64,000 nt of DNA from Paracoccus zhejiangensis (GTDB lineage Bacteria; Pseudomonadota; Alphaproteobacteria; Rhodobacterales; Rhodobacteraceae), in assembly GCF_002847445.1 (NCBI RefSeq), contig NZ_CP025430.1:558001-622000 (forward strand). The letters are read 5' to 3'. The translations under genes and the position numbers were made by a program. This document shows, in pieces, positions 1 to 64,000 of the stretch (position 1 is the stretch's first letter; every line of letters starts with the position of its first letter). The notes below the pieces were generated by a model that was given only the letters and a program-made list of their open reading frames with translations, was not told where the DNA came from and did not search any database.

Positions 1-14
1 CACGAGGCGACCCG

Positions 15-644
15 ATGACCCTGCACGACAAGCCCGCCGCTATCCCCGAGATGATCTCGGCCACCGATGACGATATCGACGATTCCCGCTATGTCTCGGG
101 CCTGCCCGGGCCGCTGGGGGTGATCGATGTGGTGATCGCGCGGATCGAGGCGGTGCTGCTGGCGCTTGGCGTCTTGCTGATGGCCTTGAATACCATGGCC
201 AATGTCGTCGGTCGCTATCTTCTCGGCGAAAGCATTTTCTTTTCCGAGGAGCTCAATCAGGCGCTGATCATCCTGATCACCTTTGCCGGCATCTCCTATG
301 CCGCGCGGCACGGACGGCATATCCGCATGTCGGCCTTTTTCGACGCCGCGCCCTTTCCCCTGCGCAAGACCATGATGGTCGCCATCGCGGCAATTACCGC
401 CGCGATGATGTTCCTGCTCAGCTGGTATTCCTTCGACTACCTCATGGCGCAGATGGGCCGGGGCCGGCTGTTACCGGCGCTGCAGATCCCGCAATGGTGG
501 ATCATCGTCTGGGTGCCGCTGGGGTTCCTGCTCACTGGCCTGCAATACGCGCTGACCGCGATCAAGAACCTGATCGACCGCGATGTCTGGCTGTCGACCT
601 CGGTCATCGAGGGCTATGACGACAGCACCGAGGAGGAGGTCTGA
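15..644 (+). CDS. uehB: TRAP transporter small permease (DctQ type), ectoine uptake
   Basis: Small membrane subunit of a TRAP-type sodium-driven solute importer; it works with the large permease and a periplasmic binding protein. The 209-residue protein has an acidic N-terminus of about 38 residues, then four hydrophobic segments near 42-62, 76-94, 120-142 and 158-180, with the family's Asn-x-x-Gly-Arg-Tyr pattern after the first. Substrate is inferred from the ectoine-degradation genes just downstream. The binding-protein gene (uehA) would lie upstream, outside the window. The stop is 3 bases before the next gene, so the two are probably co-transcribed. Family assignment is firm; substrate is inference. 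Confidence 0.88.
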
Positions 645-647
645 GCC

Positions 648-1934
648 ATGGCCTATGCCATCTTCGGTTCGATGATCGTGCTCTTGCTGATCGGTTTCCC
701 GATGATGATCCCGCTGCTCATGGGCGCGCTGATCGGGTTCATCGCGCTTTTCGGTGGCTTCGGACAGCTGGACACGATGGTCCAGCAGATCCTCGCCGGC
801 ATCCGGCCCGCCAGCCTGATCGCCGTGCCGATGTTCATCTTCGCCGCCGACATCATGACGCGCGGCCAGTCGGCCAACCGCCTGATCGATCTGGTCATGG
901 CCTTTGTCGGCCATATCCGGGGCGGGCTGGCGATCTCGACCGCCACGGCCTGTACGCTGTTCGGTGCGGTCTCGGGCTCGACACAGGCCACTGTCGTCGC
1001 CGTCGGCGGGCCGCTGAGGCCAAGGATGCTGAAGGCGGGCTACAATGACAGCTTCGTTCTGGCGCTGATCATCAATGCCTCGGATATCGCCTTCCTGATC
1101 CCGCCCTCGATCGGCATGATCATCTACGGCGTCGTCTCGGGCACCTCGATTTCCGAGCTGTTCATCGCCGGGATCGGGCCGGGGCTGCTGATCCTCGTGC
1201 TTTTCTCGATCTATTCCTACATCTACGCGCTCAGGAACAACGTTCCCACCGAACCCAAGGCCAGCTGGGCCGAGCGGGTGGCGGCGCTGCGCCGGGCGTT
1301 GTGGCCGCTGGGGTTTCCGCTGATCATCGTCGGCGGCATCTACGGCGGTATCTTCTCGCCGACCGAGGCCGCCGCTGCCTGCGTCCTCTACGCGCTGTTC
1401 CTGGAGATGGTGGTCTTTCGCGAGATGAACCTGCGCCAGCTGTACCAGACGGCCAAATCGACCGGCCTCATCACCGCCGTGGTCTTCATCCTCGTCGGGG
1501 CAGGGGCGGCCTTTTCCTATGTCATCAGCTTCGCGCAGATCCCGCAGGCGATCCTTGGCGGCATCGGCATCGACAGCATGGGGCCTTACGGCGTCCTTTT
1601 CACCATCTCGATCGCCTTCTTCATCGGCTGCATGTTCGTCGATCCGATCGTGGTGATCCTGATCCTCGTGCCGATCTTTGCCCCGGTGGTGAACTCGGTC
1701 GGGCTCGACCCGGTGCTGGTCGGCACCATCATCACCCTGCAGGTCGCCATCGGCAGCGCAACGCCACCCTTTGGCTGCGACATCTTCACCGCCATCGCCA
1801 TCTTCAAGCGCCCCTATGCCGAGGTGGTGCGTGGCACGCCGCCCTTCATCATCATGCTGCTGGGCGTGTCGGTGGCGCTGATCTTCTTCCCGCAGATCGC
1901 GCTGTTCCTGCGTGACCTGGCCTTTGCGAAATAG
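648..1934 (+). CDS. uehC: TRAP transporter large permease (DctM type), ectoine uptake
   Basis: Main transport channel of the TRAP importer. The 428-residue length and a dozen or so hydrophobic stretches are normal for DctM. Typical features include the early GxPM region, a glycine/serine-rich segment around 105-115 (TACTLFGAVSGSTQATVVAVG) and the IPPSIGMIIYG motif near 145. It is placed in the ectoine operon by its position between the small permease and a universal stress protein gene, an arrangement described for the UehABC/TeaABCD systems. No truncation is seen. Assignment to ectoine rather than another compatible solute rests on the neighbours. Confidence 0.9.
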   Translation: MAYAIFGSMIVLLLIGFPMMIPLLMGALIGFIALFGGFGQLDTMVQQILAGIRPASLIAVPMFIFAADIMTRGQSANRLIDLVMAFVGHIRGGLAISTATACTLFGAVSGSTQATVVAVGGPLRPRMLKAGYNDSFVLALIINASDIAFLIPPSIGMIIYGVVSGTSISELFIAGIGPGLLILVLFSIYSYIYALRNNVPTEPKASWAERVAALRRALWPLGFPLIIVGGIYGGIFSPTEAAAACVLYALFLEMVVFREMNLRQLYQTAKSTGLITAVVFILVGAGAAFSYVISFAQIPQAILGGIGIDSMGPYGVLFTISIAFFIGCMFVDPIVVILILVPIFAPVVNSVGLDPVLVGTIITLQVAIGSATPPFGCDIFTAIAIFKRPYAEVVRGTPPFIIMLLGVSVALIFFPQIALFLRDLAFAK

Positions 1935-1943
1935 GGGGCGGCG

Positions 1944-2387
1944 ATGTTCCAGAAGATCCTGATCGCCTATGACGGCTCGGTCGGTGCCGAGCGCGCGCTG
2001 GAGAAGGCATCCGAATTGGCCAAGCTGACCGGCGCGGCGCTGGTCGTGCTGACTGTCTATCGCCACCATTCCATGCTCGAGGCCTCGATCTCGATGGTGC
2101 GCGGTGCGCTGGAGCCGGGCGGCAACCTGGACGCGGCCATGCGCGACACCGCCCGCAACGCTGCCGACTATGCCAAAAGCCATGCCAAGGATGCCGGTGT
2201 GGCGAAGGTGTCGGCCTTCATCAAGGCGGGGCAGCCCGCCCGCACCATCATCTCGGTCGCGACCGAGAAGGGCGCCGACCTGATCGTCGTCGGCTCGCGC
2301 GGCCTCGGCTCGACCGAGGGTTATCTTCTGGGATCGGTCAGTCACAAGGTGACGGGTCTTGCCGATTGTCCGGTGCTGGTGGTCTGA
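1944..2387 (+). CDS. Universal stress protein, TeaD-like
   Basis: Cytoplasmic UspA-fold protein of 147 residues. It starts with the usual beta-strand and Asp (ILIAYDGS) and ends with the ATP-binding signature VVGSRGLGSTEGYLLGSVS (G-2x-G-9x-G-S), so nucleotide binding is expected. In Halomonas a protein of this family, TeaD, regulates the ectoine TRAP transporter and is encoded beside it; the same position here, 9 bases after uehC, suggests the same job. That regulatory role is inferred from context, not visible in the sequence. Confidence 0.88.
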   Translation: MFQKILIAYDGSVGAERALEKASELAKLTGAALVVLTVYRHHSMLEASISMVRGALEPGGNLDAAMRDTARNAADYAKSHAKDAGVAKVSAFIKAGQPARTIISVATEKGADLIVVGSRGLGSTEGYLLGSVSHKVTGLADCPVLVV

Positions 2388-2388
2388 G

Positions 2389-3108
2389 ATGCCCGCCCCG
2401 CTGCCCCCTGATCCGATCCGCCGCTTTGGCCTCATCGCGCTGGCCACGGACCTGACGACCGAACGCGACGCCGCCCGGTTGATGCCTGAGGGCACGGCGC
2501 TGCATGTCACCCGCATCGCCTTCGAGAACCCGACGACACCCGAGAACCTGCGTGCCACCGGCCCGCGCCTGCGCGATGCGGCGGCGCTGCTGGTGCCGGA
2601 TGTGCCGCTGGCGGGGATCGGCTTTGCCTGCACCTCGGCCGGGGCGGTTCTGGGCGACGATCTGCCGGCGCTGATCGGTGACACCCGCGCGCCGATCTCT
2701 ACGCCAGCGGGCGGGGCGGTGCGGGCGTTCCGGGCGATGGGCATCGAGAGGATCGCGCTGATGACGCCCTATCTGCCGGAAACCACCGTTCCGGTCGCGG
2801 GCTATTTCGAGGCACAGGGGATCGCGGTGGTGGCCAGCCGCTCGCTCGGCCATGCCGATGACCGCGACATGGCGCGGCTGGGGGATGAGGCGCTGATCGA
2901 GGCCGCGCTGGCGACCGACCATCCCGAGGCGGAGGCGCTGTTTCTCTCCTGCACCGCGCTCGCCGCGCTGGACGTCATCCCCCGGCTCGAGGCGCGACTG
3001 CAAAAGCCGGTGCTCTCGGCCAATCTGGCGCTCTACTGGTCGATGCTGGATCAGGCGGGCATCGCCGCCGCCGGCGCCTATCGGCTGATGTCGGTGCGGA
3101 CATGGTGA
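2389..3108 (+). CDS. eutA: EutA, Asp/Glu racemase-like protein of ectoine catabolism
   Basis: Protein of 239 residues with the aspartate/glutamate racemase and maleate isomerase fold. Two Cys-Thr motifs sit at the expected catalytic places, GFACTSAG near residue 85 and FLSCTAL near 187. EutA is regularly found in ectoine and hydroxyectoine degradation operons; its exact reaction is unsettled, and epimerisation of a hydroxyectoine-derived intermediate has been proposed. ATG 2389 is chosen because it follows the usp stop by one base; an in-frame upstream ATG at 2359 would overlap usp. The end overlaps eutB by 7 bases. Confidence 0.85.
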   Translation: MPAPLPPDPIRRFGLIALATDLTTERDAARLMPEGTALHVTRIAFENPTTPENLRATGPRLRDAAALLVPDVPLAGIGFACTSAGAVLGDDLPALIGDTRAPISTPAGGAVRAFRAMGIERIALMTPYLPETTVPVAGYFEAQGIAVVASRSLGHADDRDMARLGDEALIEAALATDHPEAEALFLSCTALAALDVIPRLEARLQKPVLSANLALYWSMLDQAGIAAAGAYRLMSVRTW

Positions 3109-4055
3109 GCCTCGAGGACATCCGCGCGGCGGAAGATCGCATCCGGGGGATGGTGCGGGTGACGCCGATCAAATCCTCCGCCAGCCTGTCGGCGCTGGCG
3201 GGCGGGTCGGTCTGGCTGAAAGGTGAGCACCAGCAACTGACCGGCGCCTTCAAGCTGCGCGGGGCCAGCAACGCGGTGGCGCGGCTGGGGGATGTGGCGG
3301 GTGTCACCACCGCCTCGACCGGCAATCATGGCCGCGCGCTGGCCCATGCGGCGCGGGCGCGCGGGCTGCCGGCGATCATCTGCGTCTCGTCCCTGGTGCC
3401 GCAGAACAAGCTGGACGCCATCGCCGCCTTGGGGGCCGAGGCGCGGGTGATCGGCGCCAGTCAGGACGCAGCCTTTGCCGAGGCCCGACGCTTGCAGCGC
3501 GACGAGGGCTTTGCCCTGATCCCGCCCTTCGACCATGCCGATGTGATCGCCGGCCAGGGCACGCTGGGGCTGGAGATTCTCGACCAGATCCCCGATGCGG
3601 CCGCGATTGCCGTGCCGCTGTCGGGTGGTGGCCTTCTGGCGGGCGTGGCGGCGGCGGCCAAGGCGCTGAACCCCGGCATCCGCATCATCGGCCTCAGCAT
3701 GGAGCGGGGCGCGGCGATGGCCACGAGCCTTAAGGCCGGGCATCCGGTCGAGGTCGAGGAGGTTGAGACGCTGGCCGACAGCCTTGGCGGCGGTATCGGC
3801 CAGGGCAATCACCTGACTTTCCCGATGGTCCGCGACCTGATGGATGAGTTGATCCTTGTGACCGAGGCCGAGATCGCCGCCGGCATCCGCCATCTGGCGC
3901 TGGAGGATGGCGAGACGGTCGAAGGCGCGGCGGCGGTGGGGGCAGGGGCTGTGCTTGCCGGCAAGCTGCGCGCTACCGGCCCGATGGTCCTGATCCTCTC
4001 GGGCGGCAATATCGATCCGGCCCGCCACACCGCCATCGTGAAGGGCGAAACATGA
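3102..4055 (+). CDS. eutB: EutB, threonine dehydratase-like PLP enzyme
   Basis: Fold-type II PLP enzyme of 317 residues, related to serine/threonine dehydratases and serine racemase. The cofactor lysine is in TGAFKLRGASN near residue 51, the phosphate-side motif STGNHGRALAH near 73, and a glycine-rich loop PLSGGGLLAGVAAAA near 175. In ectoine utilisation operons EutB and EutC are thought to convert hydroxyectoine or its derivatives to the ectoine branch. It overlaps eutA by 7 bases and eutC by 4, implying translational coupling. A generic threonine/serine dehydratase is the alternative, but the context favours EutB. Confidence 0.86.
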   Translation: MVSLEDIRAAEDRIRGMVRVTPIKSSASLSALAGGSVWLKGEHQQLTGAFKLRGASNAVARLGDVAGVTTASTGNHGRALAHAARARGLPAIICVSSLVPQNKLDAIAALGAEARVIGASQDAAFAEARRLQRDEGFALIPPFDHADVIAGQGTLGLEILDQIPDAAAIAVPLSGGGLLAGVAAAAKALNPGIRIIGLSMERGAAMATSLKAGHPVEVEEVETLADSLGGGIGQGNHLTFPMVRDLMDELILVTEAEIAAGIRHLALEDGETVEGAAAVGAGAVLAGKLRATGPMVLILSGGNIDPARHTAIVKGET

Positions 4056-5011
4056 GCGAGATCCTGATCCTGACCGAGACGCAGTTGCGTGAACGCATTC
4101 CTCTGGACGCGAGCCTGATCGACGTGATCGAAGCTGCCTTCGCCACGCTGGCCGGCGGCGAGGTGGTGATGCCGCCGATCCTGTCGATGCACCTGCCGCA
4201 GGCAAATGGCGAGGTCGATGTGAAAACCGCCTTCGTGCCCGGCCTGCCGGGCTTCGCGGTGAAGATTTCTCCCGGCTTCTTTGACAATCCCTCGAAGGGC
4301 CTGCCCTCGACCTCGGGGCTGATGGTGGTGCTCTCCTCCGCGACCGGGCGGGTTCAGGCGGTGCTCTTGGATAACGGCTACCTGACCGACCTGCGCACGG
4401 CGGCGGCGGGGGGCGTGGCGGTGCGGCATCTGGCGCGGGCCGATGCCAGCCGTGCCACCATCTTCGGCGCGGGGTTGCAGGCGCGGTTGCAGCTGCAAGC
4501 CCTGCGGCTGGTGCGCCCGATCACCGAGGCCACGATCTGGGCGCGTGATCCGGTCAAGGCCCGCGCGCTGGCCGTCGAGATGAGTGCCGAGGGTCTGCCC
4601 ACCCGCGCCGAGGCCGACCCCGAAACCGCCGTGGCGACAGCGGATATCATCGTCACCACCACCCCCGCGACCACCCCGATCCTGCGCGCCGACTGGCTGC
4701 GTCCCGGCCAGCATGTGACCGCCATGGGCAGCGATCAGCCGGGCAAGAACGAACTGGACCCCCGCGCGCTGGACCGCGCCGATATCTATGTCGCCGACCG
4801 CCTCAGCCAGACCCGCGATCTGGGCGAGCTGCGCGCGGCGCTGGCCGCCGGGCTGATCGCCAGGGATGCCGCCTTCCCCGAGCTTGGCCAGATCATCGCC
4901 GGCCAGCATCCGGGGCGAAGCTCGCCCGACCAGATCACCATTGCCGACCTGACCGGCACCGGGGTTCAGGACACCGCCATCGCCAGCCACACGCTTTCCC
5001 TGTTTGCCTAG
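4052..5011 (+). CDS. eutC: EutC, ornithine cyclodeaminase-like dehydrogenase
   Basis: NAD(P)-dependent member of the ornithine cyclodeaminase/mu-crystallin family, 319 residues. The Rossmann glycine motif IFGAGLQARLQLQAL lies near 134, preceded by LTDLRTAAAGGVAVRHLA, the conserved active-site region of the family. The C-terminal part carries DLTGTGVQDTAIA, a standard family motif. As EutC it is believed to partner EutB in hydroxyectoine breakdown. The ATGA overlap with eutB supports a single operon. Function within the pathway is from family knowledge; family membership is clear. Confidence 0.87.
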   Translation: MSEILILTETQLRERIPLDASLIDVIEAAFATLAGGEVVMPPILSMHLPQANGEVDVKTAFVPGLPGFAVKISPGFFDNPSKGLPSTSGLMVVLSSATGRVQAVLLDNGYLTDLRTAAAGGVAVRHLARADASRATIFGAGLQARLQLQALRLVRPITEATIWARDPVKARALAVEMSAEGLPTRAEADPETAVATADIIVTTTPATTPILRADWLRPGQHVTAMGSDQPGKNELDPRALDRADIYVADRLSQTRDLGELRAALAAGLIARDAAFPELGQIIAGQHPGRSSPDQITIADLTGTGVQDTAIASHTLSLFA

Positions 5012-5020
5012 AGGTTTCCC

Positions 5021-6217
5021 ATGCCCGAGTTGCAGCGCAGCACCGAACGTTTCCCCACCGCCGAATACGAGGCCCGCCTGACCCGCACCCGCGCCGCGAT
5101 GGAGCAGGCCGGGCTGGACCTCTTGATCGTCAGCGACCCCTCGAACATGGCCTGGCTGACCGGCTATGACGGCTGGTCCTTCTATGTGCATCAGGCGGTG
5201 ATCGTCGGCCCGGATGGCCCGCCCCTCTGGTTCGGGCGCGGGCAGGACGGCAATGGCGCGCTGCGCACCGTCTGGATGGGCGAGGCGAATATCATCGGCT
5301 ATCCCGACCATTACGTCCAATCGACCGAGCGGCACCCGATGGACTACCTCTCCGCGCAGCTGACTGACCGGGGCTGGAACCGCGGCCGCATCGGCGTCGA
5401 GATGGACAATTACTGGTTTTCCGCCCGCGCCCATGAACGCCTGCAATCGGGCCTGCCCGATGCCGCCCTTGTCGACGCGACGGCCCTGGTCAACTGGCAG
5501 CGGGCGGTGAAATCCCCGGCGGAACTGTCCTATATGCGCAAGGCCGCCCGCATCGTCGAGCGGATGCACCGCCGCATCGCCGAGACGGTCGAGGTGGGGA
5601 TGCGCAAATGCGATCTGGTGGCCGAGATCTACGATGCCGGGCTGCGCTTTGATCCGGCGACCGGGGTGGGCGGTGACTACCCGGCCATCGTGCCGCTGCT
5701 GCCCTCGGGCCCCGATGCCGCCGCCCCGCATCTCACCTGGGACGATCTGCCGATGCGCGCGAACGAGGGCACGTTCTTCGAGATCGCCGGCTGCTATCAG
5801 CGCTATCACTGCCCGCTGTCGCGCACGATCTTTCTGGGCAAGCCGCCCGCCGAGATGATCGAGGCGGAAAAGGCCGTGCTCGAGGGGATGGAGGCCGGGC
5901 TGGCCGCCGCGCGCGCCGGCAATACCTGCGAGGATATCGCCATCGCCTTCTTCACCGTGCTCGACCGTTACGGCATCGTGAAGGACAACCGCACCGGCTA
6001 TCCGATCGGCCTCAGCTACCCGCCCGACTGGGGCGAGCGCACCATGTCGCTGCGCCGGGGCGACCGGACCGTGCTGCAGCCGGGCATGACCTTCCATTTC
6101 ATGACCGGCCTCTGGATGGAGGATTGGGGCTACGAGACCACCGAGTCGATCCTGATCACCGAGGGCGCGCCCGAAACCTTCTGCGACCTGCCCCGGAAGA
6201 TGCTGGTGAAAGCATGA
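5021..6217 (+). CDS. doeA: Ectoine hydrolase DoeA/EutD
   Basis: Cytoplasmic hydrolase of 398 residues in the creatinase/Xaa-Pro peptidase (M24) fold. It opens the ectoine ring to N-acetyl-diaminobutyrate. The N-terminal creatinase domain covers about 1-170 (LIVSDPSNMAWLTGYDGWSF) and the pita-bread domain 175-398, ending in the substrate-pocket segment GMTFHFMTGLWMEDWGYETT. Several metal-ligand positions of true M24 peptidases look replaced, as expected for the ectoine hydrolases, which are reported to act without metal. ATGA overlap with doeB fits the described DoeA-DoeB complex. Confidence 0.92.
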   Translation: MPELQRSTERFPTAEYEARLTRTRAAMEQAGLDLLIVSDPSNMAWLTGYDGWSFYVHQAVIVGPDGPPLWFGRGQDGNGALRTVWMGEANIIGYPDHYVQSTERHPMDYLSAQLTDRGWNRGRIGVEMDNYWFSARAHERLQSGLPDAALVDATALVNWQRAVKSPAELSYMRKAARIVERMHRRIAETVEVGMRKCDLVAEIYDAGLRFDPATGVGGDYPAIVPLLPSGPDAAAPHLTWDDLPMRANEGTFFEIAGCYQRYHCPLSRTIFLGKPPAEMIEAEKAVLEGMEAGLAAARAGNTCEDIAIAFFTVLDRYGIVKDNRTGYPIGLSYPPDWGERTMSLRRGDRTVLQPGMTFHFMTGLWMEDWGYETTESILITEGAPETFCDLPRKMLVKA

Positions 6218-7206
6218 CGGCGAACCCGATCCGCCCGACCATTCCGCTCGATGCCCCCGGCAAGGCGCATGGCTTCCTGCGCCTGCCCTATAGCCGCAAT
6301 GACAGCGCCTGGGGTTCGGTGATGATCCCGATCACCGTCATTGCGAACGGGCAGGGGCCGACGGCGCTTCTGACCGGGGCCAATCACGGCGATGAATACG
6401 AAGGTCCGATCGCATTGCAGCAGCTGGCCTGGGAGATCGAGCCGGAAGAGGTGACGGGGCGGATCATCCTCATCCCCTATCTGAACAGCCCGGCCTTTCG
6501 CGCCGGAACGCGGGTCAGCCCGATCGATCAGGTGAACCTGAACCGCGCCTTTCCCGGCAAGCCCGATGGCAGCCCCAGTCAGAAGATTGCCGATTATATT
6601 TGCAACACGCTGGTGCCGATGGCCGATGTGGTGCTGGACTACCATTCCGGCGGCAAGACGCTTGATTTCCTGCCCTTTGCCGCCGCGCATTATCTGGCGG
6701 ACAAGACCCAGCAAGAGGCCTGCTTTGCCGCCGTCCGCGCCTTTGGTGCACCCTATTCGATGATGATGGTCGAGATCGACGCCGTGGGCATGTTCGACAC
6801 GGCGGTCGAGGAACAGGGCAAGGTCTTCGTCACGACAGAACTTGGCGGCGGCGGCACGGCGACGGCGCGATCGGCAGAGATCGCCCTTCGCGGGGCAAAG
6901 AACGTCTTGCGCCATGCCGGCATCCTGTCGGGCGGGATCGAGCTTGCGGGGGGCAGCCGGATGCTCGACATGCCGGCGGATGACTGCTTCCATTTCGCCA
7001 CGTGCGACGGGCTGGTGCAGTCGCTCGTCGATCTGGGCGATGCGGTCACCGCCGGCCAGCCCATCGCCCGCATCTGGCCCAAGGACCGCAGCGGCGTCGC
7101 ACCCGAGGAGGTGCGGGCGAACCGCGACGGTTTGCTGGCCGCGCGGCATTTCCCCGGACTGGTGCAGGGCGGCGACTGTCTGGCGGTGATCGCGGTTCTG
7201 GTCTGA
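6214..7206 (+). CDS. doeB: N-acetyl-diaminobutyrate deacetylase DoeB/EutE
   Basis: Zinc-dependent deacylase of the succinylglutamate desuccinylase/aspartoacylase family, 330 residues. The first two zinc ligands are in TGANHGDEYEGP near residue 55 and the third is the His of VLDYHSGGK near 145; the catalytic Glu is probably in FVTTELGGGG near 208. It removes acetyl from the DoeA product, giving L-2,4-diaminobutyrate. Start ATG 6214 overlaps the doeA stop (ATGA). The later enzymes DoeC and DoeD are not in the window. Confidence 0.92.
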   Translation: MTANPIRPTIPLDAPGKAHGFLRLPYSRNDSAWGSVMIPITVIANGQGPTALLTGANHGDEYEGPIALQQLAWEIEPEEVTGRIILIPYLNSPAFRAGTRVSPIDQVNLNRAFPGKPDGSPSQKIADYICNTLVPMADVVLDYHSGGKTLDFLPFAAAHYLADKTQQEACFAAVRAFGAPYSMMMVEIDAVGMFDTAVEEQGKVFVTTELGGGGTATARSAEIALRGAKNVLRHAGILSGGIELAGGSRMLDMPADDCFHFATCDGLVQSLVDLGDAVTAGQPIARIWPKDRSGVAPEEVRANRDGLLAARHFPGLVQGGDCLAVIAVLV

Positions 7207-7266
7207 ACCGTCTTGCCCCGCGCGCCGCAATCGGTCACCGCTGGACCGGACAGGCGGAGGGACGCG

Positions 7267-8079
7267 ATGGGCTGGCGGTCGTCATTGGAGGTGCATCACC
7301 CGGCAAGCGGCGAGACCCGCGTGGTCCTGCAAAGCGACTTGCTGATCGAGGCACCGAACTGGCATCCCGAGGGCTGGTTTCTGGTCAATGGCGAAGGCCG
7401 GTTGTGGCGGGCGGGTGCGCAAGGCTTGACGCCCATCGATCTCGGCGGGCTGGATCGCTGCAACAACGATCACGGTTTCCTGCCCGATGGCCGGATCGTC
7501 TTTTCCTGTCACAACGATCAGGGCGCGGGGATTTACATCCTCGAGCCCGAAGGTCCGCGCGACCTGAAACTGCCCCGGCCCAGCTGGTGGCACGGGGCCA
7601 ACGGGTCGCGCATCACCTATGCCTGCGCGCGGGGAGGTGACCGGGTGGTACGGGTGGCGGTGATGGATCTGGAGACCGGGGCCGAGACGGTGCTGACCCC
7701 CGGCATCGCCCATCATGACGGGCCGGATTTCGCGGCCTCTGGCCAGCATATCTGGTTCAATTCGGATGCCACGGGCCATGCCCAGATCTGGCGCATGGGC
7801 GTTGATGGCAGCGAGGCCGCGCCGGTCTTTCGCGATGAGAATGTGAACTGGTTTCCGCATCCCTCGCCCGACGGGCGGCGGGTGATCTATCTCGCCTATG
7901 CGCCCGGAACCGAGGGTCATCCGCGCGACCGCGATGTGGCGCTGTGGATCATGGATCAGGACGGCGGCAACCGCCGCAAGCTTTTCGATCTGTTCGGAGG
8001 GCAGGGCACGATCAACGTGCCCTGCTGGTCGCCCGATGGGCAAAGCTTCGCCTTCATGCGCTATGCCCCCGAGGCGTAG
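7267..8079 (+). CDS. TolB-like beta-propeller protein
   Basis: Predicted 270-residue propeller with WD40-like/TolB repeats, seen as recurring WHPEG, FLPDGRI, PHPSPDGRRVIY and CWSPDGQSFAF strand motifs. There is no signal peptide, so unlike true TolB it should stay in the cytoplasm. ATG 7267 is chosen because a purine-rich GGCGGAGGGACGCG stretch precedes it; an upstream in-frame ATG at 7213 would add 18 unlike residues. It lies 60 bases after doeB on the same strand and may share the transcript. Its role is unknown; sensing or scaffolding in ectoine use would be speculation. Confidence 0.75.
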   Translation: MGWRSSLEVHHPASGETRVVLQSDLLIEAPNWHPEGWFLVNGEGRLWRAGAQGLTPIDLGGLDRCNNDHGFLPDGRIVFSCHNDQGAGIYILEPEGPRDLKLPRPSWWHGANGSRITYACARGGDRVVRVAVMDLETGAETVLTPGIAHHDGPDFAASGQHIWFNSDATGHAQIWRMGVDGSEAAPVFRDENVNWFPHPSPDGRRVIYLAYAPGTEGHPRDRDVALWIMDQDGGNRRKLFDLFGGQGTINVPCWSPDGQSFAFMRYAPEA

Positions 8080-8084
8080 GCCGG

Positions 8085-9551
8085 TCAGCTGACCGCGCGC
8101 TTCAGTCCGGGCATCAGCCGCAGAAGCGTGAGGTCCAGCAGCCATGCCGCGACGATGGCGGCACCGGCCAGCGGGAACAGCGCCGACAGGATTACCACCA
8201 GCACCGCCGCGCCTTTCCACAGCGACCGCTCGGGCGAGCGGGGCGGGGCGGCCAGACGACCGGCGCGATCCGGGCGGCGCTTCCACCACATGACCAGACC
8301 CGAAACGGTCAGGAACACCACCGACAGGCAGAAAAGCGTGTTCAGGACCAGGTTCCAGACGCCCAGATCGCCCTCGTGGAAGGCCACACCCCAGGCCATT
8401 GCCTTGGCATAGGGCGAGTAATCGGCATAGCGGATATCGGCCAGCACATTGCCGGTATAGCGGTCGAGATGCAGCGTCCGGTCACTGCCGGCTCCGGGGC
8501 CGTCATTCGAGGCGCTGTCATGGCTGACGGTCCAGACGCCCTCGGGGCCATCGGGCAGGGCGACCTGGAAACGCCCGTCAAAGCCGAGAGCACGGGCGAA
8601 ACCCACCACGCTGTCCAGATCCGGAGCGCCGTCGATGGCGGCCGTGCCGGCCAGCGAGCCCGAGGCCGGCATCGGGGCCTGTTCCAGCGTCCAGGGCACC
8701 TCCTTCTCGGCGCCGTGGTTCATCTTGGCATGGACATCGTCCGACATCGGCATCTCGTGCATGGCCATGTCGTGCGTCGCTTCACCGGCGGCGACCGCCA
8801 CGGCTTCCGACGGCGGCGGGGCGTATTTCTCGGCCGGGAAGGTGTTCCAGGCCTGCACGAATTTCTCGCCCCAGACGCCGCTCCAGCTGAGGCCCGAGAC
8901 GAGGAACACGACCAGCAGCGCCGAGACCCAGAAACCCAAGACGCCATGCAGCGATTTCCACCAGCTGCGCCCGCGCGCCGAGAGACGCGGCACCAGCGCG
9001 CCGCGCCAGCCCGACTGACCGCGCGGCCAGTGGAGGTAGATGCCGGTGGCGATCATGATGAGGCCAAGGCTGGCGGCGATCTCGATCATCCGGTCGCCGG
9101 TCACGCCCAGCATCAGCGTGCCGTGGATGACACTGAGCCAGTCATACCAACCGGCCTGCCAGTCAAAGCTGCGGAGCACCTCGCCGCTATAGGGGTCGAG
9201 CGCGACGCCGGTTTTCACGCCATCGGCGGCAACCGCGACGATGGCGACACGGTCAGCGGCCAGCGGTTCGAGATAGTGGAAGGCGGTTGCGCCCGGAACG
9301 GCGGCCTCGGCGGTGGCCTGCAGGGTGCTGGCGGGCAGGAGGTCGCCCGAGGGCGTGACCGCCAGACGCTCGCTGCCGATGCCGCTGCTCCACGAGACCC
9401 ACAGCATCATCAGCCCGGTCAGGGCCAGCATGGTCAGGAAGGGGATGACGTAAAGCCCGGCATAGAAATGCCAGCGCCAGGCGATGAAATAGGTATTGCT
9501 TGCAGCCGGTTCGGCCTTGGGGACAGCCGTCCCCCGGGGAATGTCGGTCAT
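8085..9551 (-). CDS. PepSY-associated membrane protein (PiuB/iron-regulated type)
   Basis: Inner-membrane protein of 488 residues of the PepSY-TM family, members of which are often linked to siderophore or metal uptake and reduction. TM helices are visible near 22-55 (WRWHFYAGLYVIPFLTMLAL), 185-215, 250-275, 400-435 and 450-475. A Met/His-rich stretch near 265-285 contains MAMHEMPM. PepSY-like modules flank the helices. The gene is convergent with the TolB-like gene, with 5 bases between stops, and follows the DUF2946-like gene on the same strand, so the two are probably one unit. No TonB receptor is adjacent. Confidence 0.85.
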   Translation of the reverse strand: MTDIPRGTAVPKAEPAASNTYFIAWRWHFYAGLYVIPFLTMLALTGLMMLWVSWSSGIGSERLAVTPSGDLLPASTLQATAEAAVPGATAFHYLEPLAADRVAIVAVAADGVKTGVALDPYSGEVLRSFDWQAGWYDWLSVIHGTLMLGVTGDRMIEIAASLGLIMIATGIYLHWPRGQSGWRGALVPRLSARGRSWWKSLHGVLGFWVSALLVVFLVSGLSWSGVWGEKFVQAWNTFPAEKYAPPPSEAVAVAAGEATHDMAMHEMPMSDDVHAKMNHGAEKEVPWTLEQAPMPASGSLAGTAAIDGAPDLDSVVGFARALGFDGRFQVALPDGPEGVWTVSHDSASNDGPGAGSDRTLHLDRYTGNVLADIRYADYSPYAKAMAWGVAFHEGDLGVWNLVLNTLFCLSVVFLTVSGLVMWWKRRPDRAGRLAAPPRSPERSLWKGAAVLVVILSALFPLAGAAIVAAWLLDLTLLRLMPGLKRAVS

Positions 9552-9594
9552 TCAGGTTGTCTCGTCGTCATTGGGTTTCTGAAAGGTCGGAAAC

Positions 9595-10008
9595 TCAGAC
9601 GGCGAGGGGTGGCCCGGTGGACGGCGGCAGGCCGGTCGCACGGGCGGCGATGAGGATGACGGGCAGGGGAGGCGGGGCCGGCGACAGGACCCGGTTTTCG
9701 GGCAGCGGCAGGTCCGGCGGGGTGATAAGGGCGAGCACCGGATGAAGGCCGGCCCATTGGCAACGGTCGGTTGCTGCGGGCTGGTCTTCGGGATCGTCCT
9801 GCGCATGCCCGGCATGGCCGCTATGGTGGTGCGGGTCTGTCGCGACCTGCTGCACTGCGATGGGGGTGCAGAGGACCAGCATCAGCTGGCCATCGGCCCC
9901 GCGCACGGGCATGACGGCATCCGAGATCAGCGACAGCAGCAGGAAGGGAGCCAGCAAGGCCCCCACAACCATTTGGCGAAAGCCGCGCTGAACCGACCCG
10001 TTTGTCAC
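9595..10008 (-). CDS. DUF2946-like small exported or membrane protein
   Basis: Protein of 137 residues with an N-terminal hydrophobic segment (VVGALLAPFLLLSLISDAV) that looks like an uncleaved anchor or signal peptide. It is followed by a His-rich stretch DPHHHSGHAGHAQD and a Cys (DRCQWAG), then a hydrophobic, proline-rich C-terminus. The pattern resembles DUF2946 proteins, which often sit beside copper- or iron-related membrane genes. It lies 43 bases upstream of the PepSY gene on the same strand. Metal binding by the histidines is a guess. Start ATG at 10008 was taken because the hydrophobic segment begins soon after. Confidence 0.65.
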   Translation of the reverse strand: MTNGSVQRGFRQMVVGALLAPFLLLSLISDAVMPVRGADGQLMLVLCTPIAVQQVATDPHHHSGHAGHAQDDPEDQPAATDRCQWAGLHPVLALITPPDLPLPENRVLSPAPPPLPVILIAARATGLPPSTGPPLAV

Positions 10009-10092
10009 GAGCCCGTGTTAGGCGATCGGGGAATGCGGGGTCAAGTAAGGCGCTGCGGCATACCGTGGCGTCGGGTCACAAGGCAGATGGCA

Positions 10093-10120
10093 ACAGGGGC
10101 CGCCCATCGGCGACCCCTGT
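10093..10120 (-). terminator. Hairpin after the Hsp20-DUF1150 pair
   Basis: ACAGGGG (10093-10099) pairs with CCCCTGT (10114-10120), and the stem continues with one mismatch to a CATC loop. It sits 10 bases beyond the DUF1150 stop. There is no clear T run on either strand, so termination is only likely. Confidence 0.45.
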
Positions 10121-10130
10121 CGGAAAGAAT

Positions 10131-10355
10131 TCAGTGAACGCTGACCGGCGAAAGGTCGTTCTGCCGGGCCAGGAAGAAGGCCAGCTTGCGGTCCTTGACC
10201 AGCGCCAGACGCTCGCCGTCGATGCCGTGGACGGCATAGAGGCTGTCGAGATCGGGCGCCTGTTCGCGCACCTCGTCGGGCAGGCTGTCGATCGCCACGC
10301 GGCGGATATAGACGGTGTTCTGTTCGCCGTCGCCAAAATCGTATTTCGTATTCAT
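10131..10355 (-). CDS. DUF1150 family protein
   Basis: Small 74-residue cytoplasmic protein. It matches DUF1150 in size and pattern: a conserved YIRRVAIDSLPDEVR stretch, LYAVHGIDGERLALV, then a C-terminal AFFLARQNDLSPVSVH. This family is restricted mainly to Alphaproteobacteria and regularly follows a small heat-shock gene, as here, 14 bases downstream of hsp20. Its function is unknown; co-expression with the chaperone is the only clue. Confidence 0.88.
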   Translation of the reverse strand: MNTKYDFGDGEQNTVYIRRVAIDSLPDEVREQAPDLDSLYAVHGIDGERLALVKDRKLAFFLARQNDLSPVSVH

Positions 10356-10369
10356 CTCTCTGATCCCCT

Positions 10370-10780
10370 TTACTTGCGGCTGATCGGAATGGTCTGCACC
10401 ACTTGTTGTGGCTGCACCCTTGTCAGATCGATATTGAGCAGCCCGTTTTCAAGTCTGGCCTCGGTCACATCCACGCCATCGGCCAAGACGAAGCTGCGCT
10501 GGAAGGCCCGGGCGGCGATGCCGCGATGCAGGAAAACCCGCTCGCCATCCTCCTCGGCCTGACGGCCCCGGATGACCAATTGCCGGTCCTCCATGGTGAT
10601 GCTGATATCGTCTTCCGCAAAGCCAGCCACCGCCAGCGTGATGCGGAATCCATCGGGGGCGAAATGCTCAATATTATAGGGGGGATAGCCCTCGGCGCCT
10701 TTGGCCGCGCGTTCGGCCAGCCGCTCGAGCTGATCGAAGCCCAGCAGGTAGGGGTGCGCCCCCAGCGAGATCTTGGTCAT
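10370..10780 (-). CDS. Small heat-shock protein, Hsp20 family
   Basis: ATP-independent holdase chaperone of 136 residues. The alpha-crystallin domain covers about 35-125, with the strand motif FRITLAVAGFAEDDISITME, the region VIRGRQAEEDGERVFLHRGI and the closing signature ARLENGLLNIDL. The N-terminal SLGAHPYLLGFDQLERL is typical of the IbpA/HspA-like class in Alphaproteobacteria. The C-terminal IPISRK resembles the I-x-I anchor used in oligomer assembly. A possible sigma-32-type promoter lies upstream at 10872-10844. Confidence 0.93.
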   Translation of the reverse strand: MTKISLGAHPYLLGFDQLERLAERAAKGAEGYPPYNIEHFAPDGFRITLAVAGFAEDDISITMEDRQLVIRGRQAEEDGERVFLHRGIAARAFQRSFVLADGVDVTEARLENGLLNIDLTRVQPQQVVQTIPISRK

Positions 10781-10843
10781 GGTCAGCCCTTTCGAAGCGA
10801 CTGCAGGTCACGAACCCCGCCATGGCAGCGGCCCGTGTCCAGA

Positions 10844-10872
10844 ATATGTGCCCCGTCCGGCTTGCGCGCAAG
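10844..10872 (-). promoter_or_regulatory. Possible heat-shock (RpoH-type) promoter of hsp20
   Basis: On the minus strand CTTGCGC (10872-10866) and CACATAT (10850-10844) are 15 bases apart, about 64 bases before the hsp20 start. The -35 CTTG core fits RpoH promoters; the -10 is only a partial match. The -35 lies inside a perfect palindrome CTTGCGCGCAAG (10861-10872). Confidence 0.35.
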
Positions 10873-10954
10873 TGCCGCAAGATTCTGTTAACAGCGGCGG
10901 GGCGGCGCGCTATAACAGGGTTCCCGTTCGCGGCAGCCAGCAAGAAGTCAGCCC

Positions 10955-11173
10955 ATGAATACCCATCACGAAATGTCGCATGAAGAGATCGTGCGCGCCC
11001 GTCTTGAAGTGCTCAAGCGCGAGCACCGCGACCTGGACGAGGCGATTGCCGCGCTGTCTGCCCAGAACCTGTCCTCGTCCCTGACCCTGCAGCGGCTGAA
11101 AAAGCAGAAGCTGGGGCTGAAGGACCGCATCGCCCGGCTGGCGGATGAGCTGACCCCGGATATCATCGCCTGA
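10955..11173 (+). CDS. DUF465 (YdcH) family protein
   Basis: Short 72-residue protein, almost entirely helical and charged, with the DUF465 pattern: paired helices around HREL-like HRDLDEAIAAL and a closing LKKQKLGLKDRIARL. The shape suggests a helical hairpin or coiled coil. The function of the family is not established. It lies 50 bases before purE and may be in the same transcript. The start ATG at 10955 has an AGAAG-type site upstream; an ATG 15 bases later is possible. Confidence 0.85.
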   Translation: MNTHHEMSHEEIVRARLEVLKREHRDLDEAIAALSAQNLSSSLTLQRLKKQKLGLKDRIARLADELTPDIIA

Positions 11174-11223
11174 TTGCGCCCCGCGCCGCCGCGCGCTAAG
11201 GCGTGCCGGTGAGAAAAAGGGGG

Positions 11224-11715
11224 ATGGCGTTGGAAAAACCCGTTGGAATCATCATGGGCAGCCAGTCCGACTGGCCGACCATGCGCGAGGCCGCCGCGAT
11301 CCTTGACGAGTTGGGCGTGGCTTACGAGACGAAGATCGTCAGCGCCCATCGCACCCCGGACCGGCTGTGGGATTACGGCAAGACGGCGGTGTCGCGGGGC
11401 CTCAAGGTCATCATCGCGGGGGCTGGCGGGGCTGCGCATCTGCCCGGCATGATGGCCTCGAAGACGCGGGTGCCGGTCATTGGCGTGCCGGTCCAGACCA
11501 AGGCGCTGTCCGGGGTCGATTCGCTCTATTCCATCCTGCAGATGCCCAAGGGCTACCCGGTCGCCACCATGGCCATCGGCGCGGCGGGTGCGGCCAATGC
11601 CGGGCTGATGGCGGCGGGTATCCTCGCCGTCTCCGATCCGGCGCTGGCGCAGCGGCTGGATGACTGGCGCGCGGCGCTCTCGGCCTCTATCCCGGAGGAG
11701 CCCAAGGATGAGTGA
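11224..11715 (+). CDS. purE: N5-carboxyaminoimidazole ribonucleotide mutase PurE
   Basis: Class I PurE of de novo purine synthesis; converts N5-CAIR to CAIR. The 163-residue protein shows the family motifs [13 protein letters not shown], the catalytic [13 protein letters not shown] and the [14 protein letters not shown] loop. Start ATG 11224 is preceded by AAAAAGGGGG; a GTG at 11203 would add seven residues. The end overlaps purK by 8 bases, so the two step enzymes are co-translated. Confidence 0.96.
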
Positions 11716-12745
11716 CGTGACCACCATCGGCATCCTTGGTGGCGGGCAGTTGGGCCGAATGCTCTCGGTCGCGGCCAGCCGGCTTGGCCTGCGCTGCCAT
11801 ATCTACGAGCCGGGGGCGGCCCCGGCGGCGGATGTGGCCCATGACCTGACCACCGCGACCTACGAGGACGAGACGGCGCTGCGCAGCTTTGCGGCCTCGG
11901 TCGATGTGGTTACCTATGAATTCGAGAACGTGCCCACCGAGGCGCTGGACCTGATCGAGCGGTTCGCGCCGATCCGCCCCAACCGCCGGGCGCTGGCCGT
12001 GTCGCAGGACCGGCTGACCGAGAAGACCTTTCTGAACGAGATCGGGCTGGCGACGGCGCCCTTTGCCGATGTGCCCGATCAGGCGGCGCTGGCCGGGGCG
12101 ATTGCCCAGATCGGCACGCCCTCGATCCTGAAGACCCGGCGCATGGGCTATGACGGCAAGGGGCAGGTGCGGATCACCGACCCGGCCCAAGCCGACTGGA
12201 CCGGGGCGCCCTCGGTGCTGGAAGGCTTCGTCGATTTCACCGCCGAGATCAGCGTCATCGTGGCGCGCGGCGCCGATGGTCAGGTCGCGGCCTTCGATCC
12301 CGGGCTGAACGTGCATCAGGGCGGCATCCTGCGCACGACCACTGTGCCCTGCGGTCTGCCCGCGCGGGTGACGACCGATGCGGTGCTGATCGCCGCCCGG
12401 ATCGCGGCGGCGCTGGATTATGTCGGCGTCATGGGGGTCGAGCTTTTCGTGACGCCCGGCGGGCTGATCGTGAACGAGATCGCGCCCCGCGTCCATAATT
12501 CCGGTCACTGGACGCAGGCCGGCTGCACCGTTGACCAGTTCGAGCAGCATATCCGCGCCGTGGCCGGGCTGCCCTTGGGCGATGGCAAACGCTATGTCGA
12601 TGTGGTGATGGAGAACCTGATCGGCGCCGACATCGCGCGGGTGCCGGAGCTGCTGCGCGCGCCCGATGTGCAGGTGCATCTTTACGGCAAGGGCGAGGCG
12701 CGCGAGGGCCGCAAGATGGGCCATGTGAACCGGATCACCCGGTGA
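11708..12745 (+). CDS. purK: N5-carboxyaminoimidazole ribonucleotide synthase PurK
   Basis: ATP-grasp enzyme that carboxylates AIR with bicarbonate to give the PurE substrate. It has 345 residues, starting with the nucleotide-binding [12 protein letters not shown], then [11 protein letters not shown] near 140 and [14 protein letters not shown] near 255, all diagnostic. ATG 11708 is chosen because the typical PurK N-terminus begins there. The gene ends with a 4-base overlap into the Nudix gene. Length is normal and the motifs are intact. Confidence 0.96.
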
Positions 12746-13188
12746 AGCTGGCCCGCCCGCGACTGGCTGTCCGCGCGGCGATCCTGCATCGCGGCCGGCT
12801 TCTGCTGGTCAACGCCTATCCGGGGCAAGAGAGCGATCTCTGGGCGCTGCCGGGCGGCGGGGTCGAGCCGGGCCAGTCGCTGCCCGAGAACCTGATCCGC
12901 GAGGTTGGTGAGGAAACCGGCCTCGCCATCACGGTCGGCGCGCCCTTCCTGGTGAACGAGTTCCACGACCCGGCCAGCGGCTTCCACCAGGTCGAGCTGT
13001 TCTTCCGCGCCGAACTGGACGGCGGCGATGCGGTGCGGCTGGAGGACCCCGAGGGGGTGGTGAACCGCTTTCGCTGGGTCAGCCGCGCCGAGCTTGCCGG
13101 GCTGCGGCACAAGCCGGATGCGCTTGGCGCGGCGGTCTGGGGCGAGGCAAGCGCGATTTATGACCCGCTGGAGCGGATCGTCCTCTGA
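12742..13188 (+). CDS. Nudix hydrolase
   Basis: Protein of 148 residues with a complete Nudix box at about 34-56: GGGVEPGQSLPENLIREVGE then ETG. It would hydrolyse a nucleoside diphosphate linked to another group; the substrate cannot be read from the sequence. It overlaps purK by 4 bases, which suggests co-expression, possibly clearing damaged nucleotides. Other Nudix classes cannot be excluded. Confidence 0.88.
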   Translation: MKLARPRLAVRAAILHRGRLLLVNAYPGQESDLWALPGGGVEPGQSLPENLIREVGEETGLAITVGAPFLVNEFHDPASGFHQVELFFRAELDGGDAVRLEDPEGVVNRFRWVSRAELAGLRHKPDALGAAVWGEASAIYDPLERIVL

Positions 13189-13219
13189 TCCATCGCCCAC
13201 TTGATCCTGACCGGCCTGC

Positions 13220-14200
13220 CTAGATCTCGAGTTCTGGTCCCTCGTAATCCGTCACGACCTCGATCTCGCCATCGACGATCTTCTGGCGGAACACATCGAT
13301 GCTCTGGCGCACGTCATCGGGGACATTGCCTGAAAGCGTCAGCGAGACCGCGTCAGGATTCTCGAGGCCGATCGACTTGATGACGCCCGGTTTCCAGTCA
13401 CTTCCGGTGAAGTCGCGGACGGCCTCGACGCTCGGGATCGAGACATTGGCCACGGCCGAGGCAACAAAGACAGCGGGATCGATCTCGGTCCAGTCGATCA
13501 CATTGCCGATCTGCTGGACACCAGCCTCACGCATGGCATCGGTCGCCCCGGTCCGACCGGCATTGAGCATGGTGAAGATGATGTCCGCGCCCTGCTCGAT
13601 TTCGGCCTTGGCCACGCGCGCCGATAGTGCATTGTCGTCCTGATCGCCGGCGAAGATCGTCACGAACTTTGCCTGCGGATTGCTGTGGATGAGGCCATCG
13701 TGGAAAGCGCCCCGACCCTTCAGCCCCGGTGGCACGCGAATGCCAGAAATGTGGCCGACCACACCGCTCTTGGTGAGCATCCCTGCAGCAGCTCCGGCGA
13801 GCCACGCACTCTCTTCCTGAAGCACCTCGTAGCTCGAGAGGTTCGGCCCCGTCACCCCGCCCTGAACGACAACAAACTCGATACCCGGATATTCGGCGGC
13901 GACCACCTCGGCGGCCGTGTTGTTCTGGCCACCATGGGCGATCACCATGTCCGGCTGGCGATCGGCAAGCTTACGCAGCGCCGCCTCCAGAAGCGCCGGC
14001 TCGGGCTTTACACCGTCGATATAGGATATCTCCGCGCCAAATTGCTCTTGAATGGCGAGCAGGCCGCTATAGCCCGCCTCCATGAATCCGTTATCCTCGA
14101 TATTGCCGGGCAGCAGCATCGCGACTTCCAGGTTTTGATCTTGAGCTTGAGCCGATGAAGCGATCAGCGCCATGGCGCCGGCAAAACAGAACTTCCGCAT
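13220..14200 (-). CDS. BMP family ABC transporter substrate-binding protein
   Basis: Periplasmic binding protein of 326 residues with a cleavable signal peptide (hydrophobic core AGAMALIASSAQAQ, cut near residue 19). The mature part fits the basic membrane protein/PnrA family: LPGNIEDNGFMEAGYSGL at the N-terminus, MVIAHGGQNN near 88 and the hinge segment ADIIFTMLNAGRTG near 208. Relatives bind purine nucleosides or similar small molecules. No ABC ATPase or permease is next to it, so it is an orphan or supplies a transporter encoded elsewhere. It has no lipobox cysteine, unlike lipoprotein relatives. Confidence 0.85.
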   Translation of the reverse strand: MRKFCFAGAMALIASSAQAQDQNLEVAMLLPGNIEDNGFMEAGYSGLLAIQEQFGAEISYIDGVKPEPALLEAALRKLADRQPDMVIAHGGQNNTAAEVVAAEYPGIEFVVVQGGVTGPNLSSYEVLQEESAWLAGAAAGMLTKSGVVGHISGIRVPPGLKGRGAFHDGLIHSNPQAKFVTIFAGDQDDNALSARVAKAEIEQGADIIFTMLNAGRTGATDAMREAGVQQIGNVIDWTEIDPAVFVASAVANVSIPSVEAVRDFTGSDWKPGVIKSIGLENPDAVSLTLSGNVPDDVRQSIDVFRQKIVDGEIEVVTDYEGPELEI

Positions 14201-14336
14201 GACTTCCTCCCTAGGTTGAGTGGAGCCATCATGGTTTGGTGCTGCACATCCGGTTACTCATGATTTCTATATGCTGATGCCGGGCCTCGTTGAAACGCTC
14301 GGTTTGGTTTGAGCGGCGAGGTTGATGTGATCCCGG

Positions 14337-15509
14337 CTATTCCGGTAGTGTCTCCGCCAGGTAGCGCATCATGTTGCCGCCCATGACCTTGGCGATCTGG
14401 TCCTCGGTCAGACCGGCATCGATCAGCGCCTGCGTCAATGCCGACAGATGCGCCACATCGAAGGGCGCATCGACCGAGCCGTCGTAATCCGAGCCGAGCG
14501 ACACGTGATCCTCGCCCACCAGCGCGATGGCGGCGCGGATACCGGCGGCAATGTCGGCAGGTGTCTTGCCGCAGACCACATCCGCCCAGAAGCCGATGCC
14601 GATGACGCCACCCTTCTGCGCCACCGCCTGCATCAGGTCATCGGTGAAGTTGCGCGGCGTCTGGCATTGGCCGTGGATGCCGGTATGCGAGATGATCGGT
14701 TGCGTGCCCTCCATCGCCAGCACGTCGCGGACCACCTGCGGGCTGGCATGGGCGAGGTCGATGACCATGCCCTTCGCCATCATCGCCAGAACCACCTGCC
14801 GCCCGAACTCGGTCAGCCCCTTGTCGCCCTGACCATGCAGGCTGCCGCCAAGCTCGTTGTCGAAGAAGTGCGTCAGCCCCATCAGCCGGAAGCCGGCGTC
14901 ATAGAGCACGTCGAGATTGGCGATCTCGCCCTCCAGCGGGTGTCCGCCCTCGCTGCCCAGCACCGCGCCCAGTACCGGCTCGCCCTGCGCGCGGCGGTCG
15001 AGCACGGCTTGCAGGTCGGCGCGGGTCAGGATCAGCGACAGCCGGTCGGGCGCGGCCTCGGCCATGTCGCGCAAGGCTTCGGCCTGCACCAGCGCCCGTT
15101 CCTTCAAGCTGAACCATGCCCGAACCGGGCGCAACTGGCCGATGAAGAGGGGGGTGATGTTGTCGGGCGCCTCGGCGCTGTTCTCGCTGTAGTTCTGTCC
15201 GCGCGGGCTTTTGGTGACGGTGGTGAAGACCTGCACCGCCACATTGCCCTCGGCCAGACGCGGGATGTCGGTATGGCCGCGCACGCCCCGGTCCAGAAGG
15301 TCGCGGTCCCAGAGCAGCGGATCGGCATGCCAGTCGCCGATCACCAGCCGGTCATGCAGCGCCTGCGCCTCGGCCGAGGCCGGCCAGCCCTCGGGCGGGG
15401 TGGTCAGCGGGTTCAGCTGGCGCTCGACATAGGCCGGGCCCCAGATAAGCACCGCGATGACCGCGAGAGAGATGAGCCCCAAAAGCCCGATCAGCAGTTT
15501 CCGAACCAT
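14337..15509 (-). CDS. Membrane dipeptidase, peptidase M19 family
   Basis: Zinc dipeptidase of 390 residues, anchored by an N-terminal helix (KLLIGLLGLISLAVIAVLIW) with the catalytic domain expected on the periplasmic side. Metal sites visible are IGDWHADPLLW near 57 (His and Asp), the Glu of GSEGGHPLEGE near 171, the histidines in VIDLAHASPQ near 258 and ISHTGIHG near 280, and SLGSDYDGS near 345. M19 enzymes cleave dipeptides, including D-residue forms and some beta-lactams. It lies 34 bases downstream of the GNAT gene and may follow it in one transcript. Confidence 0.91.
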   Translation of the reverse strand: MVRKLLIGLLGLISLAVIAVLIWGPAYVERQLNPLTTPPEGWPASAEAQALHDRLVIGDWHADPLLWDRDLLDRGVRGHTDIPRLAEGNVAVQVFTTVTKSPRGQNYSENSAEAPDNITPLFIGQLRPVRAWFSLKERALVQAEALRDMAEAAPDRLSLILTRADLQAVLDRRAQGEPVLGAVLGSEGGHPLEGEIANLDVLYDAGFRLMGLTHFFDNELGGSLHGQGDKGLTEFGRQVVLAMMAKGMVIDLAHASPQVVRDVLAMEGTQPIISHTGIHGQCQTPRNFTDDLMQAVAQKGGVIGIGFWADVVCGKTPADIAAGIRAAIALVGEDHVSLGSDYDGSVDAPFDVAHLSALTQALIDAGLTEDQIAKVMGGNMMRYLAETLPE

Positions 15510-15542
15510 TCCCGTCCCTCTTGTCCCATTCTGCCCCGCGCC

Positions 15543-16013
15543 TCAGCACAGGGCCATGCGCATGACATGTTGCGGCCCGATCTTGCCGCCCAGATACCGC
15601 TCGCCGGTATCGGTGAAACCGGCCCGCGTATAGGCGGCGATGGCCGCCGGGTTGATCGCGTTCACCGTCAGGACCAGCGCCGGCGGCTCGGGATAGAGGC
15701 CGGGCAGGTAGTGCCTGAGCATCGCCATGGCCGCCGTGCCGGTGCCGCGCCCCTGTTCGCCCCGGTCGATCATCACCCCCCTCAGCCCGATCTCGCCCGG
15801 ATGGGCAAACTCGTAGCGTTGGGGATAGGCGTGATCGATCTTGAAGAAACCGACCACCTGACCGTCGCGGCTGATCTGGTGGAAATCCACCGCTGGGTCG
15901 AAATCCGCGAAATGCCCGGCGATGGTGCCGCAGAACGGCTCCTGCTCGGGCAGTACGTGGATATGGGCGACCCGGGCGGGGTCGTCCTTGGACAAAGGCT
16001 GAAGCAGGATCAC
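15543..16013 (-). CDS. GNAT family N-acetyltransferase
   Basis: Acetyl-CoA-dependent acetyltransferase of 156 residues. The cofactor-binding loop is GLRGVMIDRGEQGRGTGTAAM near 80-100, matching the R/Q-x-x-G-x-G/A motif A, followed by the motif B region LVLTVNAINPAAIAAYTRAGF near 120-140. The target is unknown. The start overlaps the pepF stop by 4 bases, so it is translationally coupled to the peptidase. Confidence 0.88.
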   Translation of the reverse strand: MILLQPLSKDDPARVAHIHVLPEQEPFCGTIAGHFADFDPAVDFHQISRDGQVVGFFKIDHAYPQRYEFAHPGEIGLRGVMIDRGEQGRGTGTAAMAMLRHYLPGLYPEPPALVLTVNAINPAAIAAYTRAGFTDTGERYLGGKIGPQHVMRMALC

Positions 16014-17827
16014 GCCTCCAGCGCCTCCATCTCGTCGATCAGCCCCTCGATCATCGACAGGCCCTTGTCCCAGAAGGCCGGGTCAGAGGCGTCGAGGCCG
16101 AAGGGGGCCAGAAGCTCCTTGTGGTGCTTCGACCCGCCGGCCTTCAGCAGCTCGAAATACTTCTGCTGGAAGTCGGGCAGCCCGTCCTCGTAGGCGGCGT
16201 AGAGCGCGTTCACCAGCCCGTCGCCGAAAGCATAGGCATAGACGTAGAAGGGCGAGTGAACGAAATGCGGGATATAGGTCCAGAAGGTCTCGTAGCCCGG
16301 CATGAACTCGAAGATGGGCCCGAGGCTTTCGGCCTGAACCGACATCCACAGCGCATTGATGTCATCCGGGGTCAACTCGCCCTCGGCGCGGGCGGCGTGC
16401 AGTTTCACCTCGAAATCATAGAAGGCGATCTGGCGGATCACGGTGTTGATCATGTCCTCGACCTTGCCGGCCAGCAGCGCCTTCTTCTGCACCGGGTCGG
16501 TGGTTTTCGCCAGCAGCGCGCGGAAGGTCAGCATCTCGCCAAAGACCGAGGCGGTTTCGGCCAGCGTCAGGGGCGTCGAGGCCAGAAGCTCGCCCTGATC
16601 GGCCGCCAGTCGCTGATGGACGCCGTGGCCAAGCTCATGCGCCAAAGTCATCACGTCGCGCGGCTTGCCGAGATAGTTGAGCAGCACATAGGGATGAACG
16701 GTGACGACGGTCGGATGGGCAAAGGCGCCGGGTGCCTTGCCCGGCTTCACGCCCGCGTCGATCCAGCCCTTGTCGAAGAACGGCTCGGCCAGATCGGCGA
16801 GATCGGGCGAGAAGCCGGCATAGGCGTCCAGCACGGTCTGCCGCGCCTCGGGCCAGTCGATGACGCGGGGCGTTTCGGTCGGCAGCGGGGCGTTCCTGTC
16901 CCAGACCTGCATCTTGTCAAGGCCCAGCCATTTGGCCTTCAGCGCGTAATAGCGATGCGAGAGGCGCGGATAGGCGGCCGTGACGGCATTCCTCAGAGCC
17001 TCGACCACTTCCGGCTCGACATGGTTCGACAGGTGCCGGCCATATTGCGGCGTGGGCATCTTGCGCCACTTGTCCTCGATGGCCTTTTCCTTGGCCAGCG
17101 TGTTGTGGACGCGCGCGAAGAGGCCGATATTCTTCTGGAAGACCACTGCCAGCGCCTTGGCACCGGCCTCGCGCCGCGCGCGGTCGTGATCGGTCAAAAG
17201 GTTCAGCGTGGCCTCGATGCCAAGCGTCTCGCCGTCGACATCGAATTCCAGCCCGGCGGTGGTTTCATCGAACAGCCGGTTCCACGCGGCGGCGCCAACG
17301 ACGGAATTGTCATGCAGGAACTGCTCGAGCTCGTCCGACAGTTGGTGCGGGCGCATGGCACGCATCCGGTCGAAGACCGGCTTGTAGCGCGCGGGACCAT
17401 CGGCGGCGGTGAACATCGCCTCGTAGGTGGCATCGGGGATGCGGTTGAATTCGAGGCTGAAAAAGACCAGCGGCGTGGTCAGATCGGTGATCTTCGACTG
17501 GTAATCACCCAGCATCTTGGCGCGGGCGGGGTCGGTCGTCTGCTGGTAATAGCGCAGGCCCACATAGGACATGATCCGGCCGCCGAGGATGTCGATGGCC
17601 TCGTAACGTTGGATCGCCTCGAGCATCTGCGACGGCGTCAGATCGGCCAGCTTTCCCTGGTAATCCGCCGCGAAACTGGCGGCCTGGTCGCGCAGCGCCT
17701 CGACATCGCGCGCCAGTTCGGACGCGTCGGGGGCAGGGTAGAGGTCGGTCAGATCCCATTCGGGCAGATCGCCGAAGGGCTTGTCGGTGACCGGGTCCTT
17801 GGCGTCGAAAAGCGGGGTGCGCAACAT
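16010..17827 (-). CDS. pepF: Oligoendopeptidase F family peptidase (M3B)
   Basis: Cytoplasmic zinc metallopeptidase of 605 residues that degrades short peptides. The catalytic motif LAHELGHGVHQ (HExxH) lies near 395, with the third ligand Glu about 25 residues later in LTLAETASVFGE. The C-terminal HFVHSPFYVYAYAFG segment is typical of the family's substrate pocket. ATG 17827 is used because the conserved PepF N-terminus begins there; a longer frame upstream would overlap the divergent YdeI-like gene. A GNAT gene follows, overlapping by 4 bases. Confidence 0.94.
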   Translation of the reverse strand: MLRTPLFDAKDPVTDKPFGDLPEWDLTDLYPAPDASELARDVEALRDQAASFAADYQGKLADLTPSQMLEAIQRYEAIDILGGRIMSYVGLRYYQQTTDPARAKMLGDYQSKITDLTTPLVFFSLEFNRIPDATYEAMFTAADGPARYKPVFDRMRAMRPHQLSDELEQFLHDNSVVGAAAWNRLFDETTAGLEFDVDGETLGIEATLNLLTDHDRARREAGAKALAVVFQKNIGLFARVHNTLAKEKAIEDKWRKMPTPQYGRHLSNHVEPEVVEALRNAVTAAYPRLSHRYYALKAKWLGLDKMQVWDRNAPLPTETPRVIDWPEARQTVLDAYAGFSPDLADLAEPFFDKGWIDAGVKPGKAPGAFAHPTVVTVHPYVLLNYLGKPRDVMTLAHELGHGVHQRLAADQGELLASTPLTLAETASVFGEMLTFRALLAKTTDPVQKKALLAGKVEDMINTVIRQIAFYDFEVKLHAARAEGELTPDDINALWMSVQAESLGPIFEFMPGYETFWTYIPHFVHSPFYVYAYAFGDGLVNALYAAYEDGLPDFQQKYFELLKAGGSKHHKELLAPFGLDASDPAFWDKGLSMIEGLIDEMEALEA

Positions 17828-17960
17828 CTTGGGTCCTTTCTGTTGGCCTAGATGTGGACCGCCGGGCGGGCCGGTGCAAGGCCGGGGCGGCTCAAGTTCG
17901 GGCGGTGGACAGCTTGCCGCGCGTCGGGCAAGTTTGGCCGAACCCGAGACGGAGGACCGC

Positions 17961-18545
17961 ATGGCCGACCCGAACCCGCGGCTGGACCGCTTCTTTGACC
18001 GCGACACGCCCTGGAAGGCCGAGGTGAAGGCGCTGAGGGTGATCATGCTGGAGGGCCCGGTCGAAGAAGACTTGCGCTGGCGCCAGCCCTGCTACCGCGC
18101 CCATGACGGCAATATCGCCATCATCGGCGGGATGAAGGATTGCGCCTTCGTCTCGTTCCTCAAGGGCGCGCTTCTGAGTGATCCCGAGGGGCTGCTGGTC
18201 CCGCCGGGCGACAATTCACGCTCGGCCCGGATGCTGAAATTCACCGATCTCTCCGGGATCAAGACCGCCGCCCCGGCGATCCGGGCGCTGGTGGTCGAGG
18301 CAGTGGAGAACGAGGCGAAGGGGCTGAAGATCACCTTCGAGAAGGACGATCTGGACCATCCCCCGGAACTTGACGAGGCGCTGGACGCGGATCCGGCGCT
18401 GCGCGAGGCCTTCGACGCCCTGACCCCGGGGCGGCGGCGCGGCTGGCTGCTGCATTTCTCGCAGCCGAAGCAGTCAAAGACGGTGGTGGCACGGATCGAG
18501 AAGGCGGCCGAGAAGATCCTCGCCGGGAAGGGGATGCATGATTGA
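17961..18545 (+). CDS. YdeI/DUF1801-like protein
   Basis: Cytoplasmic protein of 194 residues. The N-terminal half has the DUF1801/YdeI pattern (EEDLRWRQPCYRAHDGNIAI, then CAFVSFLKGALL). The C-terminal half has the bacteriocin-protection YdeI motif AFDALTPGRRRGWLLHFSQ followed by a basic tail (KTVVARIEKAAEKI). The function of these proteins is not clear. It is divergent from pepF with 133 bases between the starts. ATG 17961 follows a GGAGG ribosome site. Confidence 0.85.
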   Translation: MADPNPRLDRFFDRDTPWKAEVKALRVIMLEGPVEEDLRWRQPCYRAHDGNIAIIGGMKDCAFVSFLKGALLSDPEGLLVPPGDNSRSARMLKFTDLSGIKTAAPAIRALVVEAVENEAKGLKITFEKDDLDHPPELDEALDADPALREAFDALTPGRRRGWLLHFSQPKQSKTVVARIEKAAEKILAGKGMHD

Positions 18546-18560
18546 GGGGGGTAAGCGGGC

Positions 18561-18785
18561 CTATTTCTCGCAGGCGATGCCGTCGCCGTCACGGTCGAGG
18601 CCGTATTCATCGGGGCCGATGACCCGAACCGGCCCACGCACGTAATCCGGGCCATTGCCGCTGCCACCGGCGCAATCGACATCGCTGCTGACCGGAACGC
18701 AGACCAGATCATAGCTGGGATGACAGTCCTGCGCGAAAGAGGCGGCGGGCATGAAGAGTAGGGTGAAAAGGCTGACTCGGAACAT
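18561..18785 (-). CDS. Secreted Excalibur calcium-binding protein
   Basis: Small 74-residue protein. A signal peptide (MFRVSLFTLLFMPAASFAQ) ends near residue 19 with an A-F-A cut site, leaving about 55 residues. The mature end carries the Excalibur motif DRDGDGIACEK, a shortened EF-hand-like loop, and there are four Cys that could form two disulfides. A longer in-frame extension exists but would run through the repeat at 18903-19064 and is rejected. The role is unknown; an exported calcium-binding protein is the best reading. Confidence 0.82.
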   Translation of the reverse strand: MFRVSLFTLLFMPAASFAQDCHPSYDLVCVPVSSDVDCAGGSGNGPDYVRGPVRVIGPDEYGLDRDGDGIACEK

Positions 18786-18902
18786 CGGGCAAACTCCAAT
18801 GCCCGACTGTCGGATGTGGTTAACGGGATGGCAATATGTCTGAATGGCTAGTGGGGTGGGGTCGGTCCTGCAGATCTCACTGAGGTTCGCGCGGCGACAT
18901 CG

Positions 18903-19064
18903 GCCCGGGAACCAGGGCGAAGCCCGCCCGGGCCAGCGCCGGCCCGTCCCGGCGGGCTGGCGCTTTGGTGCCGCTGGTCCCGAGTTCAGAAAGGCGAGGG
19001 ACTTGGCACCATAAAGCGCGTAGGCCGGCCGTTGCAGCGCCACCCCACGGGCCGGCGCTGGCCC
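18903..19064 (+). repeat. Interspersed palindromic repeat, copy A (162 bp)
   Basis: One of three related copies. Arms 18930-18946 and 19048-19064 are a perfect 17-bp inverted pair. Inside, TGGTGCC pairs with GGCACCA and GGCGCT with AGCGCC, and near the left end GGGC-GAA-GCCC forms a small hairpin. It lies between the alpha/beta hydrolase stop and the Excalibur gene start and fills most of a 312-base gap (18786-19097). The rest of the gap holds the Excalibur gene's upstream region and nothing else recognised. Confidence 0.85.
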
Positions 19065-19097
19065 TCTGATGCGCGTCAGGTCAGCGCCGCAAAAGCG

Positions 19098-20039
19098 TCA
19101 CGCCGCCCCGTAATGCCTGAGCAGCGCGTCATAGAACCGCTCCTGCACGTCGGGGCTTTCCATCATCGCCTCGTGCCGGCAGCGCGCCAGTTCCAGCAGC
19201 TCCGATCCCGGCCAGCGGGCGGCACGGTCGCGGATGGCGGCGCCCGAGACGATCTTCTCGCCGTCGCCAAGGGTGATCAGCACCGGGCATCCGGGCGAGT
19301 CGAGGCCCGCAAGCCGGGTGCATTCGTTCAGCGCCTTGGCCACCCAGTCGAAGCTGGCGCCGCCGATGGTCAGCTCGGGCCAGGCGGCCGCCTCGCAGAC
19401 GAGACGCGCCCAGGTCGGGGCGTCATGGGTCAGAAGGTTGGCGCTGAAGCTTTCGTCGAGCAGGTAGGTTCCGGCGGCACCGCTGCCCGGCGCGGCGCGG
19501 CCACCGTGACCAAGCCGACCGGCCAGGTAGGCCATGCCAAGCGCCACGCCATGCGGCATTTGCCGGAGGTTGATCCCCCACATCGGCGCCGAAAAGGCTG
19601 CGGTCTCGACCGGCAATTCGTTGTAAAGCGCCGCCAGCCCGATGCAGCCGCCCATGGAGTGGGCGAGCAGATGCCAGGGCCGGGGCAGGTCCAGTTCGGT
19701 CGCGGCAAGGACCATCTCCACCACGTCGCGCTGGTAGTCGGCGAAATCTCTGACATGGCCGGGGCGGGGATCGTTCTGCAGCCGACCCGACAGGCCCTGG
19801 CCGCGCCAGTCGATCGACAGGACCGAGAGGCCAGCGGCATTCAGCCGCGCGGCGACGCCGGTATATTTCTCGACATATTCGGTGCGGCCCGGGAACAGCA
19901 GCACGCTGCCCCGCGGCGTCCGCCGGGTGGTCGGCCAATGCGCCAGACGCAGTTGCACCCCGTCATCGGCGGTGACGAAAAACGCCTCTGCCGGGGGAAG
20001 GTGATCCCCCGGCAGGCTGTGAAAGGGGGCAGGTCTCAC
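19098..20039 (-). CDS. Alpha/beta hydrolase (lysophospholipase-like)
   Basis: Serine hydrolase of 313 residues. The nucleophile elbow is LLAHSMGGCIG near 125-135. The oxyanion region includes LFPGRTEYVEKY near 50, and the catalytic Asp and His are probably in ITLGDGEKIVSG near 255 and ARCRHEAMMES near 287. The overall pattern fits the monoglyceride lipase/lysophospholipase L2 (PldB) group. No signal peptide. It is 13 bases downstream of the SCP2 gene on the same strand, so a lipid-related unit is possible. Confidence 0.88.
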   Translation of the reverse strand: MRPAPFHSLPGDHLPPAEAFFVTADDGVQLRLAHWPTTRRTPRGSVLLFPGRTEYVEKYTGVAARLNAAGLSVLSIDWRGQGLSGRLQNDPRPGHVRDFADYQRDVVEMVLAATELDLPRPWHLLAHSMGGCIGLAALYNELPVETAAFSAPMWGINLRQMPHGVALGMAYLAGRLGHGGRAAPGSGAAGTYLLDESFSANLLTHDAPTWARLVCEAAAWPELTIGGASFDWVAKALNECTRLAGLDSPGCPVLITLGDGEKIVSGAAIRDRAARWPGSELLELARCRHEAMMESPDVQERFYDALLRHYGAA

Positions 20040-20052
20040 CGGGCGCTCCGGA

Positions 20053-20343
20053 TCAGGACAGGGCCACGCCCAGCTGCATCGCCAGCGGCATCGAACCCTC
20101 GATGCGCAGCTTGCCGGTCATGAAGGCCGAGGTCGGGTTCTCGGTGCCGTCAAGGATGCCCTCGAAGGTTTCGCGCGAAGCGAACAGGGTCACTTCCGCC
20201 TCTTCGTCGCCGGCGCGGGCGCCATTGCCATCGATCATGATCGCGCCTTCATCCTCGATCACGAATTTCGCGGTGGAGTCAAAGCTCCCGAGACGCTCGT
20301 TCAGTTTCTCGACGGCCTTGTTCACGACTTCGCTCATCTGCAT
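20053..20343 (-). CDS. SCP2 sterol-binding domain protein
   Basis: Stand-alone SCP2 domain of 96 residues, a small lipid-binding fold. Visible features are KFVIEDEGAIMIDGNG in the first half and the family's C-terminal FMTGKLRIEGSMPLAMQLG. It probably binds hydrophobic ligands such as acyl chains. An ATG two codons later (20337) is an equally possible start. It is divergent from the TPR protein gene with 76 bases between starts, and upstream of the alpha/beta hydrolase. Confidence 0.9.
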   Translation of the reverse strand: MQMSEVVNKAVEKLNERLGSFDSTAKFVIEDEGAIMIDGNGARAGDEEAEVTLFASRETFEGILDGTENPTSAFMTGKLRIEGSMPLAMQLGVALS

Positions 20344-20419
20344 TTCTCCGTTGCGCTATGACTGGTCCCCAACCCAAGGACTGTCTACACTGGGGGCAGA
20401 CAAGGCGGAAGGCGGGAAA

Positions 20420-20983
20420 ATGGTTCGGGTCGCAGCAGTGCTGCTTGCCGCAAGCGTCAACATTTTTGCCCTTGGCGCAAGTGCTGGCGTGGCGTCATCC
20501 CAGGGCACGGTCGACATGGATGCGTTGTTTCAGCAACTGTCCCAGCCCGAGGGCGAGGGCTGGCGCATTGCCGAAAGCGATATCCTGCGCGAATGGTCGA
20601 AATCCGGCTCGCCGGCGATGGACCTGCTGCTGAAGCGCGGCGAGGAGGCGCTGGACCAGGGCGACGCCGTCACCGCAATCGGCCACCTGACCGCGCTGAC
20701 CGATCACGCTCCCGATTTCGCCACCGGCTACCAGGCCCGCGCCGCCGCCTATGCGCTGAAGGGCGATTACGGCCCGGCCATCGCCGACCTGGCCCATGCG
20801 CTTGAACTGGAACCACGGCAATTCGCGGCGCTGACCCAGATGGGCGTGATGCTGGAGGAAATGGGCGACGACGAACGCGCCATGGCCGCCTATCGCGCCA
20901 CGCTGGAGATCCATCCGCATCAGCAGGAGGCCATCGACGGGCTGGCCCGTCTGGAAATGGCCAATCACGGCACCGATATCTGA
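20420..20983 (+). CDS. Exported TPR-repeat protein
   Basis: Protein of 187 residues with an N-terminal signal peptide (VRVAAVLLAASVNIFALGASAGVA) and about three tetratricopeptide repeats between 85 and 185, including ATGYQARAAAYALKGDYGPA and ALTQMGVMLEEMGDDERAM. It should be periplasmic and mediate protein contacts. ATG 20420 follows GGCGGGAAA and starts the signal peptide; the upstream frame is antisense to the SCP2 gene. It ends 4 bases before the helicase gene, so both are likely co-transcribed. Confidence 0.86.
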   Translation: MVRVAAVLLAASVNIFALGASAGVASSQGTVDMDALFQQLSQPEGEGWRIAESDILREWSKSGSPAMDLLLKRGEEALDQGDAVTAIGHLTALTDHAPDFATGYQARAAAYALKGDYGPAIADLAHALELEPRQFAALTQMGVMLEEMGDDERAMAAYRATLEIHPHQQEAIDGLARLEMANHGTDI

Positions 20984-20987
20984 TCCC

Positions 20988-23960
20988 ATGAAGTCGAATT
21001 CGCGCGTGACGGCCATGCTGGGGCCGACCAATACCGGCAAGACCCATTACGCCATCGACCGGATGCTGGCGCATCGCACCGGCGTCATCGGCCTGCCGCT
21101 GCGTCTGTTGGCGCGCGAGGTCTATGACCGGATCGTCAAGGCGCGCGGTCCCTCGGTCGTGGCGCTGGTCACCGGCGAGGAACGGATCGTGCCCGACCGG
21201 GTGCAATACTGGGTCGCCACCACCGAGGCCATGCCCGAGGTTGGCGCCGATTTCGTCGCCATCGACGAGATCCAGCTTTGCGCCGATCCCGAGCGGGGCC
21301 ATGTCTTCACCGACCGGATGCTGAACATGCGGGGGCTGCACGAGACCCTGCTTCTGGGCAGCGACACCATGCGTCCCGCCATCAACGCGCTGGTGAACAA
21401 TGTCCGCTTCGAGCGGCGCGAGCGGTTCTCGACCCTGACCTGGGCTGGCTCGAAGAAGCTCAGCCGGATGCCGGCGCGCTCGGCCATCGTCGGATTCAGC
21501 GTCGATGATGTCTATGCCATGGCCGAGTTGATCCGGCGGCAGCGTGGCGGGGCCGCCGTGGTCATGGGCGCGCTCAGCCCTCGCACGCGCAATGCACAGG
21601 TGGCGATGTACCAGGCGGGCGAGGTCGATTTCCTCGTCGCCACCGATGCCATCGGCATGGGCCTCAATCTCGACATCCACCATGTCGCCTTCAGTTCCAC
21701 GCAGAAATTCGACGGCCGCCGGGTGCGGCACCTCTTCCCGCACGAGATGGGCCAGATTGCCGGACGGGCCGGGCGGCACAGCGAACCGGGCACCTTCGGC
21801 GTCACCGGCGAGGCGCGGCCGCTGGACGAGGGGCTGATCGACGCGCTGGAGAACCACCGCTTCGCGCCGATCCAGCGGCTGATGTGGCGCAATGCCGCAG
21901 TCGAATACGGCACGCTCGAACGGCTGATCGCCAGTCTCGAGGTCTCGCCCGAGAACGAATGGCTGGTGCGCGGGCGCGAGGCCGATGACCTGCGGGCGCT
22001 GAAAACCCTGGGCGATCTGCCCGAGATCCGCGACCGGGTGACCGGGCCGCCGGATGTGCGGCTGCTCTGGGATGTCTGCCGGGTGCCTGATTTCAGGGGC
22101 ATTTCCCCGGCGGAACACACGACATTGCTGCAGCGCATCTTCGGTTTCCTGCAGGAAGGCGCGATCCCCTCGGACTGGCTGGCCGGCCAGATCGAGCGGC
22201 TGGATCGCCCGAAAGGGGATATCGACACGCTGTCGAAGCGCTTGGCATATATCCGCACATGGACCTATGTGGCGCAACGGCGTGGCTGGGTTCAGGATGA
22301 AAGCCATTGGCGCGGGGAAACGCGCGCTGTAGAAGACCGCCTGTCGGATGCGCTGCATGTCGCACTGACCGAACGATTTGTGGACCGGCGCACCTCGGTG
22401 CTGTTGCGCCGGCTCAAGCAGAAGGAGAGCCTCGTGGCCGAAGTGAATGACAAGGGCGAAGTGACGGTCGAAGGCGAGTTCGCCGGCCGGCTGGAGGGAT
22501 TCCGCTTCCGCCCCGACCAGACCGCGACGGCGGACGAGGCGAAGATGCTGAACCGCGCCAGCTACGAGGCGCTGAAGCCCGAATTCCACCTGCGCGCCGA
22601 CCGCTTCTACAACGCCCCGGATACCGAGCTCGACTTCACCGAGCAGGGTGGGCTGATGTGGGGCGCCTCGGCCGTGGGCAAGCTGGTCAAGGGCGCGGAC
22701 GCGCTGCATCCGGGCGTCGAGCCTTTCGTGGACGAGGAAGCCGGTCCCGAGATCGCCGAGAAGGTCCGCCGCCGGCTGCAGCATTTCATCGACCGCAAGG
22801 TCGCGACCCTGTTCGAGCCGCTGCTCGCGCTGCAGAAGGACGAGGCGCTGACCGGGTTGGCACGCGGTTTCGCCTTCCGGCTGGTCGAGTCGTTGGGGGT
22901 GATCCCGCGCGACGAGGTTGCGGGCGATGTGAAATCGCTGGATCAGGACGCGCGCGGCACCCTGCGCAAGCATGGCGTGCGCTTTGGCCAGTTCACCATC
23001 TTCCAGCCGGCCCTGTTGAAGCCTGCGCCGACGCGGCTGCGGCTGGTCCTGTGGTCGCTGAACGCGGGCCTTGACGAATTCCCCGAAAGCCCGCCACCGG
23101 GCCTGGTGACGATCCCGCATCTGGCCGAGGTGCCGGACGGCTATTACATTCTCTCGGGCTATCACCCGGCGGGCGACCGCGCGATCCGCATCGACATGCT
23201 GGAGCGGCTGGCCGATCTGGTGCGCGCGCAGGACACGCGCGGCGGCTTCGAGGCCAATCCCGACATGCTGTCGATCACCGGCATGACGCTGGAACAGTTC
23301 GCCGGCCTGATGCAGGGGCTGGGCTATGCCGCCGAGAAGGGCGAGCGGGCCAAGGCCAAGGCGGTCGAGGCCGCACCGGAAGCCGTGGCCGAGACGCCGG
23401 CGACCGATGCTCCGATGACCGAAGAGGAATCGGTGCTGGCCGCCGAGACCCGGGCGAAATGGGAAGCCGAGCAGGCGGCCAAGAAGGCCGCCGAGGCCGA
23501 GGCGGCTGCGGCAGCGGGCGAGGCGGTTGCCGAAGACGGCGAGGCCCCGGCCGAGACCGAGGCCGCCGAGCTCGAAACCTTCTATACCTTCCGTTGGGCG
23601 CCGAAGCCCCGCGCCCCGCGTCGTCCGCAGGGCGAGGGTCAGGGCCGTCGCGGCCCGCGCCGCGACGCTTCGCAGGGTCCGCGCGAGGGTCAGGGACAGC
23701 GCGAAGGTCAGCCGCAGGGCGATCGGCCCAAGCGCGAGGACCGCAAGGAAGCCCGCGGTGAAGGTCGCGGCGAGAACCGGGGCGAGGGCAAGCCCGGTCG
23801 CGGTCCTGGCAAGAAGGGTGACTTCAAGAAGGGCGATTTCAAGAAGGGTGGCAAACCCTCTGGCTCGCAAAGCCCCAAGACCTACCAGTCGCGCCCCGAG
23901 AAGAAGGCCGATCCCGATAGTCCCTTCGCGGTGCTGGCGGCGCTGAAGGGCAAGGTCTGA
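20988..23960 (+). CDS. Suv3-like superfamily 2 RNA helicase with RG-rich tail
   Basis: ATP-dependent helicase of 990 residues. Walker A is MLGPTNTGKTHYAID near 8-22, the Walker B variant is VAIDEIQLC near 89, and the second helicase core ends with EMGQIAGRAGRHSEPGTFG near 255-275. Linker and Suv3-type domains follow to about 760. From about 785 the protein becomes acidic/alanine-rich, then from about 880 a disordered basic region of Arg, Gly, Gln and Lys with repeats such as KKGDFKKGDFKKGG. Suv3 is the mitochondrial degradosome helicase; an RNA-processing role is inferred. The next gene encodes an RNA-binding S4 protein, 7 bases away. Confidence 0.9.
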   Translation: MKSNSRVTAMLGPTNTGKTHYAIDRMLAHRTGVIGLPLRLLAREVYDRIVKARGPSVVALVTGEERIVPDRVQYWVATTEAMPEVGADFVAIDEIQLCADPERGHVFTDRMLNMRGLHETLLLGSDTMRPAINALVNNVRFERRERFSTLTWAGSKKLSRMPARSAIVGFSVDDVYAMAELIRRQRGGAAVVMGALSPRTRNAQVAMYQAGEVDFLVATDAIGMGLNLDIHHVAFSSTQKFDGRRVRHLFPHEMGQIAGRAGRHSEPGTFGVTGEARPLDEGLIDALENHRFAPIQRLMWRNAAVEYGTLERLIASLEVSPENEWLVRGREADDLRALKTLGDLPEIRDRVTGPPDVRLLWDVCRVPDFRGISPAEHTTLLQRIFGFLQEGAIPSDWLAGQIERLDRPKGDIDTLSKRLAYIRTWTYVAQRRGWVQDESHWRGETRAVEDRLSDALHVALTERFVDRRTSVLLRRLKQKESLVAEVNDKGEVTVEGEFAGRLEGFRFRPDQTATADEAKMLNRASYEALKPEFHLRADRFYNAPDTELDFTEQGGLMWGASAVGKLVKGADALHPGVEPFVDEEAGPEIAEKVRRRLQHFIDRKVATLFEPLLALQKDEALTGLARGFAFRLVESLGVIPRDEVAGDVKSLDQDARGTLRKHGVRFGQFTIFQPALLKPAPTRLRLVLWSLNAGLDEFPESPPPGLVTIPHLAEVPDGYYILSGYHPAGDRAIRIDMLERLADLVRAQDTRGGFEANPDMLSITGMTLEQFAGLMQGLGYAAEKGERAKAKAVEAAPEAVAETPATDAPMTEEESVLAAETRAKWEAEQAAKKAAEAEAAAAAGEAVAEDGEAPAETEAAELETFYTFRWAPKPRAPRRPQGEGQGRRGPRRDASQGPREGQGQREGQPQGDRPKREDRKEARGEGRGENRGEGKPGRGPGKKGDFKKGDFKKGGKPSGSQSPKTYQSRPEKKADPDSPFAVLAALKGKV

Positions 23961-23967
23961 CCCGCGC

Positions 23968-24267
23968 GTGAGCGAGGCGCCCGACAGCATCCGGCTGGAC
24001 AAGTGGCTGGTCCATGTGCGCCTGTTCAAGACGCGCGGACTGGCCGCCGAGAGGATCGAGGGCGGCGGCGTGCGGGTGAACGGCCAGCCAAGCCGCAAGC
24101 CGGGCCGCAGCATCCGGCCCGGTGACGAGGTGACCGTCTCGATGCAGGGCCGTGTGCGTGCATTGCGGATGATCGCGCCGGGTGTCCGGCGCGGCCCGGC
24201 CAGCGAGGCGCAGACGCTCTACGAGGATCTGACCGAACCCGGCCCGACGGACGCGACCGAAGACTGA
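23968..24267 (+). CDS. S4-domain RNA-binding protein (Hsp15-like)
   Basis: Protein of 99 residues with an S4 RNA-binding domain at about 5-60: IRLDKWLVHVRLFKTRGLA and VRVNGQPSRKPGRSIRPGD. Hsp15 rescues stalled 50S subunits carrying nascent chains in E. coli. Here the C-terminus is shorter and ends acidic. GTG 23968 is the start, 7 bases after the helicase stop, implying co-expression of two RNA-binding factors. Confidence 0.88.
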   Translation: MSEAPDSIRLDKWLVHVRLFKTRGLAAERIEGGGVRVNGQPSRKPGRSIRPGDEVTVSMQGRVRALRMIAPGVRRGPASEAQTLYEDLTEPGPTDATED

Positions 24268-24335
24268 GCCCGCGACCGGGATGGTTTTTGCCGTCCCGAC
24301 CCGCCGGCAGGACGGGCGTTCCGGCTTTGCCACCT

Positions 24336-24355
24336 GTCCGGAATGCCGGACTTTT
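24336..24355 (+). terminator. Candidate terminator after the S4 gene
   Basis: GTCCGG (24336-24341) and CCGGAC (24346-24351) form a 6-bp stem with an AATG loop, directly followed by TTTT. It ends the helicase/S4 transcript before the fdxA promoter. Confidence 0.55.
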
Positions 24356-24369
24356 CAACCCGCGCGGCC

Positions 24370-24398
24370 TTGATTGATCGCGCCGCCGGGCGTAACTA
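24370..24398 (+). promoter_or_regulatory. Candidate fdxA promoter
   Basis: TTGATT (24370-24375) and TAACTA (24393-24398) are spaced by 17 bases, with the -10 ending 26 bases before the fdxA start. It is a reasonable sigma-70 type match; no operator was recognised. Confidence 0.45.
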
Positions 24399-24424
24399 GC
24401 GCCTCGGACTGAACGGAGCATCCC

Positions 24425-24763
24425 ATGACCTATGTCGTCACCGATAATTGCATCATGTGCAAATACACGGATTGCGTCGAGGTCTGCCCGGTCGACTGCT
24501 TCTATGAGGGCGAGAACACCCTGGTGATCCACCCCGACGAATGCATCGATTGCGGCGTCTGCGAGCCCGAATGCCCGGCCGATGCGATCCGCCCGGATAC
24601 CGAACCGGACATGGAAAAATGGGTCGAGTTCAACCGCAAATACTCGGAACAATGGCCGGTCATCACCCGCAAGAAAGACCCGCTGCCGACCGCCGAGGAA
24701 ATGGACGGGCAGGCCGACAAGCTGGACAAGTATTTCTCGGAAGCGCCGGGCGAGGGCGACTGA
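24425..24763 (+). CDS. fdxA: Ferredoxin FdxA (7Fe, 3Fe-4S plus 4Fe-4S)
   Basis: Small electron carrier of 112 residues. The first cluster region is [19 protein letters not shown], the second [16 protein letters not shown], giving the cysteine spacing of Azotobacter FdI-type seven-iron ferredoxins. The C-terminal extension ([16 protein letters not shown] and after) is typical of this class. The ribosome site is AACGGAGC. It lies upstream of carD in an arrangement common in Alphaproteobacteria. Confidence 0.96.
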
Positions 24764-24864
24764 TTCGTCCGGTCGCGCAGCGGGCAGGCCCAGTTGTCAG
24801 GCGCTAACCCCATGGCAAACAAGTCTTAATTGAACATGCGTTTCCCGGGCGCGAATTGACGCAA

Positions 24865-24888
24865 GCTTCTTTTTTTGAAGCGTTTTTT
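24865..24888 (+). terminator. Candidate terminator after fdxA
   Basis: GCTTC (24865-24869) pairs with GAAGC (24877-24881) around a T-only loop, then G and TTTTTT (24883-24888). The stem is short and A/T-rich in an otherwise GC-rich region. It is immediately upstream of the TATAAT box at 24895. Confidence 0.45.
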
Positions 24889-24894
24889 ATGCTA

Positions 24895-24900
24895 TATAAT
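24895..24900 (+). promoter_or_regulatory. TATAAT -10 box before the carD leader
   Basis: A consensus TATAAT within GCTATATAAT, with only a weak -35 candidate (TTTTTG at 24872-24877, 17-base spacing). Transcription would start near 24906, giving a leader of about 180 bases ahead of carD. Confidence 0.5.
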
Positions 24901-24905
24901 GGTTA

Positions 24906-25084
24906 CATTCGCGTTTACCGGGGTGAGGCCCCGGGATACGTGCGCCCGTAAGCTGCTGATCCCAATGACCCCTGCCGGTCCTGGGACAAGATGAAAATGA
25001 CCAGACGCGACCCCGGGCGGGCATCCCGCCTCGGGCCGCTTGTGCCCTGCGCTGACGCATGGACACTATCGATGAGGAAGCCTG
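24906..25084 (+). ncRNA. Structured carD leader or separate small RNA (candidate)
   Basis: The 321-base gap between fdxA and carD (24764-25084) has no gene but three predicted hairpins: CCGGGG/CCCCGG (24918-24923 with 24929-24934); TCCCA/TGGGA enclosing GACC/GGTC (24960-24986); and CCCG/CGGG enclosing GCGGG/CCCGC (25012-25035). A consensus -10 box precedes them. It could be a regulatory 5' leader of carD or an independent RNA. No known RNA family was recognised. Confidence 0.35.
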
Positions 25085-25594
25085 ATGTCGAAAACCAAGA
25101 AAAACGAATTCCGTCCCGACGATTTCGTTGTCTACCCTGCACATGGCGTAGGCAAGATCGTTTCGATCGAAGAGCAGGAAGTCGCCGGTCTTAAGCTGGA
25201 GATGTTCGTCATCTCCTTCGAGAAGGACAAGATGACCCTGCGTGTGCCCACCGCCCGCGCCGCCGAGATCGGCATGCGCAGCCTGGCCTCGCCCGATCTG
25301 GTCGACCAGGCGCTGGCGACGCTGAAGGGCAAGGCCCGCGTCAAGCGCGCCATGTGGTCGCGCCGCGCGCAGGAATACGAGCAGAAGATCAATTCGGGCG
25401 ATCTGATGTCGATCGCCGAGGTGGTCCGCGACCTGCACCGCAATGACGACCAGCGCGAGCAGTCCTATTCCGAGCGTCAGCTCTACGAAGCCGCGCTGGA
25501 CCGCCTGACCCGCGAGGTTGCCGCCGTGGCCGGCCTCGACGAGGGCTCGGCCCAGAAGCGCGTGGACGAGGTCCTGACCAGCCGCGCCGCGTAA
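25085..25594 (+). CDS. carD: CarD/CdnL-type RNA polymerase-binding regulator
   Basis: Global transcription factor of 169 residues. The N-terminal RNA-polymerase-interacting Tudor-like domain spans about 10-65 (FRPDDFVVYPAHGVGKIVSI, then LEMFVISFEKDKMTLRVP). The helical DNA-contacting domain follows, with RRAQEYEQKINSGDLMSIAE near 97-116. CarD stabilises open promoter complexes, and in Rhodobacter it compensates for promoters lacking a good -10 element. The start follows a GAGGAAG site. A strong terminator follows. Confidence 0.94.
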   Translation: MSKTKKNEFRPDDFVVYPAHGVGKIVSIEEQEVAGLKLEMFVISFEKDKMTLRVPTARAAEIGMRSLASPDLVDQALATLKGKARVKRAMWSRRAQEYEQKINSGDLMSIAEVVRDLHRNDDQREQSYSERQLYEAALDRLTREVAAVAGLDEGSAQKRVDEVLTSRAA

Positions 25595-25616
25595 GAATTT
25601 GCGTCACCACATCGGA

Positions 25617-25645
25617 AGGGCGTCCCGCAAGGGGCGCCCTTTTTC
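25617..25645 (+). terminator. Rho-independent terminator of carD
   Basis: GGGCG (25619-25623) pairs with CGCCC (25636-25640), and CCC with GGG inside around a GCAA tetraloop, followed by TTTTT (25641-25645). It sits 22 bases after the stop and is the best classical terminator of the window. Confidence 0.85.
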
Positions 25646-25804
25646 TTGGGCGGGCCGGACTGCTGCTATCCGCGCGGGGTTGCTGCCATATGCGTAGACA
25701 CCCCGGCCTTTCGTCGCATCCCCGCCCGCCGCGCCCCGCGTGGACATTGCCGCCCCGGCCACCTATAAGGCCGGCAAATTTCCCATCCCTTTATGAGGCG
25801 CACC

Positions 25805-26722
25805 ATGATCAAGGTTCTCGGCCACAAGGCCCCCGATTCCGATGCCACCGGCTCCCCTGTCATCTGGGCCTGGTATCTGAACGAGGTCCGCAAGACCCCG
25901 GCCGCCGCCGTGCTGCAGGGCGAGCCGAATACCGAGGCCGGCTGGATGCTGACCCGCTGGGGCGTCGAGAAGCCCGAGATTATCGCCGACCTGGCGGCGG
26001 GCGAGAAGGTCGTGGTCGTCGATACGAACAACCCGGCCGAGCTGCCCGCCTCGATCAACGAGGCTGACGTGATCGAGATCATCGACCACCACTTGCTGGC
26101 CGGCGGCATCAAGACCAAGACGCCGATCAACATCACCATCCGCCCGCTGGCCTGCACCGCGACGATCATGCATGACCTGATCGGCGAGGATCTGGCGCAG
26201 GCCCCCGAGGCGATCAAGGGCGTGATGCTGACCTGCATCCTGTCGGACACGCTGGAATTCCGCAGCCCGACCACCACCGCCCATGACCGGGCCGTGGCCG
26301 AGAAGCTGGCCGCCGACCTGGGCGTGAACATCCCCGACTATGCCGCCGAAATGTTCGCCGCGAAGTCCGATGTCTCGGCCTTTGCCGATGACGCGCTGCT
26401 GCGCATGGACAGCAAGGAATACGAGCTGGGCGGCAAGCAGCTGCGCGTCTCGGTTCTGGAAACCACCGCGCCGCAGGTGCTGCTGGACCGCAAGGATGCG
26501 CTGATGGCCGCCATGCCGGGCGTTGCCGCCGCCGATGGTGCCGACGAGGTTCTGCTGTTCATCGTCGACATCCTCAACGAGCAGGCGACCTTGCTGGTCC
26601 CGAACGACTTCGTGAAGACCGTGGCCGAGAAAAGCTTCAACGCCACCGTCACCGGCGACACCGTGCTGCTGCCGGGCATCATGAGCCGCAAGAAGCAGAT
26701 CATCCCGGCTCTGGCTGTCTGA
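25805..26722 (+). CDS. ppaC: Manganese-dependent inorganic pyrophosphatase (class II)
   Basis: DHH-family enzyme of 305 residues that splits pyrophosphate to phosphate, driving biosynthetic reactions. The metal sites are the N-terminal GHKAPDSDATGS (His, Asp, Asp), VVVVDTNNPAELP near 75 and the DHH motif IEIIDHHLLAGG near 94. The C-terminal DHHA2 domain closes with MSRKKQIIPAL, the basic substrate-binding motif. ATG 25805 is chosen over the ATG at 25793 because AGGCG is well placed before it. It overlaps the next gene by one base. Confidence 0.95.
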   Translation: MIKVLGHKAPDSDATGSPVIWAWYLNEVRKTPAAAVLQGEPNTEAGWMLTRWGVEKPEIIADLAAGEKVVVVDTNNPAELPASINEADVIEIIDHHLLAGGIKTKTPINITIRPLACTATIMHDLIGEDLAQAPEAIKGVMLTCILSDTLEFRSPTTTAHDRAVAEKLAADLGVNIPDYAAEMFAAKSDVSAFADDALLRMDSKEYELGGKQLRVSVLETTAPQVLLDRKDALMAAMPGVAAADGADEVLLFIVDILNEQATLLVPNDFVKTVAEKSFNATVTGDTVLLPGIMSRKKQIIPALAV

Positions 26723-27591
26723 TGGTTCCGATCATCAACTCCCTGTCCGAGATCGGGCAGGGCTATGACGCGCTTTATTGCGACCTCTGGGGCTGCCTGC
26801 ACAATGGCAAGCAGCCCTATCCGGCCGCCGTGGCGGCGCTGCAGGCGTATCGCCGGGGCGGTGGCAAGGTCTGCCTGATGACCAACGCGCCGCGTCCGAA
26901 CCAATATGTCCGCGCCCAGCTGGACCGCATGGGCGTGCCGCAGGACTCCTATGACATCATCGTCAGTTCCGGCGATTGCGCGCAGGATGCGATGTTCGCG
27001 GGCGCGGTGGGCCGCAAGGTCTGGTTCATCGGCACCGAGAAAGACGAGGGCTTCTTCAGCGACATTCCCGCCGCATGGCAGGATGCGCCGGCGATTGTCC
27101 GGGTACCGCTGGAAGAGGCCGAAGGCATCGTCTGCACCGGCCCCTTCGACGAGCTGAACGAGGTGCCCGACGATTATCGCGGCCGGCTGATGCTGGCGCG
27201 CGAGCGTGGGCTGAAACTGCTCTGCGCCAATCCCGACGTCGTCGTGGACATGGGCGAGACCCGGATCTACTGCGCAGGCGCCTTGGCCGCGCTTTATGAC
27301 GAGATCGGCGGCACCTCGCTTTATTTTGGCAAGCCTTACCCGCCGATCTATGACCGGGCGCGACAGCTTCTGGGTCTCGGCGATGACGCGCGGGTGCTGG
27401 CCATCGGCGACGGCATCAACACCGACATCAAGGGCGCGGTCGAGGAGGGCATCGATTCGCTGTTCGTCACCGGCGGCCTCGCGGCGTCGGCGCTTGGCGA
27501 TGACGTCGAGAACCCCGATCCGGTGCTGTTGCAGGAATGGCTGGCGATGCACCAGCTGACCCCGACCTATGCCATCGGGCGGCTGCGCTGA
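26722..27591 (+). CDS. HAD superfamily class IIA hydrolase (TIGR01459 type)
   Basis: Phosphatase-like protein of 289 residues. Motif I is LYCDLWGCLHNGKQPYP near 19, the class IIA cap follows (VCLMTNAPRPNQYV near 52), the C-terminal Lys is in YFGKPYPPIYDRA near 208 and motif III is IGDGINTDIKGA near 232. It groups by pattern with TIGR01459 proteins, related to NagD and 4-nitrophenylphosphatases. The substrate is unknown. It overlaps ppaC by one base, so a link to phosphate metabolism is possible. Confidence 0.88.
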   Translation: MVPIINSLSEIGQGYDALYCDLWGCLHNGKQPYPAAVAALQAYRRGGGKVCLMTNAPRPNQYVRAQLDRMGVPQDSYDIIVSSGDCAQDAMFAGAVGRKVWFIGTEKDEGFFSDIPAAWQDAPAIVRVPLEEAEGIVCTGPFDELNEVPDDYRGRLMLARERGLKLLCANPDVVVDMGETRIYCAGALAALYDEIGGTSLYFGKPYPPIYDRARQLLGLGDDARVLAIGDGINTDIKGAVEEGIDSLFVTGGLAASALGDDVENPDPVLLQEWLAMHQLTPTYAIGRLR

Positions 27592-27723
27592 GGCGCGGCC
27601 GTTCCGGCGGCTGAAAATCCGCCGGGTAACAATCTTATACTTTAGGCCAAGCGTCGCGATATTTTCTTGCGTGACGGTTTTCATGCTGCTATGCAGCATC
27701 AGAACCGGAGCAAGGGGTTTGGG

Positions 27724-28167
27724 ATGTTGGACAATCTTCCGCGTGGCACCATCGTCATCGAGGATCTCGAAATCGGCATGACCCGTTACCTGCAAAAGCA
27801 GGTGACAGACCACGATATCGAGCTGTTCGCCGAGGTCTCGACCGACCGCAACCCGGTGCATCTGGACGAGGCTTACGCGCAGGATACCATCTTCGAGGGC
27901 CGCATCGCCCACGGGATGCTGACCGCCGGGCTGATCTCGGCCGTCATCGGCGAGCAGCTGCCCGGCCACGGCACGGTCTACCTGGGCCAGACGCTGAAGT
28001 TCATGGCCCCCGTTCGCCCCGGCGACATGGTCCGCGCCGAGGTCTCGGTGCTGGATATTGACATGTCCAAGCGCCGCGTGACCCTTGCAACCCGCTGCCT
28101 CGTCGGTGATACGGTCGTCTTGAAGGGCGAGGCGGTGGTTCTGGCGCCAAGCCGCAAATTCGACTGA
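27724..28167 (+). CDS. MaoC-like (R)-enoyl-CoA hydratase (PhaJ type)
   Basis: Hot-dog-fold protein of 147 residues. The (R)-hydratase catalytic motif is ISTDRN-like VSTDRNPVHLDEAYAQDT (Asp and His near 40-45), followed by GRIAHGMLTAGLIS. PhaJ-type enzymes hydrate trans-2-enoyl-CoA to (R)-3-hydroxyacyl-CoA, feeding polyhydroxyalkanoate synthesis. ATG 27724 follows GGAGCAAGGGGTTTGGG; a longer upstream frame lacks family residues. Exact chain-length preference cannot be told. Confidence 0.9.
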   Translation: MLDNLPRGTIVIEDLEIGMTRYLQKQVTDHDIELFAEVSTDRNPVHLDEAYAQDTIFEGRIAHGMLTAGLISAVIGEQLPGHGTVYLGQTLKFMAPVRPGDMVRAEVSVLDIDMSKRRVTLATRCLVGDTVVLKGEAVVLAPSRKFD

Positions 28168-28205
28168 AGACGGGGTGCGGCGCGCGCCCCATGGGGGGCG
28201 CTGCC

Positions 28206-29138
28206 GTGCAGATCCATCATCACTGGACCGGATTGCCCGCCAGCGCGCGCGGAACCAGTGCCGCCATGGGCAATTTCGACGGTGTGCATCTGGGCCATCG
28301 CTCGGTGATCGAGGCGGCGCATCGCGCCCAACCCGGCGCGGCGCTGTCGGTCATCACCTTCGAACCCCATCCCCGCCAGTTCTTTGCCCGTGACGCCGCG
28401 CCCTTCCGGCTGATGAATGCCGAGGCGCGGGCCAACCGGCTGGCCCGGCTTGGCGTCGAACACCTGTTCGAACTGCCCTTCGGCCCGGTTCTGGCCGGCC
28501 TCTCGCCCGAGGCTTTCGCCCGTCAGGTGCTGTGCGACGGTCTGGGTCTGGCCCATGTCACCGTCGGCGCGGATTTCTGCTTCGGCAAGGGCCGGGCGGG
28601 CAGCACCGAGACCCTGCAGCAGCTGGGGCGCGAGATGGGCTTTGGCGTCACCATCGCGCCGCTGATTGGCCGCGACGGCACCGATTTCAGCTCGACCGCG
28701 ATCCGCGATGCGCTGGCCGAGGGCCGGGTGCGCGAGGCCGAGACCATGCTGGGCCACTGGCACCGGATCGAGGGCGAGGTGATCCATGGCGAGAAGCGCG
28801 GCCGCGAACTGGGCTGGCCCACCGCCAACATGTCGGTAGATGGGCTGCACCTGCCGCGGCTTGGCGTCTATGCGGTGCTGGTCGATGTGCTGACCGGGCC
28901 GGATCGCGGCACTTACCAGGGCGTGGCCAGCCTTGGCGTGCGGCCGATGTTCGGCGAGAACCGCCCCAACCTGGAAGTGAACCTGTTCGATTTCTCGGGC
29001 GACCTCTACGGCCAGCACCTGTCGGTGGCGCTGGTCGATTTCCTGCGCGACGAGGCCAAATTCGACGGGCTGCCGGCGCTGATCGCGCAGATCGAGGCCG
29101 ATGCCGCTCAGGCGCGGGCGATCCTGGCGGGGGTCTGA
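28206..29138 (+). CDS. ribF: Bifunctional riboflavin kinase/FAD synthetase RibF
   Basis: Makes FMN then FAD from riboflavin. Protein of 310 residues with an N-terminal FMN adenylyltransferase domain (AMGNFDGVHLGHRSV near 21, GADFCFGKGRAGS near 120, FSSTAIRDALAEG near 160) and a C-terminal flavokinase domain (GRELGWPTANMSV near 200). GTG 28206 gives the usual N-terminus (VQIHHHWTGLP) and has a G-rich site upstream; ATG 28191 is an alternative start. It ends one base into the next start (TGATG). Confidence 0.93.
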   Translation: MQIHHHWTGLPASARGTSAAMGNFDGVHLGHRSVIEAAHRAQPGAALSVITFEPHPRQFFARDAAPFRLMNAEARANRLARLGVEHLFELPFGPVLAGLSPEAFARQVLCDGLGLAHVTVGADFCFGKGRAGSTETLQQLGREMGFGVTIAPLIGRDGTDFSSTAIRDALAEGRVREAETMLGHWHRIEGEVIHGEKRGRELGWPTANMSVDGLHLPRLGVYAVLVDVLTGPDRGTYQGVASLGVRPMFGENRPNLEVNLFDFSGDLYGQHLSVALVDFLRDEAKFDGLPALIAQIEADAAQARAILAGV

Positions 29139-29578
29139 TGCGTCCGCGTTTCTGGGAATTGCCGCTGGCGAAGCTCGATCCCGAGGAATGGGAGGCGCTG
29201 TGCGACGGCTGCGGCAAATGCTGCCTGAACAAGCTGGAATTCGAGGACCCGCCCGAACTGGTCTTTACTCGCGTCTCCTGCCGTTTGCTCGACGGCCATG
29301 CCTGCCAATGCACCTCCTATGCCAACCGCCACGACTACGTGCCCGATTGCGTGGTGCTGACGCCGAAGAAGCTGAAAGAGGTGGCCTATTGGTTGCCGGC
29401 GACCTGCGCCTATCGGCTTCGCCACGAGGGCAAGCCGCTGGAGAATTGGCATTACCTGATCTCGGGCGACCGCGAGACCATCCATCGCGCCGGCATCAGC
29501 ATGCGCGACCGGACCATCAGCGAGGTCGAGGTGGATGAGGATGATTGGGAAGATTACATGATCGAGGACCTGTCGTGA
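29138..29578 (+). CDS. YcgN/UPF0260-type cysteine cluster protein
   Basis: Protein of 146 residues with many cysteines: CDGCGKCCLNKLEFED near 23-38, SCRLLDGHACQCTSY near 46-60 and YVPDCVVLTP near 67. The spacing is like the CxxCxxCC family (zinc- or iron-sulfur-binding), and the length fits UPF0260. Its biochemical role is not known. The start overlaps ribF by one base and the stop overlaps the threonine aldolase start by 4 bases, so the three genes form an operon. Confidence 0.9.
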   Translation: MRPRFWELPLAKLDPEEWEALCDGCGKCCLNKLEFEDPPELVFTRVSCRLLDGHACQCTSYANRHDYVPDCVVLTPKKLKEVAYWLPATCAYRLRHEGKPLENWHYLISGDRETIHRAGISMRDRTISEVEVDEDDWEDYMIEDLS

Positions 29579-30612
29579 ATTTCGCCTCGGACAATGCCTG
29601 GTGCGCCCATCCGGCGGTAATGGCCGCGCTGACTGACGCCAACCACGGCGCGATGATGGGCTATGGCGCCGATGCGGTGACGGCGGCGGCCGAGGCCGCG
29701 CTGCGCGAGGTGCTGGAGGCGCCCGAGGCCGTCATCCGCTTCGTCGCCACCGGCACTGCGGCCAATGCGCTGGTCTGTGCGCAACTGGCACCGGGTTTCG
29801 GCCGCATCTATTGCCACGAGGACGCACATATCGAGACCAGCGAATGCGCCGCGCCCGAATTCTTTACCGGCGGCGCCAAGCTGGTGACGCTGCCCGGCGC
29901 GGGCGGCAAGATCGCCCCCGAGACGCTGACCGAGGCGATCCGGCGCGGGGCCGCCGGCGGCTTGAACGAGGGCCGCAACGCCATGGTCTCGATCACCAAT
30001 GCGACCGAATGGGGCACGCTTTACAGCGTCGCCGAAGTGACGGCGCTGGCCGAGATCGCCCATGCCGGCGGGTTGCCCTTGCACATGGACGGCGCGCGCT
30101 TTGCCAATGCCGTCGCGGGTCTGGGGGTGACGGCGGCGGACCTGACCTGGCGCGCGGGCGTCGATGCTCTGTGTTTCGGCGGCACCAAGAACGGCGCGAT
30201 GGGGGCGGAGGCGATGGTCTTCTTCGATCCCGCCCAGGCCGAGAATTTTGACTATCGCCGCAAGCAATCAGGCCATGTCTTTTCCAAGAACCGCTATCTG
30301 GCGGCGCAGATGCTGGCGCTGGCGACCGACGGGCTGTGGCTGGAACTGGGCCGGCTGGCCAATGCCAAGGCCGCGCGGCTGGCCGAGGGGATTCTCGCGG
30401 CAGGCGGCGGGCTGATCCTGCCGGTGCAGTCGAACGCGGTCTTCGCCACCCTGCCGACGGCTGCGCATCAGCGGGCAAGGGCGGCCGGCGTGCGCTATCA
30501 CCTCTGGCCCGACAAGAGCGCCGAGGGGCTGGACCCGGTGCCGCTGCGGCTGGTCACGGCCTGGGACACGCCGGATGAGGAGATCGAGGGGTTTTTGCGG
30601 CTGATCGGCTGA
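29575..30612 (+). CDS. ltaE: Low-specificity L-threonine aldolase
   Basis: PLP enzyme of 345 residues that cleaves threonine to glycine and acetaldehyde. The Schiff-base lysine is in CFGGTKNGAMGAEAMVF near 195-200; LHMDGARFANA near 165 holds the conserved Asp, and FVATGTAANAL near 60 is the cofactor phosphate site. GTG 29575 gives the family's N-terminus (NFASDNAWCAHPAV) and overlaps the upstream stop by 4 bases. Repeat copy B begins 3 bases after its stop. Confidence 0.92.
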   Translation: MNFASDNAWCAHPAVMAALTDANHGAMMGYGADAVTAAAEAALREVLEAPEAVIRFVATGTAANALVCAQLAPGFGRIYCHEDAHIETSECAAPEFFTGGAKLVTLPGAGGKIAPETLTEAIRRGAAGGLNEGRNAMVSITNATEWGTLYSVAEVTALAEIAHAGGLPLHMDGARFANAVAGLGVTAADLTWRAGVDALCFGGTKNGAMGAEAMVFFDPAQAENFDYRRKQSGHVFSKNRYLAAQMLALATDGLWLELGRLANAKAARLAEGILAAGGGLILPVQSNAVFATLPTAAHQRARAAGVRYHLWPDKSAEGLDPVPLRLVTAWDTPDEEIEGFLRLIG

Positions 30613-30615
30613 CCT

Positions 30616-30777
30616 CGCCCGGAACAAGGGCGAAGCCCGCCGGGCGAGCGCCTGCCCGTTCCGGCGGGCTGGCGCTTTGGTGCCGCTGATCCTGCGTTCA
30701 GGGAAGCGAGGGACTTGGCACCATAAAGCGCATCGCTCAGCCCATGGCAGCGCCACCCCACGGGCAGGCTCTCGCCC
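30616..30777 (+). repeat. Interspersed palindromic repeat, copy B (162 bp)
   Basis: Same length as copy A and closest to it. Arms 30642-30658 and 30761-30777 pair at 16 of 17 positions. The arms differ from copy A at matching places on both sides, so pairing is kept. GGGC-GAA-GCCC, TGGTGCC/GGCACCA and TGGCGCT/AGCGCCA are also present. It fills the gap between two convergent genes (threonine aldolase and cinA). Confidence 0.85.
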
Positions 30778-30781
30778 TGTG

Positions 30782-31252
30782 TCAGCCCTTCAACGCCTCG
30801 AGCAGCATTCTCAGCGCATGGTCAACCGTTGCTGCGCGCACCTGCGCCCGGCCAATCGCCCCGAATTCCACCGTCTCGACCCGCAGCCCCTGCGCCCCGG
30901 CCAGCCCGAAGCAGACCCGACCCTCGGGCTTGTGCTCGGACCCGCCTGGACCGGCGATGCCGGTGACGGCGACGGTGAATTGCGCCTGCGAATGCTCCAG
31001 CGCGCCCATGGCCATCTCGGCGGCGATCTCTTCGCTGACGGCGCCGAAATCACGCAGCGTCTCCGGCTTGATCCCCAGCATCTGCATCTTGGCGGCATTG
31101 GAATAGGTGACGAAGCCGCGATCCACCACGTCCGAGGATCCGGCGATCTCGGTCAGCGCACCGATGATCAGCCCGCCGGTGCAGCTTTCCGCCGTGGCGA
31201 TCATCGCGCCTTGCGCGCGGGCGGCGTCCAGAACCTCGGCCGCGAGGCTCAT
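30782..31252 (-). CDS. CinA family protein (nicotinamide-nucleotide amidase domain)
   Basis: Protein of 156 residues corresponding to the C-terminal CinA/PncC domain alone, which deamidates NMN in pyridine-nucleotide recycling. Family motifs: MIATAESCTGGLI near 17 (catalytic Ser), ADVVDRG-like SDVVDRGFVTYSNAAK near 39 and VAVTGIAGPGGS near 95. Short CinA proteins of this type are common. Its start overlaps the pgpA stop by 4 bases, putting it last in the purL-ispDF-pgpA-cinA operon. Confidence 0.93.
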   Translation of the reverse strand: MSLAAEVLDAARAQGAMIATAESCTGGLIIGALTEIAGSSDVVDRGFVTYSNAAKMQMLGIKPETLRDFGAVSEEIAAEMAMGALEHSQAQFTVAVTGIAGPGGSEHKPEGRVCFGLAGAQGLRVETVEFGAIGRAQVRAATVDHALRMLLEALKG

Positions 31253-31743
31253 AGCATCAACGGGATGTGGAAGGCGGCGGAGGCGATCATCGTGGCGATG
31301 CCGGCGAAGAGGCCAGCCCAGAGGTCATCGGCCATCACCCCCACCGCATCCTTGCGCCGGTCGGCGCGGCCCACCAGCCAGGGCTTCCAGATGTCGAAAA
31401 GCCGGAAGAACACGAAGGCCGCGACCCAGCCCGGATAGGGGAAGCTGTCTACTGGCAGGCCGGCGAACCAGAAACCCGCCGAGGGGAAGCACAGCGCCAG
31501 CCATTGCCCGGCCACCTCGTCGATGACGATCTCGCTGCGATCGGGATCGGCCATGCCGGCGGTATAGCCCCGGACCGCCCAGAAACCGGCAAGGGTGACG
31601 GCAAGCGTCGCCAGCGCCAGCAGCGGGAAATGCCCGATGCGGTGAATGAGCAGGCCAAGCGCCACGGCGACGGCCGAGCCCCAGGTGCCGGGGGCGGGCT
31701 TCAACAGCCCCGCGCCAAACCAGATGCTGAGAAGGCGCTGCAT
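31249..31743 (-). CDS. pgpA: Phosphatidylglycerophosphatase A
   Basis: Inner-membrane phosphatase of 164 residues that forms phosphatidylglycerol from its phosphate. PgpA motifs: KPAPGTWGSAVAV near 16, VIDEVAGQWLAL near 73 and FFRLFDIWKPW near 112, the last two with the conserved acidic residues. Three or four TM helices are visible. ATG 31743 begins the conserved sequence, two bases after the ispDF stop; a longer frame would run into ispDF. Confidence 0.94.
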   Translation of the reverse strand: MQRLLSIWFGAGLLKPAPGTWGSAVAVALGLLIHRIGHFPLLALATLAVTLAGFWAVRGYTAGMADPDRSEIVIDEVAGQWLALCFPSAGFWFAGLPVDSFPYPGWVAAFVFFRLFDIWKPWLVGRADRRKDAVGVMADDLWAGLFAGIATMIASAAFHIPLML

Positions 31744-31745
31744 GC

Positions 31746-32890
31746 TCACGCTCCGATCAGGGTGCAGGTGGCGATGGCGGCGATGCCCTCGCGCCGGCCG
31801 GTGAAGCCCAGTTGCTCCGAGGTGGTGGCCTTGACGCTGACACGCCCGGCCTCGACACCCATGATCGCCGCCAGCCGGTCCTGCATCGCAAGGGCATGGG
31901 GGCCGATCTTCGGCGCCTCGCAGACCAGCGTCACATCGGCATTGCCAAGGCGGAAGCCGCGCGCGCGGAACAACTCTGCGGCATGCGCCAGGAAGATGGC
32001 GCTGTCGGCACCCTTCCATTGCGGGTCAGAGGGCGGGAAGTGGCGGCCAATGTCCCCCTCGGCCAGCGCGCCGTAGATCGCGTCGGTCAGCGCGTGCATG
32101 CCCACATCGGCGTCGGAATGGCCGACCAGCCCGTGGTCATGCGGGATCTGCACGCCGCAGAGCCAGACATGATCGCCGGGGCCAAGCGCGTGAACGTCAT
32201 AGCCATTGCCCATGCGGATATCCATGCCGCCTCCCAGAATGCGCTCGGCCCGGGCGAAATCCGGGGCAAAGGTGATCTTCAGATTGTCCTCGTCGCCCGG
32301 GGTGATGGCGACCGGGATGCCGGATTTGCGCGCCAGTTCTACATCGTCGGCGGCATCCTGCGGGTGGTCGCGATGGGCCTTGGAGATCTGGGCGAGCGAG
32401 AAACCCTGCGGCGTCTGCGCGCGAAACAGGCCATCGCGCGAGGCGGTGCCGGTGACGCTGCCACCCTCGCCGCGCCAGAGCGCATCGGTGACGGGCAAGG
32501 CCGGGGCGGCGGCCTCGGCCCCCGATTGCAGCGCGGCGATCACGCCCTCGATCACCGCATCGCTGACCAGCGGCCTTGCGCCGTCATGGATCAGCACATG
32601 GGTGATGTCGCTGCCCTGCAGGCTGTCGAGTGCAGCACGGACGCTGGCGGCGCGGGTCTCGCCGCCGGTCAGGATCGTCACTTGCCCGGCGAACAGGTCC
32701 TGCGCGCGGGCCATGTCCTCGGGATGGACGGTCAGGATCACCCGCTCGAAGCCGGCAAAGCGGTCAAGCGTGTGGGCCAGCACCGGCCGGCCCTGCAAGG
32801 CGCGCCATTGCTTGGGTTCACCGCCCCCCGCACGGGTGCCGCGACCGGCGGCGGTGATGATGGCGGCATAGCCTTTCGGGGCTGTCACGC

Positions 32891-32894
<4 letters not shown>
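31746..32894 (-). CDS. ispDF: Bifunctional IspDF of the MEP isoprenoid pathway
   Basis: Fused enzyme of 382 residues. Residues 1-220 are IspD (CTP:MEP cytidylyltransferase), with the nucleotide loop [19 protein letters not shown] near 13-31 and [12 protein letters not shown] near 103. Residues 225-382 are IspF (MEcPP synthase), with [17 protein letters not shown] near 228 and [18 protein letters not shown] near 255 (metal ligands Asp and His). The fusion is common in Alphaproteobacteria. It overlaps the purL stop by 4 bases. Confidence 0.96.
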
Positions 32895-35071
<2,177 letters not shown>

Positions 35072-35211
35072 GTCATGCGCCCTTTGCGGTCATCGGGGAA
35101 TTCGCCGCCTTTTAGGCGCTGCGGCGGGCAAGGGAAAGGGGCGATGGTTTTCCCCGGCCCCGCGCGGGGCTAGGCTGGCCCAAAGCGGTGCGATCTCGGG
35201 GAGGGAAGGGT

Positions 35212-35874
35212 TTGCGGCGAGCCAAACAATCCGACCGCGCGCTGGAGGTGCTGGCGGGCTATCGCCATGGCCCCGATGCGGCGCTGGCGGCGATCCGGGC
35301 GGGCATCGCGCAGGCGGACGCCGCGCGGGCGATCATTCTGGTCGAGGGGATCAGCGACCAGATCGCCATCGAGACGCTGGCCCGGCGATGTGGGCGCGAT
35401 CTGGCCGCCGAGGGGGTGCTGGTCTTTCCGACCGGCGGCTCAGGCTCGCTGCGGCGCTATCTTGCCGAGTTTGCCGCTGCCGAGCCGCGTCCCATCCTCG
35501 CCGGGCTCTTCGACCGCGATGCGCTTCCGCTTCTCCGCCGCGCGCTGGCGGCGGCGGGCCTGGAGGCGTCCGAGAGTGTCACCGGCCTTGCAGAGCTTGG
35601 CTTTCACATCTCGACCCGCGATCTCGAGGACGAGCTGATCCGTGCCATCGGCCCGGCGCGGCTGGCGGCGCTGATCGCGGCCGAGGGCGAGGGTGGGGCG
35701 CTGGCGACGCTGGGGAAACCGGCCGAGTGGCGGGACCGACCGGCCGGGGACCTGCTGCACCGCTTCCTGCGCAGCAAGGCCAGCCGCAGCCTGCGCTATG
35801 CCCGGCTGATCGTCGAGGCGCTGGACGAGGACTGCATTCCGGCACCGCTGCGTGCCGTGCTGGCCTCGGTCTGA
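35212..35874 (+). CDS. Solitary TOPRIM-domain protein (OLD-nuclease-like)
   Basis: Protein of about 220 residues. TOPRIM motifs of the OLD-type class: IILVEGISDQIAIETL with the catalytic Glu near 37, LAGLFDRDALP (D-x-D) near 92, and ISTRDLEDELI near 126. The ATPase domain normally fused to this TOPRIM in OLD nucleases is absent. TTG 35212 is preferred because GGGAGGGAAGGG stands directly before it; GTG 35188 would add 8 residues. Function may be a nuclease or nucleotidyl-transfer-like activity; unknown. It is divergent from purL and convergent with the next gene (no spacer). Confidence 0.68.
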   Translation: MRRAKQSDRALEVLAGYRHGPDAALAAIRAGIAQADAARAIILVEGISDQIAIETLARRCGRDLAAEGVLVFPTGGSGSLRRYLAEFAAAEPRPILAGLFDRDALPLLRRALAAAGLEASESVTGLAELGFHISTRDLEDELIRAIGPARLAALIAAEGEGGALATLGKPAEWRDRPAGDLLHRFLRSKASRSLRYARLIVEALDEDCIPAPLRAVLASV

Positions 35875-36846
35875 CTAGGCCCCTTCCGCCAGATGGTTCT
35901 TCAACCAGCGATGGGCGAAGCCGATCTTCTGCCGCATCGGCGTGGTCAGCACGAAGGGATAGAGATCGGCATTGTCCAGCGCGCGGTTGATGTCGTTCAC
36001 CGCGATGGCGACGCGGGCGGCGATGTCCAGAAGCGCCTCGGTGTCATCGGCGGCATAGGCGTCAAAGCCCTCGGGCAGGTCGGGCATCGAAAGGCCGGTG
36101 CTGACGAAACTGTCGGTCATGTCCACGAGATGCAGCAGATGGGCCACGGTCTCGGCCCAGTCCTCGTGCGGATGGGCACCTGCATAGGGGGTGATGAAAA
36201 CATTGGTCCGGTCCGGCGGGGCGGCATAGTAGGTCTGCAGCGCCAGGCCGTAATCGGCGCGCTCGTCCCCGAACAGCGCGCGGAACCCCGGCAGGAAATT
36301 CGGCGAGACCGCCAGCCGGTCAAAGAAGAAATGCGCCAGCTCGTGGCGGAAATGCCCGACCATGCTGCGATATTGCTCGCCCAGTTCCTGCCGGCGCTGC
36401 AGCCGGATCAGCTCGTCGGCCTCGGTCACGTTGATGGTGATCTCGCCGCCCATATGGCCCATGGTGATCTGCTGGACGCGGCCGCCCATATCCTCGGACA
36501 GCATCAGGAAACGCGGGCGCGGGCCGGGATCGGATGCGGTGAACCAGTTCCACTTGGCGACATTGGCCAGCACCCATCGCTTGGCGCGCTCGGCCCGGTT
36601 CAGCAGCTGGATATTGTTGCCGGCGCTGAGGTCGGGCACCACCTGCGACAGCGCGCAGGAGGCGCAGAAGGCGCCCAGATCGCCCGCGATCCAGTTGCAG
36701 GCGATCGGGCCGCGATTGGGGCAGGGCGGGGCGGCGTTCAGCATCAGGGCGCGGGCAGGGTCGAAATAGAGATCGTGACCACAGGGACAGCTGAGGCTGT
36801 GGAAATAGGCGCGGCGGCCGCAGGCGGGACAGGCAAAGCGTTGCAT
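35875..36846 (-). CDS. Zinc-ribbon putative metallopeptidase (Peptidase_Mx type)
   Basis: Protein of 323 residues. An N-terminal zinc ribbon (FACPACGRRAYFHSLSCPCG, residues 4-23) and further Cys pairs (CPNRG, CASC) precede a catalytic domain. The HExxH motif is GHFRHELAHFFFDRL near 165-180; possible third ligands are Glu residues in GDERADYG and HEDWAETVAHLL. It resembles the putative zinc-binding metallopeptidase family PF15887 by layout. No signal peptide, so cytoplasmic. ATG 36846 is chosen for the ribbon at its N-terminus. Substrate unknown. Confidence 0.8.
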   Translation of the reverse strand: MQRFACPACGRRAYFHSLSCPCGHDLYFDPARALMLNAAPPCPNRGPIACNWIAGDLGAFCASCALSQVVPDLSAGNNIQLLNRAERAKRWVLANVAKWNWFTASDPGPRPRFLMLSEDMGGRVQQITMGHMGGEITINVTEADELIRLQRRQELGEQYRSMVGHFRHELAHFFFDRLAVSPNFLPGFRALFGDERADYGLALQTYYAAPPDRTNVFITPYAGAHPHEDWAETVAHLLHLVDMTDSFVSTGLSMPDLPEGFDAYAADDTEALLDIAARVAIAVNDINRALDNADLYPFVLTTPMRQKIGFAHRWLKNHLAEGA

Positions 36847-36945
36847 GGGTTGGCAAGGTTCCTTTCGCGGGACAATGCCTTGCGGGCCGGGCGGGTTCCG
36901 GGTCATGATCACGCGAGCGACACCCGTCGCCACCCCCTGCATCGC

Positions 36946-36974
36946 TTGACTTGCCCCCCCGAATCCGCCATATA
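36946..36974 (+). promoter_or_regulatory. Candidate rplU-rpmA promoter
   Basis: TTGACT (36946-36951) and CATATA (36969-36974) spaced by 17 bases, about 150 bases upstream of rplU. A good sigma-70 match for a ribosomal operon; the long leader that follows has no recognised regulator motif. Confidence 0.55.
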
Positions 36975-37124
36975 GCCGCGGACCGGCCAGGCAAACGCTT
37001 TTGGCCGGTGCGTTATTTTCAACACCACCCAATCGACAGGGTGCGCTGTCCGACGGCGGGTCAGGCCCGGCAACACCTGCGCAGGCAGGGGCCACAGGAC
37101 GCGGCAAATGAAGGAAGACAAGGC

Positions 37125-37640
37125 ATGTTCGCGGTTCTGAAAACCGGTGGCAAGCAGTACAAGGTGCAGGCGGGTGACGTCCTGCGCGTCGAGAAACTGG
37201 CCGCCAATGCAGGCGATACCGTCCAGTTCAACGAGATTCTGATGGTCGGCTCGACCCTCGGCGCGCCGCTGGTGGCGGGTGCCGGCGTGCAGGCCGAAGT
37301 GATCGAGCAGATCAAGGCTGACAAGGTCATCACCTATGTCAAGCGCCGCCGCAAGCACAGCTCGCAGCGCACCCGTGGCCACCGCCAGCAACTGACGCTG
37401 CTGCGCGTGACCGAGGTGCTGGAATCGGGCGCCGACAAGTCGGGCGTGAAGGAAGCCATCGGCTTCCGCACCGCCGGCGCGTCCTTCGTCGCGGCCCCGG
37501 CTGCCGACAAGAAGCCCGCTGCCAAGGCCAAGAAACCCGCCAAGGCGAAGGTCGAGGCTGCTGACGCCGCCGCGCCCGCCAAAGCGGCGAAGAAGCCGGC
37601 CAAGGCCAAGAAAGCCGCCGAGACTTCGGACGAAGCCTGA
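37125..37640 (+). CDS. rplU: Ribosomal protein bL21 with Ala/Lys-rich tail
   Basis: Large-subunit protein, 171 residues; the core L21 domain is about 1-105 ([19 protein letters not shown] at the start, [16 protein letters not shown] near 73-88). From about 120 it has a low-complexity Ala-Lys-Pro tail with repeats such as [14 protein letters not shown]. Extended L21 tails are known in Alphaproteobacteria. ATG 37125 starts the conserved domain. rpmA follows 81 bases later. Confidence 0.96.
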
Positions 37641-37721
37641 TCGCTGCTGGGGCCCCGATGGCCCCGCTGAACGGAACAAGTCGGCCGGTTGATCCGGCCA
37701 GAGTGCAAGAGGACTAAAGTC

Positions 37722-37994
37722 ATGGCACACAAGAAAGCAGGCGGTTCGTCCCGCAACGGCCGCGACTCGGCCGGTCGTCGTCTCGGCGTCAAGCTGTATG
37801 GCGGTCAGGAAGCCATCGCCGGCAACATCATCGTGCGTCAGCGCGGTACCAAGATGTGGGCCGGCGCCAATGTCGGCATGGGCAAGGATCACACCCTGTT
37901 CGCCCTGACCGATGGCGCGGTGACCTTCACCAAGGGCCTGAAGGGCCGCACCTTCGTCTCGATTATGCCCGCCAATATCGAGGCAGCCGAATAA
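37722..37994 (+). CDS. rpmA: Ribosomal protein bL27
   Basis: Large-subunit protein of 90 residues near the peptidyl-transferase centre. Standard N-terminus [16 protein letters not shown] and the conserved [20 protein letters not shown]. No N-terminal pre-sequence is seen. RBS AGAGGACT lies 8 bases upstream. Its terminator lies at 38021-38049. Confidence 0.98.
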
Positions 37995-38020
37995 CGGCCG
38001 ATTGAGATACGTACAGTATC

Positions 38021-38049
38021 GGGGGATCGGCTCAGCCGGTCCCCCTTTT
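38021..38049 (+). terminator. Terminator of rplU-rpmA
   Basis: GGGGGATCGGC (38021-38031) pairs with GCCGGTCCCCC (38035-38045), 11 pairs including one G-T, TCA loop, then TTTT. Strong hairpin 26 bases after the rpmA stop. Confidence 0.85.
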
Positions 38050-38094
38050 CATTTTCGCCGCCGTGTTCTGGCGGCACCCGGGAGGAACATTCAC

Positions 38095-38640
38095 ATGGTT
38101 GATCTGGCCCCCGCCACGTCGATCCAGCCGACAATCGAGACGCCGCGCTTCCTGCTGCGTCCGCTGCGCCCGTCCGATGCCGGGCTTCTGGCCCATTACA
38201 CCGCCGACAAGCGCGTGGCCGAGGGCACCCGCGCCATTCCCCATCCGCTGCCGCCCGGCGCCTCGGAAGGCTTCATCAAGCGCGCGCTGGCGCCCGAGCG
38301 CAGCGAGGATGTCTGGGCCATCGACGGCAGCGCCAACCGCCTGGCCGAACTGCTGGGCGTGGTCTCGCTGACCCGGCTCGAGGATCAGCAGTCGGAACTG
38401 GGCTTCTGGATCGGGGCCGGCTTCTGGAACACCGGCTTTGCCACCGAGGCGGTCGAGGCATTGGTCGCGGCCAATCCCCATGGTGCGCGCACCCTCTTCG
38501 CCGAGGCGTTCCAGGACAATCCGGGTTCGGCCCGCGTCCTGACCAATTGCGGCTTTGCCTACCTGGGCGATGCCGAAAGCTGGTCGGTGGCGCGCCAGGC
38601 CCGGGTGCCGACCTGGACCTACCTGCGCCGGATGGACTGA
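38095..38640 (+). CDS. GNAT acetyltransferase (RimJ/RimL-like)
   Basis: Protein of 181 residues of the ribosomal-protein-serine/alanine acetyltransferase type. Start ETPRFLLRPLRPSDAGLLA near 15-33, middle SELGFWIGAGFWNTGFATEAV near 100 (cofactor loop), end ARVLTNCGFAYLGDAES. A GNAT gene commonly follows rpmA in Alphaproteobacteria, before obgE, which is not found here. Start follows GGAGGAAC. Repeat copy C begins 25 bases after the stop. Confidence 0.88.
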   Translation: MVDLAPATSIQPTIETPRFLLRPLRPSDAGLLAHYTADKRVAEGTRAIPHPLPPGASEGFIKRALAPERSEDVWAIDGSANRLAELLGVVSLTRLEDQQSELGFWIGAGFWNTGFATEAVEALVAANPHGARTLFAEAFQDNPGSARVLTNCGFAYLGDAESWSVARQARVPTWTYLRRMD

Positions 38641-38665
38641 GTGGCTGGTAGCTGAACAGCGACCT

Positions 38666-38828
38666 GGCCCGGAATGAAGGTGCGCAGCACCGCCGGGCCA
38701 GCGGCCTGCCGTCCCGGCGGCTGGCCGCTCTGGTGACCACCCGCGCCGTGCAGTTGTTCGATATGCTGGAGCCATAAAGCTCTGTCGTTCGGCCGCCGCA
38801 GCGGCCATCCACGGCAGGCCGCCGGCCC
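38666..38828 (+). repeat. Interspersed palindromic repeat, copy C (163 bp)
   Basis: The most diverged copy. Arms 38695-38712 and 38811-38828 pair at 17 of 18 positions with sequence different from copies A and B. The small left hairpin is here GGTGC-GCA-GCACC (GGGC-GAA-GCCC in A and B), and the inner stem is TGGCCGCT/AGCGGCCA. The GCCATAAAGC segment is kept. It occupies over half of the 307-base gap 38641-38947; the rest holds the terminator at 38882-38916 and the LLM gene upstream region. Confidence 0.8.
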
Positions 38829-38881
38829 TCGGTCATGCTTCTTCCCACCCGAAAACCGTAGCCCAGATCTGCACGATCTGC

Positions 38882-38916
38882 AAAAAAGCCGTCGCGTTCG
38901 TCGCGCCGGCTCTTTT
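38882..38916 (+). terminator. Candidate terminator before the LLM gene
   Basis: AAAAAAGCCG (38882-38891) with CCGGCTCTTTT around a TCGCG-TTCG-CGCG core (one mismatch), ending in TCTTTT. A-rich on the left and T-rich on the right, so it may work on both strands. Confidence 0.5.
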
Positions 38917-38947
38917 CGTGACGCGGATGGCTTCCTAGCTATCCCCC

Positions 38948-39973
38948 ATGACACATGCGATCCCCTATTCCGTTCTCGACCTGTCGCCCGTGCCCGAGGG
39001 CTCGGATGCCGGACAGGCCATCGCCAACACGCTGGACCTCGCGCAGAAAGCCGAGGGCTGGGGTTACCACCGCTACTGGATGGCCGAGCATCACAACATG
39101 CCCGGCATCGCCAGCGCCGCGACCGCGGTGCTGATCGGGCTTGTCGCCGCGAAGACCAAGACCATCCGCGTCGGCTCGGGCGGCATCATGCTGCCGAACC
39201 ACGCGCCGCTGACCGTGGCCGAGGCCTTCGGCACGCTGGCCACCGCCTTTCCCGGTCGCATCGACCTGGGGCTGGGCCGTGCGCCCGGCGGCGATGGCGC
39301 GGTGATCCGGGCGCTTCGCCGCGACCCGATGGCGGACAGTTTCCCGCAGGACGTGGTCGAACTGATGGAATATCTCGGCCCCGAGCGGCCGGGCGCCGCC
39401 GTCCGCGCGCTGCCGGGCGAGGGCACCAATGTGCCGATCTGGATGCTGGGCAGCTCGCTTTTCGGGGCGCAGCTCGCCGCTTACCTGGGGCTGCCCTATG
39501 CCTTTGCCAGCCATTTCGCCCCCGGCGATCTGGACGATGCGGTCACCGTTTACCGCGAGCGGTTCAAGCCCACGGCGCAAAACCCCGAGCCGCGCTTCAT
39601 GCTGGCCGCGAATGTCTTTGCCGCCGACAGCACCGACGAGGCGCAATATCTGAAGACCACGATGATGCAGGCCTTTGCCAAGCTGCGCACGGGGATGCCG
39701 GGCAAGCTGCCCGCACCGGTGCGCGACATCGATGCGGTGATCCCGCCGGCCATCCGCCGCGGCGTCGACGAGGCCATGCGGATCAGCGCCATCGGCACGC
39801 GTGACCAGGTGCGCGACCAGCTGGCCGCGCTGATCGACCGCTACCAGCCCGACGAAGTGATCCTGACCGGGCAGATCCACGACCATGCCGCGCGGCTGCA
39901 CAGCTTCGAACTGGCCGCCGAGGCGATGCAGTCGCTGGCCGGGGCGCATCCTGCCGCGAAAGCGGCGGTCTGA
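38948..39973 (+). CDS. LLM class flavin-dependent oxidoreductase
   Basis: Luciferase-like monooxygenase-fold enzyme of 341 residues. Features: [18 protein letters not shown] near 38-55 (family signature), [19 protein letters not shown] near 75-93 and [17 protein letters not shown] near 102. The pattern fits the MsnO8/YhbW-type group. FMN-dependent oxidation of an unknown substrate is expected. No neighbouring flavin reductase. The gene stands alone between a repeat and an RTX gene. Confidence 0.9.
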
Positions 39974-40024
39974 CGGGCGCCGCGCAGGCGGCGTCGTGAT
40001 CGCTCGCGCGGTCAAGGAAGGCCG

Positions 40025-42079
40025 TCAAAGAAAGATGAAATCGCCCGCATCGAGATGACCGGTGCGGGCGTGGTCCAGCAGGATCGCGGTGCCATCGGGC
40101 AGGGCGATCCGCACATCGTCCCCGACCTGCCGGAAATAGCGCCTGACCTCGGCAAAGCTGTCCATGTGGCTGCTGTCGAGGAAGACCAGCCGGTCGATGC
40201 CATTCTGCCAGCCGATGACCGTGTCGCGACCGCCCTTGCCCTCGAAATAGAAATAATCGGTGCCGATCCCGCCGATCAGCCGGTCATGGCCCGGGCCGCC
40301 GCGCAGACGGTCCACCCCGTTGCCGCCGATCAGCAGGTCATCCCCGGCCTCACCGTAAAGCGTGTCATCGCCATCAGCGCCCTGAAGGTTGTCATTCTGG
40401 TTGCCGCCCCCGAGCCGGTCGTTGCCAGCCTCGCCCAGCAGCGTATCGGCGCCATCGCCACCATTGAGCAGGTCGTGATCGGTCGAGGCCGCCAGCCAGT
40501 CATTGCCAGTGCCGCCCGACAGGTTGTCGCGCCCGGGACCGGCCAGCAGCGTATCATTGCCGTTGCCGCCCGACAGCAGGTCATTGCCGATGCCACCATC
40601 CAGCCGGTCATGGCCATCCTCGCCATACAGCCGGTCATCGCCCGCCTCGCCCAGCAGCGTGTCGCCATCCCCGGCGCCGAGCAGAAGATCGTGATCGGTC
40701 GATCCCCACAGCCGGTCGCTGCCGCTGCCGCCGGTCAAGCTGTCGCGCTCGGACCCGCCCAGCAGCACGTCGTTGCCGGCCCCACCCGACAGCAGGTCGT
40801 TGCCGGGCCCGCCCTCCAGCCGGTCCACCCCGTCCTCGCCATAGAGCCGGTCATGGCCGGCTTCACCCAGCAGCCGGTCATCGCCCATACCGCCGGCGAG
40901 GTGGTCCTGACCGCTACCGCCCTGCAACAGGTCGATGCCGCCATAGCCGGCCAGCAGGTTGTTTCCGGCATTGCCGGTCAGGCGGTTGGGCTGCTCATTG
41001 CCGCGCAGGGTATAGGACGCTGAACCCAGAAGCGTCGCGTGCTCGAGATTGGCGAAGACGCCGACCAGCTGGATCGAGGCGGCGATGCGGATCAGGTCCG
41101 CGCCCTCTCCCGGGCGCTCGTCGATCACATCGCCCGGATCATCGACCTGGTAGATGTCATTGCCAATCCCTCCGCTCAGCGTGTCGCTTCCCGCCCCGCC
41201 GATCAGCTCGTCATCGCCCTCGCCGCCGGTCAGCCCGTCATTGCCGTCGCCGCCCTCCAGCCGGTCATTGCCCGCGCCGCCGTCGATCAGGTCATTGCCA
41301 CCCCGGCCTGACAGCCGGTTCGCGCCGGCATTGCCGGTCAGAAGGTTGTCGGTGTCACCGCCCCAGCCGCTCAGCGCGGCCATGCCCAGCAGGACCAGTT
41401 CCTCGACCTGCCCGGCGGCACGGGCGAGGTCATAGCTAACCGTGCTCTCCACCCGGTCCTGCCCGGAGGTGTCGTCCACCTGGTCGCCGGCCGCATCGAC
41501 GACGAAGATGTCATCGCCCTCGCCGCCCACCATCAGGTCAGCGCCGCTGCCGCCATCCAGCCGGTCATTGCCCCCATGGCCGTGGAGGCGGTCATCGCCG
41601 GCCTGACCGCTGATCTGGTTGTCCTCGCCATTGCCGATGATCAGGTTGGCAATGTCATTACCCTGCAGGACCAGGTTGCCTGACCCGATGGCAAAAATCT
41701 CTTCGACCTCGGCGGCCTGATCCAGCAGCGAGAAGCTGCAAAGGGCAAAGACCCGGTCATAGCCGCCGGCCGGCCCTGCGACATCGATGATGATCTCGCC
41801 GGGCTGGTAGACGAAATAGAGGTCGTCACCAGTGCCGCCGACCAGCAGGTTGATCCCCGTCCCGCCATCCAGCACGTCACCGCCGTCGCCGCCCTCCAGC
41901 GTGTCATTGCCCGCATCGCCGAAAAGGCTGTCATTGCCGTCGCCGCCCTGCAGCAGGTCGTCCCCGTCGAGCGCGGTGATCTGGTCATCGCCGCCCAGTC
42001 CCCGGATCAGGTCGGCCCCGGCGCTGCCGGTCAGCAGGTTGTCGCCCGCGTCGCCATCGAGACTGGCCGGATCAGACAT
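40025..42079 (-). CDS. RTX calcium-binding repeat protein
   Basis: Acidic protein of 684 residues, built almost wholly of hemolysin-type nonapeptides of the GGxGxDxLx type (for example GGDGNDSLFGDAGNDTLEGG). At least 30 units form blocks from about 10 to 610. No enzyme domain is recognised. The C-terminal about 70 residues (YFYFEGKGGRDTVIGWQNG ... HLDAGDFIFL) resemble the uncleaved type I secretion signal, so export through an ABC/MFP/TolC system is expected; no such genes are near. ATG 42079 is favoured by the AAGGGG site; GTG 42094 is possible. Confidence 0.88.
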   Translation of the reverse strand: MSDPASLDGDAGDNLLTGSAGADLIRGLGGDDQITALDGDDLLQGGDGNDSLFGDAGNDTLEGGDGGDVLDGGTGINLLVGGTGDDLYFVYQPGEIIIDVAGPAGGYDRVFALCSFSLLDQAAEVEEIFAIGSGNLVLQGNDIANLIIGNGEDNQISGQAGDDRLHGHGGNDRLDGGSGADLMVGGEGDDIFVVDAAGDQVDDTSGQDRVESTVSYDLARAAGQVEELVLLGMAALSGWGGDTDNLLTGNAGANRLSGRGGNDLIDGGAGNDRLEGGDGNDGLTGGEGDDELIGGAGSDTLSGGIGNDIYQVDDPGDVIDERPGEGADLIRIAASIQLVGVFANLEHATLLGSASYTLRGNEQPNRLTGNAGNNLLAGYGGIDLLQGGSGQDHLAGGMGDDRLLGEAGHDRLYGEDGVDRLEGGPGNDLLSGGAGNDVLLGGSERDSLTGGSGSDRLWGSTDHDLLLGAGDGDTLLGEAGDDRLYGEDGHDRLDGGIGNDLLSGGNGNDTLLAGPGRDNLSGGTGNDWLAASTDHDLLNGGDGADTLLGEAGNDRLGGGNQNDNLQGADGDDTLYGEAGDDLLIGGNGVDRLRGGPGHDRLIGGIGTDYFYFEGKGGRDTVIGWQNGIDRLVFLDSSHMDSFAEVRRYFRQVGDDVRIALPDGTAILLDHARTGHLDAGDFIFL

Positions 42080-42207
42080 GGGCGACCCCTTCACGGTTGA
42101 GACAGGGGGCAGGCTAGCAGCACCGGCCTAATCCCCGGTTAATCGCCGCCGCGTCGGGGACAGCCGGTCGCATTGACCTTGCCGCCAAATCCCGGAATGG
42201 AGGGCGC

Positions 42208-43857
42208 ATGAGCAGAGCCAGTGCCAATGACCGAGCAGACCTCGAACGGATCACGCGGGACCAGTCGGGCCAGTTGAAACGCGCCGCCGTGCTGGCGACG
42301 CTGGCCGAGGCGCTGTGGACCCTTCAGGCCGGGCTGGTGGCGCTGGTGCTGGCGGGGCTCGCCCAAGGCACGGAAACGGCGGGGCGGGATCTGCTGCTCG
42401 GCACGGGAGGCTTCCTGCTGGTCGGGCTGGTCCGTGCCGGGTTGAACGCGCTGGCCGGCCTGCGGCTGGCCCGGGCCGGCGATGCGCTGACCGGGGTGTG
42501 GCGCGCGAAGCTGCTGGAACGGGCGGACCGGCGCGCGCCCGAGGCCGGGGCGGCGCCTTCGGCAACGATCGCGGCGCTGGCCACCGACAAGCTGGCGCTG
42601 CTGCTGCCCTATCTGCGCCGCTGGCCGGTGGCGCGGATGCGGGTCGCGACCGTTCCGCTGCTGATCCTTTTGCTCGCCCTGACCATCTCCTGGGCGGCGG
42701 CGCTGATCTTTGCGATCACCGGGCCGCTGATCCCGGTCTTCATGGCGCTGGTCGGCATGGCCGCCGGGCAGGCCAGCCGCGAGCGGATGGACGAGATCTC
42801 GGACATGAACGCGCTGCTGGTCGAGCGGCTGACGGCGCTGACCGATATCCGTCTGCTCGACGCGCGCGGGACCATGCTGGCCGGCTTTGCGGAGACCGCC
42901 GACCGGCTGCGCCGCCGCACCATGCGGGTGCTGGCGCTGGCCTTTCTCTCCAGCACGGTGCTGGAACTCTTCTCGGCGCTCGGCGTGGCGATGATGGCGC
43001 TTTATGTCGGCTTCTCGCTGCTGGGGCTGATCGATTTCGGTCTCTGGCGCGAGGGGCTGGGGCTGGGGCAGGGGATATTCCTGCTGATGCTGGCCCCGGC
43101 CTTCTACCAGCCGATGCGCGACCTGGCGGCAGCCTGGCATGACCGCGCCGATGCGCTGGCGCTGGCCCGCGATCTGGCGGCCGAGATGGATCGTCCCGCG
43201 CCGCAGATTCTGGGCGAGGGCGGCGCGGCGGTAGCGATGGGATTCACCGGCTTGCAGCTGCGGGGTGTCAGCATCGAGGGTCGCGCGATCCCCGATTTCG
43301 ATCTTGCCCCGGGCGAGAGCCTTGCGCTGACCGGGCCGTCTGGTGCGGGAAAATCGCGGCTGATCGCCCTGCTGGCGGGGCTGGGCGAGGCTGCGCCGGG
43401 GCAGGTGCTTGTCAGCGGCCAGCCCATCGGACCGGACACGGCCGATGGATGGCGGGCCGGGCTGGCGCTGATCCCGCAGCAGGTCCACTTCGGCGATGAG
43501 ACGCTGGCCGAGACGCTGGGGGTTGGTCCTGACGGGGCCGAGGGTCTGGAGGAGGCGCTGCGGCTGGCCCATGCACAGGACATCGTCGCGCGGCTGCCAG
43601 AGGGGTTGCAGACCCGGCTTGGCGAGCGCGGGGCCGGGGTTTCGGGCGGCGAGGCGCGGCGGCTGATGATTGCCCGCGCGGCCCTGCGCCGCCCCGCGCT
43701 GCTGCTGGCCGACGAGCCGACCGCCGATCTGGATGACGAGACCGCCGCCGAGGTCATCGCGGGGCTTATGGACCTGCACCGCGCCGGCGCCACGCTGGTC
43801 GTCGCAAGCCACGACCCGCGGCTGATCGCGGCGATGGGGCGGAGGATCGCGCTGTGA
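42208..43857 (+). CDS. cydD: Thiol reductant ABC exporter subunit CydD
   Basis: Half ABC exporter of 549 residues; with CydC it exports glutathione/cysteine to the periplasm, needed for cytochrome bd and c assembly. Six TM helices in residues 1-330. The ATPase half has Walker A TGPSGAGKSRL near 372, signature SGGEARRLMIARA near 478 and Walker B LLLADEPTADLDDE near 497. It overlaps cydC by 4 bases. cydAB are not adjacent. Confidence 0.92.
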   Translation: MSRASANDRADLERITRDQSGQLKRAAVLATLAEALWTLQAGLVALVLAGLAQGTETAGRDLLLGTGGFLLVGLVRAGLNALAGLRLARAGDALTGVWRAKLLERADRRAPEAGAAPSATIAALATDKLALLLPYLRRWPVARMRVATVPLLILLLALTISWAAALIFAITGPLIPVFMALVGMAAGQASRERMDEISDMNALLVERLTALTDIRLLDARGTMLAGFAETADRLRRRTMRVLALAFLSSTVLELFSALGVAMMALYVGFSLLGLIDFGLWREGLGLGQGIFLLMLAPAFYQPMRDLAAAWHDRADALALARDLAAEMDRPAPQILGEGGAAVAMGFTGLQLRGVSIEGRAIPDFDLAPGESLALTGPSGAGKSRLIALLAGLGEAAPGQVLVSGQPIGPDTADGWRAGLALIPQQVHFGDETLAETLGVGPDGAEGLEEALRLAHAQDIVARLPEGLQTRLGERGAGVSGGEARRLMIARAALRRPALLLADEPTADLDDETAAEVIAGLMDLHRAGATLVVASHDPRLIAAMGRRIAL

Positions 43858-45464
43858 ACCACCTTGCCCCCTTCCTGCGCCGGATCTGGGTCATTGAGCG
43901 CCCGGCGCTGATCCGCGGCCTGGTCCTGTCGCTGGTCGTGCTGCTGGCCGGGATCGCGCTTCTGGGCCTCTCGGGCTGGTTCATCACCGCCGCCGGCATC
44001 GCCGGGCTGGCGGGGCTGGGCATCACCTTCGAGATCTTCCGCCCCGCCTCGGGCGTGCGCTTCCTTGCGCTGACCCGCACGGTGGCGCGCTATGGCGAGC
44101 GGATGCTGACCCATGACGCCACGCTGCGGGTTCTGGCCGGCTGGCGGGTGCAGCTGCTGGCGGCGCTGGCGCTGGCCGGTCACGGGCTGCAGTCGCGGCT
44201 GCGCGGCGGGGCGGTGCTGAACCGGCTGACGGCGGATGTGGATGCACTGGACGGGCTGGCGATCCGGCTGGTCTTCCCGGTCCTCGCCGGGCTGCTGAGC
44301 CTCTCGGTCGCCGGGGCGTTCCTGTGGTGGCTGGTGCTGCCCACTGTCGCCTTGTGGATCACCGGCTGCAGTCTGCTGGGCGCGGGTCTGCTGGCGCTCA
44401 TGGCTGGGTCGCCGGCGGCGCGCGAGGCCGAGCGGGCCGAGGCGGCGCGGCAATCCCTGCGCGCGGCGATGATCGATCACCTGCGCAGCCGCTCGGCCCT
44501 GGCGGTCGAGGGGCGGCTGCCCTCGGCGCGGGCGGCAGCCCTGTCCCATGACAGCGCGGCGCGGGCAGCGGCGCTGCGGTTGGCGGGGATCGAGATCAGC
44601 CTTGATGCGGCCTTGCTGGCACTGAACGCGCTGACCGCTGCCGGGGCGCTGGTCATTGCCGGTCAGGCGGTGCTGGCGGGCGCGCTCGATCCGGCGCGAG
44701 CGGCGCTGGCGTTTTTCGCGGCGCTGGCGGTGGCCGAGGTGATGGCGCCCCTCTCACGCGCCATTGCCGACTATGGCCGGATGCGCGGCGCGGCAGCGCG
44801 GCTGACCCCGCTGATGCAGGCTGCGCCCGAGGCCGAGGGTCCGGGGATTCCCGCCGCGCCATCAGGCGGGCTGGACGTCGAGGCGCTGGTCGTCGGTTTG
44901 GACGGGGTGCCGCTGATGCACCCGCTCGATCTGGCCGTCGCGCCGGGCGAGACCGTGGCGCTTTCGGGGCGCAGCGGGCTGGGCAAGACCACACTCCTTG
45001 ACACAATTGCCGGGCTGCGCCCGCCGCTGTCGGGCCGGATCGCGCTGGGGCAGGGCGCTGAGGACGAGGTGGCGCTGCGGCAGATGCTCGGCTATCTGAC
45101 CCAGCGGCCGGCGCTGACGAGCGGCACCATCGCCGAGGCGCTGCTGCTGGGCAGGCCCGATGCGACGGCCGAGGACATGGCGAAGGTGCTGGAGGTCGTG
45201 GCCCTGCCGCTGCCGCTGGAGCGCCGCTTGGGCGAGGCCGGACAGGGGCTTTCCGGCGGCGAGGCGCGGCGGCTGGCGCTGGCGCGGGTGCTGATCCGGC
45301 GGCCGGCTATCCTGATGCTCGACGAGCCGACCGAAGGCTTGGACGAACCCACCGCGCGGCAGGTTCTGGCGGGCATCCGCGCCTATCTGCCCGATGCCGC
45401 GATCCTCATCGCCTCGCACCGCCCGGCAGAGCGTGACGCGGCGGGTCGCGTCATCGCGCTGTGA
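43854..45464 (+). CDS. cydC: Thiol reductant ABC exporter subunit CydC
   Basis: Second half-transporter of 536 residues. N-terminal membrane domain with AGIALLGLSGWFITAAGIAG near 30-50 and FEIFRPASGVRFLALTRTVARY near 60, typical of CydC. ATPase: Walker A SGRSGLGKTTLLD near 372, signature SGGEARRLALARV near 468, Walker B LMLDEPTEGLDEP near 487. ATG-overlap with cydD (TGTGA, GTG start at 43854). Forms the CydDC heterodimer. Confidence 0.93.
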   Translation: MNHLAPFLRRIWVIERPALIRGLVLSLVVLLAGIALLGLSGWFITAAGIAGLAGLGITFEIFRPASGVRFLALTRTVARYGERMLTHDATLRVLAGWRVQLLAALALAGHGLQSRLRGGAVLNRLTADVDALDGLAIRLVFPVLAGLLSLSVAGAFLWWLVLPTVALWITGCSLLGAGLLALMAGSPAAREAERAEAARQSLRAAMIDHLRSRSALAVEGRLPSARAAALSHDSAARAAALRLAGIEISLDAALLALNALTAAGALVIAGQAVLAGALDPARAALAFFAALAVAEVMAPLSRAIADYGRMRGAAARLTPLMQAAPEAEGPGIPAAPSGGLDVEALVVGLDGVPLMHPLDLAVAPGETVALSGRSGLGKTTLLDTIAGLRPPLSGRIALGQGAEDEVALRQMLGYLTQRPALTSGTIAEALLLGRPDATAEDMAKVLEVVALPLPLERRLGEAGQGLSGGEARRLALARVLIRRPAILMLDEPTEGLDEPTARQVLAGIRAYLPDAAILIASHRPAERDAAGRVIAL

Positions 45465-45479
45465 CCGAAGGCAGGCGGG

Positions 45480-46169
45480 TCAGCTGATCTGGGCGAAACG
45501 CGGCGTGGCGTTGCGGTTGTCGAAGAAGGGCACCGTATCCGGCGCCTGCAGCGGGCCATCGCCCGACTCGGCCACCAGTTCTGCCACCTCGGCCAGTACC
45601 ACCTCGGTGATGAATGGCAGGTTCAGTGCCCGCGCTTCGTCCAGCGGGACCCAGTGCAGGTGCGACAACTCGTCAGCGGCGGCGCTGAAATCGTCGGGAT
45701 CATTGCTGAGCGTGGCGGCATCGGCGATGAAGAAGCGCGCGTCAAAGCGGCGCGGACGGCCCGGCGGAGTGATGGCGCGAAAGACGTAATGCAGCGCCCC
45801 GGCATCGGGCGTCAGCCCGGCCTCGGCATAGCCCGGCCAGTCGCAGCCCACACCTTCCTTGCGGCCGATCATCAGCCCGGTTTCCTCGACCAGTTCGCGC
45901 AGCGCGGCGGCGGCAAGGGCCGGCGCATCGATGGCGACGCCCGGACGTGGCTCCTGCGCCAGCCGGCCGAGGCTCGGTTCGGCCAGCCCGGCAGCCAGTG
46001 CGACCGCGCCGTCTCCGGCATCGACGGCGCCGCCGGGAAAGACGTATTTCGACGGCATGAACGCGGCCTTGTCGCCGCGCATCCCCATCAGCACGCTGGC
46101 GCCCTGCGGCCCGCGACGCAGCAGGATGACGGTGGCGGCGTCGCGGATCGGCGGGTCGCCCGCTGTCAT
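45480..46169 (-). CDS. Nudix hydrolase, NUDT19-like
   Basis: Protein of 229 residues. The Nudix box is split by an insertion: VFPGGAVDAGDGAVALAAGL near 50, then about 30 residues, then AALRELVEETGLMIG near 100. This split box is typical of NUDT19-like/CoA-pyrophosphatase proteins, so a CoA or acyl-CoA ester is a likely substrate. ATG 46169 fits the start; it overlaps the DUF983 stop by 4 bases. Confidence 0.85.
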   Translation of the reverse strand: MTAGDPPIRDAATVILLRRGPQGASVLMGMRGDKAAFMPSKYVFPGGAVDAGDGAVALAAGLAEPSLGRLAQEPRPGVAIDAPALAAAALRELVEETGLMIGRKEGVGCDWPGYAEAGLTPDAGALHYVFRAITPPGRPRRFDARFFIADAATLSNDPDDFSAAADELSHLHWVPLDEARALNLPFITEVVLAEVAELVAESGDGPLQAPDTVPFFDNRNATPRFAQIS

Positions 46170-46606
46170 GCGGATTTCGTCGCTGCGGGCAGGCCGAAGC
46201 CGTGCATCCGCCGTGCCCATTGCAGCCCGACCCAGGCGCCCTTGATCCGGGGCAGCATCAGGAGACAGGCCAACACCGTGCCGATGCCGAAGCCCAGGAG
46301 CAGGCTGAGGGCCGAGGGGCGATAGGCGATGAAGATGTAAAGCAGCAGCGGCGTCGCGATATGCGAGACGATGAGAATGGTCAGGTAGGCCGGGCCGTCA
46401 TCGGCCCGCTGGTGATGCAGTTCTTCGCCGCAATTCGGGCAATGGTCGTTGACCTTCAGATAGCCGTCGAAAATCTTGCCCTCGCCACAGGCGGGGCAGC
46501 GGCCCATGGCGCCGCGCAGCATGGCCGGACGGGTCGGCCGGTCGTTCTCGGTGGCGCCGGATTGGGTCGAATAGCCCCCGGCGACCGTTCCTTGGTCGGT
46601 GTTCAT
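46166..46606 (-). CDS. DUF983 membrane protein with zinc ribbon
   Basis: Protein of 146 residues. A zinc-ribbon-like pair GRCPACGEGKIFDGYL near 35-50 and DHCPNCGEELHHQ near 55-67 is followed by two TM helices (YLTILIVSHIATPLLLYIFI and LSLLLGFGIGTVLACLLML). DUF983 is frequent near cytochrome oxidase genes in Alphaproteobacteria, but no oxidase is here. Start ATG 46606. Leads an operon with the Nudix gene. Confidence 0.88.
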   Translation of the reverse strand: MNTDQGTVAGGYSTQSGATENDRPTRPAMLRGAMGRCPACGEGKIFDGYLKVNDHCPNCGEELHHQRADDGPAYLTILIVSHIATPLLLYIFIAYRPSALSLLLGFGIGTVLACLLMLPRIKGAWVGLQWARRMHGFGLPAATKSA

Positions 46607-46779
46607 CGCAACTTGTCCTATTTGGTGACAGGAACAATCTAGGAAGCGAGACCCCGCGCAACCACTGCGAAAATGTCGCACCCCCTTTGACTTGACCCGA
46701 GTTTGCCCTGTCTGGCGGGGAATGTCACGACAGCGGAGGGTATGATTCAAGACCTGCCGGGAAATGTGCCGGGCGGACC

Positions 46780-48216
46780 CTACCTGCCCGAGACACCGGC
46801 CCGCGATGCGGACTGCGGCCATTGCCAGGCTGTCCTCAGCGCCGAGGCGCGGATCACCCGGTTCCGGCCAAGCGATTTCGCCTCCAGCATGGCCCGGTCG
46901 GCCTGATCCATGGCATCTTCGGCAACCCGCAAGGGTTCGGCACAGCGGCCCTCGACCGGGCAGCCGGTGGCAATGCCGATCGACAGCGTCACCTGCAGAT
47001 CGCCGCCGCCGACACGCTCGGGCAGGATCACCGGTTCGGCCATCACCGCCTGGCGCACGGTTTCGGCCATGCCCATCGCCTCGTCGGCATCCGTCTGCGG
47101 CAGCACGGCCACGAATTCCTCGCCGCCGACGCGGGCGACCAGCACGCTTTCGGGCAGGGCAGCATCGATACGCGCGGCGATCTCGACCAGCACCGCATCG
47201 CCCGCGGCATGACCGAAGCGATCGTTGACCTGCTTGAACCGGTCAAGGTCCATGGCCAGGATCGAGAAGGGCGCGCCCTGTTCCTGCGCCTCCTGCGCGA
47301 TGGCGGTCAGTCGCGGCAGGGCATAGCGGCGATTGTAGAGCCCGGTCAGCGAATCGGTCATCGCCCAGACCCGGTGACGCTCGGCCTCGGCCCGGTAACG
47401 GTCGGTCTGGCGCTTGCGGCGGATCTGCGCGGTGATGGTGATGGCCGTCGCCTCGACCGCCGCATCGGTCTGCAGCGCCAAGGGCATGGTGTCGCCCGCG
47501 CCCAGATCGAGTGCGATGGTGGCGATGTCCGAACGACCCTGCGGCACCGCCATGATGAAGGAGGCATCGCGCGAACCTGTGCGCGAGCGCAGTTCGGCCA
47601 GCAGCCGCAGCCCCTCGCCCTGGTGTTCGAGATCCGAGGCGATCACGTAAAGCTCGGCCGGCTTGTTGCGCGCGGCGGCGGCCAGCGCCTGTTCGGCATC
47701 ATTGACGGTGAAGTTGAGTGGCAGGCGCTGCGACAGAAGGTGCTTCCAGCCGAGCGCGCGGCTTGGCGTGTCGGCCACCAGCGTGACCGTGCCGCGCAGC
47801 GGTGCCTCGAACCCGGCGGCCGCCTCGGCCATACCCGGCATCGCGCCCAGAAATTCCCGTTCGCGCAGCAGGCTGCGGATGCGGGCGAGCAGCATCTGCT
47901 CGTCGATACGCGGGTCCAGCGCCGCCGTCGCCCCGGCCCGCAGCGCCTCGATCTGACGTGCCGCATCGCATTGCACCAGCAGCGGAACCGTCGCGGTGGC
48001 CGCGTCCTGCCGCAGCCTTCGGCACAGCGCCACCGGGTCGTCGCCGGTCAGCGAGGCACCAAGGATGATCAGGTCCGGCCGTTCGCGCATCGCCAGCGCC
48101 ATCACCTGTTCGGTCGTCTCGGCCGTCAGCACGTCATGGCAGGCGGCCGACAGCCTGACCTTCAGCATGATTCGATTGGTGGCAAGCCCGTCAGCGATGA
48201 GGATTCGTCCGGTCAT
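46780..48216 (-). CDS. PleD-like diguanylate cyclase with degenerate receiver
   Basis: Response-regulator type cyclase of 478 residues: REC1 about 1-120, REC2-like about 145-280, GGDEF about 305-460. REC1 has ILIADG where PleD has an acidic pair, and Gly53 (LIILGASL) where PleD has phospho-acceptor Asp53, so phosphorylation is unlikely. The cyclase has LTGLYNRRYALPRL, ILAMDLDRFKQVNDRFGH and ARVGGEEF, all intact, so c-di-GMP synthesis is expected. The inhibitory I-site RxxD is missing (PESV precedes). Divergent from the DUF3572 gene, as in the pleD region of other Alphaproteobacteria. Confidence 0.9.
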   Translation of the reverse strand: MTGRILIADGLATNRIMLKVRLSAACHDVLTAETTEQVMALAMRERPDLIILGASLTGDDPVALCRRLRQDAATATVPLLVQCDAARQIEALRAGATAALDPRIDEQMLLARIRSLLREREFLGAMPGMAEAAAGFEAPLRGTVTLVADTPSRALGWKHLLSQRLPLNFTVNDAEQALAAAARNKPAELYVIASDLEHQGEGLRLLAELRSRTGSRDASFIMAVPQGRSDIATIALDLGAGDTMPLALQTDAAVEATAITITAQIRRKRQTDRYRAEAERHRVWAMTDSLTGLYNRRYALPRLTAIAQEAQEQGAPFSILAMDLDRFKQVNDRFGHAAGDAVLVEIAARIDAALPESVLVARVGGEEFVAVLPQTDADEAMGMAETVRQAVMAEPVILPERVGGGDLQVTLSIGIATGCPVEGRCAEPLRVAEDAMDQADRAMLEAKSLGRNRVIRASALRTAWQWPQSASRAGVSGR

Positions 48217-48445
48217 GCGGCCGATCTTCCTTTGTCTTATTCCCTTGGAGACAAGACTCGCAGAGAAAGTTTAACAAACGGTTTCCCCGGGGAACAAATT
48301 TGCGGAATCTGCAGAAATTGTCCTGACCCCGCGCGTGACCTCCGGCCTCGACGCCGAAAAAACGTTCAAAAACAATTGAAGTGATTGCAATTTCCCGGAA
48401 GGCGGGAAAGCATCGGCGTCTGAGACTGATCGACGGGACGGGCAG

Positions 48446-48727
48446 ATGCTTTCAGAATCGCGGGCAAGGGACTTGGCAGCGGATGCCCTGGGCTTCATCG
48501 CCGCGGACCCCGAACTGGTCACCGCGCTGCTCGATGTTTCGGGACTGCAGCCGGGCGATCTGCGCAAGGCTGCCGCGAAGCCCGAATTCGGCCTGTTCCT
48601 GCTGGATTTCATCCTGCAGGACGACCGACGGGTCCTTGCCTTTGCGGCGGATCGGGCGGTTCCGCCCGAGGCTGTTCTGCAGGCGCGCGAATGGCTGATC
48701 CATGGCGGGGACGGCCGCGATGGCTGA
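48446..48727 (+). CDS. DUF3572 family protein
   Basis: Small protein of 93 residues, mostly helical: ARDLAADALGFIAADPELVT near 7-26, FGLFLLDFILQDDRRVLAF near 49-67, and an end with LQAREWLIHGG. This matches DUF3572, an Alphaproteobacterial family of unknown role often next to pleD. It lies between the PleD-like and H-NOX-like genes and may connect to c-di-GMP signalling. Confidence 0.85.
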   Translation: MLSESRARDLAADALGFIAADPELVTALLDVSGLQPGDLRKAAAKPEFGLFLLDFILQDDRRVLAFAADRAVPPEAVLQAREWLIHGGDGRDG

Positions 48728-48832
48728 CCCGTTCGATAGGGCTGCGACCCAAGGTCACGGGATCGTGCCAAATCGCATTCTGTTTCGATTTCTTAACCGT
48801 TCGCCGCTAAGATCGGTACCGAAGAGGAGAGA

Positions 48833-49417
48833 ATGCACGGTCTGATCAATCGCTCGATCGAGGGGTTCCTGCGCGACACCTATGGCGACGCCTTCTGGGC
48901 CGATGTCGCCGAGGCATCGGGTATCGATGCCCGCGGCTTCCAGACCGTTCGGCTTTATCCCGACTCGATCAGCCAAGCGCTGATCAACCAGGCCTCTCAG
49001 CGTCTGGACAAGCCCGAGACCGCGCTGCTCGAGGACCTGGGGGCCTGGCTGGCGCGGGTCGAGCCGGTGCGCCGGCTGTTGCGCTTCTCGGGCCGCAGCT
49101 TCGTCGATTTCCTGCATTCGCTGGAAGAGTTGAAGGGGCGGGCGCATATGGTGATCCCCGACCTCGGCATGCCGCGCATCCGCGTCGAGCCGGGGGGCGA
49201 GGATGAATTGCGCATCGTCATGCCCGATTGCTTCAACGAATGGCGCAGCGTCATGGCCGGGCTGCTGCGCGGCATGGCGGATGATTACGGCGTGCTGGGC
49301 CTGATCTCGGTCGAGGGAAATGCGGTAAAGGTCACCATCTCGCATGAAAGCTTCAGCGAGGGGCGCGGGTTCGAGCTTGGCGCCGGCCCGCTGCATCGGG
49401 ACGAGGGTGCGGCATGA
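48833..49417 (+). CDS. H-NOX (HNOB) family protein lacking heme motifs
   Basis: Protein of 194 residues with the H-NOX layout: MHGLINRSIEGFLRDTYGD at the start, then LLRFSGRSFVDFLHSLEELK near 82-101. Aligned to Thermoanaerobacter H-NOX (DEVH), the proximal heme His position holds Lys101, with His105 four residues later. The YxSxR heme-propionate motif is absent: PDCFN at 131-135 stands there. Heme binding is therefore doubtful. RBS GAGGAGAG is strong. It overlaps the HNOBA-GGDEF gene by 4 bases, as a sensor-effector pair should. Family call firm; ligand unknown. Confidence 0.85.
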   Translation: MHGLINRSIEGFLRDTYGDAFWADVAEASGIDARGFQTVRLYPDSISQALINQASQRLDKPETALLEDLGAWLARVEPVRRLLRFSGRSFVDFLHSLEELKGRAHMVIPDLGMPRIRVEPGGEDELRIVMPDCFNEWRSVMAGLLRGMADDYGVLGLISVEGNAVKVTISHESFSEGRGFELGAGPLHRDEGAA

Positions 49418-50490
49418 CCCAGCTTCCCGATCCCGAACCCTCTGCCCCGCCGCTGTCCCGGGCGGCGGATGTGCTGTTCACCCCGACGATTCTCGATGAT
49501 CTCTTGCCCATGCACCTGATGATCGAGGCCGATGGCCGCATCGGCTCCGCCGGGCCGACGCTGCGCAAGATCGTGCCTGCCGGTCCGGCGCGCCTGTCCG
49601 ATGTCTTCGTGCTGACCCGTCCGGTGGCGCAGGAGGACGATCATCAGGCGCTGATCCTCGCCGCGCACCAGGCCGAACGGGTGTTCCTGCGCATGATCGC
49701 GCCGCCGCAGCTGTCGCTGCGCGGCCACGCGGTCGAGATCGGGGCCGGGCGGCTGCTGTTGAACCTCGGCTTCGGCATCGCGCTGGTCGATGCGGTGCGG
49801 GAACTGGAGCTGAAGGACAGCGATTTCGCCCCGGCCGAGCTGGCGATGGAGCTTTTGTTCCTGCACGAGGCCAATCGCGCGGTGATGGGCGAGCTGTCGC
49901 GCTTCAACCTACGGCTAGAGGAGGCGCGCGAGGTGGCCGAAACCCAGGCCTTCAGCGATCCGCTGACCGGGCTCTACAACCGGCGCGGGCTGGAGATCGC
50001 GCTGGCCATGGCGCTGCGGGCGGCGACCGCGCGGCCATCGGGCCCGGCAGGGGTCGCGGCACGGCCCGGATTCGCGCTGGCTCACCTGGATCTCGACCGC
50101 TTCAAGGAGGTGAATGACCAATACGGCCATGCGGCGGGCGACCAGGTGCTGTGCCGGGTGGCCGAGGTCCTGCGCAGCGAGACCCGCAGCAATGACACCG
50201 TTGCCCGGGTTGGCGGCGATGAATTCGTGCTGATCCTGCCCGGCATGACCGCCACCGCGCCGCTGGAGCGTCTGGCGCAGCGCATCATCGCCGAGATCGA
50301 GCGGCCGATCCTGCTGGACGAAGGCGAGTGCCTGATCTCGGTCAGCATCGGCATCACCCTGTCCTCGCTCTATGATCCGCCGGTGGCGGAAACGTTGCTG
50401 GCCGATGCGGATGCCGCGCTCTACCGCTCGAAACATGCCGGTCGTGCGCGGGCCTCGATCCATGATCCGGGGCAGGAGGGGACGGGCTGA
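49414..50490 (+). CDS. HNOBA-like GGDEF diguanylate cyclase
   Basis: Protein of 358 residues. The N-terminal about 130 residues (LLPMHLMIEADGRIGSAGPT, then LSDVFVLTRPVAQED) have the PAS-like HNOBA pattern found next to H-NOX domains in guanylate cyclases. A coiled-coil region (about 150-180) leads to a GGDEF domain with DPLTGLYNRRGLEIAL, HLDLDRFKEVNDQYGH and VGGDEF. An I-site RSND lies five residues before GGDEF, so product inhibition is expected. The 4-base overlap indicates coupling to the H-NOX-like gene. Confidence 0.88.
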   Translation: MTQLPDPEPSAPPLSRAADVLFTPTILDDLLPMHLMIEADGRIGSAGPTLRKIVPAGPARLSDVFVLTRPVAQEDDHQALILAAHQAERVFLRMIAPPQLSLRGHAVEIGAGRLLLNLGFGIALVDAVRELELKDSDFAPAELAMELLFLHEANRAVMGELSRFNLRLEEAREVAETQAFSDPLTGLYNRRGLEIALAMALRAATARPSGPAGVAARPGFALAHLDLDRFKEVNDQYGHAAGDQVLCRVAEVLRSETRSNDTVARVGGDEFVLILPGMTATAPLERLAQRIIAEIERPILLDEGECLISVSIGITLSSLYDPPVAETLLADADAALYRSKHAGRARASIHDPGQEGTG

Positions 50491-50584
50491 GCCGCCGGGG
50501 TGCGGGGCCGGGCGTTCCCGCGGGCCGAATTGACGGGTGACGGAAGGGCTTGGAGCGCCGCGTTTCGCAGGCTAAACCTCGGTT

Positions 50585-51199
50585 ATGAGGCATCATTTTC
50601 CCTTTGCTTTGCCCGGGATGCGGGTCGGATTGCTGGGCGGGTCATTCGATCCGCCGCATGAGGGCCATGTGATGATCACCGAGGAGGCGCTGCGGCGTTT
50701 CGATCTCGACCGGGTCTGGTGGCTGGTCAGCCCCGGCAATCCGCTGAAGGCGCGCCAGCCCGCGCCGCTGGCCGAGCGCATCGCCAATGGCCGCGCGCTG
50801 ATGCAGGACCCGCGGGTGACGGTGACCGGGATCGAGGCGCAGATCGCAACCCGCATGACCGCCGATACCATCGCCCGGCTGCAGGAGCTTTATCCCGGCG
50901 TGCATTTCGTCTGGCTGATGGGGGCCGACAACCTCGTGCAGTTCAACCAGTGGGACCGCTGGCGCGAGATCGCCGGTCGGGTGCCGATCGGGGTGATGGC
51001 CCGGCCCGGATCGCGCTTGGCGGCGCGGCATTCGGTTGCGGCGCAGGTGCTGAAGCGCTGGCGGCTGCCGGAGCACCGCGCGCGGGAACTGGCGTTTTCC
51101 GATCCGCCGGCCTGGGTGATGATCAATGTGCCGATGTCCAGCCTGTCCTCGACCGCGCTTCGCGCGCGGCGCACGCGCAAGGCCAAGCCCGTGCGGTGA
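50585..51199 (+). CDS. nadD: Nicotinate-nucleotide adenylyltransferase NadD
   Basis: NAD synthesis enzyme of 204 residues making deamido-NAD from nicotinate mononucleotide and ATP. Motifs: [18 protein letters not shown] near 13-30 (T/HxGH class) and [12 protein letters not shown] near 180 (SxTxxR). Start uncertain: ATG 50585 or ATG 50618, which directly precedes the conserved strand. The usual partner rsfS is not adjacent; dacB follows by 83 bases. Confidence 0.93.
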
Positions 51200-51282
51200 T
51201 CACAAAACTGCGTGCGTGGCTGACAGCGTGGCGGATCAGGGTCTATAGCCGGCGCAACGAATTGAAGATGCGAGGCTGAACC

Positions 51283-52791
51283 ATGACCCGGATGAACCGG
51301 CGCGGATTTCTGACCGCTGCTGCGGCCTCTGCCCTGACGGTGCGGGCGGCGCTGGCGCAGCCGGTCGAGGTTCTGGGCGGGCCGCCCGATCCTCAGGGTC
51401 TGGCGCGCCGCCCCCGGGCAAAGCCACGGCCCTCGTCCGAGGCGCTGATCGCGCAGGCGGGGCTGGGGGGCGTCGTCAGTTTCGCGGCCATCGATCTCGA
51501 CAGCGGCGAGGTGATCGAGGCGCGGGGCGGGGACACACCGCTGCCGCCCGCCAGCACGCTGAAATCGATCACCGCGCTCTACGCGCTGGACCGGCTGGGG
51601 GCCGATCACCGCTTTCGCACCCGCATCCTGCGCATGGGCGACACGCTGGTGCTGGCCGGGGGCGGCGATCCGGTGCTGAGCACCGACGATCTGGACCGTC
51701 TGGCCGAGGCGCTGGTGGCGACGGGGGCCAAAAGCCCGGCGCGCTTTGCCGTCTGGGGTGGCGCGTTGCCCCGGATCGCCGAGCTCGAACCGGATCAGGC
51801 GGTCTGGCTGGCCTATAACCCGACCATCTCGGGGATGATCCTCAATTTCAACCGGGTGCACCTGGGTTGGCGGCAAGCGGCGGGCGATTACCAGCTGTCG
51901 CTCGAGGCGCGGGCCGAGCGGAATTCGCCGCGCGCCTATTCGATCACCGCCGCGCCGGGTCCGCAGCGCGAGTTGTTCACCTATTCCGCCGATGACAAGC
52001 GCGAGCATTGGCTGATCTCGCGCGCGGCGATGGGCCGGGCGGGCAGCCGCTGGCTGCCGGTCCGCCAGCCCGAGCTTTACGCCGGCGATGTGTTCCAGAC
52101 CCTTTGCCGCGCCCGCGGGCTGGTCCTGCCCGCGCCCGAGGTGATCGATCAGCTACCCGAAGGCGTAAGCGAACTGGCCGGCATCGACAGCCCGTCTTTG
52201 CGCGAGATCCTGCTGGGGATGATGCGCTATTCCACCAATCTGACCGCCGAGGTGGTCGGGCTGCACGCCAGCGGTGCGACCTCGCTGGCAGCATCGGGGC
52301 AGGCGATGGCCGGCTGGCTGAAGGAGCGGGGCGGCAGCGGAGACTTGCGCTTTGCCGATCATTCGGGACTGTCGGCCGACAGCCAGATCACCGCGCAGTC
52401 GATGGCCCGGCTGATGGCCGGCTATGGCGCGACGGCGGGGCTGCGCGAGCTGATGAAGGACGATCCGCTGACCGAGGACCTGGGCCGCGACCCGGCCGCG
52501 CTGGCGCGGATCGAGGCCAAGACCGGGACGCTGAATTTCGTCTCGAACCTTGCAGGCTATGCCAGCGGCACCGAGGGGCGGCAGATCGCCTTTGCCGTGC
52601 TTTGCGGCGACCTGGACCGGCGCGCGGCCAGCGAGGGCAAGGAGCTGCCCGCCGGGGTGTCTACCTGGACCAAGCGTGCGAAAACTTTGCAGCGACAATT
52701 GATTGAGGGGTGGAGCTCAGGCGCGGTCGAGGGTGCGGTCGAGGGCCTGCCTATTGCAGCCGGTGCCGAACCTGAGCCGATAGCTCGATAG
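51283..52791 (+). CDS. dacB: D-alanyl-D-alanine carboxypeptidase DacB (PBP4)
   Basis: Class C PBP of 502 residues acting in peptidoglycan trimming. N-terminus MNRRGFLTAAAASALTVRAA looks like a Tat signal (twin Arg). Catalytic motifs: SxxK in PASTLKSITAL near 89, SxN in YSTNLTAEVVG near 317 and KTG in EAKTGTLNF near 410. The 3' end overlaps the convergent TerB-like gene by 41 bases. Confidence 0.93.
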   Translation: MTRMNRRGFLTAAAASALTVRAALAQPVEVLGGPPDPQGLARRPRAKPRPSSEALIAQAGLGGVVSFAAIDLDSGEVIEARGGDTPLPPASTLKSITALYALDRLGADHRFRTRILRMGDTLVLAGGGDPVLSTDDLDRLAEALVATGAKSPARFAVWGGALPRIAELEPDQAVWLAYNPTISGMILNFNRVHLGWRQAAGDYQLSLEARAERNSPRAYSITAAPGPQRELFTYSADDKREHWLISRAAMGRAGSRWLPVRQPELYAGDVFQTLCRARGLVLPAPEVIDQLPEGVSELAGIDSPSLREILLGMMRYSTNLTAEVVGLHASGATSLAASGQAMAGWLKERGGSGDLRFADHSGLSADSQITAQSMARLMAGYGATAGLRELMKDDPLTEDLGRDPAALARIEAKTGTLNFVSNLAGYASGTEGRQIAFAVLCGDLDRRAASEGKELPAGVSTWTKRAKTLQRQLIEGWSSGAVEGAVEGLPIAAGAEPEPIAR

Positions 52792-53173
52792 CCGCCGCGT
52801 GCAGGCGCGAGATGTTCAGCTCGTGCCGGATCTCGGCTAGCATGGCGATCTCGCCCTCGTAGGTGCGGCCATCGGCGGCGGCCACGTCGCAGGCCATGGC
52901 ATAGGCGGTTTCGTAAAGCCGTTCGGGCAGCGCCTCGCGGATCAGGCCGAAGAGGGCATCCAGACCTTCTTCCTCCTCGAACAGCGAGATCACCGTTTGG
53001 CTGACGGCGCGCATGCGGTCGGCGTCATATTCGGCGAAGATCGGCATGTGATCGACCATGCGCTGGATCGCCACGAGTTCCGAGGTGCGCATGGTTTCAT
53101 CCGAGGCCGAGGTGGCGACCATGACCGCCACCAGCGCGTCGCAGGGCGAGAAGGAGGGCAGGTCGCTGGTCAT
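52751..53173 (-). CDS. TerB-like protein (tellurite-resistance family)
   Basis: All-helical protein of 140 residues similar to TerB: CDALVAVMVATSASDETMRT near 11-30, with acidic residues in SLFEEEEGLDALF and ACDVAAADGRTYEGEIAMLAE near 93-113 that might bind metal. Tellurite resistance is only the family name; actual function unknown. Convergent 41-base overlap with dacB; divergent from lysK. Confidence 0.85.
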   Translation of the reverse strand: MTSDLPSFSPCDALVAVMVATSASDETMRTSELVAIQRMVDHMPIFAEYDADRMRAVSQTVISLFEEEEGLDALFGLIREALPERLYETAYAMACDVAAADGRTYEGEIAMLAEIRHELNISRLHAAAIELSAQVRHRLQ

Positions 53174-53264
53174 CGATTTCTCCGTAGCGTTTCAGGGCCA
53201 AATTATTGACGATCCTTCGGGGTTTCAATAAGCCCTCGGCACCTCTTTGGAACGGAGAATTCCC

Positions 53265-54866
53265 ATGACCACCCTGCGCGACGCCGCAATGACCTCCAAG
53301 GCCTGGCCCTTCGAAGAGGCGCGCCGGGTGCTCAAACGCTATGAAAAGGCGCCGCCGCAAAAGGGCTACGTGCTGTTCGAAACCGGCTATGGTCCCTCGG
53401 GCCTGCCCCATATCGGCACCTTCGGCGAGGTGGCGCGCACCACGATGATCCGCCGCGCCTTCGAGATCATCAGCGACATTCCGACGCGGCTGTTCTGCTT
53501 CTCGGACGATCTCGACGGGATGCGCAAAGTGCCGGACAACGTGCCGAATACCGAGATGCTGCGCCAGCACCTGCAGGAGCCGCTGACCACGGTGCCCGAT
53601 CCCTTCGGCGAGTATCCCAGCTTCGGCGACCACAACAACGCCATGCTGCGCCGCTTCCTCGACACCTTCGGTTTCGAGTACGAATTCATCAGCGCCACCG
53701 AGTTCTATCGCTCGGGCCAGTTCGACGACACGCTGCTACTGGCCGCCGAACGTTATGACGCGATCATGGAGGTGATGCTGGCGAGCCTGCGCGAGGAGCG
53801 TCAGCAGACCTATAGCTGCTTCCTGCCGATCAGCCCCAAGACGGGCCGGGTGCTTTACGTGCCGATCAAGCATGTGGACGCGAAGAACGGCACGATCACC
53901 TTCGACGAGGACGGGGTGGAAACCACGCTGCCGGTCACGGGTGGCAATGTGAAGCTGCAGTGGAAGCCCGATTTCGGCGCCCGTTGGGCGGCGCTGGATG
54001 TCGATTTCGAGATGTATGGCAAGGATCACTCGACCAATACGCCGATCTATGACGGCATCTGCGAGATTCTGGGCGGCCGGAAGCCCGAGCATTTCACCTA
54101 TGAGCTGTTCCTCGATCAGGAAGGCCAGAAGATCTCGAAGTCGAAGGGCAACGGGCTCAGCATCGATGAATGGCTGACCTATGCCTCGACCGAGAGCCTC
54201 AGCTATTTCATGTATCAGAAGCCCAAGACTGCCAAGCGGATGTATTTCGATGTCATCCCCAAGGCGGTCGACGAGTATCACCAGCAGTTGCGCGCCTATG
54301 CCGACCAGACGCCGGAGCAGCAGGCGGCGAACCCGGTTTGGCATATCCACGGCGGCGATGTGCCGGCATCGGACATGGTGGTGCCGTTCCAGATGCTGCT
54401 GAACCTCGCCTCGGTGGCCGGGGCCAAGGACAAGGACGGGCTCTGGGGCTTCATCCAGCGCTATGCGCCGGAGGCCAGCCCCGAGACCCATCCGGGTCTG
54501 GATCACGCCGCTGGTTTCGCCGTGCGCTATTTCAACGATTTCGTGGCGCCGACGCGGGTCTTCCGCCTGCCCACCGAGGTCGAGCGCCGGGCGATCGAGG
54601 ATCTGGCCGGGCGTCTGGCCGCATGGGACCAGCCGGTTGATGCCGAGGCGCTGCAGTCGATGGTCTTCGCCGTCGGCAAGGAACACGGGTTCGAGCCGCT
54701 GCGCGACTGGTTCGGGGCGCTCTACCAGGTGCTGCTGGGCGCCGACCAGGGGCCGCGCTTCGGTGGCTTCATCGCGCTTTACGGCATCGACGAGACCCGC
54801 GCGCTGATCGAGCGGGCGCTGGCGGGTGAACTGGTCAGCAGCGCGACCACTACCGCCGACGCCTGA
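53265..54866 (+). CDS. lysK: Class I lysyl-tRNA synthetase
   Basis: Charges tRNA-Lys. Protein of 533 residues of the archaeal-type class I enzyme. The HIGH-type motif is [15 protein letters not shown] near 43, the KMSKS motif is [11 protein letters not shown] near 290. ATG 53265 follows AACGGAGAATTCCC; an ATG 18 bases upstream lacks a site. Class I LysRS is usual in Rhodobacterales and other Alphaproteobacteria. No other tRNA gene nearby. Confidence 0.95.
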
Positions 54867-54874
54867 TCCCTGTT

Positions 54875-54898
54875 GCGCGCCGCGCCGTTGCGGCGCGC
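54875..54898 (+). terminator. GC hairpin after lysK
   Basis: GCGCGCCGC (54875-54883) pairs with GCGGCGCGC (54890-54898), loop GCCGTT. No T run. Nine bases after the stop. Confidence 0.4.
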
Positions 54899-54990
54899 GC
54901 AGCCTCAAGCCGCCGTTAAAGCCTCATCGCCTATTCCTTCGCGCTGTCACGCGGCCCGTCTCGGCCGGGTCAGGATGGAGGGGATGGGCG

Positions 54991-57285
54991 ATGAACATTG
55001 CGATTACCGACGGGCTGCTGCTGATGCCGCCAAGCTTTGGCGCCGGGCTGACGGTCTGGTCGCGCGAGGACGGCACCCCGGGCAGCGACAGTTGGGCGGG
55101 CCAGCCGAATGCGGCGATCGTGCCTGCGGACCAGGATTTCGGCACCTGCCTGGAAATCGTCAAGACCGCAACCACCACCCGCATCCGCTTCAAGGGCGAG
55201 ACGCCGATGATCCCCGGCGTCTACCTGCGCGTCTCGGCACGGCTGAAGGCGATGGCCGGTGCGCTGCCCGAGGCGCGCATCGCCGGTTGGGCCGGGGACG
55301 GGCAGCGTGACCACGTGGCCGGGCTGACCGAGGTTGCGCCCGCACGCAGCCTGCCGGGCTACGGCGAGATCATCGAGATCAGCGCCATCGTCGGCATCGG
55401 CGCGCGCCGGGGCGTGGATCTGAGCTGGGGCCCGCGACCGGTCTATGGTCATTTCGGGCTGGACCTGACCGGGCCGAATGGTGGCGCGGTGCGGATTGAA
55501 TCGGTCCGCATCGAGGACGTGACTTCGGCCTTCATCCCGGAACTCATCGACTGGGTGGATGTGCGCGACTTCGGCGCGGTCGGGAATGGCGTGACCGATG
55601 ACCGCGCTGCCTTCGCCGCCGCGGACGCGGCCAGCCGGGGCGGCGGCATCCTGGTGCCCGAGGGCAATTTCCGCATCGGCAGCAGCCTCTCGGTCGCCGC
55701 GCCCATCCGCTTCAAGGGCAAGCTGACCGCGCCGGCGGCGGCGCGCATCACTTTCCTGCGCAGCTTCGATTTCCCCACCTATGCCGATGCCTTCGGCGAC
55801 GAGACACTGGGGCTGAAGAAGGCCATCCAGGCGCTGTTCGGCTATTCCGACCATGTGCGACTGGATCTTTGCGGCCGGCGGGTCGATCTGGCCGAGCCGA
55901 TCGTGGTTGCAGATGTGGTGCCCGACCTGCGGAACTTCAGCACGCGTCGCACCATCGCCAATGGCGAGATCCGGCTGGTGGCGGGTGCGGCCTGGACCAC
56001 CCGGGCGCTGACCAGCGCCGCCAGCTATGACGATGACGACCCGCTGATCCTGCGCAATGTCGCCAATGTCGCCGCCATCGAGATCGGCAGCCGGCTGGAA
56101 GGGCCGGGGGTCGGGCGCGAGGTCTATGTCAATGGCCGCGACGTGGCGAGCGCGACGCTGAGCCTGTCGCAGCCGCTTCATGGCGGTTCTGGCACCCGCA
56201 GCTACGGTTTCCACCGCTGCCGCTACGCGCTGGATTTCGCCGAGGTGCCGGGGCTGCAGCGGGTGAATTTCGTCGATGTCGAGTTCAACTGCGAGGGCCT
56301 TGGCAGCGCGGTGATGCTGCCGGCCGATGGCGGGCTGTTCGGGTTCCGCGACTGCTGCTTTGACCGGCCCAAGGATCGCGGCATCACCTCGATCGGGCGC
56401 GGCTGCCAAGGCATGTTGATCGACCAGTGCGATTTCCGCTCGAACGAGACGGACCAGCCGGCGCATCTGCGTCGCAGCATCGCGGTCAACATCAACGCCA
56501 ATGACGTGAAGGTGCGGCATAACCGCTTTGTCCGCTTCGCGCATTTCATGGTGGCGCATGGCGGCGGCCATATCATCACCGGCAACCACTGGTTCCAGGG
56601 CGATGGGTCCGAGGAGGGCTTGCGCACCGCCGGTCTGGTGCTGACGCTGCTGAACCCGATGATCACCATCAGCGGCAACTATGTCGATAACGCCGCCATC
56701 GAATGGACCAACGAGCATGACGCCAAGCCCGATTTCGCATCCGGCGGCTACAGCTTTGGCGGGCTGACGATCAGCAACAACACCTTTCTGTCCGACAGCA
56801 CGGTGCCGTGGTTTTCATGGCTCGTGGTCAAGCCCTTCGGCAGCGGCCAGTTCATCCACGGGCTGAACGTCTCGGGCAACGTGTTCAAGTCGCTCTATAC
56901 CAAGGTCGACCGGATCGAGCGGGTCGATACCAGCCATGCCGATCTGAACTATGCCCGGATGCGCAACATCCAGTTCTCCGGCAACAGCCTGAACGGGGTG
57001 CGTGATTATGTCGCAAACCCGCTGACCGTGGCGCATGTCCAGGCCAGTGCCGCCAAGACCTGGACGCTGCCGGTGGTCACCGGCCTGCCGTTCCAGGGCT
57101 GGGCCAAGAATGTCAGTTCGGTGGTGCTGACCGGCGCGCTGACCAATGTCGGCGGCGCGCCGGTGTCCGAATCGCCCTGGGTCCAGAGCGCCGTCGGCAC
57201 GGACGGCCGGCAATTGCGGCTGAACTGGAGCGTGCCGGTCAAGGGCAGCGTCTCGCTGAGGGTGCGTGTCGACGATCCGAACTGA
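54991..57285 (+). CDS. Right-handed beta-helix protein (pectate lyase_3 type; GhsB-like)
   Basis: Protein of 764 residues. Residues 1-185 form an N-terminal carbohydrate- or capsid-binding-like domain (AITDGLLLMPPSFGAGLTVW near 4-23). From about 187 the pectate-lyase-3 start motif DVRDFGAVGNGVTDDRAAF appears, then beta-helix coils through about 690 with Asn-rich turns such as HNRFVRF, GNHWFQG, NNTFLS and GNVFKS. No signal peptide. The start resembles, from memory, the gene transfer agent head-spike protein GhsB of Rhodobacter capsulatus; not checked. Alternative: a glycan lyase or depolymerase. Confidence 0.7.
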   Translation: MNIAITDGLLLMPPSFGAGLTVWSREDGTPGSDSWAGQPNAAIVPADQDFGTCLEIVKTATTTRIRFKGETPMIPGVYLRVSARLKAMAGALPEARIAGWAGDGQRDHVAGLTEVAPARSLPGYGEIIEISAIVGIGARRGVDLSWGPRPVYGHFGLDLTGPNGGAVRIESVRIEDVTSAFIPELIDWVDVRDFGAVGNGVTDDRAAFAAADAASRGGGILVPEGNFRIGSSLSVAAPIRFKGKLTAPAAARITFLRSFDFPTYADAFGDETLGLKKAIQALFGYSDHVRLDLCGRRVDLAEPIVVADVVPDLRNFSTRRTIANGEIRLVAGAAWTTRALTSAASYDDDDPLILRNVANVAAIEIGSRLEGPGVGREVYVNGRDVASATLSLSQPLHGGSGTRSYGFHRCRYALDFAEVPGLQRVNFVDVEFNCEGLGSAVMLPADGGLFGFRDCCFDRPKDRGITSIGRGCQGMLIDQCDFRSNETDQPAHLRRSIAVNINANDVKVRHNRFVRFAHFMVAHGGGHIITGNHWFQGDGSEEGLRTAGLVLTLLNPMITISGNYVDNAAIEWTNEHDAKPDFASGGYSFGGLTISNNTFLSDSTVPWFSWLVVKPFGSGQFIHGLNVSGNVFKSLYTKVDRIERVDTSHADLNYARMRNIQFSGNSLNGVRDYVANPLTVAHVQASAAKTWTLPVVTGLPFQGWAKNVSSVVLTGALTNVGGAPVSESPWVQSAVGTDGRQLRLNWSVPVKGSVSLRVRVDDPN

Positions 57286-57316
57286 GTAACCGCGCAGGCC
57301 ATTCCGCGTGGCTCGA

Positions 57317-57347
57317 CGCCGCCGCAGTCCCGACTGCGGCGGCGTTT
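57317..57347 (+). terminator. Terminator of the beta-helix gene
   Basis: CGCCGCCGCAGT (57317-57328) pairs perfectly with ACTGCGGCGGCG (57333-57344), CCCG loop, then TTT. 12-bp stem 32 bases after the stop. Confidence 0.75.
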
Positions 57348-57390
57348 CGTTCGACTTAGGTCGCGAATTGGCTCGCGTTTCTGTGAATGT

Positions 57391-57430
57391 TTTACAAATT
57401 TCCAAACAGATCAGCTAATAAATTTACAAA
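57391..57430 (+). promoter_or_regulatory. TTTACAAA direct repeats upstream of acs
   Basis: TTTACAAA occurs at 57391-57398 and 57423-57430, 32 bases apart (about three turns), in an A/T-rich block in a GC-rich window, about 140-180 bases before acs. A candidate operator for acetate-responsive control; the binding factor is not known. Confidence 0.4.
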
Positions 57431-57568
57431 ACTTTCCTTTGAAAAAAACAGTTTACGCGAATGGGTGGTTTGTGATTAACATATCGCCAACCCGTGATCC
57501 GAGCCTGTCAGGCAGCCCGTCGGCAGGGGATCGGATCCGGCGCGCTGGCCATGAGGAGGATGGGCGTC

Positions 57569-59524
<1,956 letters not shown>

Positions 59525-59543
59525 CCCGGACATGCGTTTCGCC

Positions 59544-59569
59544 GGCGCGGGCATCCCGCCCGCGCCTTT
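59544..59569 (+). terminator. Candidate terminator after acs
   Basis: GGCGCGGGC (59544-59552) pairs with GCCCGCGCC (59558-59566), ATCCC loop, TTTC tail. Weak tail; partial read-through into the MFS gene is possible. Confidence 0.5.
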
Positions 59570-59593
59570 CCTTCAGGGAGCCAAAGGAAACAA

Positions 59594-61435
59594 ATGGCAG
59601 TAGTCGAAGCAACAGACGTCGACCGTTCGAGGCCGATGACGCGCGAGGAGAAGAAGGTCATTCTCGCGTCTTCGCTGGGTACCGTTTTCGAATGGTATGA
59701 CTTTTACCTCTACGGATCGCTGGCAGCGATCATCGGGGCCCAGTTCTTTACCTCGTTCCCCGAGGCAACTCGGAACGTCTTTGCTCTGCTGGCCTTCGCG
59801 GCTGGCTTTATCGTGCGTCCCTTCGGCGCACTTGTCTTCGGCTCGCTCGGCGATCTCGTCGGGCGCAAATACACCTTCCTCATGACCATTCTCATCATGG
59901 GTCTGTCCACCTTCATCGTCGGTCTTCTGCCCGGCTATGAAAGCTGGGGCATGGCCGCGCCGATCATCCTGATCGCGCTGCGGATGCTGCAGGGCCTGGC
60001 CCTCGGTGGCGAATATGGCGGTGCCGCGACCTATGTCGCCGAGCACGCGCCGATGAACCGCCGCGGCTATTACACCAGCTGGATCCAGACGACGGCGACC
60101 ATGGGTCTCCTGCTGTCGCTGGTCGTCATCCTGATGGTGCAATCCTATGTGAACGGCAACTATGAACCCGTCCCGCAATTCTCGAATGGCGAGCCGCTTC
60201 TGGGCCCCGACGGGTTGCAGGTCATGCTCGAGCCGTTCAAGGCCTGGGGCTGGCGCATTCCCTTCCTCGGCTCGATCTTCCTGCTGTTGATCTCGCTCTA
60301 TATCCGTCTGCAGATGGAAGAGAGCCCGGCCTTCAAGCACATGAAGGAGGAGGGCACCCAGTCCAAGGCGCCGCTGAAAGAGGCTTTCGGCCAGTGGAAG
60401 AACGGCAAGATCGCCCTGATCGCGCTGTTCGGCCTGGTCGCGGGTCAGGCAGTGGTCTGGTATTCGGGTCAGTTCTACGCGCTGTTCTTCATCAACAACG
60501 TCGTGAAACTGGACCAGTTCACCTCGAACGTGCTGGTGGCCTGGTCGCTGATCCTCGGCACCGCGGGCTTCGTGTTCTTCGGTTCGCTCTCGGACAAGAT
60601 CGGTCGCAAGCCGATCATCCTTCTGGGCTGCGCGCTGGCGGTCGTCTCGTATTTCACCGTCTTCCGCATGATCACCGAAACCGCCAACCCGGCGCTGGCG
60701 CAGGCGCAGGCCAATACCGTCGTCACCGTATCGGCTGACCCGGAAACCTGCTCGTTCCAGTTCAACCCGACCGGCACCGCCAAGTTCACCTCGGCTTGCG
60801 ACATCGCCAAGGCGATGCTGGCCAAGTCCTCGGTCAACTATACCTCGGTGGATGTCGCGGCCGGTGCGCCGACCGTGGTCCAGATCGGCGACAAGCAGAT
60901 CCCGGTCTATGACGGCACCCTGCCGGCGGAGGAGCTGAAAGCGGCCAAGGCCGAGTTCGACAAGACCGTGAACGGGGCGCTGACCGAGGCCGGCTATCCG
61001 ATCGATCCCAAGACCAACACCACGATCGCCAAGGCCGATCACTTCTTCGACGTGTTCAACGGCCAGAACTTCAAGCTGGTGCTGCTGCTGACCTATCTCA
61101 TCGTGCTGGTCACGATGGTCTATGGCCCGATGGCCGCGGCGCTGGTCGAGATGTTCCCGACCCGCATCCGCTACTCGGGGATGTCGCTGCCCTACCACAT
61201 CGGCAACGGCTGGTTCGGGGGGCTGCTGCCCGCCACCGCCTTCGCCATCTCGGCCCAGTCCGGCAACATCTATGCCGGTCTCTGGTACGCGATCGTGGTT
61301 GCCGGGCTGACCGTCATCATCGGCCTGATCTTCGTCCCGAACAGCGGCTATCGCCGCAGCCTGTTCGGCGACGACACAGAGCACAAGGTTCACCACTCGG
61401 GCTATGACAATGCCCCGCCCTCGAAGGGCTGGTGA
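59594..61435 (+). CDS. MFS transporter, MHS family, with large periplasmic insertion
   Basis: Organic-ion:proton symporter-type protein of 613 residues. MHS hallmarks: GTVFEWYDFYLYGSLAAIIG near 24-43, GSLGDLVGRKYTFL near 82 (loop 2-3) and LALGGEYGGAATYVAEHAP near 137. Between TM9 (LGCALAVVSYFTVFRMI) and TM10 an insert of about 120 residues (about 362-485) should face the periplasm and has two Cys (DPETCSF, TSACDIA) that could pair. Placed between acs and a symporter operon, so a carboxylate is a likely substrate. RBS GGAG/AGGAAA. Confidence 0.85.
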   Translation: MAVVEATDVDRSRPMTREEKKVILASSLGTVFEWYDFYLYGSLAAIIGAQFFTSFPEATRNVFALLAFAAGFIVRPFGALVFGSLGDLVGRKYTFLMTILIMGLSTFIVGLLPGYESWGMAAPIILIALRMLQGLALGGEYGGAATYVAEHAPMNRRGYYTSWIQTTATMGLLLSLVVILMVQSYVNGNYEPVPQFSNGEPLLGPDGLQVMLEPFKAWGWRIPFLGSIFLLLISLYIRLQMEESPAFKHMKEEGTQSKAPLKEAFGQWKNGKIALIALFGLVAGQAVVWYSGQFYALFFINNVVKLDQFTSNVLVAWSLILGTAGFVFFGSLSDKIGRKPIILLGCALAVVSYFTVFRMITETANPALAQAQANTVVTVSADPETCSFQFNPTGTAKFTSACDIAKAMLAKSSVNYTSVDVAAGAPTVVQIGDKQIPVYDGTLPAEELKAAKAEFDKTVNGALTEAGYPIDPKTNTTIAKADHFFDVFNGQNFKLVLLLTYLIVLVTMVYGPMAAALVEMFPTRIRYSGMSLPYHIGNGWFGGLLPATAFAISAQSGNIYAGLWYAIVVAGLTVIIGLIFVPNSGYRRSLFGDDTEHKVHHSGYDNAPPSKGW

Positions 61436-61449
61436 GCGAATGAAACAGG

Positions 61450-61477
61450 GGCCCCGGCGCGAAAGTGCCGGGGCCTT
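61450..61477 (+). terminator. Terminator of the MFS gene
   Basis: GGCCCCGGC (61450-61458) pairs with GCCGGGGCC (61467-61475), followed by TTA. 14 bases after the stop. Confidence 0.65.
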
Positions 61478-61556
61478 ATCGTCTACCCCGTCTCCGCCGT
61501 CGGGCCGGGAGTCACGCGAACAAGACGGCTGTCCCTAACGAGGAGGAGCGAAGGAC

Positions 61557-61814
61557 ATGAGTGACAGACAATCATCGAACGCATATTGGCAGGCCAATCT
61601 CAGGATCATCTGGGTCTGTCTCATTATCTGGGCGCTGGTGTCCTATGGCTTCGGCATCATCCTGCGGCCGCTGATCTCGAGCATCAGCATCGGCGGCACG
61701 GACCTGGGCTTCTGGTTTGCCCAGCAAGGCTCGATCCTGATCTTCATCGTGCTGATCTTCTGGTACGCGGCGCGGATGAACCGTCTCGACCGTGAACATG
61801 GCGTGGACGAGTGA
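61557..61814 (+). CDS. DUF4212 small symporter subunit
   Basis: Protein of 85 residues with two TM helices (IIWVCLIIWALVSYGFGIIL near 14-33 and FAQQGSILIFIVLIFWYAA near 50-68) joined by LISSISIGGTDLGFW. DUF4212 proteins are encoded just before VC_2705-family sodium:solute symporters and are thought to act as their partners. RBS AGGAGGAGCGAAGG is strong. The next gene starts 12 bases later. Confidence 0.93.
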   Translation: MSDRQSSNAYWQANLRIIWVCLIIWALVSYGFGIILRPLISSISIGGTDLGFWFAQQGSILIFIVLIFWYAARMNRLDREHGVDE

Positions 61815-61826
61815 GGGGGCAGAGAC

Positions 61827-63650
61827 ATGGATCAATTCACGCTTAACCTCATCGTCATCGGCCTGAGCTTTGCCCTCTATATCGGCATCGCCATCTATAC
61901 CCGGGCCGGTTCCACATCGGAATTCTATGCCGCGAACCGGGGTGTCAGCCCGGTGATGAACGGCATGGCGACGGCGGCGGACTGGATGTCGGCGGCCAGC
62001 TTCATCTCGATGGCGGGCCTGATCGCCTTCACCGGCTATGACAACTCGACCTACCTGATGGGCTGGACTGGTGGCTACGTGCTGCTGGCGCTGCTGCTTG
62101 CGCCCTACCTGCGCAAGTTCGGCAAGTTCACCGTGCCGGAATTCATCGGCGACCGCTTCTATTCGCAGACCGCGCGGATCATCGGCGTCATCTGCCTGCT
62201 GATCATCTCGATCACCTACGTGATCGGCCAGATGACCGGCGTCGGCGTGACCTTCTCGCGCTATCTCGAGGTCAGCAACTCGACCGGCCTCTGGATCGGT
62301 GCGGCGCTGGTCTTCTGCTACGCGGTTCTGGGCGGCATGAAGGGCATCACCTATACGCAGGTGGCGCAATATGTCGTGCTGATCATCGCCTATACCATCC
62401 CGGCAGTGTTCATCGCGATGCAGCTGACCGGCCACGTCCTGCCGCAGACCGGCCTGTTCGGCACGCATGACGCGTCGGGCGCCAAGTTCCTGGCCAAGCT
62501 GGACCAGGTCGTCACCGATCTGGGCTTTGCCAATTATACCGGCCACCACAAGTCCACGCTGGACATGGTGCTGTTCACGCTGGCGCTGATGATCGGCACG
62601 GCGGGTCTGCCCCATGTCATCATCCGCTTCTTCACCGTTCCGAAGGTGTCGGATGCGCGGGCCTCTGCAGGCTGGGCGCTGGTGTTCATCGCGCTGCTCT
62701 ATACCGTCGCGCCTGCCGTGGGCTCGATGGCACGCTTCAACCTGACCGCGACCATGTGGCCGGGGGCGGTGACCGGAACCGAGGCGGGCTCGACCTTCTC
62801 GGAACCGGCGATTTCGCTTGAACAGATCGAGACCGCACCGGAACTGCAATGGATGCGGAACTGGCAGACCACCGGGCTTCTCTCGTGGGAGGACAAGAAC
62901 GGCGACGGCCTGATCCAGTATTACAACGAGGCCGGCGCGGAAGGCGCCCCGGTGGCCGAGCAGATCGCGGCGCAGGGCCTGACCGGCAACGAGTTGACCA
63001 CGGTGAACAACGACATCATGGTTCTGGCCAATCCCGAGATTGCCAACCTGCCGGGCTGGGTCATCGCCATCGTGGCGGCGGGCGGTCTGGCGGCGGCGCT
63101 GTCGACGGCGGCGGGCCTGTTGCTGGCGATCTCCGGTGCGGTTTCCCATGACCTCATCAAGGGCGCGATCAACCCGAACATCAGCGAGAAGAACGAGCTG
63201 ATGGCGGCGCGGATCTCGATGGGGGTCTCGATCCTGGTGGCGACGATCCTCGGTCTGAACCCACCGGGCTTCGCGGCGCAGACCGTGGCGCTGGCCTTCG
63301 GCCTTGCCGCAAGCTCGATCTTCCCCGTGCTGATGATGGGCATCTTCTCGAAGCGCATCAACAAGCAGGGGGCAATCTGGGGGATGCTTGCCGGCATCCT
63401 GTCGACGCTGCTCTATATCTTCGCCTACAAGGGTTGGTTCTTCATCTCGGGCACCAACATGCTGGAAGATACGGCCGCGAACTGGCTGTTCGGCATCTCG
63501 CCGGCCTCGTTCGGGACCGTCGGCGCGCTGATCAACTTCATCGTCGCCTATGCGGTGTCGAGCGCGACCGAGGAGCCGCCGGTCGAGGTGATCGAACTGG
63601 TCGAGTCGATCCGCGTCCCGCGCGGTGCCGGCGACGCCGTCGCCCACTGA
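61827..63650 (+). CDS. Sodium:solute symporter, VC_2705/ActP-like
   Basis: Membrane carrier of 607 residues with about 13 TM helices. SSS motifs: ADWMSAASFISMAGLIAFTG near 51-70, GTAGLPHVIIRFFTVPKVSD near 258 and a long loop near 310-390 containing DKNGDGLIQYYNEAG, an EF-hand-like acidic stretch. Relatives take up acetate or other short acids with sodium. Operon with DUF4212 upstream and a CNMP regulator downstream. Acetate is inferred from acs nearby. Confidence 0.9.
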   Translation: MDQFTLNLIVIGLSFALYIGIAIYTRAGSTSEFYAANRGVSPVMNGMATAADWMSAASFISMAGLIAFTGYDNSTYLMGWTGGYVLLALLLAPYLRKFGKFTVPEFIGDRFYSQTARIIGVICLLIISITYVIGQMTGVGVTFSRYLEVSNSTGLWIGAALVFCYAVLGGMKGITYTQVAQYVVLIIAYTIPAVFIAMQLTGHVLPQTGLFGTHDASGAKFLAKLDQVVTDLGFANYTGHHKSTLDMVLFTLALMIGTAGLPHVIIRFFTVPKVSDARASAGWALVFIALLYTVAPAVGSMARFNLTATMWPGAVTGTEAGSTFSEPAISLEQIETAPELQWMRNWQTTGLLSWEDKNGDGLIQYYNEAGAEGAPVAEQIAAQGLTGNELTTVNNDIMVLANPEIANLPGWVIAIVAAGGLAAALSTAAGLLLAISGAVSHDLIKGAINPNISEKNELMAARISMGVSILVATILGLNPPGFAAQTVALAFGLAASSIFPVLMMGIFSKRINKQGAIWGMLAGILSTLLYIFAYKGWFFISGTNMLEDTAANWLFGISPASFGTVGALINFIVAYAVSSATEEPPVEVIELVESIRVPRGAGDAVAH

Positions 63651-63658
63651 TACGGACC

Positions 63659-63689
63659 GGCCGCGCCCCCTGCTCGGGGCGCGGCCATT
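63659..63689 (+). terminator. Hairpin after the symporter gene
   Basis: GGCCGCGCCCC (63659-63669) pairs perfectly with GGGGCGCGGCC (63676-63686), followed by ATTT. It lies between the symporter and the CNMP gene and may reduce downstream expression. Confidence 0.6.
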
Positions 63690-63713
63690 TCTCTGCAAGA
63701 CCAAGGGAGTGAC

Positions 63714-64000
63714 ATGACGGACGCCGCCGGTTTCATCGCCTCGGTCCACCCCTATGACAGCCTGTCGCAGGACGAGCTGGCGCGTGCCGCCAGTTCCTTC
63801 AGCCGCAGGCAGATGCCGGCGGGTGCCGTGGTCTATGAATATGGCGACCTGCTGCCGGGCATCTGGCTGATCGAAAGCGGCCGGGTGGCGGTCAGCGACC
63901 GCAATGGCGATTCCGTCTCGGAACTGGGGCCGCGGAACAGCTTCGGCGAGCGCGGGCTGCTGCGCGAGGGGTCGGCGGTCACCACCGCCCGCGTCACCGA
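63714..64000 (+). CDS. Cyclic-nucleotide-binding-type regulator, partial (DUF294-like)
   Basis: Only the first 95 codons are in the window; the gene continues past its end. The segment is a CNMP-like beta-barrel: SRRQMPAGAVVYEYGDLLPG near 30-49, IWLIESGRVAVSD near 51 and FGERGLLREG near 76. In many bacteria the gene after a DUF4212-symporter pair encodes a CNMP-CBS-nucleotidyltransferase (DUF294) protein, which this probably is. RBS AAGGGAG precedes the ATG. Confidence 0.8.
   Translation, partial: MTDAAGFIASVHPYDSLSQDELARAASSFSRRQMPAGAVVYEYGDLLPGIWLIESGRVAVSDRNGDSVSELGPRNSFGERGLLREGSAVTTARVT

What the first reader, a model, noticed from the sequence alone, without database searches (positions are those of the whole stretch)
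18903..38828. A three-copy 162-163 bp interspersed repeat with long inverted arms
Copies lie at 18903-19064, 30616-30777 and 38666-38828, all in the same orientation and nearly equal in length (162, 162, 163). Each has 17-18 base terminal arms that pair almost perfectly, and a conserved core with the sequence CCATAAAGC. Each fills a gap between genes. No transposase is near. It could be a non-autonomous mobile element, a REP-like element or a family of structured RNAs. I do not recognise it as a named family.
Basis: partly seen in the sequence, partly recalled or inferred. Interest (0 to 1): 0.78.

Follow-up and report, generated by a model that had tools for sequence, protein, structure and literature searches.

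The report
Family-wide hairpin repeat beside gene ends
A roughly 180-base hairpin repeat, found at about 48 places on this bacterium's chromosome and, in the samples searched, only in its own bacterial family, sits just behind genes and looks like a small passenger element whose means of spreading is not yet known.

Summary
The three copies belong to a ~180-bp family with 48 distinct places on the own chromosome. In its family, 177 of 394 sampled genomes matched; in two class-wide samples only family members did. Rfam has no match.

The structure covaries: 31 of 40 pairs change on both sides, 17.8 in shuffles (alignment fitted to the model). One 5-base box can pair with either of two others, so two foldings compete.

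Copies sit 3' of genes: 13 of 23 between convergent genes (84 of 520 gene pairs), 21 of 23 within 35 nt of a stop codon. They tend to follow replication (37 of 48). No target-site duplication stood out.

Against a ~94%-identical relative, 21 of 48 own copies could be matched to a site: 10 hold the same copy, 10 another (3 inverted), 1 unclear. In nine kept copies, 16 of 27 changed pairs break.

Best reading: a REP/MITE-like non-autonomous repeat whose structure matters for spreading. No mobilising enzyme was found.

The parts
18893..19074 (+). Element copy 1, extent of model R1; core 18903-19064. Lies behind the stop of the minus-strand gene 19098-20039 and upstream of a small predicted minus-strand gene
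   Evidence: (183.8 bits)
18903..18933 (+). 5' hairpin of copy 1 (GCCCGGG...CCCGGGC); its 3' half overlaps the long arm and competes with it
   Evidence: complementarity read from the sequence; the minimum-energy fold shows only its inner stem
18930..18947 (+). 5' long arm of copy 1; pairs 18/18 with 19047-19064
19047..19064 (+). 3' long arm of copy 1
19009..19017 (+). CCATAAAGC core of copy 1
30607..30787 (+). Element copy 2, extent of model R1; core 30616-30777. Fills the gap between two convergent genes (stops at 30612 and 30782)
   Evidence: (173.3 bits)
30616..30646 (+). 5' hairpin of copy 2; its 3' half overlaps the long arm and competes with it
   Evidence: complementarity read from the sequence; not the minimum-energy fold in full
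30642..30659 (+). 5' long arm of copy 2; pairs 17/18 with 30760-30777
30760..30777 (+). 3' long arm of copy 2
30721..30729 (+). CCATAAAGC core of copy 2
38657..38838 (+). Element copy 3, another subfamily (GCGGCC arms), extent of model R1; core 38666-38828. Behind the stop at 38640 of a GNAT gene, between tandem plus-strand genes
   Evidence: (125.2 bits)
38666..38699 (+). 5' hairpin of copy 3
   Evidence: present in the minimum-energy fold
38695..38712 (+). 5' long arm of copy 3; pairs 17/18 with 38811-38828
38811..38828 (+). 3' long arm of copy 3
38772..38780 (+). CCATAAAGC core of copy 3
29575..30612 (+). Host gene left of copy 2, Beta_elim_lyase (PF01212); start from a home-made codon-model caller
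30782..31252 (-). Host gene right of copy 2, CinA (PF02464)

Best explanation
It is a non-autonomous, multi-hairpin interspersed repeat (REP/MITE-like) of ~180 bp, found only in Rhodobacteraceae in these samples. Shown: a covarying structure with two competing foldings, position beside gene ends, partial agreement of orientation with replication, lineage-specific copy families, and replacement, inversion, a chimera and internal deletions at sites shared with a close relative. Inferred: the folded single strand (DNA, at or near the replication fork) is what spreads, helped by a trans-acting factor not identified here. Insertions survive where they harm least, just 3' of genes. Resident copies are then overwritten by other family members through ectopic conversion or nearby insertion plus deletion. 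So the structure is selected for spreading, and only weakly or not at all for a job at each site.
For: 48 distinct own-genome places; 54 model matches, one an echo on the other strand, in close relative G511; 177 of 394 family genomes; all 67 scored candidates matched in each of two genomes. Structure: 91.9% of cells paired, 31 of 40 pairs with changes on both sides, covariation score 0.298 against 0.097 shuffled and 0.023-0.056 slid. Nearest copies are lineage-mates: 74 of 75 within the own/G511 pair, 17 of 19 within the G014/G007 pair, 29 of 29 in G078 (few copies per other genus were in that pool). Position: 13 of 23 convergent against 84 of 520 gene pairs, 21 of 23 within 35 nt of a stop, 1 divergent. 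Orientation with replication: 37 of 48, convergent-only 22 of 28, G014 15 of 20; 33 of 47 by local skew. At 21 matched sites: 10 same copy, 10 different, 1 unclear. In nine kept copies 16 changed pairs are broken, 3 compensated, 8 G-U type.
Against: No transposition event was seen. No near-identical copies at two places were seen: the highest identity between different stretches in the 40 of 489 rows shown is 87.5% over 368 bp, and the best own-genome match to copy 2 is 87%; an all-against-all comparison of own copies was not run. Only one clean empty site was found in the close relative (own 275530), and its flanking intergenic bases differ too. No mobilising protein was found: Y1_Tnp presence does not track the element (20 of 38 against 157 of 356, p 0.39) and reverse transcriptase only weakly (61 of 116 against 116 of 278, p 0.059). 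Paired positions change less than unpaired ones in kept copies (27/680 against 51/771, p 0.027), so some selection at the site is possible. The 21 matched sites were mostly reached through G511 loci chosen because they hold an element, so they do not measure loss. The origin and terminus for the own-genome orientation test were read from sampled skew after the orientations were known.
Confidence: 0.65

Rival explanations
1. A working 3'-end module: the transcribed element folds and ends or protects transcripts, on both strands between convergent genes, and is kept at each site for that.
For: Position mostly 3-35 nt behind stop codons; strong covariation; many sites stay occupied by some copy in either orientation (18 of 23 in the collinear stretch), as expected if any copy will do; paired positions change somewhat less.
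Against: Only 13 of 84 convergent pairs in the 520-kb stretch carry one, and the 71 element-free convergent gaps have a median of 15 bp. In one search, 32 of 36 other same-genus genomes had no match. Of 27 changed pairs in nine kept copies 16 break. No intrinsic terminator by the simple scan around copy 2, the only copy scanned.
Confidence: 0.2
2. A derivative of one known transposase family (IS200/IS605 or RAYT, or a DDE MITE) moved in trans.
For: Hairpins, lack of a clear duplication and orientation with replication resemble single-strand transposition (lagging-strand targeting by IS200/IS605: PMC6006769, passages). G007 and G014 carry interrupted IS200-like genes.
Against: 157 of 177 element-bearing genomes have no Y1_Tnp match, the own genome among them. 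No target-site duplication stood out. No gene flanked by both element ends was noticed, but no dedicated search for one was made.
Confidence: 0.08
3. An old repeat that no longer moves. Its turnover is only gene conversion, slippage and tandem duplication, plus exchange with related strains.
For: No near-identical copies seen; a chimeric copy (L055), a swapped 5' hairpin (L042) and internal deletions at orthologous sites; local dimers and a three-copy row.
Against: Lineage-specific families with tens of copies and absence from most sister species searched imply spread at some time.
Confidence: 0.12

Closest known systems
REP elements, GTAG and CGTC super-families (PMC3733652; abstract and passages seen)
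   Same: Palindromic; mostly between convergent or unidirectional genes, next to (<20 bp) the 3' ends in the convergent cases shown there; CGTC families predominate in alphaproteobacteria and apparently lack a dedicated transposase
   Different: REPs are 20-40 bp with an unpaired tetranucleotide tag; this is ~180 bp with several hairpins and a long-range stem
CIR (Caulobacter intergenic repeats), from the review PMC2229807 (passages); original paper not held
   Same: Alphaproteobacterial, intergenic, two long inverted-repeat arms; a GANTC site at a loop
   Different: ~110 bp; GANTC highly conserved there, here in 24 of 76, 7 of 30 and 15 of 70 rows of three sets; sequences could not be compared
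ERIC/IRU and YPAL (PMC2229807, passages)
   Same: Intergenic, 127-168 bp, highly base-paired; YPAL has internal inverted repeats, is not A+T-rich and targets areas of dyad symmetry
   Different: Both are listed with target-site duplications (3 to 26 bp in YPAL) and are enterobacterial; no fixed-length duplication stood out here
REP with TnpA-REP/RAYT, REPINs (PMC8266576 passages; PMC3116915 seen in a listing only)
   Same: Non-autonomous hairpin repeats thought to need a trans-acting enzyme
   Different: Enzyme known and REP tagged, most often GTAG; here Y1_Tnp presence does not correlate

Membership tests
REP (GTAG or CGTC) | 20-40 bp palindrome with an unpaired GTAG or CGTC tag | tested here: not met
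   Unit is ~180 nt with several helices; the end consensus shows no such tag
REP (GTAG or CGTC) | Between convergent or unidirectional genes, close to 3' ends | tested here: met
   22 of 23, 21 of them within 35 nt of a stop
REP/RAYT | Co-resident Y1 (RAYT) transposase | tested here: not met
   Y1_Tnp in 20 of 177 element-bearing genomes against 18 of 217 without; no match in G000
MITE (DDE type) | Target-site duplication | tested here: inconclusive
   104 copies, lengths 2-9 at fixed offsets; the strongest of several thousand combinations was a 3-mer in 8 copies (1.49 expected), read as chance; duplications of varying length or place are not excluded
MITE (DDE type) | Terminal inverted repeats shared with an autonomous IS | tested here: inconclusive
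   Weak terminal symmetry GCAGA...TCTGnnGC; no autonomous partner noticed, not searched for
CIR | GANTC site in a loop | tested here: inconclusive
   In the first 45 nt of 24 of 76 family rows (7.9 expected), all or nearly all at position 15
CIR | Sequence homology to CIR1-4 | not testable with these tools
   Original paper not held
Rfam RNA families | Match at gathering score | tested here: not met
   0 matches in the window and in 20 loci; weak sub-threshold matches only for one copy each
Intrinsic terminator | GC hairpin followed by a T run | tested here: not met
   0 found at 30300-31100; only this copy was scanned

The most novel reading that the evidence does not exclude
The three-box, four-arm pairing is a strand switch that the element uses to spread without a transposase of its own. 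The 5' and 3' boxes are direct repeats that compete for one partner, so the folded single strand can exchange with a resident copy at a fixed site in either orientation. This would be a cassette-exchange repeat running on host replication and repair.
Probability: 0.12. Interest if true: 0.85.

Novelty: new member of a known kind. Interest (0 to 1): 0.6.

Why it matters
It appears to be a repeat family not described in the sources searched, spread across much of Rhodobacteraceae (Roseobacter relatives, Paracoccus) and reaching tens of copies per genome. It shows structure-level covariation without a known enzyme, and copies that are swapped or flipped at sites that stay put. That makes the open question of how transposase-less palindromic repeats spread and persist testable in cultured marine and soil bacteria. 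It also matters for annotation: it occupies 3' gene ends and could be mistaken for sRNAs or terminators.

Tried and rejected
Y1_Tnp (IS200/IS605, RAYT) as mobiliser: rejected as a general factor, no association over 394 genomes; in the Paracoccus sample the matches in G007 and G014 look like interrupted IS200-like genes. Reverse transcriptase: weak, p 0.059. Target-site duplications: none stood out. Rfam: none. Phages: no match. Plasmids: five records, Salipiger and Pacificitalea. The first alignment A2 had minus-strand copies in the wrong orientation and was replaced by A3 and A4; one row of the 20 (L019) was left out of A4. The tandem-repeat finder gave nothing on the three-copy row in L341. 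The first box-matching script misplaced many 3' boxes and was replaced. Terminator scan: none at copy 2.

Counts and rows dropped: 11 of 119 hits (duplicates, antisense echoes, one partial) were removed before 108 were tabulated; gene calls outside the own genome are noisy. In some searches one weak hit overlapping another (1072065-1072147) was left out of 49. In one search L094 was left unclassified; 27 of 48 own copies had no matched G511 locus. One search used nine of the ten same-copy pairs (L093, a deletion form, left out). In one search, six of 80 rows were dropped (short, without the anchor, or identical). In one search G498 had not been tested with R1 before. In one search four genomes under the family cut-off were kept in the 116. 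A check for overlap between named Pseudoroseicyclus records and the fetched G078 stretches found none, so G078's identity rests on contig lengths.
Full report
WHAT IS THERE. The three reported copies are real, at the stated places and lengths, on one strand. The last 18 nt of each pair with nt 28-45, 27-44 or 30-47 of the same copy (18, 17 and 17 of 18); the first 31-34 nt are self-complementary. So the arms are not both terminal as described. Conservation reaches roughly 8-10 nt further out on each side.

HOW MANY. Blastn with copy 2 gave 30 matches in the own genome at E <= 0.01 (40 of 144 candidates scored), 19 of them at E 4e-19 or better; copy 3 was not among them. A covariance model from 19 own copies, copy 3 included (R1), gave 49 matches, 48 distinct places, all on contig C1; 30 of the 49 were not in the model. 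The nearest relative found among 121 same-genus genomes, G511, has 54 matches, one an echo on the other strand. A 300-base stretch of G511 is identical to a record titled uncultured Paracoccus sp., so I call the genus Paracoccus. Of 36 other same-genus genomes, four had matches (13, 20, 4 and 2); of 24 from other families, none. In the family sample 177 of 394 genomes matched at E <= 1e-4 with only 6 candidates scored per genome. With a broader model (R2) in 40 chosen genomes, 23 matched, and in two all 67 scored candidates matched; 4 of 17 R1-negative genomes outside the genus became positive, none of three inside it. So 177 is likely a floor. In class-wide samples, with 11 candidates scored per genome, the only matches were the own genome and one other family member: 2 of 240 with R1, 2 of 230 with R2. 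An exact pattern found 58 stretches in the species-level genome collection, all with titles I recognise, by recall, as Rhodobacterales. Five plasmid records of Salipiger and Pacificitalea matched, no phage.

STRUCTURE. On 77 distinct rows, most from other genera, 91.9% of cells pair (79.3% shuffled), 31 of 40 pairs have changes on both sides (17.8 shuffled), and the covariation score is 0.298 (shuffled 0.097, slid 0.023-0.056). The alignment was fitted to this structure, which favours it, and the inner helices pair in only 72-81% of cells. Besides this long-range fold, a 5-base box before the long arm has its complement near the 3' end in 56 of 74 rows (12.2% in rows with a different box) and in the 5' hairpin region in 61 of 74 (23.2%); both in 47. 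The 5' arm hexamer has its exact complement in the inner arm in 69 of 74 rows (6.8% elsewhere) and in the 3' arm in 41 of 74 (6.9%). Two foldings therefore compete, and both covary. Whether RNA or single-stranded DNA folds is not known.

POSITION. In 520 kb of own chromosome, 521 genes were called with a home-made codon model. Thirteen of 23 elements lie between convergent genes, against 84 of 520 gene pairs (p 1.2e-5; 1.1e-4 if weighted by non-coding bases); nine lie between tandem genes, all nearer the 3' end of the upstream gene; one is divergent; 21 of 23 are within 35 nt of a stop, measured from the model match trimmed by 9 nt. For all 48 own copies: 28 convergent, 13 and 5 tandem, 2 divergent; for 60 copies elsewhere, with poorer gene calls, 26 convergent, 13 and 16 tandem, 3 divergent, 2 unresolved. 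This resembles published REP placement (PMC3733652, passages).

ORIENTATION. With replication boundaries read from sampled GC skew, 37 of 48 own copies point with replication (22 of 28 convergent ones) and 15 of 20 in G014 (p 0.041). Other boundaries give 34-36 of 48, and local skew alone 33 of 47. The bias is moderate, and the own origin is not independently fixed.

TURNOVER. G511 is collinear with 458 kb of the own chromosome, block identities 89-96%. Of 23 own elements there, 18 have an element at the same place in G511, 3 of them inverted; of the other five, by eye, one site is empty, two hold remnants (one inverted) and two hold unrelated DNA. Of 20 G511 elements there, 17 have an own element, two do not (one of these own sites may hold a remnant) and one could not be projected. 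Genome-wide, 21 of 48 own copies could be matched to a G511 locus, mostly loci chosen for holding an element: 10 hold the same copy (89-98% identity), 10 a different one (3 inverted; one, L055, a chimera) and one is unclear. Three short ~85-bp own forms face a full-length form in G511. At copy 2, 16 of the 18 loci resolved lack the element, and in two of these (L162, L171) the two stops abut; G511 has a different subfamily member there. Nearest neighbours of copies are mostly lineage-mates. In nine kept pairs, paired positions changed in 27 of 680 and unpaired in 51 of 771 (p 0.027); 16 changed pairs are broken, 3 compensated, 8 of G-U type. Roseovarius nubinhibens has three copies in a row.

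MECHANISM. No fixed-length target-site duplication stood out in 104 copies. Y1_Tnp is not associated (20 of 38 against 157 of 356) and reverse transcriptase weakly (61 of 116 against 116 of 278, p 0.059). My reading is that the folded strand spreads with help of an unknown factor, that insertions persist where harmless, and that copies then convert each other. These last steps are inference.

KNOWN OR NOT. Rfam: none. Literature searches in the held open-access library combining Rhodobacteraceae, Rhodobacterales, Paracoccus, Roseobacter, Rhodobacter or alphaproteobacteria with REP, MITE, intergenic-repeat or structured-RNA terms, and passages of PMC3281130, PMC12306157, PMC2864571 and PMC5107571, showed no description; subscription papers and supplements were not seen. 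PMC8632094 (outline, one section and passages) describes Rhodobacterales RNA motifs; those seen have other gene contexts, and its supplement was not readable. CIR is the nearest alphaproteobacterial analogue and could not be compared in sequence.

Noticed in passing
G000 contigs C2-C5: All 49 own-genome matches listed lie on C1 (3.99 of 4.64 Mb), none on the other four contigs, although other species carry the element on plasmids.
   Followed up: no
L390 and relatives (alignment A10): The spacer between element dimers in G078 carries a separate palindrome, GGTGGGTTGGAAACCCACCCTAC, GTAG-tagged on the other strand, like a classical REP.
   Followed up: no
L293, L294: Interrupted IS200-like Y1 transposase genes in G007 and G014, two of the five element-bearing same-genus genomes.
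   Followed up: partly
G000:C1:426824-427300: A reverse-transcriptase match in an own-genome stretch that falls in a gap of the G511 alignment.
   Followed up: no
alignment A8, position 15 of the element: A GANTC methylation site (mostly GGAATCAAG) in the 5' hairpin loop in 24 of 76 family rows, recalling CIR repeats.
   Followed up: partly
G422:C1:1246591-1247525: An element lies about 400 nt downstream of a reverse-transcriptase match on the same strand; probably chance.
   Followed up: no
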